64,000 nucleotides of DNA from Lineus longissimus (taxonomy: Eukaryota > Nemertea > Pilidiophora > Heteronemertea > Lineidae): assembly GCF_910592395.1 (NCBI RefSeq), contig NC_088312.1, forward strand, positions 21,583,292 to 21,647,291, read 5' to 3'. Below the pieces are notes generated by a model. It did no database searches and was not told the DNA's origin. It saw only the letters and a program-made list of their open reading frames with translations. Below are positions 1 through 64,000 of this stretch, in pieces (the first letter of the stretch is position 1; every line of letters begins with the position of its first letter). The position numbers were made by a program, and so were the translations under genes.

Positions 1-3000
1 TGCTACGAATTTGTCCTCGATAATTAATCCAGCTGTCTCTATAAACGAGGTACATAATTAAAGGTATAAATTGACTAAAATGTAACAGTGTTTAACTTTC
101 GGCTTGAACTGATTAGCACTATCTGGACCATTTCAGATACAGGTGTGAGGCAGTTATTAAAATGGCCGTTGATTGAAGCAGACACATTATTTTCTTCACA
201 GCACATACCTGGTGGAGGTTTCTTGGTTGTTGGTAGCCCAGGTGTCTTCGTAGTTTTCACACCTGTAAAATGATTGTAAATTGAAAGTTGATATCCGAAA
301 ATGGGGTCTGTGTCATGTAAAAACGAAAGACAATCATGTTTCAATACAATATCGTGGACAGACCTTTTTCTATACAATAGCAAACGACTGCTAAAAATCT
401 TGAAAATGCATAAGCATATTTTGGTGATAATTAACAGGTACATCTCATCTACTATCTCTTCTAAATGAAATCAACTACGCCAACTTATCGCTTGTTAACG
501 AGCTGATGTTTGCTACGAATTTGTCCTCGATAATTAATCCAGCTGTCTCTATAAACGAGATACATAATTAAAGGTATAAATTGACTTAAATGTAACAGTG
601 TCTAACTTTCGGCTTGAACTGATTAGCACTATCTAGAACATTTCAGATACAGGTGTGAGGCAGTTATTAAAATGGCCGTTGATTTAAGCAGAAACATTAT
701 TTTCTTCACAGCACATACCTGGTGGAGGTTTCTTGGTTGTTGGTAGCCCAGGTGTCTTCGTAGTTTTCACGCCTGTAAAATGATTGTAAATTGAAAGTTG
801 ATATCCGAAAATGGGGTCTGTGTCATGTAAAAACGAAAGACAATCATGTTTCAATACAATATCGTGGACAGACCTTTTTCTATACAATAGCAAACGACTG
901 CTAAAAATCTTGAAACTGCATAAGCATATTTTGGTGATAATTAACAGGAACATCTCATCTACTATCCCTTCTAAATGAAATCAACTATGCCAACTTATCT
1001 CTTGTTAACATGCTGATGTTTGCTACGAATTTGTCCTCGATAATTAATCCAGCTGTCTCTATAAACGAGGTACATAATTAAAGGTATCAATTGACTAAAA
1101 TGTAACAGTGTCTAGCTTTCGGCTTGAACTGATTAGCATTATCTGGAACATTTCAGATACAGGTGTGAGGCAGTTATTAAAATGGCCGTTGATTGAAGCA
1201 GAAACATTATTTTCTTCACAGCACATACCTGGTGGAGGTTTCTTGGTTGTTTTTGATCCCCCAGGTGTCTTCGTAGTTTTCACACCTGTAAAATGATTGT
1301 AAATTGAAAGTTGATATCCGAAAATGAGGTCAGTTTCATGTAAAAACGAAAGACAATCATGTTTCAATACAATATCGTGGACAGACCTTTTTCTATACAA
1401 TAGCAAACGACTGCTAAAAATCTTGAAAATGCATAAGCATATTTTGGTGATAATTAACAGGTACATCTCATCTACTATCTCTTCTAAATGAAATCAACTA
1501 TGCCAACTTATCTCTTGTTAACGTGCTGATGTTTGCTACGAATTTGTCCTCGATAATTAATCCAGCTGTCTCTATAAACGAGGTACATAATTAAAGGTAT
1601 AAATTGACTGAAATGTAACAGTGTCTAACTTTCGGCTTGAACTGATTAGCACTATCTGGAACATTTCAGATACAGGTGTGAGGCAGTTATTAAAATGGCC
1701 GTTGATTGAAGCAGAAACATTATTTTCTTCACAGCACATACCTGGTGGAGGTTTCTTGGTTGTTGGTAGCCCAGGTGTCTTCGTAGTTTTCACACCTGTA
1801 AAATGATTGTAAATTAAAAGTTGATATCCGAAAATGGGGTCTGTGTCATGTAAAAACGAAAGACAATCATGTTTCAATACAATATCGTGGACAGACCTTT
1901 TTCTATACAATAGCAAACGACTGCTAAAAATCTTGAAAATGCATAAGCATATTTTGGTGATATTTAACAGGTACATCTCATCTTCTATCTCTTCTAAATG
2001 AAATCAACTATGCCAACTTATCTCTTGTTAACGTGCTGATGTTTGCTACGAATTTGTCCTCGATAATTAATCCAGCTGTCTCTATAAACGAGGTACATAA
2101 TTAAAGGTATAAATTGACTAAAATGTAACAGTGTCTAAATTTCGGCTTGAACTGATTAGCACTATCTGGAACATTTCAGATACAGGTGTGAGGCAGTTAT
2201 TAAAATGGCCGTTGATTGAAGCAGAAACATTATTTTCTTCACAGCACATACCTGGTGGAGGTTTCGTGGTTGTTTTTGATCCCCCAGGTGTCTTCGTAGT
2301 TTTCACACCTGTAAAATGATTGTAAATTGAAAGTTGATATCCGAAAATGGGGTCTGTGTCATGTAAAAACGAAAGACATTCATGTTTCAATACAATATCG
2401 TGGACAGACCTTTTTCTATACAATAGCAAACGACTGCTAAAAATCTTGAAAATGCATAAGCATATTTTGGTGATAATTAACAGGTACATCTCATCTACTA
2501 TCTCTTCTAAATGAAATCAACTATGCCCTCTTATCTCTTGTTAACGTGCTGATGTTTGCTACGAATTTGTCCTCGATAATTAATCCAGCTGTCTCTATAA
2601 ACGAGGTACATAATTAAAGGTATAAATTGACTAAAATGTAACAGTGTTTAACTTTCGTCTTCAACTAATTTGCACTATCTGGAACATTTCAGATACCGGT
2701 GTGAGGCAGTTATTAAAATGGCCGTTGATTGAAGCAGAAACATTATTTTCTTCACAGCACATACCTGGTGGAGGTTTCTTGGTTGTTGGTAGTCCAGGTG
2801 TCCCCGTAGTTTTCCCGCCTGTAAAATGATTGTAAATTGAAAGTTGATATCCGAAAATGGGGTCTGTGTCATGTAAAAACGAAAGACAATCATGTTTCAA
2901 TACAATATCGTGGACAGACCTTTTTCTATACAATAGCAAACGACTGCTAAAAATCTTGAAAATGCATAAGCATATTTTGGTGATATTTAACAGGTACATC

Positions 3001-6000
3001 TCATCTACTATCTCTTCTAAATGAAATCAACTATGCCAACTTATCTCTTGTTAACGTGCTGATGTTTGCTACGAATTTGTCCTCGATAATTAATCCAGCT
3101 GTCTCTATAAACGAGGTACATAATTAAAGGTATAAATTGACTAAAATGTAACAGTGTCTAACTTTGGGCTTGAACTGATTAGCACTATCTGGAACATTTC
3201 AGATACAGGTGTGAGGCAGTTATTAAAATGGCCGTTGATTGAAGCAGAAACATTATTTTCTTCACAGCACATACCTGGTGGAGGTTTCTTGGTTGTTGGT
3301 AGCCCAGGTGTCTTCGTAGTTTTCACGCCTGTAAAATGATTGTAAATTGAAAGTTGATATCCGAAAATGGGGTCTGTGTCATGTAAAAACGAAAGACAAT
3401 CATGTTTCAATACAATATCGTGGACAGACCTTTTTCTATACAATAGCAAACGACTGCTAAAAATCTTGAAAATGCATAAGCATATTTTGGTGATAATTAA
3501 CAGGTACATCTCATCTACTATCTCTTCTAAATGAAATCAACTATGCCAACTTATCTCTTGTTAACGAGCTGATGTTTGCTACGAATTTGTCCTCGATAAT
3601 TAATCCAGCTGTTTCTATAAACGAGGTTCATAATTAAAGGTATAAATTGACTAAAATGTAACAGTGTTTAACTTTCGTCTTCAACTAATTTGCAATATCT
3701 GGAACATTTCACATACAGGTGTGAGGCAGTTATTAAAATGGCCGTTGATTGAAGCAGAAACATTATTTTCTTCACAGCACATACCTGGTGGAGGTTTCTT
3801 GGTTGTTGGTAGCCCAGGTGTCTTCGTAGTTTTCACACCTGTAAAATGATTGTAAATTGAAAGTTGATATCCGAAAATGGGGTCTGTGTCATGTAAAAAC
3901 AAAAGACAATCATGTTTCAATACAATATCGTGGACAGACCTTTTCTATACAATAGCAAACGACTGCTAAAAATCTTGAAAATGCATAAGCATATTTTGGT
4001 GATAATTAACAGGTACATCTCATCTACTATCTCTTCTAAATGAAATCAACTATGCCCTCTTATCTCTTGTTAACGTGCTGATGTTTGCTACGAAGTTGTC
4101 CTCGATAATTAATCCAGCTGTCTCTATAAACGAGGTACATAATTAAAGGTATAAATTGACTAAAATGTAACAGTGTTTAACTTTCGGCTTGAACTAATTT
4201 GCACTATCTGGAACATTTCAGATACAGGTGTGAGGCAGTTATTAAAATGGCCGTTGATTGAAGCAGAAACATTATTTTCTTCACAGCACATACCTGGTGG
4301 AGGTTTCGTGGTTGTTTTTGATCCCCCAGGTGTCTTCGTAGTTTTCACACCTGTAAAATGATTGTAAATTGAAAGTTGATATCCGAAAATGGGGTCTGTG
4401 TCATGTAAAAACGAAAGACAATCATGTTTCAATACAATATCGTGGACAGACCTTTTTCTATACAATAGCAAACGACTGCTAAAAATCTTGAAAATGCATA
4501 AGCATATTTTGGTGATAATTAACAGGTACATCTCATCTACTATCCCTTCTAAATGAAATCAACTATGCCAACTTATCTCTTGTTAACATGCTGATGTTTG
4601 CTACGAATTTGTCCTCGATAATTAATCCAGCTGTCTCTATAAACGAGGTACATAATTAAAGGTATAAATTGACTAAAATGTAACAGTGTTTAACTTTCGT
4701 CTTGAACTAATTTACACTATCTGGAACATTTCAGATACAGGTGTGAGGCAGTTATTAAAATGGCCGTTGATTGAAGCAGAAACATTATTTTCTTCACAGC
4801 ACATACCTGGTGGAGGTTTCTTGGTTGTTGGTAGCCCAGGTGTCTTCGTAGTTTTCACGCCTGTAAAATGATTGTAAATTGAAAGTTGATATCCGAAAAT
4901 GGGGTCTGTGTCATGTAAAAACGAAAGACAAGCATGTTTCAATACAATATCGTTGACAGACCTTTTTCTATACAATAGCAAACGACTGCTAAAAATCTTG
5001 AAAATGTATAAGCATATTTTGGTGATAATTAACAGGTACATCTCATCTACTATCTCTTCTAAATGAAATCAACTATGCCAACTTATCTCTTGTTAACGTG
5101 CTGATGTTTGCTACGAATTTGTCCTCGATAATTAATCCAGCTGTCTCTATAAACGAGGTACATAATTAAAGGTATAAATTGACTAAAATGTAACAGTGTT
5201 TAACTTTCGGCTTGAACTAATTTGCACTATCTGGAACATTTCAGATACAGGTGTGAGGCAGTTATTAAAATGGCCGTTGATTGAAGCAGAAACATTATTT
5301 TCTTCATAGCACATACCTGGTGGAGGTTTCTTGGTTGTTTTTGATCCCCCAGGTGTCTTCGTAGTTTTCACACCTGTAAAATGATTGTAAATTGAAAGTT
5401 GAGATCCGAAAATGGGGTCTTTGTCATGTAAAAACGAAAGACAATCATGTTTCAATACAATATCGCGGACAGACCTTTTTCTATACAATAGCAAACGACT
5501 GCTAAAAATCTTGAAAATGCATAAGCATATTTTGGTGATAATTAACAGGTACATCTCATATACTATCTCTTCTAAATGAAATCAACTATGCCAACTTATC
5601 TCTTGTTAACGTGCTGATGTTTGCTACGAATTTGTCCTCGATAATTAATCCAGCTGTCTCTATAAACGAGGTACATAATTAAAGGTATAAATTGACTAAA
5701 ATGTAACAGTGTCTAACTTTGGGCTTGAACTGATTAGCACTATCTGGAACATTTCAGATACAGGTGTGAGGCAGTTATTAAAATGGCCGTTGATTGAAGC
5801 AGAAACATTATTTTCTTCACAGCACATACCTGGTGGAGGTTTCGTGGTTGTTTTTGATCCCCCAGGTGTCTTCGTAGTTTTCACACCTGTAAAATGATTG
5901 TAAATTGAAAGTTGATATCCGAAAATGGGGTCTGTGTCATGTAAAAACGAAAGACAATCATGTTTCAATACAATATCGTGGACAGACCTTTTTCTATACA

Positions 6001-9000
6001 ATAGCAAACGACTGCTAAAAATCTTGAAAATGCATAAGCATATTTTGGTGATAATTAACAGGTACATCTCATCTACTATCTCTTCTAAATGAAATCAACT
6101 ATGCCAACTTATCTCTTGTTAACATGCTGATGTTTGCTACGAATTTGTCCTCGAAAATTAATCCAGCTGTCTCTATAAACGAGGTACATAATTAAAGGTA
6201 TCAATTGACTAAAATGTAACAGTGTCTAACTTTGGGCTTGAACTGATTAGCACTATCTGGAACATTTCAGATACAGGTGTGAGGCAGTTATTAAAATGGC
6301 CGTTGATTGAAGCAGAAACATTATTTTCTTCACAGCACATACCTGGTGGAGGTTTCGTGGTTGTTTTTGATCCCCCAGGTGTCTTCGTAGTTTTCACACC
6401 TGTAAAATGATTGTAAATTGAAAGTTGATATCCGAAAATGGGGTCTGTGTCATGTAAAAACGAAAGACAATCATGTTTCAATACAATATCGTGGACAGAC
6501 CTTTTTCTATACAATAGCAAACGACTGCTAAAAATCTTGAAAATGCATAAGCATATTTTGGTGATAATTAACAGGTACATCTCATCTACTATCCCTTCTA
6601 AATGAAATCAACTATGCCAACTTATCTCTTGTTAACATGCTGATGTTTGCTACGAATTTGTCCTCGATAATTAATCCAGCTGTCTCTATAAACGAGGTAC
6701 ATAATTAAAGGTATAAATTGACTAAAATGTAACAGTGTTTAACTTTCGTCTTGAACTAATTTACACTATCTGGAACATTTCAGATACAGGTGTGAGGCAG
6801 TTATTAAAATGGCCGTTGATTGAAGCAGAAACATTATTTTCTTCACAGCACATACCTGGTGGAGGTTTCTTGGTTGTTGGTAGCCCAGGTGTCTTCGTAG
6901 TTTTCACGCCTGTAAAATGATTGTAAATTGAAAGTTGATATCCGAAAATGGGGTCTGTGTCATGTAAAAACGAAAGACAAGCATGTTTCAATACAATATC
7001 GTTGACAGACCTTTTTCTATACAATAGCAAACGACTGCTAAAAATCTTGAAAATGTATAAGCATATTTTGGTGATAATTAACAGGTACATCTCATCTACT
7101 ATCTCTTCTAAATGAAATCAACTATGCCAACTTATCTCTTGTTAACGTGCTGATGTTTGCTACGAATTTGTCCTCGATAATTAATCCAGCTGTCTCTATA
7201 AACGAGGTACATAATTAAAGGTATAAATTGACTAAAATGTAACAGTGTTTAACTTTCGGCTTGAACTAATTTGCACTATCTGGAACATTTCAGATACAGG
7301 TGTGAGGCAGTTATTAAAATGGCCGTTGATTGAAGCAGAAACATTATTTTCTTCATAGCACATACCTGGTGGAGGTTTCTTGGTTGTTTTTGATCCCCCA
7401 GGTGTCTTCGTAGTTTTCACACCTGTAAAATGATTGTAAATTGAAAGTTGAGATCCGAAAATGGGGTCTTTGTCATGTAAAAACGAAAGACAATCATGTT
7501 TCAATACAATATCGCGGACAGACCTTTTTCTATACAATAGCAAACGACTGCTAAAAATCTTGAAAATGCATAAGCATATTTTGGTGATAATTAACAGGTA
7601 CATCTCATATACTATCTCTTCTAAATGAAATCAACTATGCCAACTTATCTCTTGTTAACGTGCTGATGTTTGCTACGAATTTGTCCTCGATAATTAATCC
7701 AGCTGTCTCTATAAACGAGGTACATAATTAAAGGTATAAATTGACTAAAATGTAACAGTGTCTAACTTTGGGCTTGAACTGATTAGCACTATCTGGAACA
7801 TTTCAGATACAGGTGTGAGGCAGTTATTAAAATGGCCGTTGATTGAAGCAGAAACATTATTTTCTTCACAGCACATACCTGGTGGAGGTTTCGTGGTTGT
7901 TTTTGATCCCCCAGGTGTCTTCGTAGTTTTCACACCTGTAAAATGATTGTAAATTGAAAGTTGATATCCGAAAATGGGGTCTGTGTCATGTAAAAACGAA
8001 AGACAATCATGTTTCAATACAATATCGTGGACAGACCTTTTTCTATACAATAGCAAACGACTGCTAAAAATCTTGAAAATGCATAAGCATATTTTGGTGA
8101 TAATTAACAGGTACATCTCATCTACTATCTCTTCTAAATGAAATCAACTATGCCAACTTATCTCTTGTTAACATGCTGATGTTTGCTACGAATTTGTCCT
8201 CGAAAATTAATCCAGCTGTCTCTATAAACGAGGTACATAATTAAAGGTATCAATTGACTAAAATGTAACAGTGTCTAACTTTCGGCTTGAACTGATTAGC
8301 ACTATCTGGAACATTTCAGATACAGGTGTGAGGCAGTTATTAAAATGGCCGTTGATTGAAGCAGAAACATTATTTTCTTCACAGCACATACCTGGTGGAG
8401 GTTTCGTGGTTGTTTTTGATCCCCCAGGTGTCTTCGTAGTTTTCACACCTGTAAAATGATTGTAAATTGAAAGTTGATATCCGAAAATGGGGTCTGTGTC
8501 ATGTAAAAACGAAAGACAATCATGTTTCAATACAATATCGTGGACAGACCTTTTTCTATACAATAGCAAACGACTGCTAAAAATCTTGAAAATGCATAAG
8601 CATATTTTGGTGATAATTAACAGGTACATCTCATCTACTATCTCTTCTAAATGAAATCAACTATGCCAACTTATCTCTTGTTAACGTGCTGATGTTTGCT
8701 ACGAATTTGTCCTCGATAATTAATCCAGCTGTCTCTATAAACGAGGTACATAATTAAAGGTATAAATTGACTAAAATGTAACAGTGTCTAACTTTGGGCT
8801 TGAACTGATTAGCACTATCTGGAACATTTCAGATACAGGTGTGAGGCAGTTATTAAAATGGCCGTTGATTGAAGCAGAAACATTATTTTCTTCACAGCAC
8901 ATACCTGGTGGAGGTTTCTTGGTTGTTTTTGATCCCCCAGGTGTCTTCGTAGTTTTCACACCTGTAAAATGATTGTAAATTGAAAGTTGATATCCGAAAA

Positions 9001-12000
9001 TGGGGTCTGTGTCATGTAAAAACGAAAGACAATCATGTTTCAATACAATATCGTGGACAGACCTTTTTCTATACAATAGCAAACGACTGCTAAAAATCTT
9101 GAAAATGCATAAGCATATTTTGGTGATAATTAACAGGTACATCTCATCTACTATCTCTTCTAAATGAAATCAACTATGCCAACTTATCTCTTGTTAACAT
9201 GCTGATGTTTGCTACGAATTTGTCCTCGATAATTAATCCAGCTGTCTCTATAAACGAGGTACATAATTAAAGGTATCAATTGACTAAAATGTAACAGTGT
9301 CTAACTTTCGGCTTGAACTGATTAGCACTATCTGGAACATTTCAGATACAGGTGTGAGACAGTTATTAAAATGGCCGTTGATTGAAGCAGAAACATTATT
9401 TTCTTCACAGCACATACCTGGTGGAGGTTTCGTGGTTGTTTTTGATCCCCCAGGTGTCTTCGTAGTTTTCACACCTGTAAAATGATTGTAAATTGAAAGT
9501 TGATATCCGAAAATGGGGTCTGTGTCATGTAAAAACGAAAGACAATCATGTTTCAATACAATATCGTGGACAGACCTTTTTCTATACAATAGCAAACGAC
9601 TGCTAAAAATCTTGAAAATGCATAAGCATATTTTGGTGATAATTAACAGGTACATCTCATCTACTATCTCTTCTAAATGAAATCAACTATGCCAACTTAT
9701 CTCTTGTTAACGTGCTGATGTTTGCTGCGAATTTGTCCTCGATAATTAATACAGCTGTCTCTATAAACGAGGTACATAATTAAAGGTATAAATTGACTAA
9801 AATGTAACAGTGTCTAACTTTGGGCTTGAACTGATTAGCACTATCTGGAACATTTCAGATACAGGTGTGAGGCAGTTATTAAAATGGCCGTTGATTGAAG
9901 CAGAAACATTATTTTCTTCACAGCACATACCTGGTGGAGGTTTCTTGGTTGTTTTTGATCCCCCAGGTGTCTTCGTAGTTTTCACACCTGTAAAATGATT
10001 GTAAATTGAAAGTTGAGATCCGAAAATGGGGTCTGTGTCATGTAAAAACGAAAGACAATCATGTTTCAATACAATATCGTGGACAGACCTTTTTCTATAC
10101 AATAGCAAACGACTGCTAAAAATCTTGAAAATGCATAAGCATATTTTGGTGATAATTAACAGGTACATCTCATCTACTATCTCTTCTAAATGAAATCAAC
10201 TATGCCAACTTATCTCTTGTTAACATGCTGATGTTTGCTACGAATTTGTCCTCGATAATTAATCCAGCTGTCTCTATAAACGAGGTACATAATTAAAGGT
10301 ATCAATTGACTAAAATGTAACAGTGTCTAACTTTCGGCTTGAACTGATTAGCACTATCTGGAACATTTCAGATACAGGTGTGAGGCAGTTATTAAAATGG
10401 CCGTTGATTGAAGCAGAAACATTATTTTCTTCACAGCACATACCTGGTGGAGGTTTCGTGGTTGTTTTTGATCCCCCAGGTGTCTTCGTAGTTTTCACAC
10501 CTGTAAAATGATTGTAAATTGAAAGTTGAGATCCGAAAATGGGGTCTGTGTCATGTAAAAACGAAAGACAATCATGTTTCAATACAATATCGTGGACAGA
10601 CCTTTTTCTATACAATAGCAAACGACTGCTAAAAATCTTGAAAATGCATAAGCATATTTTGGTGATAATTAACAGGTACATCTCATCTACTATCTCTTCT
10701 AAATGAAATCAACTATGCCAACTTATCTCTTGTTAACATGCTGATGTTTGCTACGAATTTGTCCTCGATAATTAATCCAGCTGTCTCTATAAACGAGGTA
10801 CATAATTAAAGGTATAAATTGACTAAAATGTAACAGTGTTTAACTTTCGTCTTGAACTAATTTGCACTATCTGGAACATTTCAGATACAGGTGTGAGGCA
10901 GTTATTAAAATGGCCGTTGATTGAAGCAGAAACATTATTTTCTTCACAGCACATACCTGGTGGAGGTTTCTTGGTTGTTGGTAGCCCAGGTGTCTTCGTA
11001 GTTTTCACACCTGTAAAATGATTGTAAATTGAAAGTTTATATCCGAAAATGGGGTCTGTGTCATGTAAAAACGAAAGACAATCATGTTTCAATACAATAT
11101 CGTGGACAGACCTTTTTCTATACAATAGCAAACGACTGCTAAAAATCTTGAAAATGCATAAGCATATTTTGGTGATAATTAACAGGTACATCTCATCTAC
11201 TATCTCTTCTAAATGAAATCAACTATGCCAACTTATCTCTTGTTAACGTGCTGATGTTTGCTACGAATTTGTCCTCGATAATTAATCCAGCTGTCTCTAT
11301 AAACGAGGTACATAATTAAAGGTATAAATTGACTAAAATGTAACAGTGTCTAACTTTGGGCTTGAACTGATTAGCACTATCTGGAACATTTCAGATACAG
11401 GTGTGAGGCAGTTATTAAAATGGCCGTTGATTGAAGCAGAAACATTATTTTCTTCACAGCACATACCTGGTGGAGGTTTCTTGGTTGTTGGTAGCCCAGG
11501 TGTCTTCGTAGTTTTCACGCCTGTAAAATGATTGTAAATTGAAAGTTGATATCCGAAAATGGGGTCTGTGTCATGTAAAAACGAAAGACAAGCATGTTTC
11601 AATACAATATCGTGGACAGACCTTTTTCTATACAAAAGCAAACGACTGCTAAAAATCTTGAAAATGCATAAGCATATTTTGGTGATAATTAACAGGTACA
11701 TCTCATCTACTATCTCTTCTAAATGAAATCAACTATGCCAACTTATCTCTTGTTAACGTGCTGATGTTTGCTACGAATTTGTCCTCGATAATTAATCCAG
11801 CTGTCTCTATAAACGAGGTACATAATTAAAGGTATAAATTGACTAAAATGTAACAGTGTCTAACTTTGGGCTTGAACTGATTAGCACTATCTGGAACATT
11901 TCAGATACAGGTGTGAGGCAGTTATTAAAATGGCCGTTGATTGAAGCAGAAACATTATTTTCTTCACAGCACATACCTGGTGGAGGTTTCGTGGTTGTTT

Positions 12001-14203
12001 TTGATCCCCCAGGTGTCTTCGTAGTTTTCCCGCCTGTAAAATGATTGTAAATTGAAAGTTGATATCCGAAAATGGGATCTGTGTCATGTAAAAACGAAAG
12101 ACAATCATGTTTCAATACAATATCGTGGACAGACCTTTTTCTATACAATAGCAAACGACTGCTAAAAATCTTGAAACTGCATAAGCATATTTTGGTGATA
12201 ATTAACAGGTACATCTCATCTACTATCCCTTCTAAATGAAATCAACTATGCCAACTTATCTCTTGTGAACATGCTGATGTTTGCTACGAATTTGTCCTCG
12301 ATAATTAATCCAGCTGTCTCTATAAACGAGGTACATAATTAAAGGTATAAATTGACTAAAATGTAACAGTGTTTAACCTTCGGCTTGAACTAATTTGCAC
12401 TATCTGGAACATTTCAGATACAGGTGTGAGGCAGTTATTAAAATGGCCGTTGATTGAAGCAGAAACATTTTTTTCTTCACAGCACATACCTGGTGGAGAT
12501 TTCGTGGTTGTTGACCCCCCAGGTGTCTTCGTAGTTTTCCCGCCTGTAAAATGAGTGTAAATTGAAAGTTGATATCCGAAAATGAAGTCTGTGTCATGTA
12601 AAAACGAAAGACAATCATGTTTCAATACAATATCGTGGACAGACCTTTTTCTATACAATAGCAAACGACTGCTAAAAATCTTGAAAATGCATAAGCATAT
12701 TTTGGTGATAATTAACAGGTACATCTCATCTACTATCTCTTCTAAATGAAATCAACTATGCCCACTTATCTCTTGTTAACGTGCTGATGTTTGCAACGAA
12801 TTTGTCCTTGATAATTAATCCAGCTGTTTCTATAAACGAGGTACATACCTCAAGGTATAAATTTATTAAAATGTAACAGTGTCTCAATTTCAGCTTCAAC
12901 TGATTGGCGCTATCTGGAACATTTCAGATACAGGTGTGAGGCAGTTATTAAAATGGCCGTTGATTGAAGCAGAAACATTATTTTCTTCACAGCACATACC
13001 TGGTGGAGATTTCGTGGTTGTTGACCCCCCAGGTGTCTTCGTAGTTTTCCCGCCTGTAAAATGAGTGTAAATTGAAAGTTGATATCCGAAAATGAAGTCT
13101 GTGTCATGTAAAAACGAAAGACAATCATGTTTCAATACAATATCGTGGACAGACCTTTTTCTATACAATAGCAAACGACTGCTAAAAATCTTGAAAATGC
13201 ATAAGCATATTTTGGTGATAATTAACAGGTACATCTCATCTGCTATCTCTTCTAAATGAAATCAACTATGCCAACTTATCTCTTGTTAACGTGCTGATGT
13301 TTGCAACGAATTTGTCCTTGATGATTAATCCAGCTGTCTCTATAAACGAGGTACATAATTTAAGGTATAAATTGACTAAAATGTAACAGTGTCTAAATTT
13401 CGGCTTCAACTGATTGGCGCTATCTGGAACATTTCAGATACAGGTGTGAGGAAGTTATTAAAATGGCCGTTGATTGAAGTAGAAACATTATTTTCTTCAC
13501 AGCACATACCTGTTGGAGATTTCGTGGTTGTTGACCCCCCAGGTGTCTTCGTAGTTTTCCCGCCTGTAAAATGAGTGTAAATTGAAAGTTGATATCCGAA
13601 AATGAAGTCTGTGTCATGTAAAAACGAAAGACAATCATGTTTCAATACAATATCGTGGACAGACCTTTTTCTATACAATAGCAAACGACTGCTAAAAATC
13701 TTGAAAATGCATAAGCATATTTTGGAGATAATTAACAGGTACATCTCATCTACTATCTCTTCTAAATGAAATCAACTATGCCAACTTATCTCTTGTTAAC
13801 GTGCTGATGTTTGCTACGAATTTGTCCTCGATAATTAATGCAGCTGTCTCTATAAACGAGGTACATAATTTAAGGTATAAATTGACTAAAATGTAACAGT
13901 GTCTAAATTTCGGCTTCAACTGATTGGCGCTATCTGGAACATTTCAGATACAGGTGTGAGGAAGTTATTAAAATGGCCGTTGATTGAAGCAGAAACATTA
14001 TTTTCTTCACAGCACATACCTGTTGGAGATTTTGTGGTTGTTGACCCCCCAGGTGTCTTCGTAGTTTTCCCGCCTGTAAAATGAGTGTAAATTGAAAGTT
14101 GATATCCGAAAATGAAGTCTGTGTCATTTAAAAACGAAAGACAATCATGTTTCAATACAATATCGTGGACAGTCCTTTTTCTATACAATAGCAAACGACT
14201 GCT
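1..14203 (-). repeat. 28-unit tandem array (510/513 bp), one Thr/Pro/Lys microexon per unit
   Basis: Each unit carries, on the minus strand, TTTTACAG | exon | GTATGTG. Exons are 54 nt (18 residues, e.g. GVKTTKTPGLPTTKKPPP) in 510-bp units or 57 nt (19 residues, e.g. GVKTTKTPGGSKTTKKPPP) in 513-bp units, all phase 1-1. Positions: 209-262, 719-772, 1229-1285, 1742-1795, 2252-2308, 2765-2818, 3275-3328, 3785-3838, 4294-4350, 4807-4860, 5317-5373, 5830-5886, 6343-6399, 6856-6909, 7366-7422, 7879-7935, 8392-8448, 8905-8961, 9418-9474, 9931-9987, 10444-10500, 10957-11010, 11467-11520, 11977-12033, 12490-12543, 13000-13053, 13510-13563, 14020-14073. The five first-transcribed units are older variants starting GGKTTKTPGG, and four of these contain STTTKSPP or STTTKSPT. 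The introns (about 456 bp) are nearly identical and almost free of indels. Homology stops at 14203. The array continues left of position 1. Spliced, it gives roughly 520 residues of mucin-like sequence. Confidence 0.88.
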
Positions 14204-17200
14204 GTGATCTTTAAAACAATGCTTTGATGTTTTAAAAGTAGACAGTTGAAAGAACAAAAAAATCCTGATTTCTTAGCAAATGATTCGATTGCAAAAGTTT
14301 TATTTTTTTACGTTAAAAGTCAGGTATGGTCTGACCGGAGGTATGTTCAGAGAATCTCATGATAGTCTGAAAGAACAATGATAAGAAATGCCATTATCGA
14401 GGCTGGAAGTGGTATTGGTTCTTTTTGATAAGTAATTATTTATGAGAAATTATATATTAAGTACTTATCACTCACCAACAGCCGGCGGAACCTTTGGTCC
14501 TGAAATGAAATTAAAAGGCTTTGATTTACCTATCTTCCTGGGATACCAACCAAGTTGAAAAAATGGGAATCTCCCATAAAAAATCAATCTGAACCGATCT
14601 CGATGATTCTCTACGATTGGGTATGGGCCTACGATAATCTGAAAATCTTGAAATAAATATGTTAATCAATCAATTAATTGAGATTGGGGTAACCATAGAA
14701 GAACTGTAGAAGATTGGTAAGGGATTCTCTTTTGTATATTTATATTGTCACTTTCATTAGCCATCTATCATGTCAATAGAATTGGATTGATTGACCCGTG
14801 GCTTTGTATGACCTGGAACACGGGCATTGCGATCCATCCAAGTTTCATGAGGTTGGCAGCATTTGGTTACTCACCCTCAGTTTTTATGATAATTATCCAT
14901 ATGATGTTTATCTCCGAGATTATTTTTGTGATCGAGAACGTGATTGTGATCTTGACGTATTCCGTGCCTATGTACAGTCTCCACCAAGCCACGTCAGTCG
15001 TCGTCCCGATGGCATAATAATAGAAATATATCTTCCACTCGACAGTAATGAATCGAATAATCGTGATAATTTCTTCCTTTTTCCCTGCTTCTATCTTATA
15101 GCCACCGATTATCCACAATGTACATGTCTGCCCCTTCTTTATATGGGTCGTGATCACCCATTTTATTTTTATGAATATTTGGTAAACATTAACTGTCGTC
15201 ATAGAGCACGTAAAGTAAGTTGTCGTGATCATCGTCGTGAAGTGTGTTACGATATCTGACTCCTGCTTGAATGTCAAGGTGTGAACTTCGCCACCGTTAT
15301 AATGCACAACGTAGAGTAGCAGGCCGCCTTGTCCGATTTTGAAGCTGCGACACAGAATCAGAATAAAGTAGAATACTTTGTAATAGGCATCCTTCCCTGA
15401 ATTCGTTGAACCGTCCCAGGTTATGATAAACTGAAATTTCTTGGTCACAAGGGTGAAACCTAATCCTGAAAACATAATTACGGCAGTTAAACCAATAATT
15501 CGTTGTAATATGCCTTGCAAATTATATGTACATGCACAAATTGTCAACTATGTCTACTATTCAGCCCTAGAGGGAGCGAGATAATTAATTGGAAGGAAAT
15601 TAATTTTCATCGCATATTTAACGATGCTTCTAGTCAGCCTACTGGTTACTTACATTTGTTAACGATAGCTAGGGATGAAGTGGCATGCACCATCCATAGA
15701 TTTTCAGTGATATTCTATTGATTGAAACGAATATTTTAGGTTTGAACGACCACACTGTGTTGGACGGCTATGATACTTCTACTTCACAGGTAAATAGCCT
15801 TTCTGTCAAAACAATATAAAGAGCTTACTCGAAGAAAGCTGAATTGACCTCTGTATAATATGAATTAAGGCGAATTACGTTGCATCGTCTTACCGTATAT
15901 CTTGAATTCTGCCACCCTTGTCGTCCACCAGGTGATCACCCATGTCTGTTGTATGGTGACAGTAGTGATGATGTACTTAGTATTGATAACGTCCTTCCAG
16001 AAGGTCATGTCAGTGTTTGACCCGATGGCGAAGTAATATATGCGGAACTTATAACTTATCAGTTGAATGTAGAGTGTGACCTGAGCTCTGAATTCCCATG
16101 ATGTTCCGCATGCGAATCCTCCCCACATAATCATGCCTCTGTAGGAAGAGAGAAACGCGTATGAGGAATATAGGGGCATAGTACTGGTAGTTTCATTGAT
16201 AAACCTTTGACCATGTTCTCTGAAGGACACATTTCCGAAATAAAGACAAGATGCTTGTTTTGAGTTTAGTACGTTGGTTACATACATTTCGTCTTGCTTA
16301 ATATTTTCCAGACACATCTAAGACCATAATTAAAATTTGGATATGGTCATCTGTCTAAAGAAGTCAAGTCCTGATACTGGTAGTTCAAGTATAGTAACAA
16401 ACCTTCCAGCATTTCCCCGGGAAAAACTTGTGTAAAAGGTGTGGATCTTCTTGAATATGGTCAGCAACTCGATCTTGGCCGACCCAAACTTGAATCCTTT
16501 GCATTGAGTTATGTATTCTGCTGACTTTGATGCCGTAAACCAGTCAAACACCTGAACACTTGATCCGGAGCAGTATACCAACTTGATCCGAAGGCTGTCG
16601 GAACCGAGGGTGAACGACTGGAGCATGAACACGAGGAAGTCGACGCCTTGCTTGAAGCCAGCACTACTGCTCGACGAGGAAGCATCCAGAATGAAGATCA
16701 AATCAAGTAAAAGAGTTTTCTTTGACCCTAGAATCCAAAAAAAGTTAATGAATCATGGCACTTGGTGAGACAGTTGCAAAAGAAGTAAGTCATGAGAACC
16801 GTGTGACTGTGGATTTGTCAGGGTCGTAACAACACCGCACATTGATTTGTCCAAAGTGTACCACCGGAGACTGGATTCATTCCATCAAGTGTACTAGTGA
16901 GCGCATCTCATCCTTTCATCTTCATAAATTATGCTCTTTTAAAATGGACTCTTTCAGTATGAAGAAGAATAACAAATTTGTCAATGCATACCTGTACTTG
17001 CAGACTCTCCATCTTTATTCCGACATTCGTCCTTCTTTCTGTATTGGCTGACGGACTTATAAGCACAGGTACCAGTTTTTTCGATTGTCACATCGATGAG
17101 CTTGTACTGTTTGTAGTTTGCCTCCGTGTGCTGAATACAGGCTTTGTCCACCCCCCTCCAGTCAACAGATTGACACGTCTTTTCCTTCTCGCACCAGTCT

Positions 17201-20200
17201 CTGCACTCCACTGCTGTGAACTGGTTCTTTCCCTTGATGTAATCTCCAGCTGCATGCGAATGCTTGTGCTTTAAGAACTCCATGCATTCTGATAAATAGA
17301 GAAATCCGATACAGATGTTGTGGGATATGGTTTTCACCATTTCTTCAGGGTTGTACTGCACCCATGAATACTGGTTTCATTTGGAATCTTGTGTACTTGA
17401 AGAGATCTTTTAAAAGGTTCTACCCGAAGCCATTTACATTTTAGTTCGCTTTATTTTGAAAACAAAGATATTTCAATTTTGTGGATAAGATGACTGACAC
17501 TAGCCTGGACGTGTGCCAATGGGTCACTTTCTACCAGTCATCCATCATATCTCGGGCATCGTCTGCCCAAAGGAGTATTCAGATAACGGATCTTTTTTAA
17601 AGATGGTCGTATCTTGGTACTCAGTTGTCAAAGCACATGCGTAACTCTGGATATATGACTGAGGAAGGTCACATCAACCGTTCCAATGTTTACGAGGTTG
17701 GAGAGAAAGAACCAGATTTAATTACTGCTCCGTTATTATTCACTATCAATGTTATTTCTTTAGGTTTGTATTATAAGCATCCTGCTCATATATTTGGAGA
17801 TCAATGGGAACTATTCTTGATGCGATACAAGGCGTATTGTAAATTTCATTTGTTGCAAAAACTAAAAAGTTTGTTATTAGCTGACATGTTTGAGTTGCAT
17901 AGGTTGGGCAAAATCCCGTGTTTTCAAATTGAGATTAGGGTTACCAGTATACTTACTGCTTGCTGGAGCGAATTGGGTATCTGAACCGTCGGGCTTGTTA
18001 CGTTCTTCTAAAAACACCAGAAATACCTCAGTTCAGTCTTTAGCGTCAAAGGAAACCATAAAGTATCATTGAAAACTGTTTGTAGGACAAAGCTTATACT
18101 GCGAACTCGTCTCTCAGCACCCCTAGGTTTTGGCGAAAATCTAACTGATCTCAATATGTTTCAATCCTTGCTAATTCAGCAATTATACCACAATTGAGAA
18201 TTTTCTGCCGTTATGTTGAATTAGAGATGCCAGTAACTGCATTGAAATGCTTGTGGATATAAAATCGCATTCTAACGGCCGTCTTATACACGATGCATTT
18301 CTCTCTACATGCAGTGTGCTAGGTTGTAAGACTCGATATCACCAGGGATGCAAGTGCAGTAGTCCTTGTCAGCAGTGGGTCATATTGAACGATCATAACA
18401 ACAAGACTTGGGCCTGGTTGCTCAAAGTATGTTATGTCACTAACTTAGCGTTAGCTTTAACTTGACGTTATCTCCTCCAGTAAAGGCATTTAGCCTTAAT
18501 GCTGAGTTAAAAGTAAGTCTAATACCGGGCCATGGTGTATGTTATCATAATTAACTGAACAATCCAGACAGGTTCTCCAGGGTAACTGATTCATGTACCT
18601 AATTTCATCACTGGTTGTACGTTGTACGTTGTTCAAAAAATATATAACATACATGTACAAGTAACACTTACTGCACGATGCCGCTGTGTTTGCTGAAAAA
18701 TGAACAGCGGATTAAACTTAAATATAATTATAACGTAGTGCGGGGCTCATGAACCTAGATGTATCAATAGACAGAGGGAAAACTCGTTATTGCTGACAGT
18801 CTAGTCATCACTGCGTTGTTCCCCAACTCCTGTATAGAAAGCGATACACCCCGCGGCATGTCACAGGCGGAGCGGCGACCTCTACATGCGTGAATCCCGT
18901 CTTGATTTTATTTAGAATATGATTCAGAACTCCCACAATCTTAAAGCTGTAGTTCAATTCAATATCATCAACTTACCTATATTTGGTGCCGGAGTTCCTG
19001 AAGCCTTATAATTTCCACCTAAAGTAAAACCAATACCATTAGCTAAACATCGACTTATCATGGTTAAAGCAATCAATTATATGACCATGCCGTATGCAAT
19101 ACGTTACGCAATATTTGCGAGTTATATCTTGTATTGTGAGAGAGCAGTAACATTATTACCAAAAAATATGTTAATTCTTTTTTGTCGGCTAGAAACTATG
19201 CTGTCAAGAAAGACAGCCACAGGCTAAAATGATGAGCAAAACGGGTTATGACTTTTAGCATTATTAGCATTGTTCATATTGTCAGAACTCAACACATGTT
19301 CGGAGATAACAAAACAATGTGAGTCTTATCTCAGCTCTTATTCAGTAATGCGTACATGTTTATAAGAGTCTTGTAGTGTTCTTTTATTTGACATTTTTGA
19401 CATGTTAAAATAAAGGATCGATTAGTTGTCATCCAACAACACCTGGCATCTAAGGTAGTTAATATTTCACAGTAGGCCCTACCATACCTGTGACGCGGCC
19501 TGCGTTTCCTTCTTTGACTGAAACACAAGAATAACATTTGTCATTTGCCTTTTCCAATAAATTTATGCTGGTCAATTCGTAATCAGATGAACAAGCTATA
19601 GTTTACGGTTAGCGTGCGCAGTTAACCTCACATGTCACCAATGAAGAGGATATTTTATGGTAGTCTTTAGGATATATACTTGACTTTTCCGAGTTTTGGT
19701 TCCAGAGAGATAGTTGCAAGAGACTGTATAATCATCATACTTTACTTGATAGCATTATCATGTAACAGAGGAAAAACATCAAGGTCCAACCGGGGATTGA
19801 ACACGGGACCTCTTGCTTATAAGGCCTTCACTCTACCGACTGAGCTAAAGGGAGTTTCCCCTCTAGCCTGGGCTGGTAGGAATGATGCCACCACTACATA
19901 CTCCCCCTGTTCGGGAAAGTTGTGTCCTCACAACCGGGTTCTTCCGTGATACAAAGGGTTAATTCATTATCCAAAGACACACCAGCATCAAAACAAATTA
20001 TTAGTACCCTTTTACCACGTTGGGCGCCAAATGTAACAGAGGAAAAACATCTAAGTCCAACCGGGGATTGAACCCGGGACCTCTCGCTTATAAGACCATC
20101 ACCGACTGAGCTAAAGGGAATTTTCCTCTAGCCTGGGCTAGTAGGAATGATGCCACCACTACAATCACAGCCCTCGAAATTGATTATTTTGAAGACAAAG

Positions 20201-23200
20201 CTTGAAAACGTACTTAGATAGAACAGTCTGACAAGAACTTTTTAATGATAATGCTAGCATACTTACTTGCCGTTCCGCCTGCTTCTTTAACTGATGAAAA
20301 GAAGGATGATACGTCAATGTAATTTTCGAAAGATCTCTTGGTTAACAGTTGGTATCGTATTTGTAAAAAGATTGCGTAGAATATGACATATTTTCGAATT
20401 ACACACCATCTTAACTATAGCCTGCTTCCGAAGCTGCAGTTTCGCTCCATGCCTCGGCTGTTGCTCATATAATCTTTTTGCAGACTTTTTCACGGCACTT
20501 TAGTTCATGACAGGAAGGGACGTGCTCTTAAAGCTACCTACCCCAAGCCTCAAATGCAGACCAATCACCGACCTTGACTAAAAAGGAAATATGATATCAA
20601 TGAGAAGTTTTTTAACTCCTTTTAAAAATAACTTGTGCAGATTAGGTATTAAATCTGTGTTTACATCTTGTATAGCGTATGCTGTAAATCCGGTCATGCC
20701 CCATCCGTGGTAGAGCCAAGATGAAGCGATTTAAGCACTCACTGGTGACGTTTCAACCCCTTTCACTGTTACCTCTTTAATATTTGTTTAAATTTTGGTC
20801 GGACCACTCCGCATTTGACAGTGGGAGCGACTCCCCCTGACTACATTGATTTGCAAAATTTCCAAACAGCATTTGTTAATAATGTTCTCGTTGACTCTCA
20901 AGTGTCCACTTGCTACATGTACTTTTTAACGCAAAAAACGAAGCTTCGCATTGTTAGTGGCTTATTGCACAACGAGCGCTGGACTGAAACTCATGCTATC
21001 AATTAAAGTGTAGGTAGGATTGCTATTTGTCTTGGCATCTTTTTTCATACTAACTGAGACAGTAGGTTCCCTTGTCCGTGTCTCCCTGTCGGCATTTCTC
21101 TCCCCCATTGATCAATTTTAAATCGCCCTTCTGTACCTTTATCTCTGCAACAGTTATCAAAGATTATTTAACACGTGCACGTTCACTCTTCGAGTACTTT
21201 GAATAAATGCAATGCTGGGCAACTTGAATGAGGAGTACACAAATACATTTAGTCCGACAGAATGGGTGCACTTAGAAACGTACGTAGCTAGCCTGAGAAA
21301 TGCGTACGCTTTTCAACATATCTGGCCTGATCAAGAGCGACTTTCTGGAGACAGGTAACTTTGTATTTGTATTTCTCAATTCAGCTAAGTATCATCTAAG
21401 AATGTTCAGAGTAAACAGATAAAGTGTATTTTCTTGTAACATACCTGTTACAGAGCTCGTGCCTCCCCCGCCTCCAGTTCCTGAAGCCTTATAATTTCCA
21501 CCTAAAGTAAAACCAATCCCATTTGCTAAACATCGGCTTATCATAGTTAAAGCGAATCAAATATATGACCATGCCGTATGCAATACGTTACGCAATATTT
21601 GCGAGTTATATCTTGTATCGTGAGAGAGCAGTAACATTATTATCAAAAAATATGTTAATTCTTTTTTGTCGGCTAGAAACTATGCTGTCAAGAAAGACAG
21701 CCACAGGCTAAAATGATGAGCAAAACGGGTTATGACTTTTAGCATTATTAGCATTGTTCATATTGTCAGAACTCAACATATGTTCGGAGATAACAAAACA
21801 ATGAGAGTCTTATCTCAGCTCGTATTCAGTAATGCGTACATGTTTATAAGAGTCTTGTGGTGTTCTTTTATTTGACATTTTTGACATGTTAAAATGAAGG
21901 ATCGATTAGTTGTCATCCAACAACACCTGGCATCTAGTTAATATTTCACAGTAGGCCCTACCATACCTGTGACGCGGCCTGCGTTTCCTTCTTTTACTGA
22001 AACACAAGAATAACATTTGTCATTTGCCTTTTCCAATAAATTTAAGCTGGTCAAATCGTAAGCAGATGAACAAGCTATAGTTTACGGTTAGCGTGCGCAG
22101 TTAACCTCACATGTCACCAATAAAGATGATATTTTATGGTAGTCTTTAGGATATATACTTGACGTTTCCGAGTTTAGGTTCCAGAGAGATAGTTGCAAGA
22201 GAATGTATAATCATCATACTTTACTTGATAGCATTATCACAGCCCCCGAAATTGATTATTTTGAAGGCAAAGCTTGAAACGTACTTGAATAGAACAGTGT
22301 GCCAAGACCTTTTTAATGATAATGCTAGCATACTTACTTGCCGTTCCACCTGCTGCTTTAACTGATGAAAAGAAGGATGATACGTCAATGTAATTTTCGA
22401 AAGATCTCTTGGTTAACAGTTGGTATCGTATGTGTAAAAAGATTGCGCATGAATATGACATATTTTCGAATTACACACCATCTTAACTATAGCCTGCTTC
22501 CGAAGCTGCAGTTTCGCTCCATGCCTCGGCTGTTGCTCATATAATCTTTTTGCAGACTTTTTCACGGCACTTTAGTTCATGACAGGAAGGGACGTGCTCT
22601 TAAAACTACCTACCCCAAGCCTCAAATGCAGACCAATCACCGACCTTGACTAAAAAGGAAATTTGATATCAATGAGAAGTTTTTTAACTCCTTTAAAAAA
22701 TAACTTGTGCAGATTAGGTATTAAATCTGTGTTTACATCTTGTATAGCGTATGCTGTAAATCCGGTCATGCCCCATCCGTGGTAGAGCCAAGATGAAGCG
22801 ATTTAAGCACTCACTGGTGACGTTTCAACCCCTTTCACTGTTACCTCTTTAATATTTGTTTAAATTTTGGTCGGACCACTCCGCATTTGACAGTGGGAGC
22901 GACTCCCCCTGACTACATTGATTTGCAAAATTTCCAAACAGCATTTGTTAATAATGTTCTCGTTGACACTCAAGTGTCCACTCGCTACATGTACTTTTTA
23001 ACGCAAAAAACGAAGCTTCGCATTGTTAGTGGCTTATTGCACAACGAGCGCTGGACTGAAACTCATGCCATCGATTAAAGTGAAGGTAGGATTGCTATTT
23101 GTCTTGGCATCTTTTTTCATACTAACTGAGACAGTAGGTTCCCTTGTCCGTGTCTCCCTGTCGGCATTTCTCTCCCCCATTGATCAATTTTAAATCGCCC

Positions 23201-26200
23201 TTCTGTACCTTTATCTCTGCAACAGTTATCAAAGATTATTTAACACATGCACGTTCACTCTTCGAGTACTTTGAATAAATGCAATGCTGGGCAACTTGAA
23301 TGAGGAGTACACAAATACATTTAGTCCGACAGAATGGGTGCACTTAGAAACGTACGTAGCTAGCCTGAGAAATGCGTACGCTTTTCAACATATCTGGTCT
23401 AATGAAGAGCGTCTTTCTGGAGACAGGTAACTTTGTATTTGTATTTCTCAATTCAGCTAAGTATCATCTAAGAATGTTCAGAGTAAACAGATAAAGTGTA
23501 TTTTCTTGTAACATACCTGTTACAGAGCTCGTGCCTCCCCCGCCTCCAGTTCCTGAAGCCTTATAACTTCCACCTAAAGTAAAACCAATCCCATTTGCTA
23601 AACATCGGCTTATCATAGTTAAAGCGAATCAAATATATGACCATGCCGTATGCAATACGTTACGCAATATTTGCGAGTTATATCTTGTATCGTGAGAGAG
23701 CAGTAACATTATTACCAAAAAATATGTTAATTCTTTTTTGTCGGCTAGAAACTATGCCGTCAAGAAAGACAGCCACATGCTAAAATGATGAGCAAAACGG
23801 GTTATGACTTTTAGCATTATTAGCATTGTTCATATTGTCAAAACTCAACGGTATGTTCGGAGATAACAAAACAATGAGAGTCTTATCTCAGCTCTTATTC
23901 GGCAACGCGTACATGTTTATAAGTGTCTTGTTGTGTTCTTTTATTTGACATTTTTGACATGTTAAAATAAAGGATCGATTAGTTGTCATCCAACAACACC
24001 TGGCATCTAAGGTAGTTAATATTTCACAGTAGGCCCTACCATACCTGTGACGCGGCCTGCGTTTCCTTCTTTTACTGAAACACAAGAATAAAATTTGTCA
24101 TTTGCCTTTTCCAATAAATTTAGGCTGGTCAAATCGTAAGCAGATGAACAAACTATAGTTTACGGTTAGCGTGCGCAGTTAACCTCACATATCACCAATG
24201 AAGAGGATATTTTATGGTAGTCTTTGGGATATATACTTGACGTTTCCGAGTTTAGGTTCCAGAGAGATAGTTGTAAGAGAATGTATAATCATCATACTTA
24301 ACTTGATAGCATTATCACAGCTCCCGAAATTGATTATTTTGAAGGCAAAGCTTGAAAACGTACTTGAATAGAACAGTGTGCCAAGACCTTTTTAATGATA
24401 ATGCTAGCATACTTACTTGCCGTTCCACCTGCTGCTTTAACTGATGAAAAGAAGGATGATACGTCAATCTAATTTTCGAAAGATCTCTTGGTTAACAGTT
24501 GGTATCGTATGTGTAAAACGATTGCGCAGGAATATGACATATTTTCGAATTACACACCATCTTAACTATAGCCTGCTTCCGAAGCTGCAGTTTCGCTCCA
24601 TGCCTCGGCTGTTGCTCATATAATCTTTTTGCAGACTTTTTCACGGCACTTTAGTTCATAACAGGAAGGACGTGCTCTTAAAACTACCTACCCCAAGCCT
24701 CAAATGCAGACCAATCACCGACCTTGACTAAAAAGGAAATTTGATATCAATGAGAAGTTTTTTAACTCCTTTAAAAAATAACTTGTGCAGATTAGGTATT
24801 AAATCTGTGTTTACATCTTGTATAGCGTATGCTGTAAATCCGGTCATGCCCCATCCGTGGTAGAGCCAAGATGAAGCGATTTAAGCACTCACTGGTGACG
24901 TTTCAACCCCTTTCACTGTTACCTCTTTAATATTTGTTTAAATTTTGGTCGGACCACTCCGCATTTGACAGTGGGAGCGACTCCCCCTGACTACATTGAT
25001 TTGCAAAATTTCCAAACAGCATTTGTTAATAATGTTCTCGTTGACTCTCAAGTGTCCACTCGCTACATGTACTTTTTACGCAAAAAACGAAGCTTCGCAT
25101 TGTTAGTGGCTTATTACACAACGAGCGCTGGACTGAAACTCATGCTATCAATTAAAGTGTAGGTAGGATTGCTATTTGTCTTGGCATCTTTTTCATACTA
25201 ACTGAGACAGTAGGTTCCCTTGTCCGTGTCTCCCTGTCGGCATTTCTCTCCTCCATTGATCAATTTTAAATCGCCCTTCTGTACCTTTATCTCTGCAACA
25301 GTTATCAAAGATTATTCAACACATGCACGTTTACTCTTCGAGTACTTTGAATAAATGCAATGCTGGGCAACTTGAATGAGGAGTACACAAATACATTTAG
25401 TCCGACAGAATGGGTGCACTTAGAAACGTACGTAGCTAGCCTGAGAAATGCGTACGCTTTTCAACATCTGGCCTGATTAAGAGCGTCTTTCTGGAGACAG
25501 GTAATGTTCAGAATAAACAGATAAAGTGTATTTTCTTGTAATATACCTGTTACAGAGGTCGAACTTCCCCCGCCTGTCGAACTTCCCCCGCCTGTCGTAC
25601 CACTAGCTTCCACTGGAATGAATGGAGAAGCGGCCTGATTTCTTGCCCAGGAAATATCGATAAAAACTTAAACATAGTGGATAGGTTTTTATGAATATCT
25701 CCAGCCTTTGACTTCGTAGTTGTAAGTTCCTTATAGAACTTAGCTGACGTTTGTTATAAAGAGTTCTTAATAATAACAACATATTTAAACATCGTGGGTA
25801 GGTTTTTTGAATATCTTCAGTCTTTGACTTTGTAGTTGTAAGTTCCTTATAGAACTTAGCTGACGTTTGTTATAAAGAGTTCTTAATAATAACAATATAT
25901 TTAAACATCGTGGGTAGGTTTTTTGAATATCTTCAGCCTTTGACTTCGTAGTTGTAAGTTCCTTATAGAACTTAGCTGACGTTTGTTATAAAGAGTTCTT
26001 AATAATAACAACATATTTAAACATCGTGGGTAGGTTTTTTGAATATCTTCAGTCTTTGACTTTGTAGTTGTAAGTTCCTTATAGAACTTAGCTGACGTTT
26101 GTTATAAAGGGTTCTTAATAATAACAGTATATTTAAACATAGTGGGTAGGATTTTTGAATATCTTCAGTCTTTGACTTCGTAGTTGTAAGTTCCTTATAG

Positions 26201-29200
26201 AACTTGGCTGACGTTTGTTATAGAGTTCGTAATAATGACAATATATTTAAACATAGTGGGTAGGTTTTTTGAATATCTCCAGCCTTTGACTTCGTAGTTG
26301 TGAGTTCCTTATAGAACTTGGCTGACGTTTGTTATAAAGAGTTCTTAATAATAACAATATATTTAAACATAGTGGGTAGGTTTTTGGCTCACCGTAGGGG
26401 AGTCTATACAACACCGCAGTGTCCGTCGTCCGTCGTCGTCGTCGTCGTCGTCGTTGTCCGTCGTATCCTAGTTCAAAAACAGTGGCACGTTTTTTAACCG
26501 CTAGGCCTATGAACTTAAAACTTTGTACACATGACCCCCTAGGTCAGATGACCCGTGACACTAAATTTCTGTCCGATCTGATTCTCTACTTGGCCACCAG
26601 GAGGCCAAATGTGGATATCTAAAAAGTGTGATATCTCGCTTATTAGTGACTTGTTTTCGATAAAACTTTTGTGGTAGGTACTCATAGCAAGGATACATCA
26701 TATATCTTACGGGTTTTTAATTTGATTTACTTTTCAAGGTCGCAGAGGTCAAATGGCGTGATTTGGCCGTTTGAGTGTAACTATGGCACGTTTCTCAACC
26801 ACCAAAGCTATGAGCTTGAAACCTGGTACATATAACCCCCTATATCAGATAACCTTTGGTGCTAAATTTCAGCCTGATCTGATTCTTGACTTTGCCACCA
26901 GGGGGCCAAAACTGAAAAAGTAAGAAGTGCAATAGCCTGTTTATTAGCAAATTGTTTTTGATGAAATTTTTATGGCAGGGACCCCTAGCAAGGTTACCTC
27001 AGATGTTGCACGATTTTTCGGATTTGACCTACTTTTTAAGGTCGCAGAGGCTAAATGGCGTAAATTTGCCGTTTGAGTGTAACTATGGCACGTTTCTCAA
27101 CCGCAACAGTAATGAACTTGAAACTTTGAACAAATGACCCCCTAGGTCAGTTGACCTTTTACACTGAATTTTGGTTCGGTCTGATTATTGACTTGGCCAC
27201 CAGGGGGCCCAAACTCAAAACTCAAAAAGTGTGATTTCTCGCTTATTACTGATTTGTTTTTGATAAAAGTTTCATGGTAGGTACTCCTAGCAAGGATACA
27301 TCACATATCTTACGGGTTTTTGATTTGACCCACCTTTCAAGTTCACAGAGGTCAAAGTTGAAAACTTTACCGTTCTTGGTACGTTTTGTCGTTGTTCAAT
27401 GTAAAGAGTTTTAATTTTGTGTAATGATGCATCTAAGAAGCCACTATTTGTATGCCAAGTTTCAGCCAGATCGGAATTCAAATATGGCCGAAATTGCATG
27501 TTTTGTGGGTTTTTTCCTCGTATTGTGGCAATCGAAAGGTCGTGAGTTCAAACCCCGGTCAAGGACAGCCAAAAATATTTTTATTTTTCATCTTTTCCTT
27601 TTTTCTTTTCTGAGTTCTATCTTACATTTTCTTCATTTTTTGATTTATTTGGTGCCATAGATTTAATTAGGCGGCCATTTTGGAAATCGTTTTTTGCCGA
27701 TTGCTGTAGTGTAACGAGTGATGAAATTGTTATGGTCAGGTGGATGTGTCTACATCACATATCACCCTGGTTTGTTATTTGACCTACCTGTCAGGGTCAC
27801 TGAGGTCAAAGTTAAAAATATATTCACCATTGTCATACTGTAGCACATTCTGTAACTGTCTACTAAAAATACTTACGGTGAGCACAATGGCCCCTGGCCG
27901 TTTCATTTGAATATCTTCAGTCTTTGACTTCGTAGTTGTAAGCTCCTTATAGAACTTAGCTGACGTTTGTTATAAAGAGTTCTTAATAATAACAATATAT
28001 TTAAACATAGTGGGTAGGTTTTTTGAATATCTTCAGTCTTTGACTTCGTAGTTGTAAGTTCCTTATAGAACTTGGCTGAAGTTTGTTATAAAGAGTTCTT
28101 AATAGTAACAATATATTTAAACATAGTGGGTAGGTTTTTTGAATATCTTCAGTCTTTGACTTCGTAGTTGTAAGTTCCTTATAGAACTTGGCTGACGTTT
28201 GTTATAAAGAGTTCTTAATAGTAACAATATATTTAAACATCGTGGGTAGGTTTTTTGAATATCTTCAGTCTTTGACTTCGTAGTTGTAAGCTCCTTATAG
28301 AACTTGGCTGACGTTTGTTATAAAGAGTTCTTAATAATAACAATATATTTAAACATAGTGGGTAGGATTTTTGAATATCTTCAGTCTTTGACTTCGTAGT
28401 TGTAAGTTCCTTATAGAACTTAGCTGACGTTTGTTATAGAGTTCTTAATAATAACAATATATTTAAACATAGTGGGTAGGTTTTTTGAATATCTTCAGTC
28501 TTTGACTTCGTAGTTGTAAGTTCCTTATAGAACTTGGCTGACGTTTGTTATAGAGTTCGTAATAATAACAATATATTTAAACATAGTGGGTAGGTTTTTT
28601 GAATATCTCCAGCCTTTGACTTCGTAGTTGTAAGTTCCTTATAGAACTTAGCTGACGTTTGTTATAAAGAGTTCTTAATAATAACAATATATTTAAACAT
28701 AGTGGGTAGGTTTTTTGAATATCTTCAGTCTTTGACTTCGTAGTTGTAAGTTCCTTATAGAACTTGGCTGACGTTTGTTATAGAGTTCGTAATAATAACA
28801 ATATATTTAAACATAGTGGGTAGGTTTTTATGAGTATCAGCCTTTGACTTTGTAATTGTAAGTTCTTGATAGAATTCAGATGTGCCCATAGAGTTTGTCA
28901 TAATAATTGTTATAGTCATAAAATGGCTTTGAGGGAATTTTTGTGCTCATGGGCAGACAAGGAAACTTTGAGAAGACTGTGTAAGCCAACCTGTTATAGT
29001 CACTGATCCACCGGATGCGCCTGGTTTCACTGAAATAAAAAATGAAGCGAGTTAAGATAGGTCTAGTCTTCTATTGATATAATTAACGAAAATGTTTTGC
29101 TTTATGTGGCCACTGTTTTAAGTTAAGAAACCGTGGGAAGAAATATTTTTCAGAACCATGAGCAATCTCTTCTCATATTTTGTGTAAATGCACAGAGAAT

Positions 29201-32200
29201 TGATAATGATTTTCTAACTTTAATCGTTGAAGGCATTCTGCCAAAAGAATATTCTACTGGTGGATTGGATCTTTTAAGGCTCGTACCTGCTGTTCCTTTC
29301 TTGCCTTTCACTGACGGAGAAAAAAGCATATTGTAATCATGAAGAATAAATAATGACTATAATGGAATTGTCATATTGTTCGGTCTTTTGATCACTGGTA
29401 TTCTTGCTAGTATTGCTAGTTACATGTGGAACGTTTCGGATCTTATGGTATCTTACATCTCACAATGTGGTGTCTTCCACGAGCATGAATCTCGACACTG
29501 AATGAATACAAAACGACACACTTGGAGCGAAAATGTTTAATATCTAGACTGAGAGCACCTTGACACCCTACTTATGATGTTTGAAGTTAAACTACCCTTG
29601 AGTCGAAGCATAAGCAAGATACTCACGCCAAGTTAGAAACTCATTCCATTTAGAGGCACTTACTGAAAAAAAAATCAATGATTGGATTGCGTATCTTTAG
29701 GAAATATTTCATTTTGAGATTAATAATTGATTCATTTGATCATGAATTGGTGTACATTACTGTATTCAATGGTCATTTCGATGGATTTGAATCAGCAATA
29801 TACACCTCAAAATATTACTTTACTTTAATACGATTTTAAGAAAAGAGGTGGTGGTGGTCTACCACTTGACTCTCATTTAGGTTCCTGGGCACCAAACCCA
29901 TCGACTAAGACTATGGAGAGCTAGCTACCTTTGACTTTGCAAAATTCCTTTAGACATATCAAAGAGACAAGTGTTCTCTGGAACCTACATTATTGGTTTG
30001 CTTGTAGGCTAGCAATTAATAGCGCTCTCTAATACTTCCTTGTTGAGTAATTTGATCACTTTATAAGCAATAATGTTTGTATTATGATTTTTTGATAGAG
30101 TCATACAAATTAGGACCAAGGCCTACTTACGAGCGCAGTCATTTCCCTTTTTTGTTGACATGGAAGGACAGGTAGTTACTTTGATCTTCCCTAGTTCAGT
30201 CAGTGATATCATGTATTCTGTTTTAAAGAAATAAAATATCGTATTAATGATATATAAAAGAGTGCAGTTTGTGAAAAGATATGTATATTTTTTCAAAAAT
30301 AATCCAACACTCTGTTTGCAGCTGCAAACATTTTCCATATTTCATTTTATTCAGCAACCTACGCGTTTTAGCTCGCATCTATATAAAGAATTGATATCAC
30401 TCCTGACATGATTTCAGAAACATCGAAGTTGGCCAATTTCCCCCTTCAACAGAGCTCTGTTAATAGAGACGCTGGTGAGGAAAGAGCGACATGACCATAA
30501 TTGGAATACAAGAGGGCTGCCACTTAGGCACATTTCAGGTTGACAGAATGACCCCTACCCTATTTCTACAAAATCAGAAATGCATCTTTTACAGTTAATC
30601 AGAGTTGAAGGTACTGGAACAGAGACAATAACATAAGCAAATTTACTGCAAAAACTGACACTGACATGGGTGAACTTCGAAACCTGGCCTGAGAAATGCG
30701 TATGCTTTGTAACATATCTGGCCTGATCAAGAGCGACTTTCTTGAGATAGGTAACTTTGGGTTTCTCAATTCAGCTTAGTATCATCTAGGAATGTTCAGA
30801 GTAAACAGATAAAGTGTATTTTCCTGTAACATACCTGTTACAGAGGTCGTACTTCCCCCGCCTGTCGTACCACTAGCTTCCACTGGAATAAATGGAGAAG
30901 CGGCCTGATTTCTTGCCCAGGAAATATCGATAAAAACTTAAACATAGTGGATAGGTTTTTATGAATATCTCAAGCCTTTGACTTCGTAGTTGTAAGTTTC
31001 TTATAGAACTTAGCTGACGTTCGTTATAGAGTTCTTAATAATAACAATATTATATTTAAACATAGTGGGTAGGTTTTTATGAATATCAGCCTCTGACTTT
31101 GCAATTGTAAGTTCTTTATAGAATTCAGATGTGCGTTATAGAGTTTGTCATAATAATCGTTATAGTTGTAAAATGGCTATGGCGGAATTTTATTCCAATA
31201 AAAACTGCGTAGTTGGTAATTTCGGAGACGGGGTGTCGTTCAGTTAACAGTCCACTTGTCTTTCGTCTTTTTCATATGATCCGCCGTGCTTCTGTTCTTT
31301 CGAAGCATAGCATTTCATTCATTGAGAAACAAGCGTCATTGAAAATTTTAAGTTTTCAAATAACATTGATTCTTAAAAAGTGCACTGTATTAGAAACATC
31401 TCTGAGTTGAAGTGCTCATGAGCAGACAAGAAAACTTTGAGAATATTGTATATGCCAACCTGTTATAGTCACTGAGCCCCCTGATGCGCCTGGTTTCACT
31501 GAAATAAAAAGTGAAGCGAGTTAAGATAGGTCTAGTCTTCTATTGATATAATTAACGAAAATGTTTTACTTTATGTGGCCACCGTTCGGTTAAGAAACCG
31601 TGGGAAGAAATATTTTTCAGAACCCTGAGCAATCTCTTCTCATATTTTGTGTAAATGCACAGAGAATTGATAATGATTTTCTAACTTTAATCGTTGAAGG
31701 CATTCTGCCAAAAGAATATTCTACTGGTGGATTGGATCTTTTAAGGCTCGTACCTGCTGTTCCTTTCTTGCTTTTCACTGACGGAGAAAAAAGCATATTG
31801 TAATCATCAAGAATAAATAATGACTGTAATGGAATTGTCATATTGTTCGGTCTTTTGATCACTGGTATTCTTGCTAGTATTGCTAGTTACGTGGGGAACG
31901 TTTCGGATCTTATGGTATCTTACATCTCACAATGTGGTGTCTTCCACGAGCATGAATCTGAATGAATACAAAACGACACACTTGGAGCGAAAATGTTTAA
32001 TATCTAGACTGAGAGCACCTTGACACCCTACTTATGATGTTTGAAGTTAAACTACCCTTGAGTCGAAGCATAAGCAAGTTACTCACGCCAAGTTAGAAAC
32101 TCATTCCATTTAGATGTACTTACTGAAAAAAAAATTAATGGGTTGATTTAGGAAATATTTTATTATGAGATTAACAATTGATTCATTCGATCATGAATTG

Positions 32201-34013
32201 GTGTACGTTACTATATTCAATGGTCATTTCGATAGATTTGAATCGGCGAAATACTCCTCCAAAAACTTCTTCACTCTAAAACGATTTTAAGAAAAGAGGT
32301 GGTACAAGCAATAATGTTTGTATTATGATTTTTTGATAGAGTCATACAAATTAGGTCGAAGGCCTACTTACGAGCACAGTCATTTCCCTTTTTTGTTGAC
32401 ATTGAAGGACATGTAGTTATTTTGATCTTCCCTAGTTCGGTCAGTGATATCCTGTATTCTGTTTTAAACAAATATAATATCGTATTGATGATATTTGAAA
32501 GAGCATAATTTGTGAAAAGATGTATATATCTTTTCAACAATAATTCAATTTTTTTTTAGCAGCTGCAAACATTTTATTCAGCAACCTAGGCGTTTTAGCT
32601 CGCATCTATTTAAGGAATTGATATCACACCTGACGTGATGTAAGAAACATGAACGAACTTTGTCAATTTCTCTCCTCTCCAGAGAGCTCTGTTAATGGAG
32701 ATGCTGGAAATCCATGAGGCAGTAAAAAAGCATAGGTCTTGATACGACAGCAAAAATTCTTCAAGTTTAAAAGGTAACAATAGGCAAGATGACCATTGAG
32801 CAAAATATCGCCCAAAGTTCATGAGACAACGAAAAGGCAATTTAGGGAACGAATAAGCAATGGGGTCTAAACCTGTATCGATAGGATGTACTTCTTTAGA
32901 AAGGTTGGGATGGTTTGAACTGATATTATTTGCTATATACCTCTGGGATGTTGTAACTGATAGTATCTCTTACCTTCAGTTACTGTTGTCGTTGTCTCTG
33001 TAAAATCATATACATATGCATAATATTTTGAAAATTTTTGAATGGAATTTTTTAAAGATCATTGCATTACACTCGTACCATTCCATAACTTCCAATGTTG
33101 CCAATACAAGATGGTGGCATCATTATCGATCTTCTTTTTTTTCATTTGAGACATTTTTATCCGCTTCATAGCGCCCTCCTTCATCTTTAGATGATTTGTA
33201 GTTAATAAGTGGCAGTATTCTGTTCCAGATCTCATCACAGAAATTATTGTATTTATTTGTTAAACACTGGGCTGCGATACCGTAAGGTGATTATAGAAGG
33301 AACAATCGTATGCAAAGAAAACCAGAAAATCTAGCACACGTATCATCTATAGGGATAACTTACTTGACATTTTTACTGAAATGAGGAAATGTAAAAAGAT
33401 ATCAAATCATTGTCGGAACTCCATTTATGGAGTCACCTTTACTGGGACATTGCCTTTGTTTAATTAGTTTATCATTATCATCCCTGAAAAAAAAACCCAC
33501 AAAAAATTCGTAAATTACTGTAGCCAGGGCTATTACACCCTGCTCAATTGTGTGGAACTCATGATGGGGGAAAAACTGCACCAACTCCAAGCATATTGCA
33601 ACTCATATTCATTTTCTTGTGCCCAGCTAGTTACTTCTGCCAAATTACTGCGAATGTCTACTTCCTTCTGCCTGATGGTCATTGAATACTCACTTTTGCC
33701 ATTAACCTTTTCTGGAATAAAATTGAAATGACTTCATTCATAGTTCAATCTAGGCCGTAAAGAAGATATTTCTACTAATTTTAAAAAGTCTATAGTCAGG
33801 AAGCTACCCCGAAATCCATCCAAGTGTGCCCTATTTGTTCGTTTAAAATGACAATGGCGGAAAAACACGAGATCGAAGGGAGTCGTGGTTGGTGTGAGGT
33901 GACAGGGGGCATCCTACACTAACATGCCAGTCCAGTCGCTACAATAAACAACTCGCCTTTTTAGCTCACCTCTTAGCAGAGGTGAGCTTATCCCATACCG
34001 TGGCGTCCATCGT

Positions 34014-34063
<50 letters not shown>

Positions 34064-37000
34064 CGTCGTCGTCCGTCGTCGTCCGTCGTCCGTTAGCAGG
34101 GCACGTTTCGTAACTGTTAAAGCTATTGAGTTGAAACTTGGTACACATGTACCCTTATGTAATGACACCTTGGAGACCAAGTTTCGGTCCGATTCGTTTC
34201 ATGGTTTGGCCACCAGGGGGCCAAACGTTAAAAGTGAAAATATGCAATATCTCCCTTAATAGTAGTCGGGAAATTTTGAAAAAAATATGGTAGGTACTTC
34301 TAGCAAAGGTGCATCATATATCCTCCGGGTTTTTGATTTGACCTCCTTTTCAAGGTCACAGAGGTCAAATGGTGTAAATTGGCCGTTAGGATGTAACGAT
34401 GGCACGTTTCTAAACTGCAATGGCTATTGATACCAAATTTGGTACACATTTACCCCTTAGTCAGGTGATCTTAGGGACCGAAGTTTGGTCCAATATGATT
34501 CACCACTTGTCCACCAGGGGGCAAAATCCAAAAACCTTAAAAATGTGATTATTCCTTAACTTCTTGCCCGATTGCCACCAATTTGATATCATGGGTACAT
34601 CTAACCACCATACAGTATATGTCACACAGTTTTTTAATTTGACCTTCTTGTCAAGGTCACAGAGGTCAAATGGCGTAAATTCGCCGTCAGGCCGTAACTA
34701 TGGCACGTTTCTTAACTGCAATGACTATTGATCACAAATTAAGTACACATGTACCCCTTGGTCAGGTGATCTTAGGTACCGAAGTTTGGTGCGATCTGAT
34801 TTGCCGTTTGGCCTCCAGGGAGGGGGCCAAATCCTAATCTCTTCAAAATGCCATTATTCCTAGTAATGACTTGCCCGATTGGCACCAATTTTATATCATA
34901 GGTACATCTAATTCTAACAACCATTCAATGTGTCACCCGGGTCTTCTTTGATTTGACCTACTTTTCAAGGTCACAGAGGTCGAATGTATTGTAAATTGGC
35001 CATTTTGGGGAAATTGTAATTGCTTGGACCTACATCAAACCTAACACTACATGACACAATACCATGCTCTTTATCCATCTTTCCTCCACATGAGGTGAGC
35101 ACAATGGCCCTGGCCATTTCATTTAGTCACAGCCACACCCGAAATCCATCCCAGTTTGCCCTATTTGTTCGTTTAAAATGACAATGGCGGAAAAACACGA
35201 GATCGAAGGGAGTCGTGGTTGGTGTGAGGTGACAGGGGGCATCCTACACTAACATGCCAGTCCAGTCGCTACAATAAACAACTCGCCTTTTTTAGTCACA
35301 GCCACACCCGAAATCCATCCCAGTTTGCTCTATTTGTGCGTTTTAAAAAGACAATGGCGGGGAAAAAACGAGATCCAAGGGGGTCACCGAAATCATCATC
35401 GTATGACAAATATGAAATAAGATATAGCTAAGAATAGGACTTTGCGGCCACCTGAAAGACGTTAAAGTAAAGAGGGTCACCCAACAATAGACGCTAAGAA
35501 TAAAGGGATCGCGCAACAGATTTTCTAAGCTTGGCTTTGAAACTCCAGGTAGTGAAGATATTTTTTATATATTGATATCTTTATTCGACATGTAAATTAC
35601 ATTTACATTTCTTGAAAAATAAATCATTAAGTTTGGTTTTAAACGCTCATTTACGTTCCCGGCCCATTAGCATTTTATTGACACTGCTTGATTTCAGTTA
35701 AAAACGTCTGAATTTCAGGTTGACCTTGACCTTTGACCCCGACCTTGACCTTGAATAAATTTCAAAAGGTGACTATCAGGTAGCGACCTAATACATCATA
35801 GGAATAGACATTGAAACCAGGTTGATACCACTTCGGAGCGCTCCAATCAGACAAAAACAAGGAGCGCATTCATGTCAAGATATTGCCTTTTGTTATTCAT
35901 TTCTAAAAAGCTACGGTTTAGACTATATACAGCTTTGCCATTTTGTGGACTGTCTTCCAATTTATCATCGGAGGAAATGAAATATTTCAGTTTCAAGCGA
36001 TCATCCCAACAAAGCAGTGTAGAATGACTAAAAACGAATGCATTGTTAACGCTTTGGTTCTTGCTCCTTATGATGTTGTGTCTTTCGTTGACGATTGTGA
36101 CGATGTTGGGATAGTACTGAGTTCATTATTTGGTGGAAGAAATGCTCTTAAAATCAGACGCTCATAACATACTTACCTATCTTTATATTTTTTGTTTTAC
36201 CTGATGAAAATGAATGATAACATTTCGGTGTATCATAAGATAATTTAAAGTGATACCATGTTTTAAAGCCAACAGCATTTGATCTTAAATAAGCAGAGAA
36301 GGCATTCATTAAATACAGATAATTCTGAATAGCTTATTCTCATAAATCATGGACGTGCCAGTTTTTGTATCCAGTGCAGATAAACAAGTGTGCCTTTGTT
36401 GTAACTAATGACAGAGAACTGCTAGATAATGTCTTGTAACGATCATACATTCAAGTGCCGTAGGCCTATCGTAATTCGTTATTTTGTGGAAAGAAATCAG
36501 TATTACAGCCATCATGGAGATCCATCACTTACCCCAGGCAACTAAATCGTTGTAGCTGGTGACTGAAAATGGTAGGTAATTCCCATTGTTAACTTGGAAT
36601 CACAACATCATACACGTAGTATTGTTGCAGTGGACAAAGCATAACCTGCACCCGGTTCGGTGCTTTACTTTTCAACCATCAGAAACTCAGTATTTTTATA
36701 TACGTACATCCTATTGGTTTTTGAAGAGTTCCCTGATTTCTTGCGCTACCAAGTATCAATACTGATTTGATGAGACTTGTGCAGGTATCTTCGTACATCT
36801 GGCTTTGTCGTTTACAATCTTGCCATGGCATGTTATAAAAGATACAAGCATGGAATCGTTGCGATGCCCGCCAAAACAATGGGTGATATGAATAAAGACT
36901 GGGAAATGGTTTTATCTATAACTCTACGTTCATTACACCAGGCCTTTCTGTACAACATTTGATTGAAAGTATTTGCTATAGACTTTATTCATATCAGCCA

Positions 37001-40000
37001 TTGCCTGAGTGACGTTGTGACCTAGATTTTCCCTGAGGGCTATATGACGAATGAGACACGACCCCTTCTAGTAATAGGAATATACTGTCGATGTCCCAAT
37101 GTTAGTTTTGTTGACAATGGGAAGTATTTCAGTAAAATATTATGACAACGATATATATATTGGCTAAAGTGGGATTAATTGTTGCATTTCTTGAATGAGA
37201 ATATGGTAAATGTCATGGTCAATTCAAATCCGGGGAAAACATGAATGGTATGGTTTTCCATTACTGTTTCTTTTCATAGGCATACTTACCCTCGCAATTA
37301 TTATTTTTCTCTTTTGTTCCACTTGGACATGTGCTTCCAGCTCCAATCTTGGCGAACTCAGACTTGGGTAGGAAGTCCACTAAAGTAGGAAATTTTGATT
37401 CTTGAATTCTATTGGCAGCGAAAAGATGACTAGTCATTTAACATAAAATCGACTGTCGTCATCGATATGCTTTGAAACCGCTTGAACTTGGTGACTGTCA
37501 ATATTCACCTCATAATATGTGCACAACATACCCTCAGGTCAGGAGACCTCGTAAAAATTGGCTGGCAGAGGGACAAGCTTGCGGTCCTTTTTCTGGCAAG
37601 TAGCGGCGAAAACGATAACCCTTGCCAATTTCATAAATGTTGCGATATTGACTTCCTTGGTGTAGGTTGAGGAAATGATATTAATGAGTTTTGATTCTTT
37701 ACAATGAATCACAATATTGTAGTTGACGTGAATGCCAAGGCTGATAAGTTGAGTGGCGAGAAATTTCTCCGTCTGAAAAGCCATCTGAAAAAGTCCTCTG
37801 TGCGACATAGCATCGGTCTCTTACTCACCCTGCGTTTGAGTTGTCCCACCTCAAATGTGGAAAAATTTGAATTAAATATCGTATCATTGATTTGCCTAAA
37901 TGATACCAACATACAGGTACGTATCGCAAACGCCAATATGCCTCCGAATTATAAACAAAAAACTGAAAGTTCGAGCCCTATTAGTATCTCCTCCGATGCG
38001 GCAAGTTGATCAGCCGCCAGCTAGTTAAATGAATAGTACATAACTGTATACATATTTTACTTGCCACGCTCCTGTCATATGAAGTATGAGGTTGGTAGTA
38101 ACGTCTCAGACCCACATTCGGCAGGCTGTTTCACTTGGGGTGACACATGATGAGCAAACTTTACATGTTATCAAGAATTTGTAAAGACTAGTCTTTTCAT
38201 AGATTTTTGATTCTTGATTTATAGTATCTGTATGAAACGACTCATACTGAAGTACTCAAAACTGCTGGAAACCTGTTGGCCTACAACGACGTTTTCAAAT
38301 GCATATTGGCATGTGAAATATGACTTACTTTGCTGCGATGTCGAACTGCTGCTACCTTGAACTGGAAAAAAGTCAATCATATTTAATATTATTTGCATTT
38401 TCAAACATATAGTTTTAGCGTGGATGACAAACTACGCTCTATTAGAGAGCTCTTGAAAAACCCTCCATAATAGTTTTCGGCTAACACTAGCACGTAAAGA
38501 TTCAGGACTTTTAAACCTTTTTAAAAGATTTTATGAATTGGATGACTGCCGTTCAATGACTGGCAATGCCCCCGAGTTATGTCGCAGCACTTTTGTCTGA
38601 TCCAGATGATGAAGATCAGCCCGGCTTGGTCTTTTTCAATTTTAGATCTTCCGCCAAAATACAAACATTATATATCTAAATTGTATTTTTATTCAAAAAT
38701 CCCAATAATTATGAAGTGTAATCTTACCAGTTTGTGTCGCTGGAAATACAGATTTTCAAATAGAGAAGTATGGTATATCGTCAAAATGGCACTCAGAGAA
38801 TCGTGTTCACCATGAGCTACATTCATTGTTTTTTTAGTGCTTTCGATCTACAATATAATAGACTGACCGTGGCCATAGATGTCGCCATGAGACTACTCAG
38901 CTCTCATTGATGGCTTGTTCTTACATTTTAAGCATCGTATCTACATGTACAATTACCACTGGCCCTCCCAATCTGCTATGAAAATGACCCTCCAGAAAAA
39001 AGAAACGATAAGGTAAAAAGAACCAAGACAACCGGCTAAAATACATCCCCTTAAATGAGTCTAGTAGTATATATAGCCGCTTTTGCAGTCGTAGGATATG
39101 ATTATGATAGTATATCTTACTTTCTTACCTAATATCGATGCCCATTATACAGCTGAATATTTTTGATGCTGCCCAAGATATCAATTAGCATATCAATACT
39201 TACATGAACTTGTACTTGCTTCTAACTTAATGCCTATGTTTTTTCCTTGAGCTGATGAAAAAAAACCCGCTATATTTTTTACGTAGATATTTACAAATTG
39301 CCATTATTTTTCCTCATAAGAAGGATGTATAATTCAGTGATTGCCGTCGGTTTCTTGATAATTGGTGGGCGCAGGGCTATATGCGCGCGACTTTACCGCA
39401 GGATGAGATGCATTGGTCTGCTCTATGACTTGGTATTGGGCAGAACACTTAGCTCGATCCGACGCTCACTCTTGCTGTGCAATATTTTTTTTGTTTAAAA
39501 ATTATAAGTCTTTTCTTTTAGTTTTTGACTCAGAGAACACAATTATATTGACTTAAAAAATTCCCCAATTGGGAAGAAGGCCTTCTGTGTTTTTTAAAAA
39601 TAATTTGTACGATATCTGTCTTCGGTCATCTATGCAGAATATTGTCGTTCGAATCTGGTCCCGGATTTTATTCAACACGATCATAGAATGAAATAAATTT
39701 TGTAGTTATTTCAGTCGTAGCCTTATGGCAGATTCGACAAAAATAGCCATCAAAAAGCATTAAAAATACATACCCCATGAATTGAATTTACCCACGTCAG
39801 TAACTGAAAATGAGAGTAGAAAGTGTTCCAATAAGTCTATTTTGATAATAATGCCCATGATTAAAAAGTAGCTTTCGTGTAACACTTTACCTACTCTTAA
39901 TTTTATTGCGGCTCTTACTCAAAAAGTAGGTATGGAGAAATTCTAAATAAAATCCCGATAGACCTATATGCAGCTTTTTTCTTAGGTGCGGTTAAAATCT

Positions 40001-41775
40001 TTTGTAAATTTGGTGTAAATGACAGTTCGAATAGGCTTCAAGCGTGTTTAGCACTAGAAATTGCTTTTTAAGGACTTCTTGGTCGTAATGACGTCATTGC
40101 AAGGCTATCCAATCAAATCTCGGTATAGGTTCGTTAAGAATAAAGTGTTGGACATTTTTTCGCGGGGTCTGTGGTCAATCTGTAACCTCATAAATACTTC
40201 TGATGTACACTCATCAAAGAAAGTTAAGGACCACTTTTTATATTTAACATATTTTTTTACAGCACATATTAAGGACCAGTAGGACCTGTATGACCTCCAA
40301 GACACAGTAATCAATTTCACATGTTGTTTGTTCCAGTTGTTGCATAACTTCTTTCTAAACTTGTCACAACCTGAAAATGGGTGTTTTTGGTGTGTCAGCT
40401 GACCATATAAAGTGGTACAAAAGTCCATGCAAGTGCTTTTCCTTGCATTTCCCACCAAGCTCAGGCAGCATTCTGACAAGAGAGATGCCTAGATGCCACT
40501 TGAGTGAAGTAGAGGTTGCACGAGCCATAGGGATGCTGGAAGCTGGCTTCAGTCAGCGACGAGTAGCTGAGATGATGGGTGTGTCTCACAGTGTCATCGA
40601 CACCGGGAGACAGGGCGATACTCAGAGAGACCCCGTACTGGCCGCCCATCAGCAACAACTGCGAGGGATGACCGCTACTTAGTGACTCTGTGTCGTCGCA
40701 ACCGCTTCAGTAGTGCTCGCAGACTCAATAACCAATTCACTGCTGCAACTGGGGTGACGGTTTCAAATCAAACCATCCGTAACCGACTTCACAGAGCCGA
40801 CATCCATGCCAGGAGGCCACTGCAATGCATCCCATTAACCCCTGCTCACAGAAGAATCCGTCTCAATTGGGCTCGTGATCATGTGGGATGGAGCCACCAG
40901 CAATGGCGCCGTGTTCTGTTCTCAGATGAGAGCAGATTCAGCCTGGACCACAATGATGGACGTGTTAGAGTCTGGAGACAATCTGGAGTCTGGTCCTTAA
41001 TATGTGCTGTGAAAAAAATATGTTAAAAATAAAAAGTGGTCCTTAACTTTCTTTGATGAGTATATGTATGCCGCCCCTCCGATTTGAACAAAGTCATTAT
41101 TGGGCCTTACCTTCGCAACTCGTCCCAACTGTTTTTGTAAATCCACTCGGACATGTTTTAACATCATTTCCTCCGGCCTTCTGTATATCTGCCAAAGAGA
41201 TCACGGGTGGGCCTGAAAATAGAGAAGGTGTTGCGAATAGGTTTATCAACTTGCTTTAGTTTTAGTTTCAAAAGTTCTTTTATTTCTGAACATGCAGAGG
41301 AAATTGTACCTGCCGTAGATATTCCAACCAATGCATACAGCATATGCATCCTCAGAACTCTGGCTGACAGAGGACGATGCCAGCTTTATATAATAACTAC
41401 GGCTTGCAAGGCAGATGAATACTCTGAAACACCTTGAAGATGCCAATGGATGTAAACGAATTGTTCCATTCGATATTTGTGCTTCTGAGTACACCACATT
41501 ATTTGTTATTTAGGAAGATTGCAGCTGAATATAACTTTTAAATGGCACTTTTGAATGCGTTTTCAGAATCGAGGTCAAAAGAAGTAGTTTTTGGCATCAA
41601 TGACGTAAACAGTGGTGGATTTTCGCTAATGTTTTGCAGTCGATCCGAAGTGGCGGTTGTGTACATACCGCTTCCACTTATAGTCTGAGTCGCACCATTC
41701 GTGGCTGTGATAAGAAGACTTACTCCCATGAGGCCTTGGAAGGCCCACATGGTGAGAAGAGTCATGTTCTAGACC
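1..41775 (-). CDS. Giant secreted modular protein gene: signal peptide, microexons, PAN, 2x vWFA, TTKTP repeat array (3' end outside window)
   Basis: Seen: a minus-strand series of exons with consensus acceptors and donors, listed separately below. From the signal-peptide exon to the array nearly all are phase 1 at both ends (2 nt + codons + 1 nt), and joining them in order gives no stop. Order: signal peptide, four modules of short exons (Cys-Pro-Ser exon, Trp exon, Lys-rich exon, Gly/Ser/Thr exons), three copies of a three-exon Gly/Thr cassette, linker microexons, PAN-like exon, vWFA1 (two exons), vWFA2 (one exon), linker, then 28 Thr/Pro/Lys repeat exons. Known: signal peptide plus PAN and vWFA domains are typical of extracellular adhesion or matrix proteins, and Thr/Pro-rich repeats of mucin-like stalks. 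Inference: a secreted adhesive, mucus or matrix protein, perhaps immune-related. The first residue of each exon depends on the last base of the exon before it, so skipping can change junction residues as well as length. Last exon, stop and any C-terminal domain lie left of position 1. Confidence 0.8.
4686..8783. repeat. Higher-order duplication of a four-unit block in the array
   Basis: The units starting at 4686, 5196, 5709 and 6222 recur at 6735, 7245, 7758 and 8271, an offset of 2049 bp (510+513+513+513). Private variants recur in the same order: a shared TTCATAGCACATACC change, CGCGGACAGACC, GAGATCCGAAAATGGGGTCTTTG and ATACTATCTC in the second unit. The fourth units differ slightly. This is a recent block duplication by unequal exchange. 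Confidence 0.85.
14476..14499 (-). CDS. Exon 39: linker microexon before the repeat array
   Basis: 24 nt, acceptor TTTCATTTCAG and donor GTTG|GTGAGT, phase 1-1. Encodes GPKVPPAV, a Pro/Val linker that joins in frame to the first array exon (GGKTTKTPGG). Confidence 0.7.
14875..15465 (-). CDS. Exon 38: vWFA domain 2 (single exon, degenerate MIDAS)
   Basis: 591 nt, acceptor TATGTTTTCAG and donor GAGG|GTGAGT, phase 1-1, 197 residues. Strand order follows vWFA: KKFQFIITWDGSTNS (MIDAS position, DxSxN rather than DxSxS), SFKIGQGGLLLYVVHYNGGE, TLWIIGGYKIE (TDG position, Asp lost), IYFYYYAIGTTTDVAWW, then EYVKITITFSITKIISE (the usual last strand and helix). Both metal-coordinating motifs are altered, so a metal-independent binding or structural role is likely. 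Unlike vWFA1 it has no internal intron. The domain is unusually rich in Ile, Thr, Tyr and Trp. Confidence 0.75.
15654..15668 (-). CDS. Possible 15-nt microexon between vWFA1 and vWFA2
   Basis: 15 nt between CATCCCTAG and GTAAGT, phase 1-1, encoding (A/G)IVNK. Very short, so it may be chance. Omitting it does not break the frame. Confidence 0.25.
15894..16138 (-). CDS. Exon 37: vWFA domain 1, C-terminal half
   Basis: 245 nt, acceptor TCTCTTCCTACAG and donor ACG|GTAAGA, phase 2 in and phase 1 out. Joined to exon 36 through an Arg codon it reads GRGMIMWGGFACGTSWEF (TDG-strand position, with the usual Asp replaced), then RIYYFAIGSNTDM, the typical vWFA 'AIG' strand, and a final helix region. The MIDAS is therefore only partly conserved: DxSxS is intact but the Asp of the TDG loop is missing, so metal binding is uncertain. 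Confidence 0.75.
16403..16727 (-). CDS. Exon 36: vWFA domain 1, N-terminal half
   Basis: 325 nt, acceptor TTTGGATTCTAG and donor GGAAG|GTTTGT, enters in phase 1 and leaves in phase 2. Encodes DLIFILDASSSSSSAGFKQG..., matching the first strand and MIDAS motif (DxSxS: D-A-S-S-S) of von Willebrand factor A domains, then the amphipathic FLVFMLQSFTLG helix and a RIKLVYCSG strand. With exon 37 it makes a domain of about 190 residues, the usual vWFA size. Confidence 0.78.
16992..17288 (-). CDS. Exon 35: PAN/apple-like domain
   Basis: 297 nt, acceptor TTTCTCTATTTATCAG and donor ACAG|GTATGC, phase 1-1, 99 residues. Cysteines fall as CMEFL..., VECRDWCEKEKTC, KACIQH, GTCAY and DECRN. The AVECRDWC stretch, with a Cys a few residues on and later paired Cys, is the usual PAN/apple signature, here with seven cysteines. 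PAN domains bind protein or carbohydrate in secreted proteins. It sits between the repeat exons and the vWFA domains, consistent with one extracellular protein. Alternative: another short Cys-rich lectin-like fold. A profile search would decide. Confidence 0.72.
17957..17980 (-). CDS. Exon 34: 24-nt linker microexon (tentative)
   Basis: 24 nt, donor AGCA|GTAAGT and acceptor GACGGTTCAG with a poor pyrimidine tract, phase 1-1. Encodes (N)TQFAPA before the PAN-like exon. Confidence 0.5.
18672..18692 (-). CDS. Exon 33: 21-nt microexon
   Basis: 21 nt between TTCATTTTTCAG and GTAAGT, phase 1-1. Encodes ANTAASC. Confidence 0.6.
18977..19018 (-). CDS. Exon 32: cassette A, exon 3 with diverged 3' half
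   Basis: 42 nt, acceptor TTTTACTTTAG and donor ATAG|GTAAGT, phase 1-1. Encodes GGNYKASGTPAPNI. The first nine residues match exons 26 and 29, but the glycine run is replaced by PAPNI and a different donor, so this is the boundary of the triplicated block. Confidence 0.72.
   Translation of the reverse strand: MEIIRLQELRHQI
19488..19517 (-). CDS. Exon 31: cassette A, exon 2
   Basis: 30 nt, phase 1-1. Encodes (I/V)KEGNAGRVT. Confidence 0.74.
19761..20163 (-). mobile_element. TRIM-type miniature LTR retrotransposon with a tRNA-like sequence in each LTR
   Basis: Two direct repeats, 19761-19898 and 20032-20163, flank a 133-bp interior. On the minus strand each repeat starts TGTAGTGG and ends GTTACA. 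The interior begins TT then TGGCGCCCAACGTGG (20029-20015), the shape of a retroviral-type primer binding site, and ends in a purine tract, AACAGGGGGAGTA. A 4-bp target duplication ATCA flanks it (19757-19760, 20164-20167), and the empty site is present in the paralogous cassettes B and C. No coding capacity. Each LTR contains a tRNA-like stretch with A box (TAGCTCAGTCGG) and B box (GTTCAATCC). Known: TRIMs are non-autonomous LTR elements, and plant Cassandra TRIMs carry 5S rRNA sequence in the LTR. A tRNA-like LTR would be an analogous case. Confidence 0.8.
20267..20290 (-). CDS. Exon 30: cassette A, exon 1
   Basis: 24 nt, phase 1-1. Encodes VKEAGGTA. It lies just upstream (in transcription) of the TRIM insertion at 19761-20163, which is absent from cassettes B and C. 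Confidence 0.74.
21445..21501 (-). CDS. Exon 29: cassette B, exon 3 (Gly/Ser/Thr)
   Basis: 57 nt, phase 1-1. Encodes GGNYKASGTGGGGGTSSVT, one residue different from exon 26. Confidence 0.75.
21967..21996 (-). CDS. Exon 28: cassette B, exon 2
   Basis: 30 nt, phase 1-1. Encodes (I/V)KEGNAGRVT, as exon 25. Confidence 0.74.
22338..22361 (-). CDS. Exon 27: cassette B, exon 1
   Basis: 24 nt, phase 1-1. Encodes VKAAGGTA, same splice sites as exon 24. Confidence 0.74.
23517..23573 (-). CDS. Exon 26: cassette C, exon 3 (Gly/Ser/Thr)
   Basis: 57 nt, acceptor TTTTACTTTAG and donor ACAG|GTATGT, phase 1-1. Encodes GGSYKASGTGGGGGTSSVT. Confidence 0.75.
24045..24074 (-). CDS. Exon 25: cassette C, exon 2
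   Basis: 30 nt, acceptor TTGTGTTTCAG and donor ACAG|GTATGG, phase 1-1. Encodes (I/V)KEGNAGRVT. Confidence 0.74.
24417..24440 (-). CDS. Exon 24: cassette C, exon 1
   Basis: 24 nt, acceptor TTTTCATCAG and donor GCAA|GTAAGT, phase 1-1. Encodes VKAAGGTA. First of three near-identical 2.07-kb cassettes in transcription order. Confidence 0.74.
25547..25612 (-). CDS. Exon 23: expanded Gly/Ser/Thr exon of module 4
   Basis: 66 nt, phase 1-1, acceptor CATTCCAG and donor ACAG|GTATAT. Starts VEASGTTGGGSS and ends TGGGSSTSVT. Compared with exon 18 it carries an extra six-residue (STGGGS-type) internal repeat, so repeat number changes inside an exon as well as between exons. Confidence 0.75.
25665..26385. 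repeat. 116-bp minisatellite, left block
   Basis: About six copies of a 116-bp unit (TTTGAATATCTTCAGTC, TTTGACTTCGTAGTTG, ... TTTAAACATAGTGGG). It lies in the intron between exons 22 and 23 and is interrupted at 26386 by an interspersed repeat. Confidence 0.85.
26386..27908. mobile_element. (GTC)n-bearing interspersed repeat inserted into the minisatellite
   Basis: Starts GGCTCACCGTAGG and ends TACGGTGAGC followed by ACAATGGCCCCTGGCCG, so the ends carry a short inverted repeat (GCTCACCGTA). Contains a CGTCGTC run near 26420 and repeated motifs (TGGCACGTTTCTCAACC, GGCCACCAGG, CAAGGTCGCAGAGGTC) shared with 33960-35124 and 54590-55705. No transposase seen. Non-autonomous element of unknown family. 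Confidence 0.7.
27909..28830. repeat. 116-bp minisatellite, right block
   Basis: About eight further copies of the same 116-bp unit, resuming exactly after the inserted element. One or two more copies occur at about 30940-31090 in the duplicated neighbouring block. Confidence 0.85.
28991..29029 (-). CDS. Exon 22: Gly/Ser exon of module 4
   Basis: 39 nt, phase 1-1. Encodes VKPGASGGSVTIT, identical in protein to exon 17, although the codons differ (CCGGTGGATCA against AGGGGGCTCA). This silent divergence favours protein-level constraint. Confidence 0.74.
29287..29310 (-). CDS. Exon 21: Lys-rich exon of module 4
   Basis: 24 nt, phase 1-1. Encodes (L)KGKKGTA, with donor GCAG|GTACGA as in exon 16. 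Confidence 0.72.
29627..29662 (-). CDS. Exon 20: Trp exon of module 4
   Basis: 36 nt, phase 1-1. Encodes (L)SASKWNEFLTW. Poly-T acceptor and TGGC|GTGAGT donor as in exon 15. Confidence 0.75.
30131..30217 (-). CDS. Exon 19: Cys-Pro-Ser exon of module 4
   Basis: 87 nt, phase 1-1, same splice sites as exon 14. Encodes EYMISLTELGKIKV, then TTCPSMSTKKGNDCA. It differs from exon 14 mainly at Arg/Met and Ile/Val, so the 28.8-30.3 and 31.1-32.5 kb blocks are recent paralogues. Confidence 0.78.
30835..30882 (-). CDS. Exon 18: Gly/Ser/Thr exon of module 3
   Basis: 48 nt, acceptor TATTCCAG and donor ACAG|GTATGT, phase 1-1. Encodes VEASGTTGGGSTTSVT. Shares its SVT-G ending and flanks with exons 23, 26 and 29. 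Confidence 0.75.
31460..31498 (-). CDS. Exon 17: Gly/Ser exon of module 3
   Basis: 39 nt, acceptor TTATTTCAG and donor ACAG|GTTGGC (weaker GT context, conserved in the paralogue exon 22), phase 1-1. Encodes VKPGASGGSVTIT. Confidence 0.7.
31754..31777 (-). CDS. Exon 16: Lys-rich exon of module 3
   Basis: 24 nt, acceptor TTTTTTCTCCGTCAG and donor GCAG|GTACGA, phase 1-1. Encodes (L)KSKKGTA. Paralogous to exon 21. Confidence 0.72.
32087..32122 (-). CDS. Exon 15: Trp exon of module 3
   Basis: 36 nt, poly-T then CAG acceptor and TGGC|GTGAGT donor, phase 1-1. Encodes (L)STSKWNEFLTW. Paralogous to exon 20, with Ala replaced by Thr. Confidence 0.75.
32372..32458 (-). CDS. Exon 14: Cys-Pro-Ser exon of module 3
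   Basis: 87 nt, acceptor TTTAAAACAG and donor GCTC|GTAAGT, phase 1-1. Encodes EYRISLTELGKIKI, then TTCPSMSTKKGNDCA. Nearly identical to exon 19 of module 4. Same (I)SL.EL.KI...TCPS...C pattern as exons 2 and 8. Confidence 0.78.
32974..32997 (-). CDS. Exon 13: Thr-rich microexon
   Basis: 24 nt, acceptor ATTTTACAG and donor GAAG|GTAAGA, phase 1-1. Encodes (E/K)TTTTVTE, a mucin-like Thr run closing module 2. Confidence 0.68.
33364..33375 (-). CDS. Exon 12: 12-nt microexon (tentative)
   Basis: 12 nt between CTCATTTCAG and GTAAGT, phase 1-1. Encodes (I/V)KMS. Consensus splice sites and phase are the only evidence. Confidence 0.45.
33694..33711 (-). CDS. Exon 11: 18-nt microexon
   Basis: 18 nt between TTATTCCAG and GTGAGT, phase 1-1. 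Encodes EKVNGK. It is separated from exon 10 by an intron enlarged by a (GTC)n repeat element at 33960-35124. Confidence 0.55.
33960..35124. mobile_element. (GTC)n-bearing interspersed repeat, copy 2
   Basis: Begins TTAGCTCACCTCTTAGCAG then AGGTGAGCTTA (a short hairpin), has a long CGTCGTC run (34015-34095), and ends ATGAGGTGAGCACAATGG then CCCTGGCCATTTC. Near-identical to 54590-55705. Flanked by a duplicated sequence of about 150 bp (33810-33958 and 35150-35290). Lies in the intron between exons 10 and 11. Confidence 0.75.
36177..36200 (-). CDS. Exon 10: Lys-rich exon of module 2
   Basis: 24 nt, acceptor TTTTCATCAG and donor ATAG|GTAAGT, phase 1-1. Encodes GKTKNIKI, in the position of the KGKKGTA exons of modules 3 and 4. 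Confidence 0.7.
36533..36562 (-). CDS. Exon 9: Trp exon of module 2
   Basis: 30 nt, acceptor TTTTCAG and donor GGG|GTAAGT, phase 1-1. Encodes VTSYNDLVAW, the same length and terminal Trp as exon 3. Confidence 0.72.
37290..37379 (-). CDS. Exon 8: Cys-Pro-Ser exon of module 2
   Basis: 90 nt, acceptor CTTTAG and donor GAGG|GTAAGT, phase 1-1. Encodes VDFLPKSEFAKIGAGS then TCPSGTKEKNNC. It matches exon 2 in the K(I)G...TCPSG...C spacing and opens the second module. Confidence 0.78.
37829..37849 (-). CDS. Exon 7: 21-nt Gly/Thr/Gln microexon (tentative)
   Basis: 21 nt between TTCCACATTTGAG and GTGAGT, phase 1-1. Encodes (S/G)GTTQTQ. The acceptor is GAG rather than CAG, so the call is weaker, but composition and phase fit its neighbours. 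Confidence 0.45.
38329..38361 (-). CDS. Exon 6: Ser/Gln-rich exon
   Basis: 33 nt, acceptor TTTTTTCCAG and donor AAA|GTAAGT, phase 1-1. Encodes VQGSSSSTSQQ, a low-complexity Ser/Gln linker in the position of the Gly/Ser/Thr exons of modules 3 and 4. Confidence 0.7.
38728..38739 (-). CDS. Exon 5: 12-nt microexon (tentative)
   Basis: 12 nt between TTTCCAG and GTAAGA, phase 1-1, encoding (S)TQT after exon 4. Supported only by splice consensus and compatible phase. Confidence 0.45.
39204..39251 (-). CDS. Exon 4: Lys/Ser/Thr exon
   Basis: 48 nt, phase 1-1, acceptor TTTTTTTTCATCAG and donor CAT|GTAAGT. Encodes AQGKNIGIKLEASTSS. Its start resembles the Lys-rich third exon of the other modules (GKTKNIKI, KGKKGTA). 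Confidence 0.7.
39774..39803 (-). CDS. Exon 3: Trp exon of module 1
   Basis: 30 nt, phase 1-1, TTTTCAG acceptor and GGG|GTATG donor. Encodes VTDVGKFNSW. It lies directly after the Cys exon and ends in Trp, as do the equivalent exons of modules 2-4. Confidence 0.7.
40208..41062 (+). mobile_element. Non-autonomous Tc1/mariner-type transposon
   Basis: Terminal inverted repeats of about 75 bp (ACTCATCAAAGAAAGTTAAG..., read inward from 40209 and from 41061) are flanked by TA dinucleotides, the Tc1/mariner target. It sits in the intron between exons 2 and 3. The body holds the remains of a transposase (see next entry). Confidence 0.85.
40485..41000 (+). pseudogene. Truncated Tc1-like transposase
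   Basis: Starts MPRCHLSEVEVARAIGMLEA with the helix-turn-helix FSQRRVAEMMGVSHSVI, then breaks: after about residue 40 the frame reads DTGRQGDTQ and stops. A second frame from 40682 encodes LCRRNRFSSARRLNNQF and the first catalytic region, LFSDESRFSL. The segment with the remaining catalytic acidic residues is deleted and runs straight into the right inverted repeat. It cannot encode an active enzyme. Alternative: a deletion derivative mobilised in trans. Confidence 0.85.
41111..41212 (-). CDS. Exon 2: Cys-Pro-Ser exon of module 1
   Basis: 102 nt, TTTTCAG acceptor and GAAG|GTAAGG donor, phase 1-1. It encodes 34 residues including PPVISLADIQKAGG and TCPSGFTKTVGTSC. The pattern (I/V)SL.(E/D)(L/I).K(I/A) followed by TCPS...C recurs in exons 8, 14 and 19, marking the start of each of four modules. 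No known domain recognised. Confidence 0.75.
41669..41775 (-). CDS. Exon 1 (first coding): signal peptide
   Basis: An acceptor (TTTCAG) precedes position 41775, so a 5' UTR exon must lie upstream. The ATG is at 41765-41763. The peptide opens MTLLTMWAFQGLMGVSLLIT, followed by ATNGATQTISGS: a short polar start, a hydrophobic core and a small-residue region, which is a classical signal peptide with likely cleavage near ATNGA. The donor G|GTATGT leaves phase 1, matching all downstream exons. The coding part is 97 nt. The ATG is chosen because it is the first in the exon and places the hydrophobic segment at the N terminus. Confidence 0.8.
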
Positions 41776-43421
41776 CTGAAAGATGAAACAATGTACTATG
41801 TAAATTGTATATATTTTCAATATCTCTAGAGGTAGTATTTGCAGTATTTTCCACCCATTCTTTGTCTCACCATACAAATTACAATTTTCTTTATGATCAT
41901 GTTTGAGAGAGGTTGTCATTGCCCTTCCTGCGCACTTTATTTTTATTTGGTTTTGTGAATGCAATTGAGCATTAACTATGCTTTCAAAAGGGTTCCATGG
42001 TCTAATGATAATTTATGGCAAACCTGAAACATCGTCACCAATTAATATACGGTATTGTTAATGTGAAAGTTAATTCTAAATCTAAGTTGTCTAAGATGTT
42101 GGGTGTGGTATTTTGCAGAGCCAAAAGAAATCAGAATATTTTTTCTTTGGTCAAAGCCTAAATAAGAGGAAATCTTTTCGTCATGAATTTCTTCCATAGA
42201 CGCTCAAGTGTATGCTGTTCTTTAAGACAATCTGTTCCGCATCTACGACAAGCCGTTGATAAAAAATGCAAAAACTTACCCAGATTAGATATACCCTCTT
42301 TTTTTGTTGGTTTCCCCGAGAGATTAAAAATAGAACTGCGCGCTCTGGAACCAAACCTGGCGCAATGGCCAAACCTACTTGCCAAACCCTAATAAAATAA
42401 TAGGAAACTTCTGGGACCAATTGAAATAGATGAAAGGTAGGATAGACCACTTAAACATGGTTTCAAATATTCAATAGAATTTAAAAACATTCCTGTGTTA
42501 AGGTGCATTGTTTCTGAATAATGTCGAAGTTGACCTAAGACATTGAGCCATCGGCGTTTTTTCGACACTATCGTGCGATAATACAGATATATGCAACCCT
42601 TTTGGTTAAAAAATCAAAAACTTTGAAATCAGTTTCGAATTCGTTAGCCTTAAAGCGATGCCCTCCAAAACGGCAGGTGGCTGTAAAGTTTTAATTGGCA
42701 TTTCAAAATGACAACTCAACAAGGACGATTGCCGTTTTAGATTGATGATTTGATTCATATGACTCGCACGTCGATGGCCAAATTAAACTGACGAGTTGCT
42801 CTGGATCGATGGGGTGTACTGCGCATCGGCTTGAGCTCGATAGGCCTAGGAAGGAGAGAATGATGGTCTTGCGTTCTGGGTTGTGAATGTACTGTTGGAT
42901 TATGAGAAGATTAAAAGAAAAATCTCTCAGATACTAGAAGTAGACATGGTACTATACCAGTACACTAATTACAGCATAATTTCATATTTATCGCACGCTT
43001 CAGCTTTGATATAACATGTATGATAGCAACCAAAATCATTTTTTTACTCTGAATTGTAAAGATGACACCACAGTTCGCACTTTAATACGTTTTCTATAAA
43101 GCGCATATCGCCCTCCTCGAGCTATTTACTCTATGACTTAGTTGGGGTTCGAGCTTTTGATAAATATGTTTACGTTTTCGGAGAGTGTACGTTTATTTCC
43201 TGGCCTCGACTATTCAGAATTATATAGTAAATAGGTCATCACCTACATAAAGAAAGTACTTTAAAAATTACACAATATGGTATTATGATGACTCCTCGTG
43301 ATATGTCAAGTTTTTTTTATGTGCGTGAATTGATAATATATTGGCCTACTTAAAATGTTAGTAAACTACATGTGCTTGCAAGGAAAAACATTGTAGGCTA
43401 TGATATCGTCCACTCGGCAAG
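41776..43421. other. Intergenic region between two divergent genes
   Basis: About 1.6 kb separates the first coding exon of the large minus-strand gene from the ATG of the plus-strand acyl-CoA synthetase. It must hold at least the 5' UTR exon of the former and the promoters of both. Short open frames around 42158-42450 resemble no family I recognise. Confidence 0.5.
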
Positions 43422-45711
43422 ATGGCGGAACCTATTTCCTTCGACATTAAGCCATGCAGCGCGGCTCTGACTCAGAGCCACTTCATAATTGACGACCAGC
43501 CTCCAATATGTTCAGCGACAATGGCCGGACTTTTCGTGCGCACTTGCAAGAAATACGGCAACAAAGATGCTTTAGTTTTCCGCCATCCTGACTCGGACAG
43601 ATTGAGTGTGACATTCACAGAGTTGTTGAACGGGGCAGAAGCGGTGGCTGACGTGTTGATGGCATCTGGCGTCGAAGTAGGAGATACGGTAGGAATAATC
43701 GGGCCGAACTGCCCCGAGTGGGTGATGGCTGAGTATGGTGTGTGTCTAACTGGTGGAGTTGGTGTCCGCCTCTTTTCTGCTTCCAAATCTGTCGATGATC
43801 TGCGGTTCGTTACCTCCAAGGCTGATTGCAAAGGGATCCTGTTTCACCCAGGTCGCGATGGAGAATTTCAGGAATTGATCGAATCCTTCTTATCCGGCGT
43901 CAACGCCTTAGATTTTGTATTTTCACTGACTGATCTTAATAGGAAGTTTAAGTGCTTGGATGTCATGCATTTGGCATTAACAGATTCCGAAAGTTACCAA
44001 AAGAAGAAACTCGAGGAACGCCTGAAAAAAATTGCGGCGACGGACATTGTTTCAATATACCTTACATCAGGTAGTACCGGCTTCCCAAAGCTTGTTGCTT
44101 TGAACAGTGTAAACATTTTGAATCAGTGTCCCGGACAGTTAGCTAGATATGGATTGAAGGGCGATGACATACTTCTCACTGATCGACCCTTCTCTCATGT
44201 CGGGTCCTTCTCCCACTTCACGGTCTGCCCGGGGCTGACCAGGATTATCATCGACCCTAACGTCAGCATGAACCCAAACAACGCAGAATACGTCTTCAGA
44301 GTCATTGAAGAGGAGAAGCCAACGTCGGCGCTGCTGTTTTTATATCTCTTGCACAAGTATCTCGAAATTAAAGAAACTGCCAAGTACAACTTGAAAACTT
44401 TGAAATTGATCATGACGGGAGGCCAGCCTACACCAAGAGATGTCATAGACCGGGTACTGCAATATGTTCCAGTCCAACATCTGTATGGGTCTACGGAACT
44501 GTCCGGTGGCGCAATTATTGCCAGTTTGCCGACTGATGATTTGGATGTGCAGCGAAACAACACGGGGTATCCGATGCCCCTGACTGAGATGAAAATCGTA
44601 GATGAAGCGGGTGAAGTGTGTCCAACTGGAGACCACGGGGAGCTCTACGTCAAGACACCACTAGCGCTGGTATGTATGCACATGCTGTATGGTATATTTG
44701 AAATAGATGTACACACTAACAATCATAAACTTAATACAAGTCGTGTATTTCAAAGAGTTTAACAACCAAACGTTTTCACCCCTTGGTTTATGGCTTCACA
44801 TAAAACCGGTCGATTACCTGTTATCATCTCCTGTCACGAAGTCAAAGGACTGACCTCTTGTCTGATCCCGAGGACAACAGAGCCATTCAAAAGGAAGCGT
44901 GCTCCAAATATACTTTCACCATTGTCTACTCTACGCCTCGCCAAGAATTTACACCTGACTGTCATCTTTTTTCCTAGGTTTGCTACTGGAAGGACGAGGA
45001 GAAGACCAATTCTGTCAAAACGAAAGATGGTTGGTACAAAACAGGTGACGTCGCTATAATGAACGAACACGGTTATGTCAAAATATTGGGGAGGAAGGAT
45101 GACGCCATTCAAAGGGCAGCGATTAAGATATTCCCGGCGGTAGTAGAAAAGCATCTGCTTCAGCTCGAGGAGATAGACAAGGTATAGACTGTTTTCTGAT
45201 TAACGCATGTCCTATATTATACTCTTGTTTTACATTTCTTCATTTCAAGACGCTCTCTAGCATCTCTACACAATTTGAAGTTTTCCAATTCAATTACAAA
45301 TTTCTCATATTTGACGAACGGCGTAGACCTTTAACATGTTTAAGCATCATTGTTCTTTTCTCTGAACCGAAACGTGCCTGGTCTATTTTGTCACCTTGTT
45401 AGCAATGGCAAATTATGTTCTCTTACCAATGATGCTTTCTATTTTTGTTTCAGGCCGTGGTAGTAGGAGTGCCAGATGAGGCCTACGGTGAAGAGTTGTG
45501 TGCCTGCATCATACCCAAACAAGTCAGTCCTCAGCAAACTCTAGATGAGATCAAACAACTTAAGAGAAAGGTCAGAGAGTGTAGCGCTGGTTACTTGTAT
45601 GATGTTAACTACGTCCTGGTCTGGGACAGCCTGCCGTTGAACGCCAATCAGAAGCTTGATCGGAAGCGTGTGAAAGAGATGGCGGCAGAACAAGTGCACC
45701 TTGGTATTTGA
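43422..45711 (+). CDS. Acyl-CoA synthetase, ACSF2-like (three exons)
   Basis: Exons 43422-44669, 44978-45181 and 45454-45711, all phase 0 with GT-AG borders, giving 569 residues, normal for this family. It activates a carboxylic acid with ATP to an acyl-adenylate and transfers the acyl group to CoA. Motifs: phosphate loop LTSGSTGFPK (about 214-223), LYGSTELSG (354-362), GWYKTGD (434-440), ILGRKDDAIQR (451-461) and a C-terminal NANQKLDR whose Lys (about 551) is the usual adenylation lysine. Small deviations: GSTG for GTTG, and Ala replacing the Gly of the hinge-following loop (RAAIKIFP). ATG chosen: first in frame, in AAGATGG context, upstream of the conserved N domain. No clear mitochondrial presequence. 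Substrate is inferred as medium-chain fatty acid only from overall resemblance. Confidence 0.88.
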
Positions 45712-45897
45712 GAATGAAATGTTTTGTTGAAACAAATTGGAGATGTTTTCCTGTTGTACATAGCTAAGAAGCTGGTTACTCAAGTACATACGTATGTCAG
45801 ATGTTGTTGTTTTGCAAGCAGTCTTCATGTTTGTAACCCTTACTGAGAGATTTTCGATGTTTTATAGAGCATTTCACGACATCTCCGCAATCATTTT

Positions 45898-47300
45898 ATT
45901 CAATTTTCAATTTCAATTTCAATTTCAAAAAACCTAAAACATAAAATTATATACATAGTAAAACAACAGTGATGAAAATACAAATAAAACATATGGTCGA
46001 AATAACAGTAAAACTAGGTGCCCAAAAGGGAGCGCCAAAGGGTCAATTAAGACCCATTCACGGGACCCCTAAAAGAGTACAATAATTTTAATAAAACATG
46101 TAAAAGCATTCTTTTAATAGCGGCAAAAAGGACACCTGCAACGCCCAACGCCCAAAAAGATATATATTTTGAAGTGTCCAAATCGATTTTACCGATAAAG
46201 CAATTGTGCAAAAAATTGAGGTCAGCCATCTCCCGCCTGTAAGACAAAGGTAACATAGACATAACAGAGAGCCTCTCTTTGTAACTTAGTTCTCCACCTC
46301 ACATATGCCTTGTGGCTCTGCGTTGAACCCTTTCTAGCTTGACCAAGTTTTCCCTCGTGATATGATCCCAAGAAACGGAAATATTCCAATTTTGACCTGA
46401 CAAGGGATTCAAATAACAGACGCATTAATTTCGGGCTCCTTTTCCTATCAAACACACGCTTAATCGTTGCCCAAGTCTGATTTGCCTTTTTAACAGTCAG
46501 ATTTATATGAGAATTGAAATTCAAATCGCTACTGACCACGACACCTAGGTCCCGAACGTTGTCGACCTTGGTTAAAGCACGACCATGAATACTATAATAG
46601 TATACTGTAGGGTTAAGCTTCCTGGTGATACTCATACATTGACATTTAATTGCATTTAAGCACATCCCCCACGTTTTACACCAACGGGCTACATTTTCAA
46701 GATCATCTTGTAGTGCCAGACAATCCTCCAACGACTTAATCAACCTACACATGTTTGAGTCATCTGCAAATAGAGACATAGTTGTATTCTGGCCCATAAC
46801 TTCAGGGAGGTCGTTCACATACAATAAAAAAAGTAGTGGCCCTAGAATCGAGCCCTGAGGGACACCCGAGGTTACATCTTTAACCGTGGAAACTTCGCCA
46901 TTTATGCACACTCTTTGCTTCCTGTCAGTTAGATAACATTTGAACCATTTTAACAGCCTACCATTGATACCAAAACTCTGTAACTTATGGACTAGCAGAT
47001 GATGCGGGACTCTATCAAAAGCTTTACTGAAATCGAGATAGATTGCATCAACTTGATCCCCTTTATCTAAGTCGGCACCAATATCATGCAATACTTGAAC
47101 AAGCTTAGTACTGGTTGAACGCTTTGACCGAAAACCATGATGAGCATCATTTAATTTCAGTTGAACCTCGTTGGTCAATTTTGTATGAATCAGCCTCTCC
47201 ATGACCTTTGAGATAATGCATAACAAAGACACTGGTCGATAATTATCAACCTTACCCTTATCCTCTTTCTTATACACAGGCGTAACATTAGCCATTCAAA
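45898..47300 (-). mobile_element. 5'-truncated non-LTR retrotransposon (CR1/Jockey-like)
   Basis: The minus-strand reverse transcriptase part (below) is followed toward lower coordinates by a short 3' region and a microsatellite tail, TTGAAATTGAAATTGAAA (about 45900-45930), typical of CR1-like non-LTR ends. The 5' part (endonuclease, ORF1) is absent, the usual result of incomplete reverse transcription. It sits between the acyl-CoA synthetase and the GPCR. Confidence 0.8.
46222..47295 (-). pseudogene. Reverse transcriptase of the non-LTR element, frameshifted
   Basis: The frame opens ANVTPVYKKEDKGKVDNYRP and contains the RT blocks HHGFRSKRST, YLDFSKAFDRVPHHLL, GVPQGSILGPLLFLLYVNDL and the catalytic FADD (LFADDSNM). 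Around 46390 the normal frame is lost: the expected continuation (SWDHITRENLVKLERVQRR) is in another frame, hits a stop, and resumes in a third frame with ELSYKERLSVMSMLPLSYRR. It is non-functional. Known: RT copies the element RNA at its genomic target. Confidence 0.88.
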
Positions 47301-47914
47301 GATTGAACAATCCTGTCTTGACTCCAAATATTTGCGTTGTCGTTTGCCTAAAGATGGTAGTACCTGCTCCGTAATGACGTCACGTGTCGTCATTAGAAAA
47401 CCAGTGCTACCAACTTTTATTGACAAAATGACTTGTATACCGTTTTACTTCATTGAAAAACGTTTGTGTACATATTAGTCGTATATTAATTTTTGTGGAT
47501 CAGATCGCAGCCTAAAAAGTTAGCAGAAATTTGTTTGCTAAAAAATGTCAATTGTTAAAAGCTCCCTTGTTGGTCAACTCATTGGCAGGCATTAGCATTC
47601 ACCAATCAAGAAACTTTTTACAAACTTGGTGAAACATTTGAATACGATGATGTTAGCTGAATTAATAACAGTTTGGACTCCCTAGGTTGCGGTTGAGGTC
47701 TTCATTACATGACTAAAGTCAAACAACTCTGTTGACGTGGTTGATGTTGTAAAATAATGCGTGTAAATAAACATGATAAATAGTTTGTATTCCTGTCATG
47801 GTTTATTCCTTTTTTTATTAATCAATCCCTTGCACAGCATTTATATTTTGCCAGCGTATCGGACAGTAAGGGGACCCTCTGACTTAGGAGTTTTCGATCG
47901 CCAAGCATAAAATC

Positions 47915-49021
47915 TTAGCCCCGCCGACAGAACAAACTCCTGCACTCAGCCCGATAGAAATCTAATGATAAAGCGTATATTAGATAATTAGCACTGAAGT
48001 TTGTGTAATGAAACACAAAAGTGAAATCCGTTAAATTATTTATCATTATCTGCTGTTCCTGGTCCACGTTATCCCACCCCGATGTATTAAAATAAGTCTG
48101 GATCGACGCGAACACACAAAAAGGCGAAACAGTTACAATGTACAAGCATGACACGAAGAGTAAATTCCTGACTATCTTTCGCTCGTTCACTTTGGATTTC
48201 TCAGGTTGACCAGTCTTGGAACCCAGAGCCTTCTTCTGGTGGAGAAGACCACAGACTAGAAGTCCGTTTAGAGCGAACAATACTACTATAGGCAATGCTA
48301 AGTAGACTCCTATATAGGCTGCCAACAGAAACCCCAACTCTATTGATGATTGTGGAATTGGTGCGCAGACAATGTTCCCTGGGACTAGTTTAAACGGCGG
48401 TATGCACGCCATCGCGACAACAACAGACAAGACACTAACCAGGATGAGCGCTTTTCGTCGTCTTCGCGTTGTGACCAAGACTGCCACCTTTAGTGGAAAC
48501 CAGATTGCAATGCATCGCTCGATGCAGAACACTATGAGAGTCCATGTTGACATACAGCCACAGGCTACAACCAAAACATTTCGAATTTTGCAGTGGACGT
48601 CATCGACGCCCTCGGGGACAGATAGCGCCCCATTCGAAAACACTGGTGCCGCTTGCACGAGCCATGAGCTTACTCCAATACAGATATTGATTAGGTCATA
48701 CACGGCAATCGGCGCGAGGTATGTTGAAGTCACAGCATTTCGATGCCGAAGTCGAACAAATACAATAATCGATAGGATATTTCCAAATATTCCTGAAAGC
48801 AGGATGATCATTGTGATGTAGACACCGAAAAAGTTGATGAACTGTTGCAGAACGATTAAATAACGCGCCTGCGGTGTTGGTGTAAAGGTGGTTACTTTGG
48901 GAAGAAATTCTATTTGGGCGTTAGATACTGTCTGTGAGTCTAAAGAAACAAAGTATTGTGCTGATCCGTTTAAAAATTGATCATCGGACATTGTCACAAT
49001 AACTGCGTTCAAAACCTCCAT
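47915..49021 (-). CDS. Class A (rhodopsin-like) G-protein-coupled receptor, intronless
   Basis: 368 residues with seven hydrophobic segments (about 66-89, 100-122, 147-168, 191-210, 228-255, 283-305, 331-350). Family marks: GN in TM1 (SGIFGNILS), Asp in TM2 (AVYDLI), Cys144 before TM3 and Cys219 in loop 2 for the usual disulphide, ERC in place of DRY at the end of TM3, and SANYLIYAL in TM7 in place of NPxxY. An N-glycosylation site (NGS) is near residue 18. The altered DRY and NPxxY forms are common in invertebrate peptide receptors of the FMRFamide-receptor-like group, so a neuropeptide ligand is likely but unproven. AATAAA-type signals (TTTATT on the plus strand) lie near 47804-47819. Single-exon structure may reflect retroposition. 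Confidence 0.85.
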   Translation of the reverse strand: MEVLNAVIVTMSDDQFLNGSAQYFVSLDSQTVSNAQIEFLPKVTTFTPTPQARYLIVLQQFINFFGVYITMIILLSGIFGNILSIIVFVRLRHRNAVTSTYLAPIAVYDLINICIGVSSWLVQAAPVFSNGALSVPEGVDDVHCKIRNVLVVACGCMSTWTLIVFCIERCIAIWFPLKVAVLVTTRRRRKALILVSVLSVVVAMACIPPFKLVPGNIVCAPIPQSSIELGFLLAAYIGVYLALPIVVLFALNGLLVCGLLHQKKALGSKTGQPEKSKVNERKIVRNLLFVSCLYIVTVSPFCVFASIQTYFNTSGWDNVDQEQQIMINNLTDFTFVFHYTNFSANYLIYALSLDFYRAECRSLFCRRG

Positions 49022-49920
49022 TTTAAGGCCTTAATTTTTCAAGAATGAATGAGACTACTTAATCTTTTTAGTATTAGAAAAACGTTAAAGCTGGAAGTGT
49101 CCGGCCCACCAGGTGAACTATCTTGTAATTCCAAATTTTCAACAGCGTAACACTTTTTCGTTGATGTCCAAACTCCGATTCTTTGTGGCAAATTTCGTGT
49201 TGCTGGAATTTTAAGTCCTTGTCAAGTACATGCCGGCTTATCACTGGAATTACATCTCCATAAATCTGCTGAGAGACTAAATTACACAGTACTCCGTGTA
49301 GGTCTCGGTGGGTCCAAGATCATTTTCGAACTTATAGACGACAGTGTCTTGCAAATAACACAATCGTGAATTGATAGCACAAACGAAACGGCTTATAGCC
49401 TTCTTTGGAATGACTTTCCACCGATTCCAAAAGGGGCTTTTGGAAGGAATGCAACTACAAGATACATGGAGAGGCACACGGTGATCGCATCACAATCTCC
49501 AAAATGGTAAAAATCTCTCCTTTGGTCCAAATGCTTTAGTACTGAAATCAGCTTTGGTAAATGCTTCCATTTAACGACTAGGACCACACGCCGTTTGTTG
49601 TCGTGTCCGAACATTTTGTCCTGTTTCTATCTGCCTCGACCAGCACATACAAAATAAAGAGTTGGGCGATAAACAAGAGTAACCTTATGGTCTTTGTCTC
49701 CTATACCGTATCTTTGATCAGCTACCCCGAGCAGGACATGCAGAAAAAATGGCTGAATGATATATTTGAGGAGCCGAAGTTGTAGCGAAAACGATTCAAA
49801 CATCATTTTGTTCCCTTTGTTATACTGGTGATCTAGGACATTGTATCAAACTGGCATTCATCAAGACCTCGTTGGTGGAATAGTGTCTCAGTGTTGTCTG
49901 ACTACTCGGTGAATATTGAC
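49022..49920. other. Intergenic, no gene recognised
   Basis: Region upstream of the GPCR. Contains its likely promoter. Short open frames (49277-49785) on both strands show no family resemblance. Confidence 0.4.
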
Positions 49921-49924
49921 CTGT

Positions 49925-50340
49925 AAAACATGTTCATATTTCTTTTCAAGAGTGCGAAACCCGAGACACAAAATCGAAATCGATAAAACAACATTTTCGT
50001 ACACATTCGAGTCGCACAAAAAAGTGTCAAGTAAAGTGTATGTTCATATTTCTTTTCATAAGTGCGAATATCGAGACAGTTTGTAACACGACATCCGAAC
50101 TTGGCACCACAAACATGTGGTTTATATTGGTCGTCTCTGGATATGAGAGTGCGAAACCCGAGACTCATCGAAATCGGAAAAACAACATTTTCGTACACAT
50201 TCGAGTCGCACAAAAAAGTGTCAGGTAAAGTGTATGTTCATATTTCTTTTCATAAGTGCGAATATCGAGACAGTTTGTAACACGACATCCGAACTTGGCA
50301 CCACAAACATGTGGTTTATATTGGTCGTCTCTGGATATGA
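49925..50340. repeat. Tandem repeat, period about 193 bp
   Basis: The segment TATGTTCATATTTCTTTTCA followed by TAAGTGCGAATATCGAGAC starts at 50038 and again at 50231. A related copy (AGAGTGCGAAACCCGAGAC) occurs at 49950 and 50147. Two and a fraction units. Confidence 0.75.
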
Positions 50341-50549
50341 TTGGTAGCCAAAGTTATCGGCCGTTGCCTAGGTTACATCATGAGTACTAGTTCCAGTGTT
50401 TACAAACACGATCCATTAATGAAACTTGTTGAAATCTTTATATCCGGACTCAAACTCTCCAACCCGTTTATATTGGACGTGTTATGGGACTAATAATCAG
50501 ATATTAGAACAAAAACTGCACACAGGTAACTTAGCGAAAATAGAACTCC

Positions 50550-51680
50550 CTTGAATACAGGGTGGATTAATAAAAAGGTAATCCTGAAACAAACAGCTTT
50601 ATGTGATAAGTAGTAATGCTGTGGATATTTCATTGCATGTATGATAAAGTAGGAGGTAGGTTCTTTCCATTGATGTCTACATAGCACCCATGCACCCACG
50701 GATGACTGAACACCATAGTCTTGAAAATGACATGCAGAAATCCAACTTTTCCAAGTCACCTGTTCCATTCTTTCATGTTGTGTTATGCAGGCGTATCCCT
50801 GGTGCATTTTGAGTACGTACATGATTTGAATGTGAAAGAAGAGTGTCGTACCAGATTATCAATTTATTAGGCGCCAACACCTTCAACATGACCGACTCCA
50901 CCTCTAGTGAACAGATTTCACAACGACGTCGCATGTCTTGAATTACTCTTCTAACCAGAGCCGGTGTAACATCTGTAGTTGTTCCCCATTTTTCAGTGTT
51001 TCCAAACAATAGGCAGCTAGAGAGACCATGACTTTTCAATAGGGGGGATACACAGAAAAACTCGTCAATCTATTTTTGAGCGTTCCCAAACAATGAGGGG
51101 AAACACTCAAAAACAGAAACACTCAAAAACATTGTTTCCCATGTGTTAGTGTTTCTAAACAATAGGCAGCTAGAGAGACCATGACTTTTCAATTGGGGGA
51201 AACACAGAAAAACTTGTTAATCTATCTTTTAGCGTTCCCAAACAATGAGGGGAAACACTCAAAAATAGAAACACTCAAAAACATTACACGGGTCCTCATG
51301 AAGAATTCAGCAGGAGGTTGCCATTCTTTGTGAGGACCCAGCCTTGGTTTAAAGAGCAATTAAATACATGTAATGTCGTTTTGAACTCTCTTTCCAAAGT
51401 TGAAGGTGTTGGCACTTAATAAACGGATAATCTGGTAGGACAAAGGGATACGCCTGCAAAACACATGGAACAGGTGACTTGGAAAAATTAGATTTCTGCA
51501 TGTCATTTTCAAGACAATGCTGTGCAGTCATCCGTGGACGCATGGGTGATATGACGACATCAATTGAAAGGGACTAGCTCCTACTTTACCAAACATGCAA
51601 TGAAATATCCACAGCATTAATACTTATCACATAAAAACTGTTTGTTTCAGGATTACCTTTTTAGTGATCCACCTTGTATT
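50550..51680. mobile_element. Fold-back (large inverted repeat) element
   Basis: The left arm, about 50550-50890, and right arm, about 51395-51680, are inverted copies: the right end reads GTTTCAGGATTACC...GATCCACCTTGTA and the left end TACAGGGTGG...GGTAATCCTGAAAC. Interior matches include CATGCAGAAATC.A..TTTTCC and the GTTGAAGGTGTTGG stretch. The loop contains two direct copies of about 180 bp (from about 50998 and 51150: AACAATAGGCAGCTAGAGAG, GAGCGTTCCCAAACAATGAG). No coding capacity seen. Confidence 0.7.
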
Positions 51681-51689
51681 TGACTGTTT

Positions 51690-53330
51690 ACATAATCCAC
51701 AAAAAGGGCTCGGCCAGTGACAACCCTTAACCTTCGTGTCACAGCATTCTGCCAACAAGTAGATCTTGGTATATAAGGAAAATAGGCTGGAAGTCAACAC
51801 GCATGTTGGCCATCAACGTCATGCATAAAGGAATTGCATTGTCAGTATCGTGTTATACGAAGTCCTTTTTGAACTGAGCTCCTTCCTTCCCCAAACCTGA
51901 ATTAGATTAACTATTTCCAGTAGTAACTAAGAAATATAACTAGCTGGTTTCTTGCAAGCCGACCGAAGAAGAAATATTGCCAAACTCTTGTACAGCATAA
52001 ATTGTTCATTCCTGGCCTCTCAACAAATCGATGTTGAGGATAGTTGTTCTACGGCGACCCTCATTCTCTCAAGTCATTCTCCGTACTGAGTCGTTTACTA
52101 TTATCCCAATTCCCACTGAGCGCTACTACCCCACGCTGCCAGTGATGCTTTCTTCTATATAATGAAGCAACACTTAAATGCAGACGGAGGAGTCCTTCAA
52201 AAGGGAAATATATTCTGCTCAAAGAGGCCACGCCCCGTTGCAATAAAACAGTGACACGTCTTGGTAGTCTATTCACGTCATCACAAAAGACTGATCAATT
52301 AATGAAATTTTTAATAGAAAACATCACCTCATTAACGGGTTATAAAAGGTCACTTCAGCACGATCATGTTACCTATTTGGATAGTGATTCCATGACCAGC
52401 ATAACAAAGGGTACTTAGACATGTCAGAGCAATGAATGATGGAGAGAAAAAAGTTTCGCGTTACATGGAAAATTGTCTGATCTCGTCTGCCATGACTGAT
52501 TATTATCAGTTACTGGGCAGAGGCACCAAAAACAGTAATTAACAAATTTATCATTTGATTGTCTGAAACATTATCCTTAGAAGAGGCAGTACGTAGATGT
52601 TGGCCTTAATGATACCATATGTTGTTTAAATTTCCAACACTTTATCAATAACCGATCAATTGGTAGGAATTAAATTAGGATTTTTCTCAAAGCAAAAAAT
52701 AGAAAGGAAATTTGACTTTGTCTTCGCTGGGTTGCGTTCACCTCCATTGTCAAGCTGCTCTTTGTCATTAGCAGAAATTTACGGTTTCCTTTGTTGCGGA
52801 GAACTACGCCATTACAAGCTTGTCAAGATAATGACTACTCTCTTAAAATACCGTGCGTAAAAGATATAGGACAAAGGAGTATACGCATCGTATGCAGATT
52901 TGTTCCAGTTGTTGTGGTCATCAATACCTCACTTATTTACATGACACATACTTATCAGGCGGAGATAAAGTCGGAGAACTGTCTACCTATAAGATAAGAA
53001 GTTTTATTGCGATTCGAAAAATCTTCGAAAAAAAATGGACGATTTTAATTTCGGTCACTGATGTATTTTTCTTGCGTCAGTTTTTTCCAAATAAAAGAAT
53101 GTGTTTTTTGGTGGATCCTGGTATTTGCGAAAATCATAGTAATAACACAGGCACAATAATTTGGTAGTTCACAGTTCTAGTTTGCACCTGACTCGTGTGC
53201 TAACATCTAAAATTTTGACAATGAAATTTGAGATCGTTACCTGAGTGTGTAATCAATCAGCCCTCCACCATATTGGGTGAGTTTCCTTTGTTTTGCGAGA
53301 AATATGCCAATACATTCATGTCATGATAAT
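51690..53330. other. No gene recognised
   Basis: AT-rich DNA with scattered short open frames (e.g. 52660-52860, 52853-53167) lacking recognisable domains or consistent splice signals. Confidence 0.4.
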
Positions 53331-53332
53331 GA

Positions 53333-53690
53333 CTACTGTGGTAAATTAGTAAAGTAATGAGTAGTTAGGCAGCCATGTAATGTACATACAGCCATGTTTT
53401 TTATTCGCATCAAATTTCCCTCCGTCAGTCTAGAATTAAGCTGTATGGGGATGGTTTGACGATAGAAGTTACGGGCACTATCATGCTTATTGTGGCCTCT
53501 TAGATACAGGTGAATAAACATATCTGACAAAAAAAAGTCAAAGAGGGCTTTGTAGAAGAGGCAGGTGCGGCTGACGAAACGGCGTTGCTGGAGGCCCGGC
53601 CATCCTAGTTCTTCTTTCATTGATGTGACGCTGGCTTCTCGTCGATGGTTCCCTGTCACGAATCTGGTTGCTTTTGATTGCACAGCTTGG
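53333..53690 (-). pseudogene. Non-LTR retrotransposon reverse transcriptase, C-terminal fragment
   Basis: Encodes QSKATRFVTGNHRREASVTS then MKEELGWPGLQQRR, matching the conserved region downstream of the RT core of CR1/Jockey-type elements (QRRAARFV...SVT.ML.ELGW..LQ.RR). The rest of the element is missing, so this is a 5'-truncated remnant. It ends at the stop next to NLPQ (53333). The subfamily appears different from the copy at 46-47 kb. Confidence 0.8.
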
Positions 53691-53699
53691 TGATCGGTT

Positions 53700-54589
53700 T
53701 TTGTTCGGAATCAAATTGTGAAAAGAAGGTTTGTATTAAATGTATTGATTGATGGCGGCCACGGGTACAGTGGACTAGTTCTTCAAATACAAGAAACCGT
53801 TGTATTTGCATAGCTGGTGCATCCTTTCTGCAACTGGGCCTTGCAGCAGGAGTGCGCGACCAGGTAACGAGACACAAATACTCCCTCTCGTTTGTCCACC
53901 ATGTAGAGCAGTTGATAAATGTATTATGCGCAGAGTGACTCATTATGGGCCCCAGACCAACAGTCTGGGGACCATATTGAGATTGCTGGAAGTTCTGCAT
54001 TCTTCTATCTGTTCACCCACAAACATTATTGTGAGTGTTCTCTAAAACACCTAAATAAACCAAAAATCTTTCTTCCGTATACCACCAAACATAACCCCAT
54101 AACCATTCAACGTCACCAAAGACTTTTCGAAATTTGGATAATTTTGATGACTTTGAAGCGTTTTTATGCGCCGATTTTTCTGATTTGCTTTCAAATCTCC
54201 GGCACGACACGTACATTAGCATATCAGCGCCGCCCCGTAATGGTGACGTCATATCCTCATGCATCATGGCGGCGGTATCTCTTTGCCGAAGTGGGGGATC
54301 CCCCGAAGTGGCGAGCTGTCGAGTATTTTGAACAAAGAACGACGGTTGAATGTAGGAATAAAATAAAGGAATAGCCTTAAATGCTTATCGATGATCCATC
54401 CTGCCCATCTGAAAAGGTTAGGGTGTTGTTTAAATGTTATTGAGCGTGTGATTTTGAGAAAGCGCGAGCGTGTTTGTCCGGAAATAGATCATCCGCGAAA
54501 CGGAATAGACTTCAATCCTCCATACGTGTACTGTGTGGCCCGTGGGGGCTATCAAATTTGCTGACAAGCAAATTTCAAATTTCTAGTTT
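53700..54589. other. No gene recognised
   Basis: Contains a short inverted repeat near 53947 (CCCAGACCAACAGTCTGGGG). A GC-richer stretch with ATGGCGGCGG near 54267 gives only a very short open frame. Confidence 0.35.
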
Positions 54590-54651
54590 TTAGCTCACCT
54601 CTTAGCAGAGGTGAGCTTATCCCATACCGTGGCGTCCGTCGTCCGTCGTCG

Positions 54652-54689
<38 letters not shown>

Positions 54690-55705
54690 CGTCGTCGTCC
54701 GTCGTCCGTTAGCAGGGCACGTTTCGTAACTGTTAGAGCTATTGAGTTGAAACTTGGTACACATGTACCCTTATGTAATGTCACCTTGGAGACTAAGTTT
54801 CAATCCGATTCGTTTCATGGTTTGGCCACCAGGGGGCCAAACGTTAAAAGTGAAAATATGCAATATCTCCCTTAATAGTAGTCGGGAAATTTTGAAAAAA
54901 ATATGGTAGGTACTTCTAGCAAAGGTGCATCATATATCCTCCGGGTTTTTGATTTGACCTCCTTTTCAAGGTCACAGAGGTCAAATGGTGTAAATTGGCC
55001 GTTAGGATGTAACGATGGCACGTTTCTAAACTGCAATGACTATTGATACCAAATTTGGTACACATTTACCCCTTAGTCAGGTGATCTCAGGGACCAAAGT
55101 TTGGTCAAATATAATTCACCACTTGACCACCAGGGGGCAAAATCCAAAAACCTTAAAAATGTGATTATTCCTTAACTTCTTGCCCGATTGCCACCAATAT
55201 GATATCATGGGTACATCCAACCACCATACAGTATATGTCACACAGGTTTTTAATTTGACCTTCTTGTCAAGGTCACAGAGGTCAAATGGCATAAATTCGC
55301 CGTCAGGCCGTAACTATGGCACGTTTCTTAACTGCAATGACTATTGATCACAAATTAAGTACACATGTACCCCTTGGTCAGGTGATCTCAGGTACCGAAG
55401 TTTGGTGCGATCTGATTTGCCGTTTGGCCTCCAGGGAGGGGGCCAAATCCTAAATTCTTCAAAATGCCATTATACCTAGTAATGACTTGCCCGATCTAAT
55501 TCTAACAACCATGTGTCACCCGGGTCTTCTTTGATTTGACCTACTTTTCAAGGTCACATAGGTCGAATGTACTGTAAATTGGCCATTTTGGGGAAATTGT
55601 AATTGCTTGGACCTACATCAAACCTAACACTACATGACACAATACCATGCTCTTTATCCATCTTTCCTCCACATGAGGTGAGCACAATGGCCCTGGCCAT
55701 TTCAT
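54590..55705. mobile_element. (GTC)n-bearing interspersed repeat, copy 3
   Basis: Near-identical to 33960-35124, with the same start (TAGCTCACCTCTTAGCAG), CGTCGTC run and end (GAGGTGAGCACAATGG). A small internal deletion near 55495 removes part of the CCCGATTGG segment. Confidence 0.78.
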
Positions 55706-55964
55706 TAACTGTAACTATACAATAATCATGTTCTTGTTATAAAGCCTGTGACTTCACACATGCACATGTTCATGCACGCTATTAACTCATTGTTTATTGT
55801 ACTTCGTACGAAATAAATAAATAAATAAAGAAGGGATGAATAAGCCAAATAGAGGTAATTGACACTTTAATTAGTTTCCTTTTTTTGAAACAAATAAACA
55901 GATACTCCGTGACAGAAAAAGGAATGATTGAAGTATGGAGAGTAAAATACTCATAATGATGATA

Positions 55965-56198
55965 TAAAATGATAATAATAATATCACGGAGTTATATAGC
56001 TCTCCTCAGCAATGAAACTGTTAAAGCGCTGTGGGATATCACAATCACCGAAATCAATCAGGGGTTTCAAGGAGCAACAAGAAGGCGCTCACTTGCTCTC
56101 GACCAGTAGGGGAACTAAGCAGTGACTCGGCCGGGAGTCGGACCCACGACCTCCTGATCATGAGGCCGACTCTCTTCCTTCGCTCTACTGCTGCCCCT
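55965..56198 (-). mobile_element. tRNA-derived SINE
   Basis: On the minus strand a tRNA-like head (about 56198-56125) has an A box (GTAGAGCGAAGG), CCTCATGATC in anticodon-loop position and a B box (GTGGGTCCGACTCC), followed by a unique body (GAGCAAGTGAGCGCC...CAGCGCTTTAAC) and a simple-sequence tail (TATTATTATC). The order is that of a SINE transcribed by RNA polymerase III. The head most resembles elongator tRNA-Met. It abuts the MITE at 56202. Confidence 0.72.
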
Positions 56199-56201
56199 GT
56201 A

Positions 56202-56719
56202 CAGGGTGGTCCAGAAAAACACAATCGGATACTTCCACTACCAGGGGGTTAAAACCATTGACACAAGGGGATGGGGAATCTTTTTAGAACAAGATTGATA
56301 GCACAATCGACCGATTCTCTTCAGCAGATTTTGTGAAGCCAGATTGGAGTTCCTTGGTCAGGTTTAATGCAGAAAAACAGAACGCTTCTGTTGTAGGTTA
56401 CAAACATCTCGGTGGTGTGCTGCGACCACGCCACCATTACTCAGTTGCAAATGGTCACTCGGAACCTTGTCGACATTATCTCTTTTCAGTAGTATGACCT
56501 AACATTTAATCCACCTACTTACTAAGTTGAATTTACCGACACAGTTCGATTTTTCCTAAGCGCGAATGAAGCCTGTCTGTGCTTCACAAAATAGGCTCGA
56601 AAACAAAACTGAACCAAATCGGGCGATCTTGGTATCATTCCCCTCCTAGAAAGATTCCCCATCCACTGATATTAATGGTAGTGGCAGTATCAGGTTGCGT
56701 TTTTTCTGGACCACCCTGT
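56202..56719. mobile_element. Tc1/mariner-like MITE (518 bp)
   Basis: Ends CAGGGTGGTCCAGAAAAA and its inverse (TTTTTTCTGGACCACCCTG), with inverted similarity of about 90 bp including GGATGGGGAATCTTT, flanked by TA on both sides. No open frame of a transposase. Confidence 0.82.
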
Positions 56720-57189
56720 ATAATACTAAAAAGCTAAAACAATTATAATATCGATCTGAAACCAAAGTCTAACATCGCCCGAGCCAGCTTTTTCAAAAGC
56801 AGTTATCTGTTTAAAAAGTAGGAAGTGACTATTTGGCAAGCCCGGCTCACCAAACAGCGCCTTTTTTCTGCCCTAGATGGAGAGCCGAACTCATGCATAT
56901 TCAACCATCCAGGAGCTCATTATCATTCGTGGCAACACGGTCAGCAGCACTGGAGTTACAGTGAAACGCCTTTAGGAATGCACACTAATGCATTTAACAT
57001 GCTTATCAGTTAAATCACGTTTATGACTTTTTTGTAAATCCATACAGTCATGTACATGTACATGCTTCTTCATGGATTATTGACCAAAACCCGAGTTTAG
57101 TAACAAAAATTAAATCGAGAGCGGGAAGTCGGCCATTGTTAAATATGCGCATATAAATTCGAATATGACGTCACTGCTCTCTGATTGGC

Positions 57190-57355
57190 CAACATGTTGT
57201 TACCTCTCCGGCTCGCCAAAGAGGGTAGTATTTTTGCCCTGTTTGGCAAGCCCGGCTTGTCGAACAGGGTGGCTTTTTAGTGCTGTTTGGCAAGCGGCTC
57301 TCCAAACAGGACAAAAAAAGATGCCTGTTCGGCGAGCGGCTTGCCAAATAGACCC
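57190..57355. repeat. Cluster of short hairpin repeats (TTTGGCAAGC...GCTTGCCAAA)
   Basis: Successive imperfect palindromes: CCCTGTTTGGCAAGCC / CGGCTTGTCGAACAGGG (57238-57271), CTGTTTGGCAAGC / GGCTCTCCAAACAG (57283-57309), CTGTTCGGCGAGC / GGCTTGCCAAATAG (57323-57350). A half copy is at 57206 and an isolated one at 56832-56863. Each could form a stem of about 13-16 bp. Confidence 0.75.
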
Positions 57356-57546
57356 GGCCTAAAAAGTATAAGGCATAGTTTAGTATTTTGTCGTATTGGA
57401 GGAACATAGAACATCGGGAACATAGAAAAACGAAGTAATGACCAAGTTAAAAAAATCAACTTTCGAAATTGATACAGTACGATAGACATAATACTTGCAT
57501 AATTGTGCCCAAATATGAGTCCATAATGCAACTCTCAAAACACTGT

Positions 57547-59554
57547 TTATTTCCCTGGGAAGCGTTTCGTAGCTAGGGTATATGCGTTGAATGGCAAGTT
57601 CTCTTTCATTTCATCTATCTCCTTCACCTGCAAGACCTTGTTATTCAAAATTAGAGTTTCCTTCATTTTCCCTTTCTGCAATTCACGATGAACGAAAGGA
57701 ACGTATTTTTCGAAATCTTTGCACTTTGGATTACCATACATACCACATACATCCGTAGCTTTGTAGTGGGTCACCAACATCTTTAGAACATCCCTTGGGG
57801 CCTGCAGCATGAGGGGCCCCAAGGGGCGCCTGTGGAGGGGAAATATTTCGTCAATTTTTGACACGTACCAGGTTGGATAATCTGAGCGCCGAATGTGCGT
57901 TGCGTTGCGGACGAAAAAGAACATGTCTATGGACGGAGTGTACCACCTACCAACGTCCTCCACATATACTGTCCCAGTTATGTGATCCCGGTCATGGAGC
58001 CGGATTTTATGATGTGTGCATTGCCTTGGAACAAAACGCTCCTGTTGGTCTATTTTATCAACAATATCAATTCTATCCTTATACTCTACCATGAGATCCA
58101 TGTCTTGGTCCCAAGGTATGACATCATGATGACGCCATGACCCCAAAAGTGTCCCAAAAGTCATGAAGTAGGTCCATTTGTGTTTGGTCGCCATTCTGTC
58201 AAAATAATCCAATAAACGAAGATAAGTCTGTCTGTATTTTCTTTCATCCATTCTGGAATCTAGGTTTTTACATACTAATGCTGGAACTGAGTGGTTCTTC
58301 GATTTGCTACATGGTGGCAACTCATAAAGCCGTGGATACTCGAGCTTGCCTGAAAATAGAATCAATGTAGGTTACGCCAACTCCATGTACTATGTGCAGT
58401 ACATGCACCTACCCCACCTGAACATTCGCGGTGAGCACTTAGAACCAGTTGAGACAGAAACAAAATATTCTTCTGAAATCCTCATTGCCTCCCCTGAGGT
58501 CGAAAAGTATTTCAAAAAATAGATGATGAACTATCATTGAGGTCAACAAGGTCCGCTTTTATCTTTCTTTTTGTCAATCACTTCTGATCCTGAGATTAAT
58601 ACAGAATATAAGGAATGTACGTGACCAGGTATGAAAAATCCCGATAAAATTATTATCAGAATAGGTTCTTAGTTCAGATCTAATTCAGTTTCGTATTCGT
58701 AAGTATATTGTCCACGTTCAGTCTTTAGAAGATTCTGGGTTGACAAGAATTTGACAAAAAATGACAAAAATAGTGTAAAGATTGCATTGCATGTACAGTT
58801 GATTTAATTTCTTACCTGGCTGTTTCTCTGCCGCCTTTTTTAATGTACCAGTAACTGTACTAGTACTAGTAGCTTTCTCCTCTTGACACACTGTGGTATA
58901 GATGTTGTGTCTGTATGAGTGTAGCATGAACAGACTGACTCCAAGAGTCACGATGGTCAGTACCGCAAACTTGGCCAGAAAGCATCTGAAACATTGAATA
59001 CGAACAACTATACACTGTGCAGTCTTGTGTAGCTTTGTCAGTATTTCATTTCAAATAGTTCATTGTTGGTGGTCATGCTTTGTCCGATTCTGGCAAAGTG
59101 AGTAGGCCTTTGTTTAAAAACTTCGAACTTTTCAATTTTCGGGTGAGATACCAGAATTTTATTTCAATCACTGCATTTTCTGTGCGAAAAGTTGCCAGTG
59201 CGAGTGTCATTTTCTCCTGAATTAGGCTACATAAACATGACCAGAGGGTTGTTTTCAGTATATAATAGTTTAACGTTTGGGATCCAAAAAATAGAATGTA
59301 CGGTCCATGTATACTGAATGTGTAAGAGAGAGAACAAACCCATTTCATCTTAAAAATACCAGTTCCTAGGGGGTCAAACTTGTGTTTTCACTGGTGCACA
59401 TTTTATCTTATTAGCTAGTATTAAGGATATATGCTGCTCATACCATATTTCACACCGCCCTGTCTGCTAATCGATGAAGGGCACAATTTGTTTGGTTCGA
59501 ATGGACGAAGGGAACCTGAAAGTATAATTACCTTGTTGTTGGACTAGCTGACAT
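57547..59554 (-). CDS. LicD/fukutin-type type II membrane transferase (three exons)
   Basis: Exons 59554-59532 (MSASPTT + AG), 58985-58816 and 58349-57547, with GT-AG borders and matching phases (2, then 1), giving 331 residues. Residues 9-29 (CFLAKFAVLTIVTLGVSLFM) form a membrane anchor after a short cytosolic tail, then a Ser/Thr/Lys stem, then the catalytic region. Signature: FGTLLGSWRHHDVIPWDQDM, with the acidic DQDMD cluster at about 145-149, the metal-nucleotide site of LicD/fukutin-like nucleotidyltransferase-fold enzymes that transfer phospho-sugar or phosphocholine groups to glycans. Inference: a Golgi enzyme modifying surface or secreted glycans. The actual donor and acceptor are unknown. 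A polyadenylation-type AATAAA overlaps the stop codon (AAATAAA). The ATG is the first codon after a pyrimidine-poor leader and is required to start before the anchor. Confidence 0.85.
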
Positions 59555-62500
59555 CTTAAATCCTGAACCGAGAAGACAAATTGGAATGAAGTTCAGATAA
59601 CCTGACTAAAATGTGTGCGTCACCACAAAAATGGATCACTTATCACATGCACTATCCGTCACATCCAATTTAGCCGAGCTGCCTGAAAAAGGAAGTGTCA
59701 GCAGTGATTTGTCCAATCAATTATCCAAAGGAAAAAGCGGTGGTCCTAAGACGATTAAGCAATTCATGCAAGAAGCATCTTGACCCTCAAACCTTGGATC
59801 CACTCCGGACTTCGTTACACCAACCTGTATGAGGGGAGGTAACGGCCCGATTGACTCAGTGTTGGAAAATATGAAATGTGACTCCGTTTTTGAAAACAGC
59901 TGCTCCGCTAGTTAGGCACTGTAAACTCTACTAACCAAGAGTTGTTTCGATTTCATGATTGAAAAACGGTCTACATGTCTACGCGTAGGTAATAGGCCAA
60001 CAATCAATATATCCCGTACCAACGAATTGCAAACTATTGGATAGGCCTACGACAAGAGACAATGAACAGCACAGCCAAACCTTTCTCTTCAACACTTAAC
60101 AGGTGCCAAGATATAAATGATGGCATGTTACAGAAGTACGGGGAAATGGAGAAATCAATGACTGAAGTTTACCTGTATGCACGAATGTACATGACGTATA
60201 TCCTGCTATCGAGGCGGCAAAACTTGATTGTGTTGAAGTTCTGATGATGTCCAATATACATTGTATATTTATCTGTAACATGCTCAAACATCTAAACTAG
60301 ATCAAGACTGCACTTGATAACTATCACTATGTTTTTAACCCAGATATGCAGGAGTTGTCAGCGCTCAACTCGCCTCAGTCGCGTTCTCCATCGTATAGCA
60401 ATGTAAAGTGAAGTACATCCGTCCATACCCGTCGGCCTAATTTTACCTTGAGAGTGTTTGCTATGTACGATCAGATGACTAAAATGTTAATTGGCTATTC
60501 TATAGCTAGACGTGCAACATTTATATGATTCAACTCTTCGATCTGTTGTTTGTGTTTTTTCAAGGTGCGTTTTCTCATGTGTTTGCAGGTTGTGTGGGGC
60601 TAGTGAACGCTAAGTGAGCATCTAAACGCACCGGCAACTGGAAGGTGTAATGAGAATCCTTGTTGGTAGAGAGAATAGCCTTCGACCTGCATGAAGATGG
60701 ATACCAAACTGGTCCTAACCCTGACTTTCAATGATAAGTCAACCCAAATCATCGGGTTTACTCTCTTGTGACTTACATTGTATTATTATATGTGAGGTAA
60801 GCTGAGTCTCAGGCACGAGGCTGTAAAAAATGTATTAACAAAAGGAAAAGCCTGATTGTTGCGCCAGGCCTGAAATCAGGACGGAACAAGACAGGGATTT
60901 TGCCAGTGACCTTATATATATTATGAAGCTGAAAAGAAAGTTTATATAAACCAAGAGTGTGGTTAAACGCCCATACAGCTGCATCCCATCAAGAGCCATG
61001 TCAAGAGGTGAACTCTATTTGCATCGTTTAGTTGGTGTGATCGTTCCACTTGCCTCCATATGCACACATTCCTTTCTTTTCATGCTATTTAGCCTACTTT
61101 GTTTTCCTGAATAAATTTTCTTTTTCATACATGCCTGACTAAAGCATACAAAATGCAAGGAGCAGAAAACAAAGCTCGGTGAACATTAAGAAGGAAGCAC
61201 CTGTGTCTGTAAATTTGCCAAACAAACACAGATGCTGAGGGTGTTATTTGGTTTTCTCCAAAGGCTGAATGCAACAATCGTATACACTTAACAACTGAAT
61301 AAGAAATCTGATCGCTCGGACAAAACAGTAAGAATGGTGTGTAATGGACGCATTGTATCTCGTAGGGTGTCCAGTTACCTCGTCCTTTGCAGGCTTAAAC
61401 GTCAGCAAATGTTTATCGTTAAGATGTCATTTGAAGTATATATTACGGATCGCTAGATATTGGATGTTGGTTCTAAATACAGTAGAATAAAACCATCAGC
61501 CGATACCCAGTTTAACGTAAGTTTGCCTACCCAGAGGTGAGATCTTGACTCACAGTTTCGATGCAAGAGGGACTGCGGTCGCTCAGGAGAGAGATACCGA
61601 AAGAACCAACTAAAATACTCGATATATGTTTCATGATTTTGTTGGGATAATTTTACAGAGAGGGGGATTACCTTGATAGAATATAGAACAACCCAATAGG
61701 CCTAACTAGAATTTGAAATTTGAATTTAATTAGTGGATAGAAGCGCAGGCGGGATATGACCTATCTTGGCTATGAGGCCATATCAGGAACGGGGGAACAT
61801 GATTTTCATGCCTGGCTATAGACAATTTAGCCTTCAGCCTCACATACATGTAGCTGAGGAATAATCGGAAATTATGGATTACCGTAGAAATTACCCGCGT
61901 CCCTGATATGCGTCCATTGCCTAGGATGGTCGAAGAGAAAAAGCCACGTTTCCTAGTTTGTGCCCATATGTTACCCTTCGGGAGTCAAACGTGTCATCAG
62001 ATCATCGGAAAGGACCAATCACAAAATGCTAGCATGGGATGATACACTCGTGATCGACACAATATGTTGTCGTTTAATGCAGTAATCGCAGGTTTGCTAA
62101 CCTTAACTGACACCAGCTTGGCTCACGTAAATATTAACCACATGTCTGATCCAAAAATGTATGCTCTAAGGCCTAGAATGGTAAAGTCCAAAAATATAAC
62201 AAACAGTGTTTCTGGACACTGTTACATATATTTCGGTTCTGCAAGTTGGAAGTTCGTTTTAATGTGCTGTACATGCCACTGAAACTTGGTAAATTTCGAC
62301 TGAAAGATTGGTGATTTTGTGTTATTTTGCTGGACAGTATATTTATCTAGCCAAACATCCCAGTCCGTGGTATACATATAGGACACAATGATTGAGCCCG
62401 AAAACCCATAATTATTTGTCAGTTCCAACTCATTAGCAACGTTAAGGCCAAAAAACAGTTAAAATAGGATTCTCGTCCGAACCTCTTCTTAAAATCGAGG

Positions 62501-62760
62501 CGGAGTGTGTGGGCAGCTTTTTATTTTTATTTCGACATGATGACAGACGTCAGAGTCTACACATTTCAAGAGAAAATGCGTCCGTACCATGACCTATGTG
62601 TACTGTGTCCCCGTCCTCTCCAATACGAACTTGAATGACGGATATCCCTGATGATGATAATATAATCAGAAATCGTACTCATATAAGGTGCTGTCAACAC
62701 GAATGCGCATATGAGGTCAGATGTAAAACGAAATTAAGTTATGGCAGAAAATGAAATACA
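59555..62760. other. No gene recognised
   Basis: About 3.2 kb upstream of the LicD-family gene. Open frames here (e.g. 60062-60244, 62064-62282) are short, lack family signatures and show no consistent splice series. Confidence 0.4.
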
Positions 62761-62762
62761 TT

Positions 62763-62791
62763 TTTGGGGGGGGGGGGGGGCGGCGGCGGCC
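62763..62791. repeat. Poly-G tract followed by CGG repeat
   Basis: A run of about 15 G preceded by TTTTT and followed by CGGCGGCGGCC. G-quadruplex-prone and a likely sequencing or assembly trouble spot. Confidence 0.7.
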
Positions 62792-63107
62792 GTAATCGTG
62801 GCGGGACGGACGAGAATCAAGTTTTCAATTGTACCTGGCCTAATCGGTTGTGGTTTAAAATGGTTTGACATTTGTAAAGGATGACACAAGGGAATATGCA
62901 CCGACCATAATCGCTCCTATACTAATTGTCAAAGTCAAGCCTCTTCATTTATAATGCACTATGTTGCTGACATGAATGACACTTCAGAAACTCGTTGTTG
63001 CATTTACTGCAGTATATAATTGGATGTGCTTCTGAACATTCAAAGAGTTTCAACGGCGAAACCGAAGCCTGCAGTAGCGAACTCATATGCAAGCTCTAAA
63101 ACGGTTT

Positions 63108-63314
63108 ATGCCTGTTTCGCCTATTCCTGTTTGGCCTATTCCTGTTTCGCCTGTTCCTGTTTGGCCTATTCCTGTTTGGCCTACTTCCTGTTTGGCCTAT
63201 TCCTGTTTGGCCTACTTCCTGTTTGGCCTACTTCCTGTTTGGCCTACTTTCCAGTACCAGGAATAGGCGGAACAGGAATAGGCGGAACAGGAATAGGCGG
63301 AACAGGAATACACC
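63108..63314. repeat. Fold-back minisatellite (CCTATTCCTGTTTGG)n and its inverse
   Basis: About ten copies of a 15-17-bp unit (TTCCTGTTTGGCCTA, with TTTCGCC variants) at 63108-63250 are followed by inverted copies (CAGGAATAGGCGGAA) at 63257-63308, so the block can fold into a long hairpin. An apparent plus-strand open frame here only reflects the repeat. Confidence 0.8.
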
Positions 63315-63437
63315 TCTAAAACAACTGCTGCTTGTATGACACTTGTAGGCCCAGTTCTTCAAGTTAGAGAAAATTACCTGACCAAATGCTATTTCACGAC
63401 TTATCATTCAGTTCAAAATCGTTTGGTTTCGTTTTTA

Positions 63438-64000
63438 CCCCTCAGCCCATAAAGGCTAGAGGGGTATTGTCGAGGCGTTCGCCGTTTGTCTGTCCGTCTG
63501 TCCGTCAGGCCGTCGGTCCGCCTGTCCGTATGTCCGTCGGTGCGTTGATCTCGTTTCCGGAGCATATATCCGTAACCATAAATGCTGGCCATTTCATCTC
63601 TGGGTGGTTTGAAGGTCTTATGGTACCATTGTGCCTTTTGGCAGTTTTGACGGTTTTCGACCTACACTTGGCCCCAGGGGGCGCTTCATGCAAAAAACTA
63701 CTTTTGGCTATATCTCATGAATTATGCTAGCTAGAATCATGATATTTTTACTGAAGACAGTACTCATAAGACTACATCACATAATACCCGGGTTTTTGAT
63801 TTGACCTACTTTTCAAGGTCACAGGGGTCAAGTAGCGTAAATTGACCATCAGTGGTTTCCGGAACATATATCCGTAACCATAAATGCTGGCCATTTCATC
63901 TCTGGGTGGTTTGAAGGTCTTATGGTACCATTGTGCCTTTTGGCAGTTTTGACGGTTTTCGACCTACACTTGGCCCCAGGGGGCGCTTCATGCAAAAAAC
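63438..64000. repeat. Interspersed repeat with GTCC/GTCT tract (runs off the right edge)
   Basis: Begins ACCCCTCAGCCCATAAAGGC and has a CCGTTTGTCTGTCCGTC tract. A segment of about 150 bp (TTTCCGGAGCATATATCCG onward, ending GGGCGCTTCATGCAAAAAAC) is present at 63555-63700 and again from 63856 to the window end. It also shares the CTTTTCAAGGTCACAG motif with the (GTC)n family. Confidence 0.65.

Follow-up and report, generated by a model that had tools for sequence, protein, structure and literature searches.

Gene structure

The minus strand of the window (the whole 64,000-nucleotide stretch that was analyzed) carries what looks like a real animal gene, predicted from its sequence to encode a long secreted protein built from dozens of tiny coding pieces. 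We modeled 72 exons, 44 of them at 14476-41765 and a further 28 at 209-14073 (Table 1). The predicted product consists, in order, of a leader, seven Cys/Trp modules with microexon linkers, a PAN domain, two VWA-type domains and a Thr/Pro/Lys-rich array. The 3' end of the predicted gene falls outside the window, and the array continues past the window start. An earlier note on this DNA had placed the gene at 14476-41775 without naming a strand; exons are indeed present there, but the 28 further microexons at 209-14073 had been left out. Its estimate of about 33 tiny exons in the same range is a close match to the 32 of 44 non-array exons that are no longer than 66 nt, and 40 of the 44 span 12-102 nt when the leader exon is counted by its 97 coding nt. 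Introns of the non-array part measure 249-3378 nt.

Past the leader, 69 of the 71 exons have a length divisible by three and phase 1-1. The remaining two are the halves of the first VWA domain (16403-16727 and 15894-16138), which flank a phase-2 intron and are jointly 1-1; the proposal that phase 1 is kept at the module borders holds throughout, this intron being the only one in another phase. Exon borders also match domain borders, with one exon for the PAN domain, two exons with outer phases 1 for VWA1, and one exon for VWA2. When joined from the leader to the array, the chain runs for 1603 codons without a stop, as had been proposed, an openness that is partly built in because exons were picked for phase 1-1.

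The leader exon begins at 41775, directly behind a good AG acceptor, and an upstream noncoding exon is therefore probably present. Its donor lies in phase 1, and the leader sequence, judged by eye, contains a putative signal peptide, which makes secretion of the product plausible. Much of this gene would probably be missed by automatic annotation. Elsewhere in the window, at 47918-49021, lies a GPCR reading frame without introns, for which nine relatives reach E 0.001 or better; among them are two proteins of Lineus longissimus, a nemertean, at 49% and 46% identity and JGI proteins at up to 73%. These relatives make a nemertean the probable host.

Table 1. Modeled exons and domains of the predicted gene, in order of transcription
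Feature	Position	Strand	Details
Leader, coding part of first coding exon	41669..41765	-	ATG 41765; putative signal peptide (by eye); ends in phase 1
M1, Cys-module exon	41111..41212	-	102 nt, 1-1
W1, Trp-module exon	39774..39803	-	30 nt, 1-1
k1a, linker exon	39204..39251	-	48 nt; doubtful; sole exon with final T
k1b, microexon	38728..38739	-	12 nt; single copy, less certain
k1c	38329..38361	-	33 nt
M2, Cys-module exon	37290..37379	-	90 nt; acceptor weak, 3.0 bits
W2	36533..36562	-	30 nt
k2a	36177..36200	-	24 nt
k2b	33694..33711	-	18 nt
k2c	33364..33375	-	12 nt; single copy, less certain
k2d	32974..32997	-	24 nt, Thr-rich
M3	32372..32458	-	87 nt
W3	32087..32122	-	36 nt
k3a	31754..31777	-	24 nt
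k3b	31460..31498	-	39 nt
k3c, Gly/Thr/Ser linker	30835..30882	-	48 nt
M4, duplicate of M3	30131..30217	-	87 nt
W4	29627..29662	-	36 nt
k4a	29287..29310	-	24 nt
k4b	28991..29029	-	39 nt; other in-frame donor possible, giving 29012-29029
k4c	25547..25612	-	66 nt; 18-nt in-frame gap relative to k3c
M5	25203..25292	-	90 nt; donor weak, 0.3 bits
W5	24692..24727	-	36 nt
k5a	24417..24440	-	24 nt
k5b	24045..24074	-	30 nt
k5c, Gly-rich linker	23517..23573	-	57 nt
M6	23127..23216	-	90 nt; donor weak, 0.3 bits
W6	22614..22649	-	36 nt
k6a	22338..22361	-	24 nt
k6b	21967..21996	-	30 nt
k6c	21445..21501	-	57 nt
M7	21055..21144	-	90 nt; donor weak, 0.3 bits
W7	20542..20577	-	36 nt
k7a	20267..20290	-	24 nt
k7b	19488..19517	-	30 nt
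k7c	18977..19018	-	42 nt
k7d	18672..18692	-	21 nt
k7e	17957..18007	-	51 nt
PAN/apple-domain exon	16992..17288	-	297 nt, 1-1; Pfam PAN_1 6.4e-5
VWA1, first half	16403..16727	-	phase 1 to 2; Pfam VWA 8.4e-8
VWA1, second half	15894..16138	-	phase 2 to 1; paralogy with VWA2; alone without Pfam match
VWA2-like domain, single exon	14875..15465	-	591 nt, 1-1; BLASTP 2e-9 to VWA1, 23% identity
k8, linker exon	14476..14499	-	24 nt
Tandem array	209..14073	-	28 units of ~512 bp; one 54/57-nt phase 1-1 exon each

Modules and domains

The module, of ~50 residues, comprises a Cys exon (87-102 nt), a Trp exon (30-36 nt) and linker microexons, and occurs in seven copies. Alignment of six of the seven modules shows the residues C, C and W to be invariant. 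Modules 1, 2, 3 and 5 show kinship in their protein sequences: scores from shuffled alignments place pairs 1-2, 2-3 and 3-5 above all 2000 shuffles, and the scores of pairs 1-3 and 2-5 are reached by 4 and 3 of 2000, respectively; pair 1-5 does not stand out, its score being reached by 97 of 2000. No Pfam family scores above its cut-off over the Cys/Trp module, a repeated unit that the locus would add if the exon chain is right.

Searched alone, the PAN exon matches Pfam PAN_1 at 23.1 bits (cut-off 21.4), and within a 690-aa query it falls slightly under that cut-off at 20.7 bits. VWA1 matches Pfam VWA (cut-off 23.8) at 33.1 bits with its first exon and at 37.6 bits in the joined query. Among solved structures, the nearest to VWA1 is the multi-VWA collagen VI alpha 3 chain 9han_C (4e-18, two stretches summed), with single-domain vWF and collagen VI chains scoring 0.01 to 0.4. 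The Pfam search of the VWA2 exon on its own returned no family above cut-off, none of 51 candidates from a homologue search with this exon reached 0.001, and fold prediction without an alignment gave a pLDDT of 35. The BLASTP match between the two domains nevertheless indicates that VWA2 is a strongly diverged paralogue of VWA1. A homologue search with residues 34-1078 of the joined protein found none at 0.01 among 8000 scored, a search in which low-complexity words may crowd out relatives, and nothing was found when viral contigs were scanned for VWA2 and for a pattern of the array exon. Matches to solved structures by two joined modules (best 0.11) and by PAN (best 0.39) were weak, consisted mostly of antibody chains, and were set aside as spurious. 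Also dropped were two Pfam matches under cut-off, Self-incomp_S1 on VWA2 (0.014) and GldM_3rd (4e-4, without a stretch of its own).

Comparison of the exon chain with chance

We scanned the minus strand at 14-42 kb without regard to phase for the best non-overlapping acceptor-donor intervals of 9-330 nt scoring at least 14 bits with generic metazoan splice-site weights. The scan returned 45 intervals, 30 of which have a length divisible by three (binomial p 5e-6). Of these 30 symmetric intervals, 21 have at least one open frame, and phase 1 is open in all 21, with 11 open in phase 0 as well and 9 in phase 2 as well. These 21 are not independent and number about 15 families once recent duplicates are merged. 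The other nine symmetric intervals are shut in all frames and represent wrong pairings or introns, not exons as bounded, and among the 15 intervals of other lengths are the leader exon and parts of the VWA domain. At thresholds of 13, 15 and 16 bits, phase 1 is open in 23/23, 20/20 and 18/18 open intervals, respectively.

Under a first-order Markov null, 1.1 phase-1-open intervals are expected, with a maximum of 5 in 60 runs. In control scans at 14 bits, only one of 12 symmetric intervals is open on the plus strand of 14-42 kb, and not in phase 1; at 42-64 kb, three of five are open on the minus strand (one in phase 1) and one of seven on the plus strand (none in phase 1). The same holds for pairs of 9-60 nt scoring at least 14 bits with overlaps counted: 34 of 48 are open in phase 1-1 on the minus strand of 14-42 kb, compared with 0/5 on the plus strand, 2/11 and 0/9 on the minus and plus strands of 42-64 kb, and a third-order null with a mean of 1.8 and a maximum of 6 (100 runs). 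About one or two false single-copy microexons are expected by chance, and the least certain exons are k1a, k1b and k2c, all of which we regard as doubtful. A candidate exon at 31931-31957 was dropped, its duplicate near 29490 having 7 extra bases.

Duplicated blocks and the tandem array

A block of five exons has been copied segmentally in two stretches of the modeled gene, A3/A4 and B5-B7, and the three B blocks are near-identical. Between A3 (M3-k3b) and A4 (M4-k4b) there are 12 exon differences, 8 of which fall at third codon positions (p 0.019), with 4 residue changes. The third-position share is 11/17 (p 0.008) when the equal-length exons of B5/B6 and B6/B7 are added, and 11/18 (p 0.014) when the single difference between k3c and k4c is added as well. 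Gaps between block exons are multiples of three, with 18 nt for k3c/k4c and 15 nt for the kc exons of B5 and B7; gaps in the block introns measure 1, 2, 5, 7 and 13 nt, plus 3 and 9. Exons of A3 and A4 do not diverge less (12/186) than their introns (41/845), the intron by intron counts being 56/249, 5/309 and 6/255, where the first is probably inflated by placement of a 205-nt gap. Between B5 and B6, exon divergence (2/237) is lower than that of introns (31/1565). A first comparison of B6 and B7 gave a 12% exon difference, for which we hold k7c responsible, its 3' half being non-homologous; on recounting, the four equal-length exons show 0, 0, 2 and 1 differences.

The array runs from 14073 to 209 and its 28 units are near-identical, with a translation that is 30% T, 22% P and 22% K. 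Alignment of 27 units shows exon gaps of 3 nt in 13 of 13 cases, which does not imply 13 separate events, and intron gaps of 1 nt in three of three. Diversity is 0.068 in exons versus 0.032 in introns, mainly owing to two segregating exon types; when the first four units are set aside, 9 of 57 exon columns and 47 of 401 flanking columns are variable. Since the exon rate is not below the intron rate in either A3/A4 or the array, it is codon position and indels that speak for constraint on coding. The sequence at 4201-6092 (at least 1,892 bp) is identical to sequence 2,049 bp away, which corresponds to units T13-T16 versus T17-T20. Units T13-T15 and T17-T19 agree at all 43 shared variable sites, and 9 of 200 bases differ at 4000-4199, past the identical stretch. 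This perfect copy represents a recent duplication of nearly four units, unless it is an assembly artifact, and indicates that the array grew by multi-unit duplication.

Origin of the structure

We think it probable that the locus is a single gene of a spiralian animal, probably a nemertean, which encodes a large, modular, mucin- or matrix-like secreted protein and has grown by tandem duplication of intron-bounded segments. The starting point would have been a secreted protein with its earliest introns in phase 1, and the frame would have been kept only when added or copied pieces were a multiple of three in length and in phase 1-1. With the first introns in phase 1, only such pieces would have been tolerated, which would explain why all of the module borders are in phase 1. 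Repeated copying would then have given rise to the five-exon blocks A3/A4 and B5-B7, and to the array through multi-unit copies. We infer that the module, PAN/VWA and array parts lie on one transcript and that exon use is mostly constitutive with some optional cassettes; domains and composition suggest a role as a matrix, mucus or adhesive glycoprotein. Phase 1-1 symmetry is described as a general rule for animal extracellular proteins assembled by exon shuffling, and introns of phase 1 as favored at the borders of signal peptides and at linkers rich in glycine (PMC8001218). Symmetry alone is therefore no pointer to a diversity generator, and class 1-1 tandem duplication would explain the same facts as such a generator, with traces that are visible in the DNA itself.

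The earlier note had read the locus as a generator of diversity by splicing, with microexons and modules acting as cassettes in many combinations to give many isoforms and variable junction residues. That any exon or block could be skipped or duplicated without loss of frame does follow from the structure, the VWA1 halves only as a pair. In the non-array model 890 of 901 junction pairs are free of stops, and the 11 that form one all have the doubtful k1a as donor. The residue at a junction does depend on the partner exon, as had been claimed, and 23 of 38 single-exon skips examined alter the next residue; as a layer of diversity the claim is not supported, the effect being common to any phase-1 or phase-2 intron. 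Splicing diversity is also favored by the weak donors of M5, M6 and M7 and the weak acceptor of M2, and isoforms have been reported for schistosome microexon genes (PMC10526429) and tropoelastin (PMC7947355). However, class 1-1 growth by itself would already produce the symmetry, good splice sites flank most microexons, and near-identical exons (28 array exons of few types, three B blocks) would provide length variation but little sequence variety, and we regard a splicing-based generator as unlikely. Among 26 families of up to 102 nt, shorter exons tend to have stronger sites (rho -0.46, p 0.019), but significance is lost over all 30 families (rho -0.24, p 0.19) and in 14 homology-supported short families (rho -0.32, p 0.26), and because short exons without homology support were found through their strong sites, the trend carries no conclusion. 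Also against such a generator, only M5-M7 among the 43 non-array exons past the leader have, within 15 nt upstream, the TGC that marks regulated neural microexons. If there are any regulated cassettes, the Cys-module exons M5-M7 and M2 are better candidates than the exons of 12-24 nt, with the weak M5-M7 donors as the most specific pointer to isoform diversity. Slightly less likely again is a combinatorial locus resembling the schistosome microexon genes (MEGs) that evolved independently in a free-living nemertean, in which some 40 microexons and module exons and the 28-unit array would be sampled differently from one transcript to the next; M5-M7 would be the chief regulated cassettes, and split codons would contribute further variants in the residues at junctions. 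Dscam-like mutually exclusive splicing of the array is disfavored, given that its exons are near-identical.

Diversity could instead reside in the DNA, with the array and the 2-kb blocks forming a coding VNTR whose copy number depends on the allele. The 28 near-identical units, the three near-identical B blocks and the perfect T13-T16/T17-T20 copy all favor this, but a single haplotype was examined and the array could contain an assembly artifact; we consider a VNTR a real possibility, if somewhat short of an even chance, and one that is compatible with growth by tandem duplication and not opposed to it. Wrong joining of two or three neighboring genes, one each for the microexon modules, the PAN/VWA part and the Thr/Pro array, might be suspected from how far apart the parts lie, with introns of up to 3378 nt. 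Only one leader-like exon was noticed, however, in a nonsystematic inspection by eye, and phase 1 carries on without a stop across every modeled border, so that we find such a fusion improbable. That the sites resemble splice sites by chance, or that the gene is dead, we hold to be very improbable indeed: chance can yield 12-nt exons, but the controls and nulls, the 1603 stop-free codons, the third-position bias and the in-frame indels all speak against it.

If the chain is right, growth by tandem duplication has reached an extreme for a secreted protein at this locus, where exons down to 12 nt would behave as units that can be copied at will, since almost every intron is in the same phase. 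It would also be a clean locus at which to ask whether symmetric microexon chains reflect isoform diversity or are a scar of duplication.

Comparison with known systems

The likeness to collagen VI and vWF lies in VWA1, whereas a collagen helix is absent from the modeled part and VWA2 is very diverged. The I-band/PEVK part of titin is described as a long run of repeat-coding exons that are removable by splicing (PMC11040099); titin, however, is an intracellular muscle protein with regulated splicing, and we found no sequence relation. According to PMC10526429, schistosome MEGs encode secreted proteins and have long introns and many short exons, mostly divisible by three and no longer than 81 bp (range 6-81), with 10-20 exons of which the majority are 15 bp. 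The predicted gene resembles them in exon size, intron length and predicted secretion, but it has at least 72 modeled exons, none of 15 bp, as well as recognizable domains and a probable nemertean host.

Nearest in spirit is tropoelastin, likewise a low-complexity secreted protein with one exon per domain. The exons of its gene, ELN, are also in phase 1-1. Human ELN has 34 exons, one per domain, and alternative splicing is reported to yield 13 isoforms (PMC7947355). The predicted protein differs in that hydrophobic or KA cross-linking repeats of the elastin type were not noticed on inspection by eye, and in its PAN and VWA domains and Thr/Pro/Lys array.

Among the open-licence papers covered by our literature search, none was recognized as describing this gene. 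Class 1-1 exon-shuffled proteins (Patthy) are alike in having 1-1 exons at module borders, glycine-rich linkers and, if the putative leader is a signal peptide, a phase-1 intron past it, and PAN and VWA domains, but most pieces here are linkers of 12-66 nt, far under domain size. We judge the locus to be a microexon-rich form of the class 1-1 kind that works as other such modular genes do.

Splice sites and block divergence

The three Cys-module exons of the near-identical B blocks (M5, M6 and M7) all have the same very weak donor, scored at 0.3 bits with generic metazoan weights, and in each of them a TGC closely precedes the acceptor. This combination of weak donor and upstream TGC sets M5-M7 apart from the other 40 non-array exons downstream of the leader. 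When the duplicated blocks A3 and A4 were compared (32372-32458 versus 30131-30217, plus linker microexons k3b and k4b), exon divergence was approximately equal to intron divergence, and the differences within exons fell predominantly at third positions. Among the possible causes of this exon pattern is gene conversion by a further paralogue.

Intronic elements, neighboring genes and the tandem array

The AMP-binding enzyme gene is arranged head-to-head with the microexon gene, and the intron between M1 and the Trp-module exon W1 houses a Tc-type transposase fragment. The two-copy tRNA-like segment is possibly a SINE; ARAGORN called no tRNA genes across the 64-kb window, this segment included. 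Within the array of ~512-bp units, two stretches spaced 2,049 bp apart are identical over at least 1,892 bp, indicating either a recent duplication of several units or an artefact of assembly.

Features of the gene and its surroundings (window positions)
Feature	Position	Strand	Basis or location
AMP-binding enzyme	43404-44762	plus	Pfam, 6.3e-56
Reverse transcriptase ORF	46222-47295	minus	RVT_1, 1.4e-33
LicD-family ORF	57547-58371	minus	Pfam, 7.8e-9
Tc-type transposase fragment	40571-41026	opposite to gene	Pfam HTH_Tnp_Tc3_2, 1.9e-22
tRNA-like segment, two copies	19800-20120		within an intron; judged by eye
Tandem repeats with a 116-bp unit	25668-26385 (6.2 copies) and 27906-28874 (8.4 copies)		k4b-k4c intron
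Weak-donor 3' ends	M7 21055; M6 23127; M5 25203	minus	0.3 bits each
Identical array copies	4201-6092 and 6250-8141		units T13-T16 and T17-T20; sequence comparison
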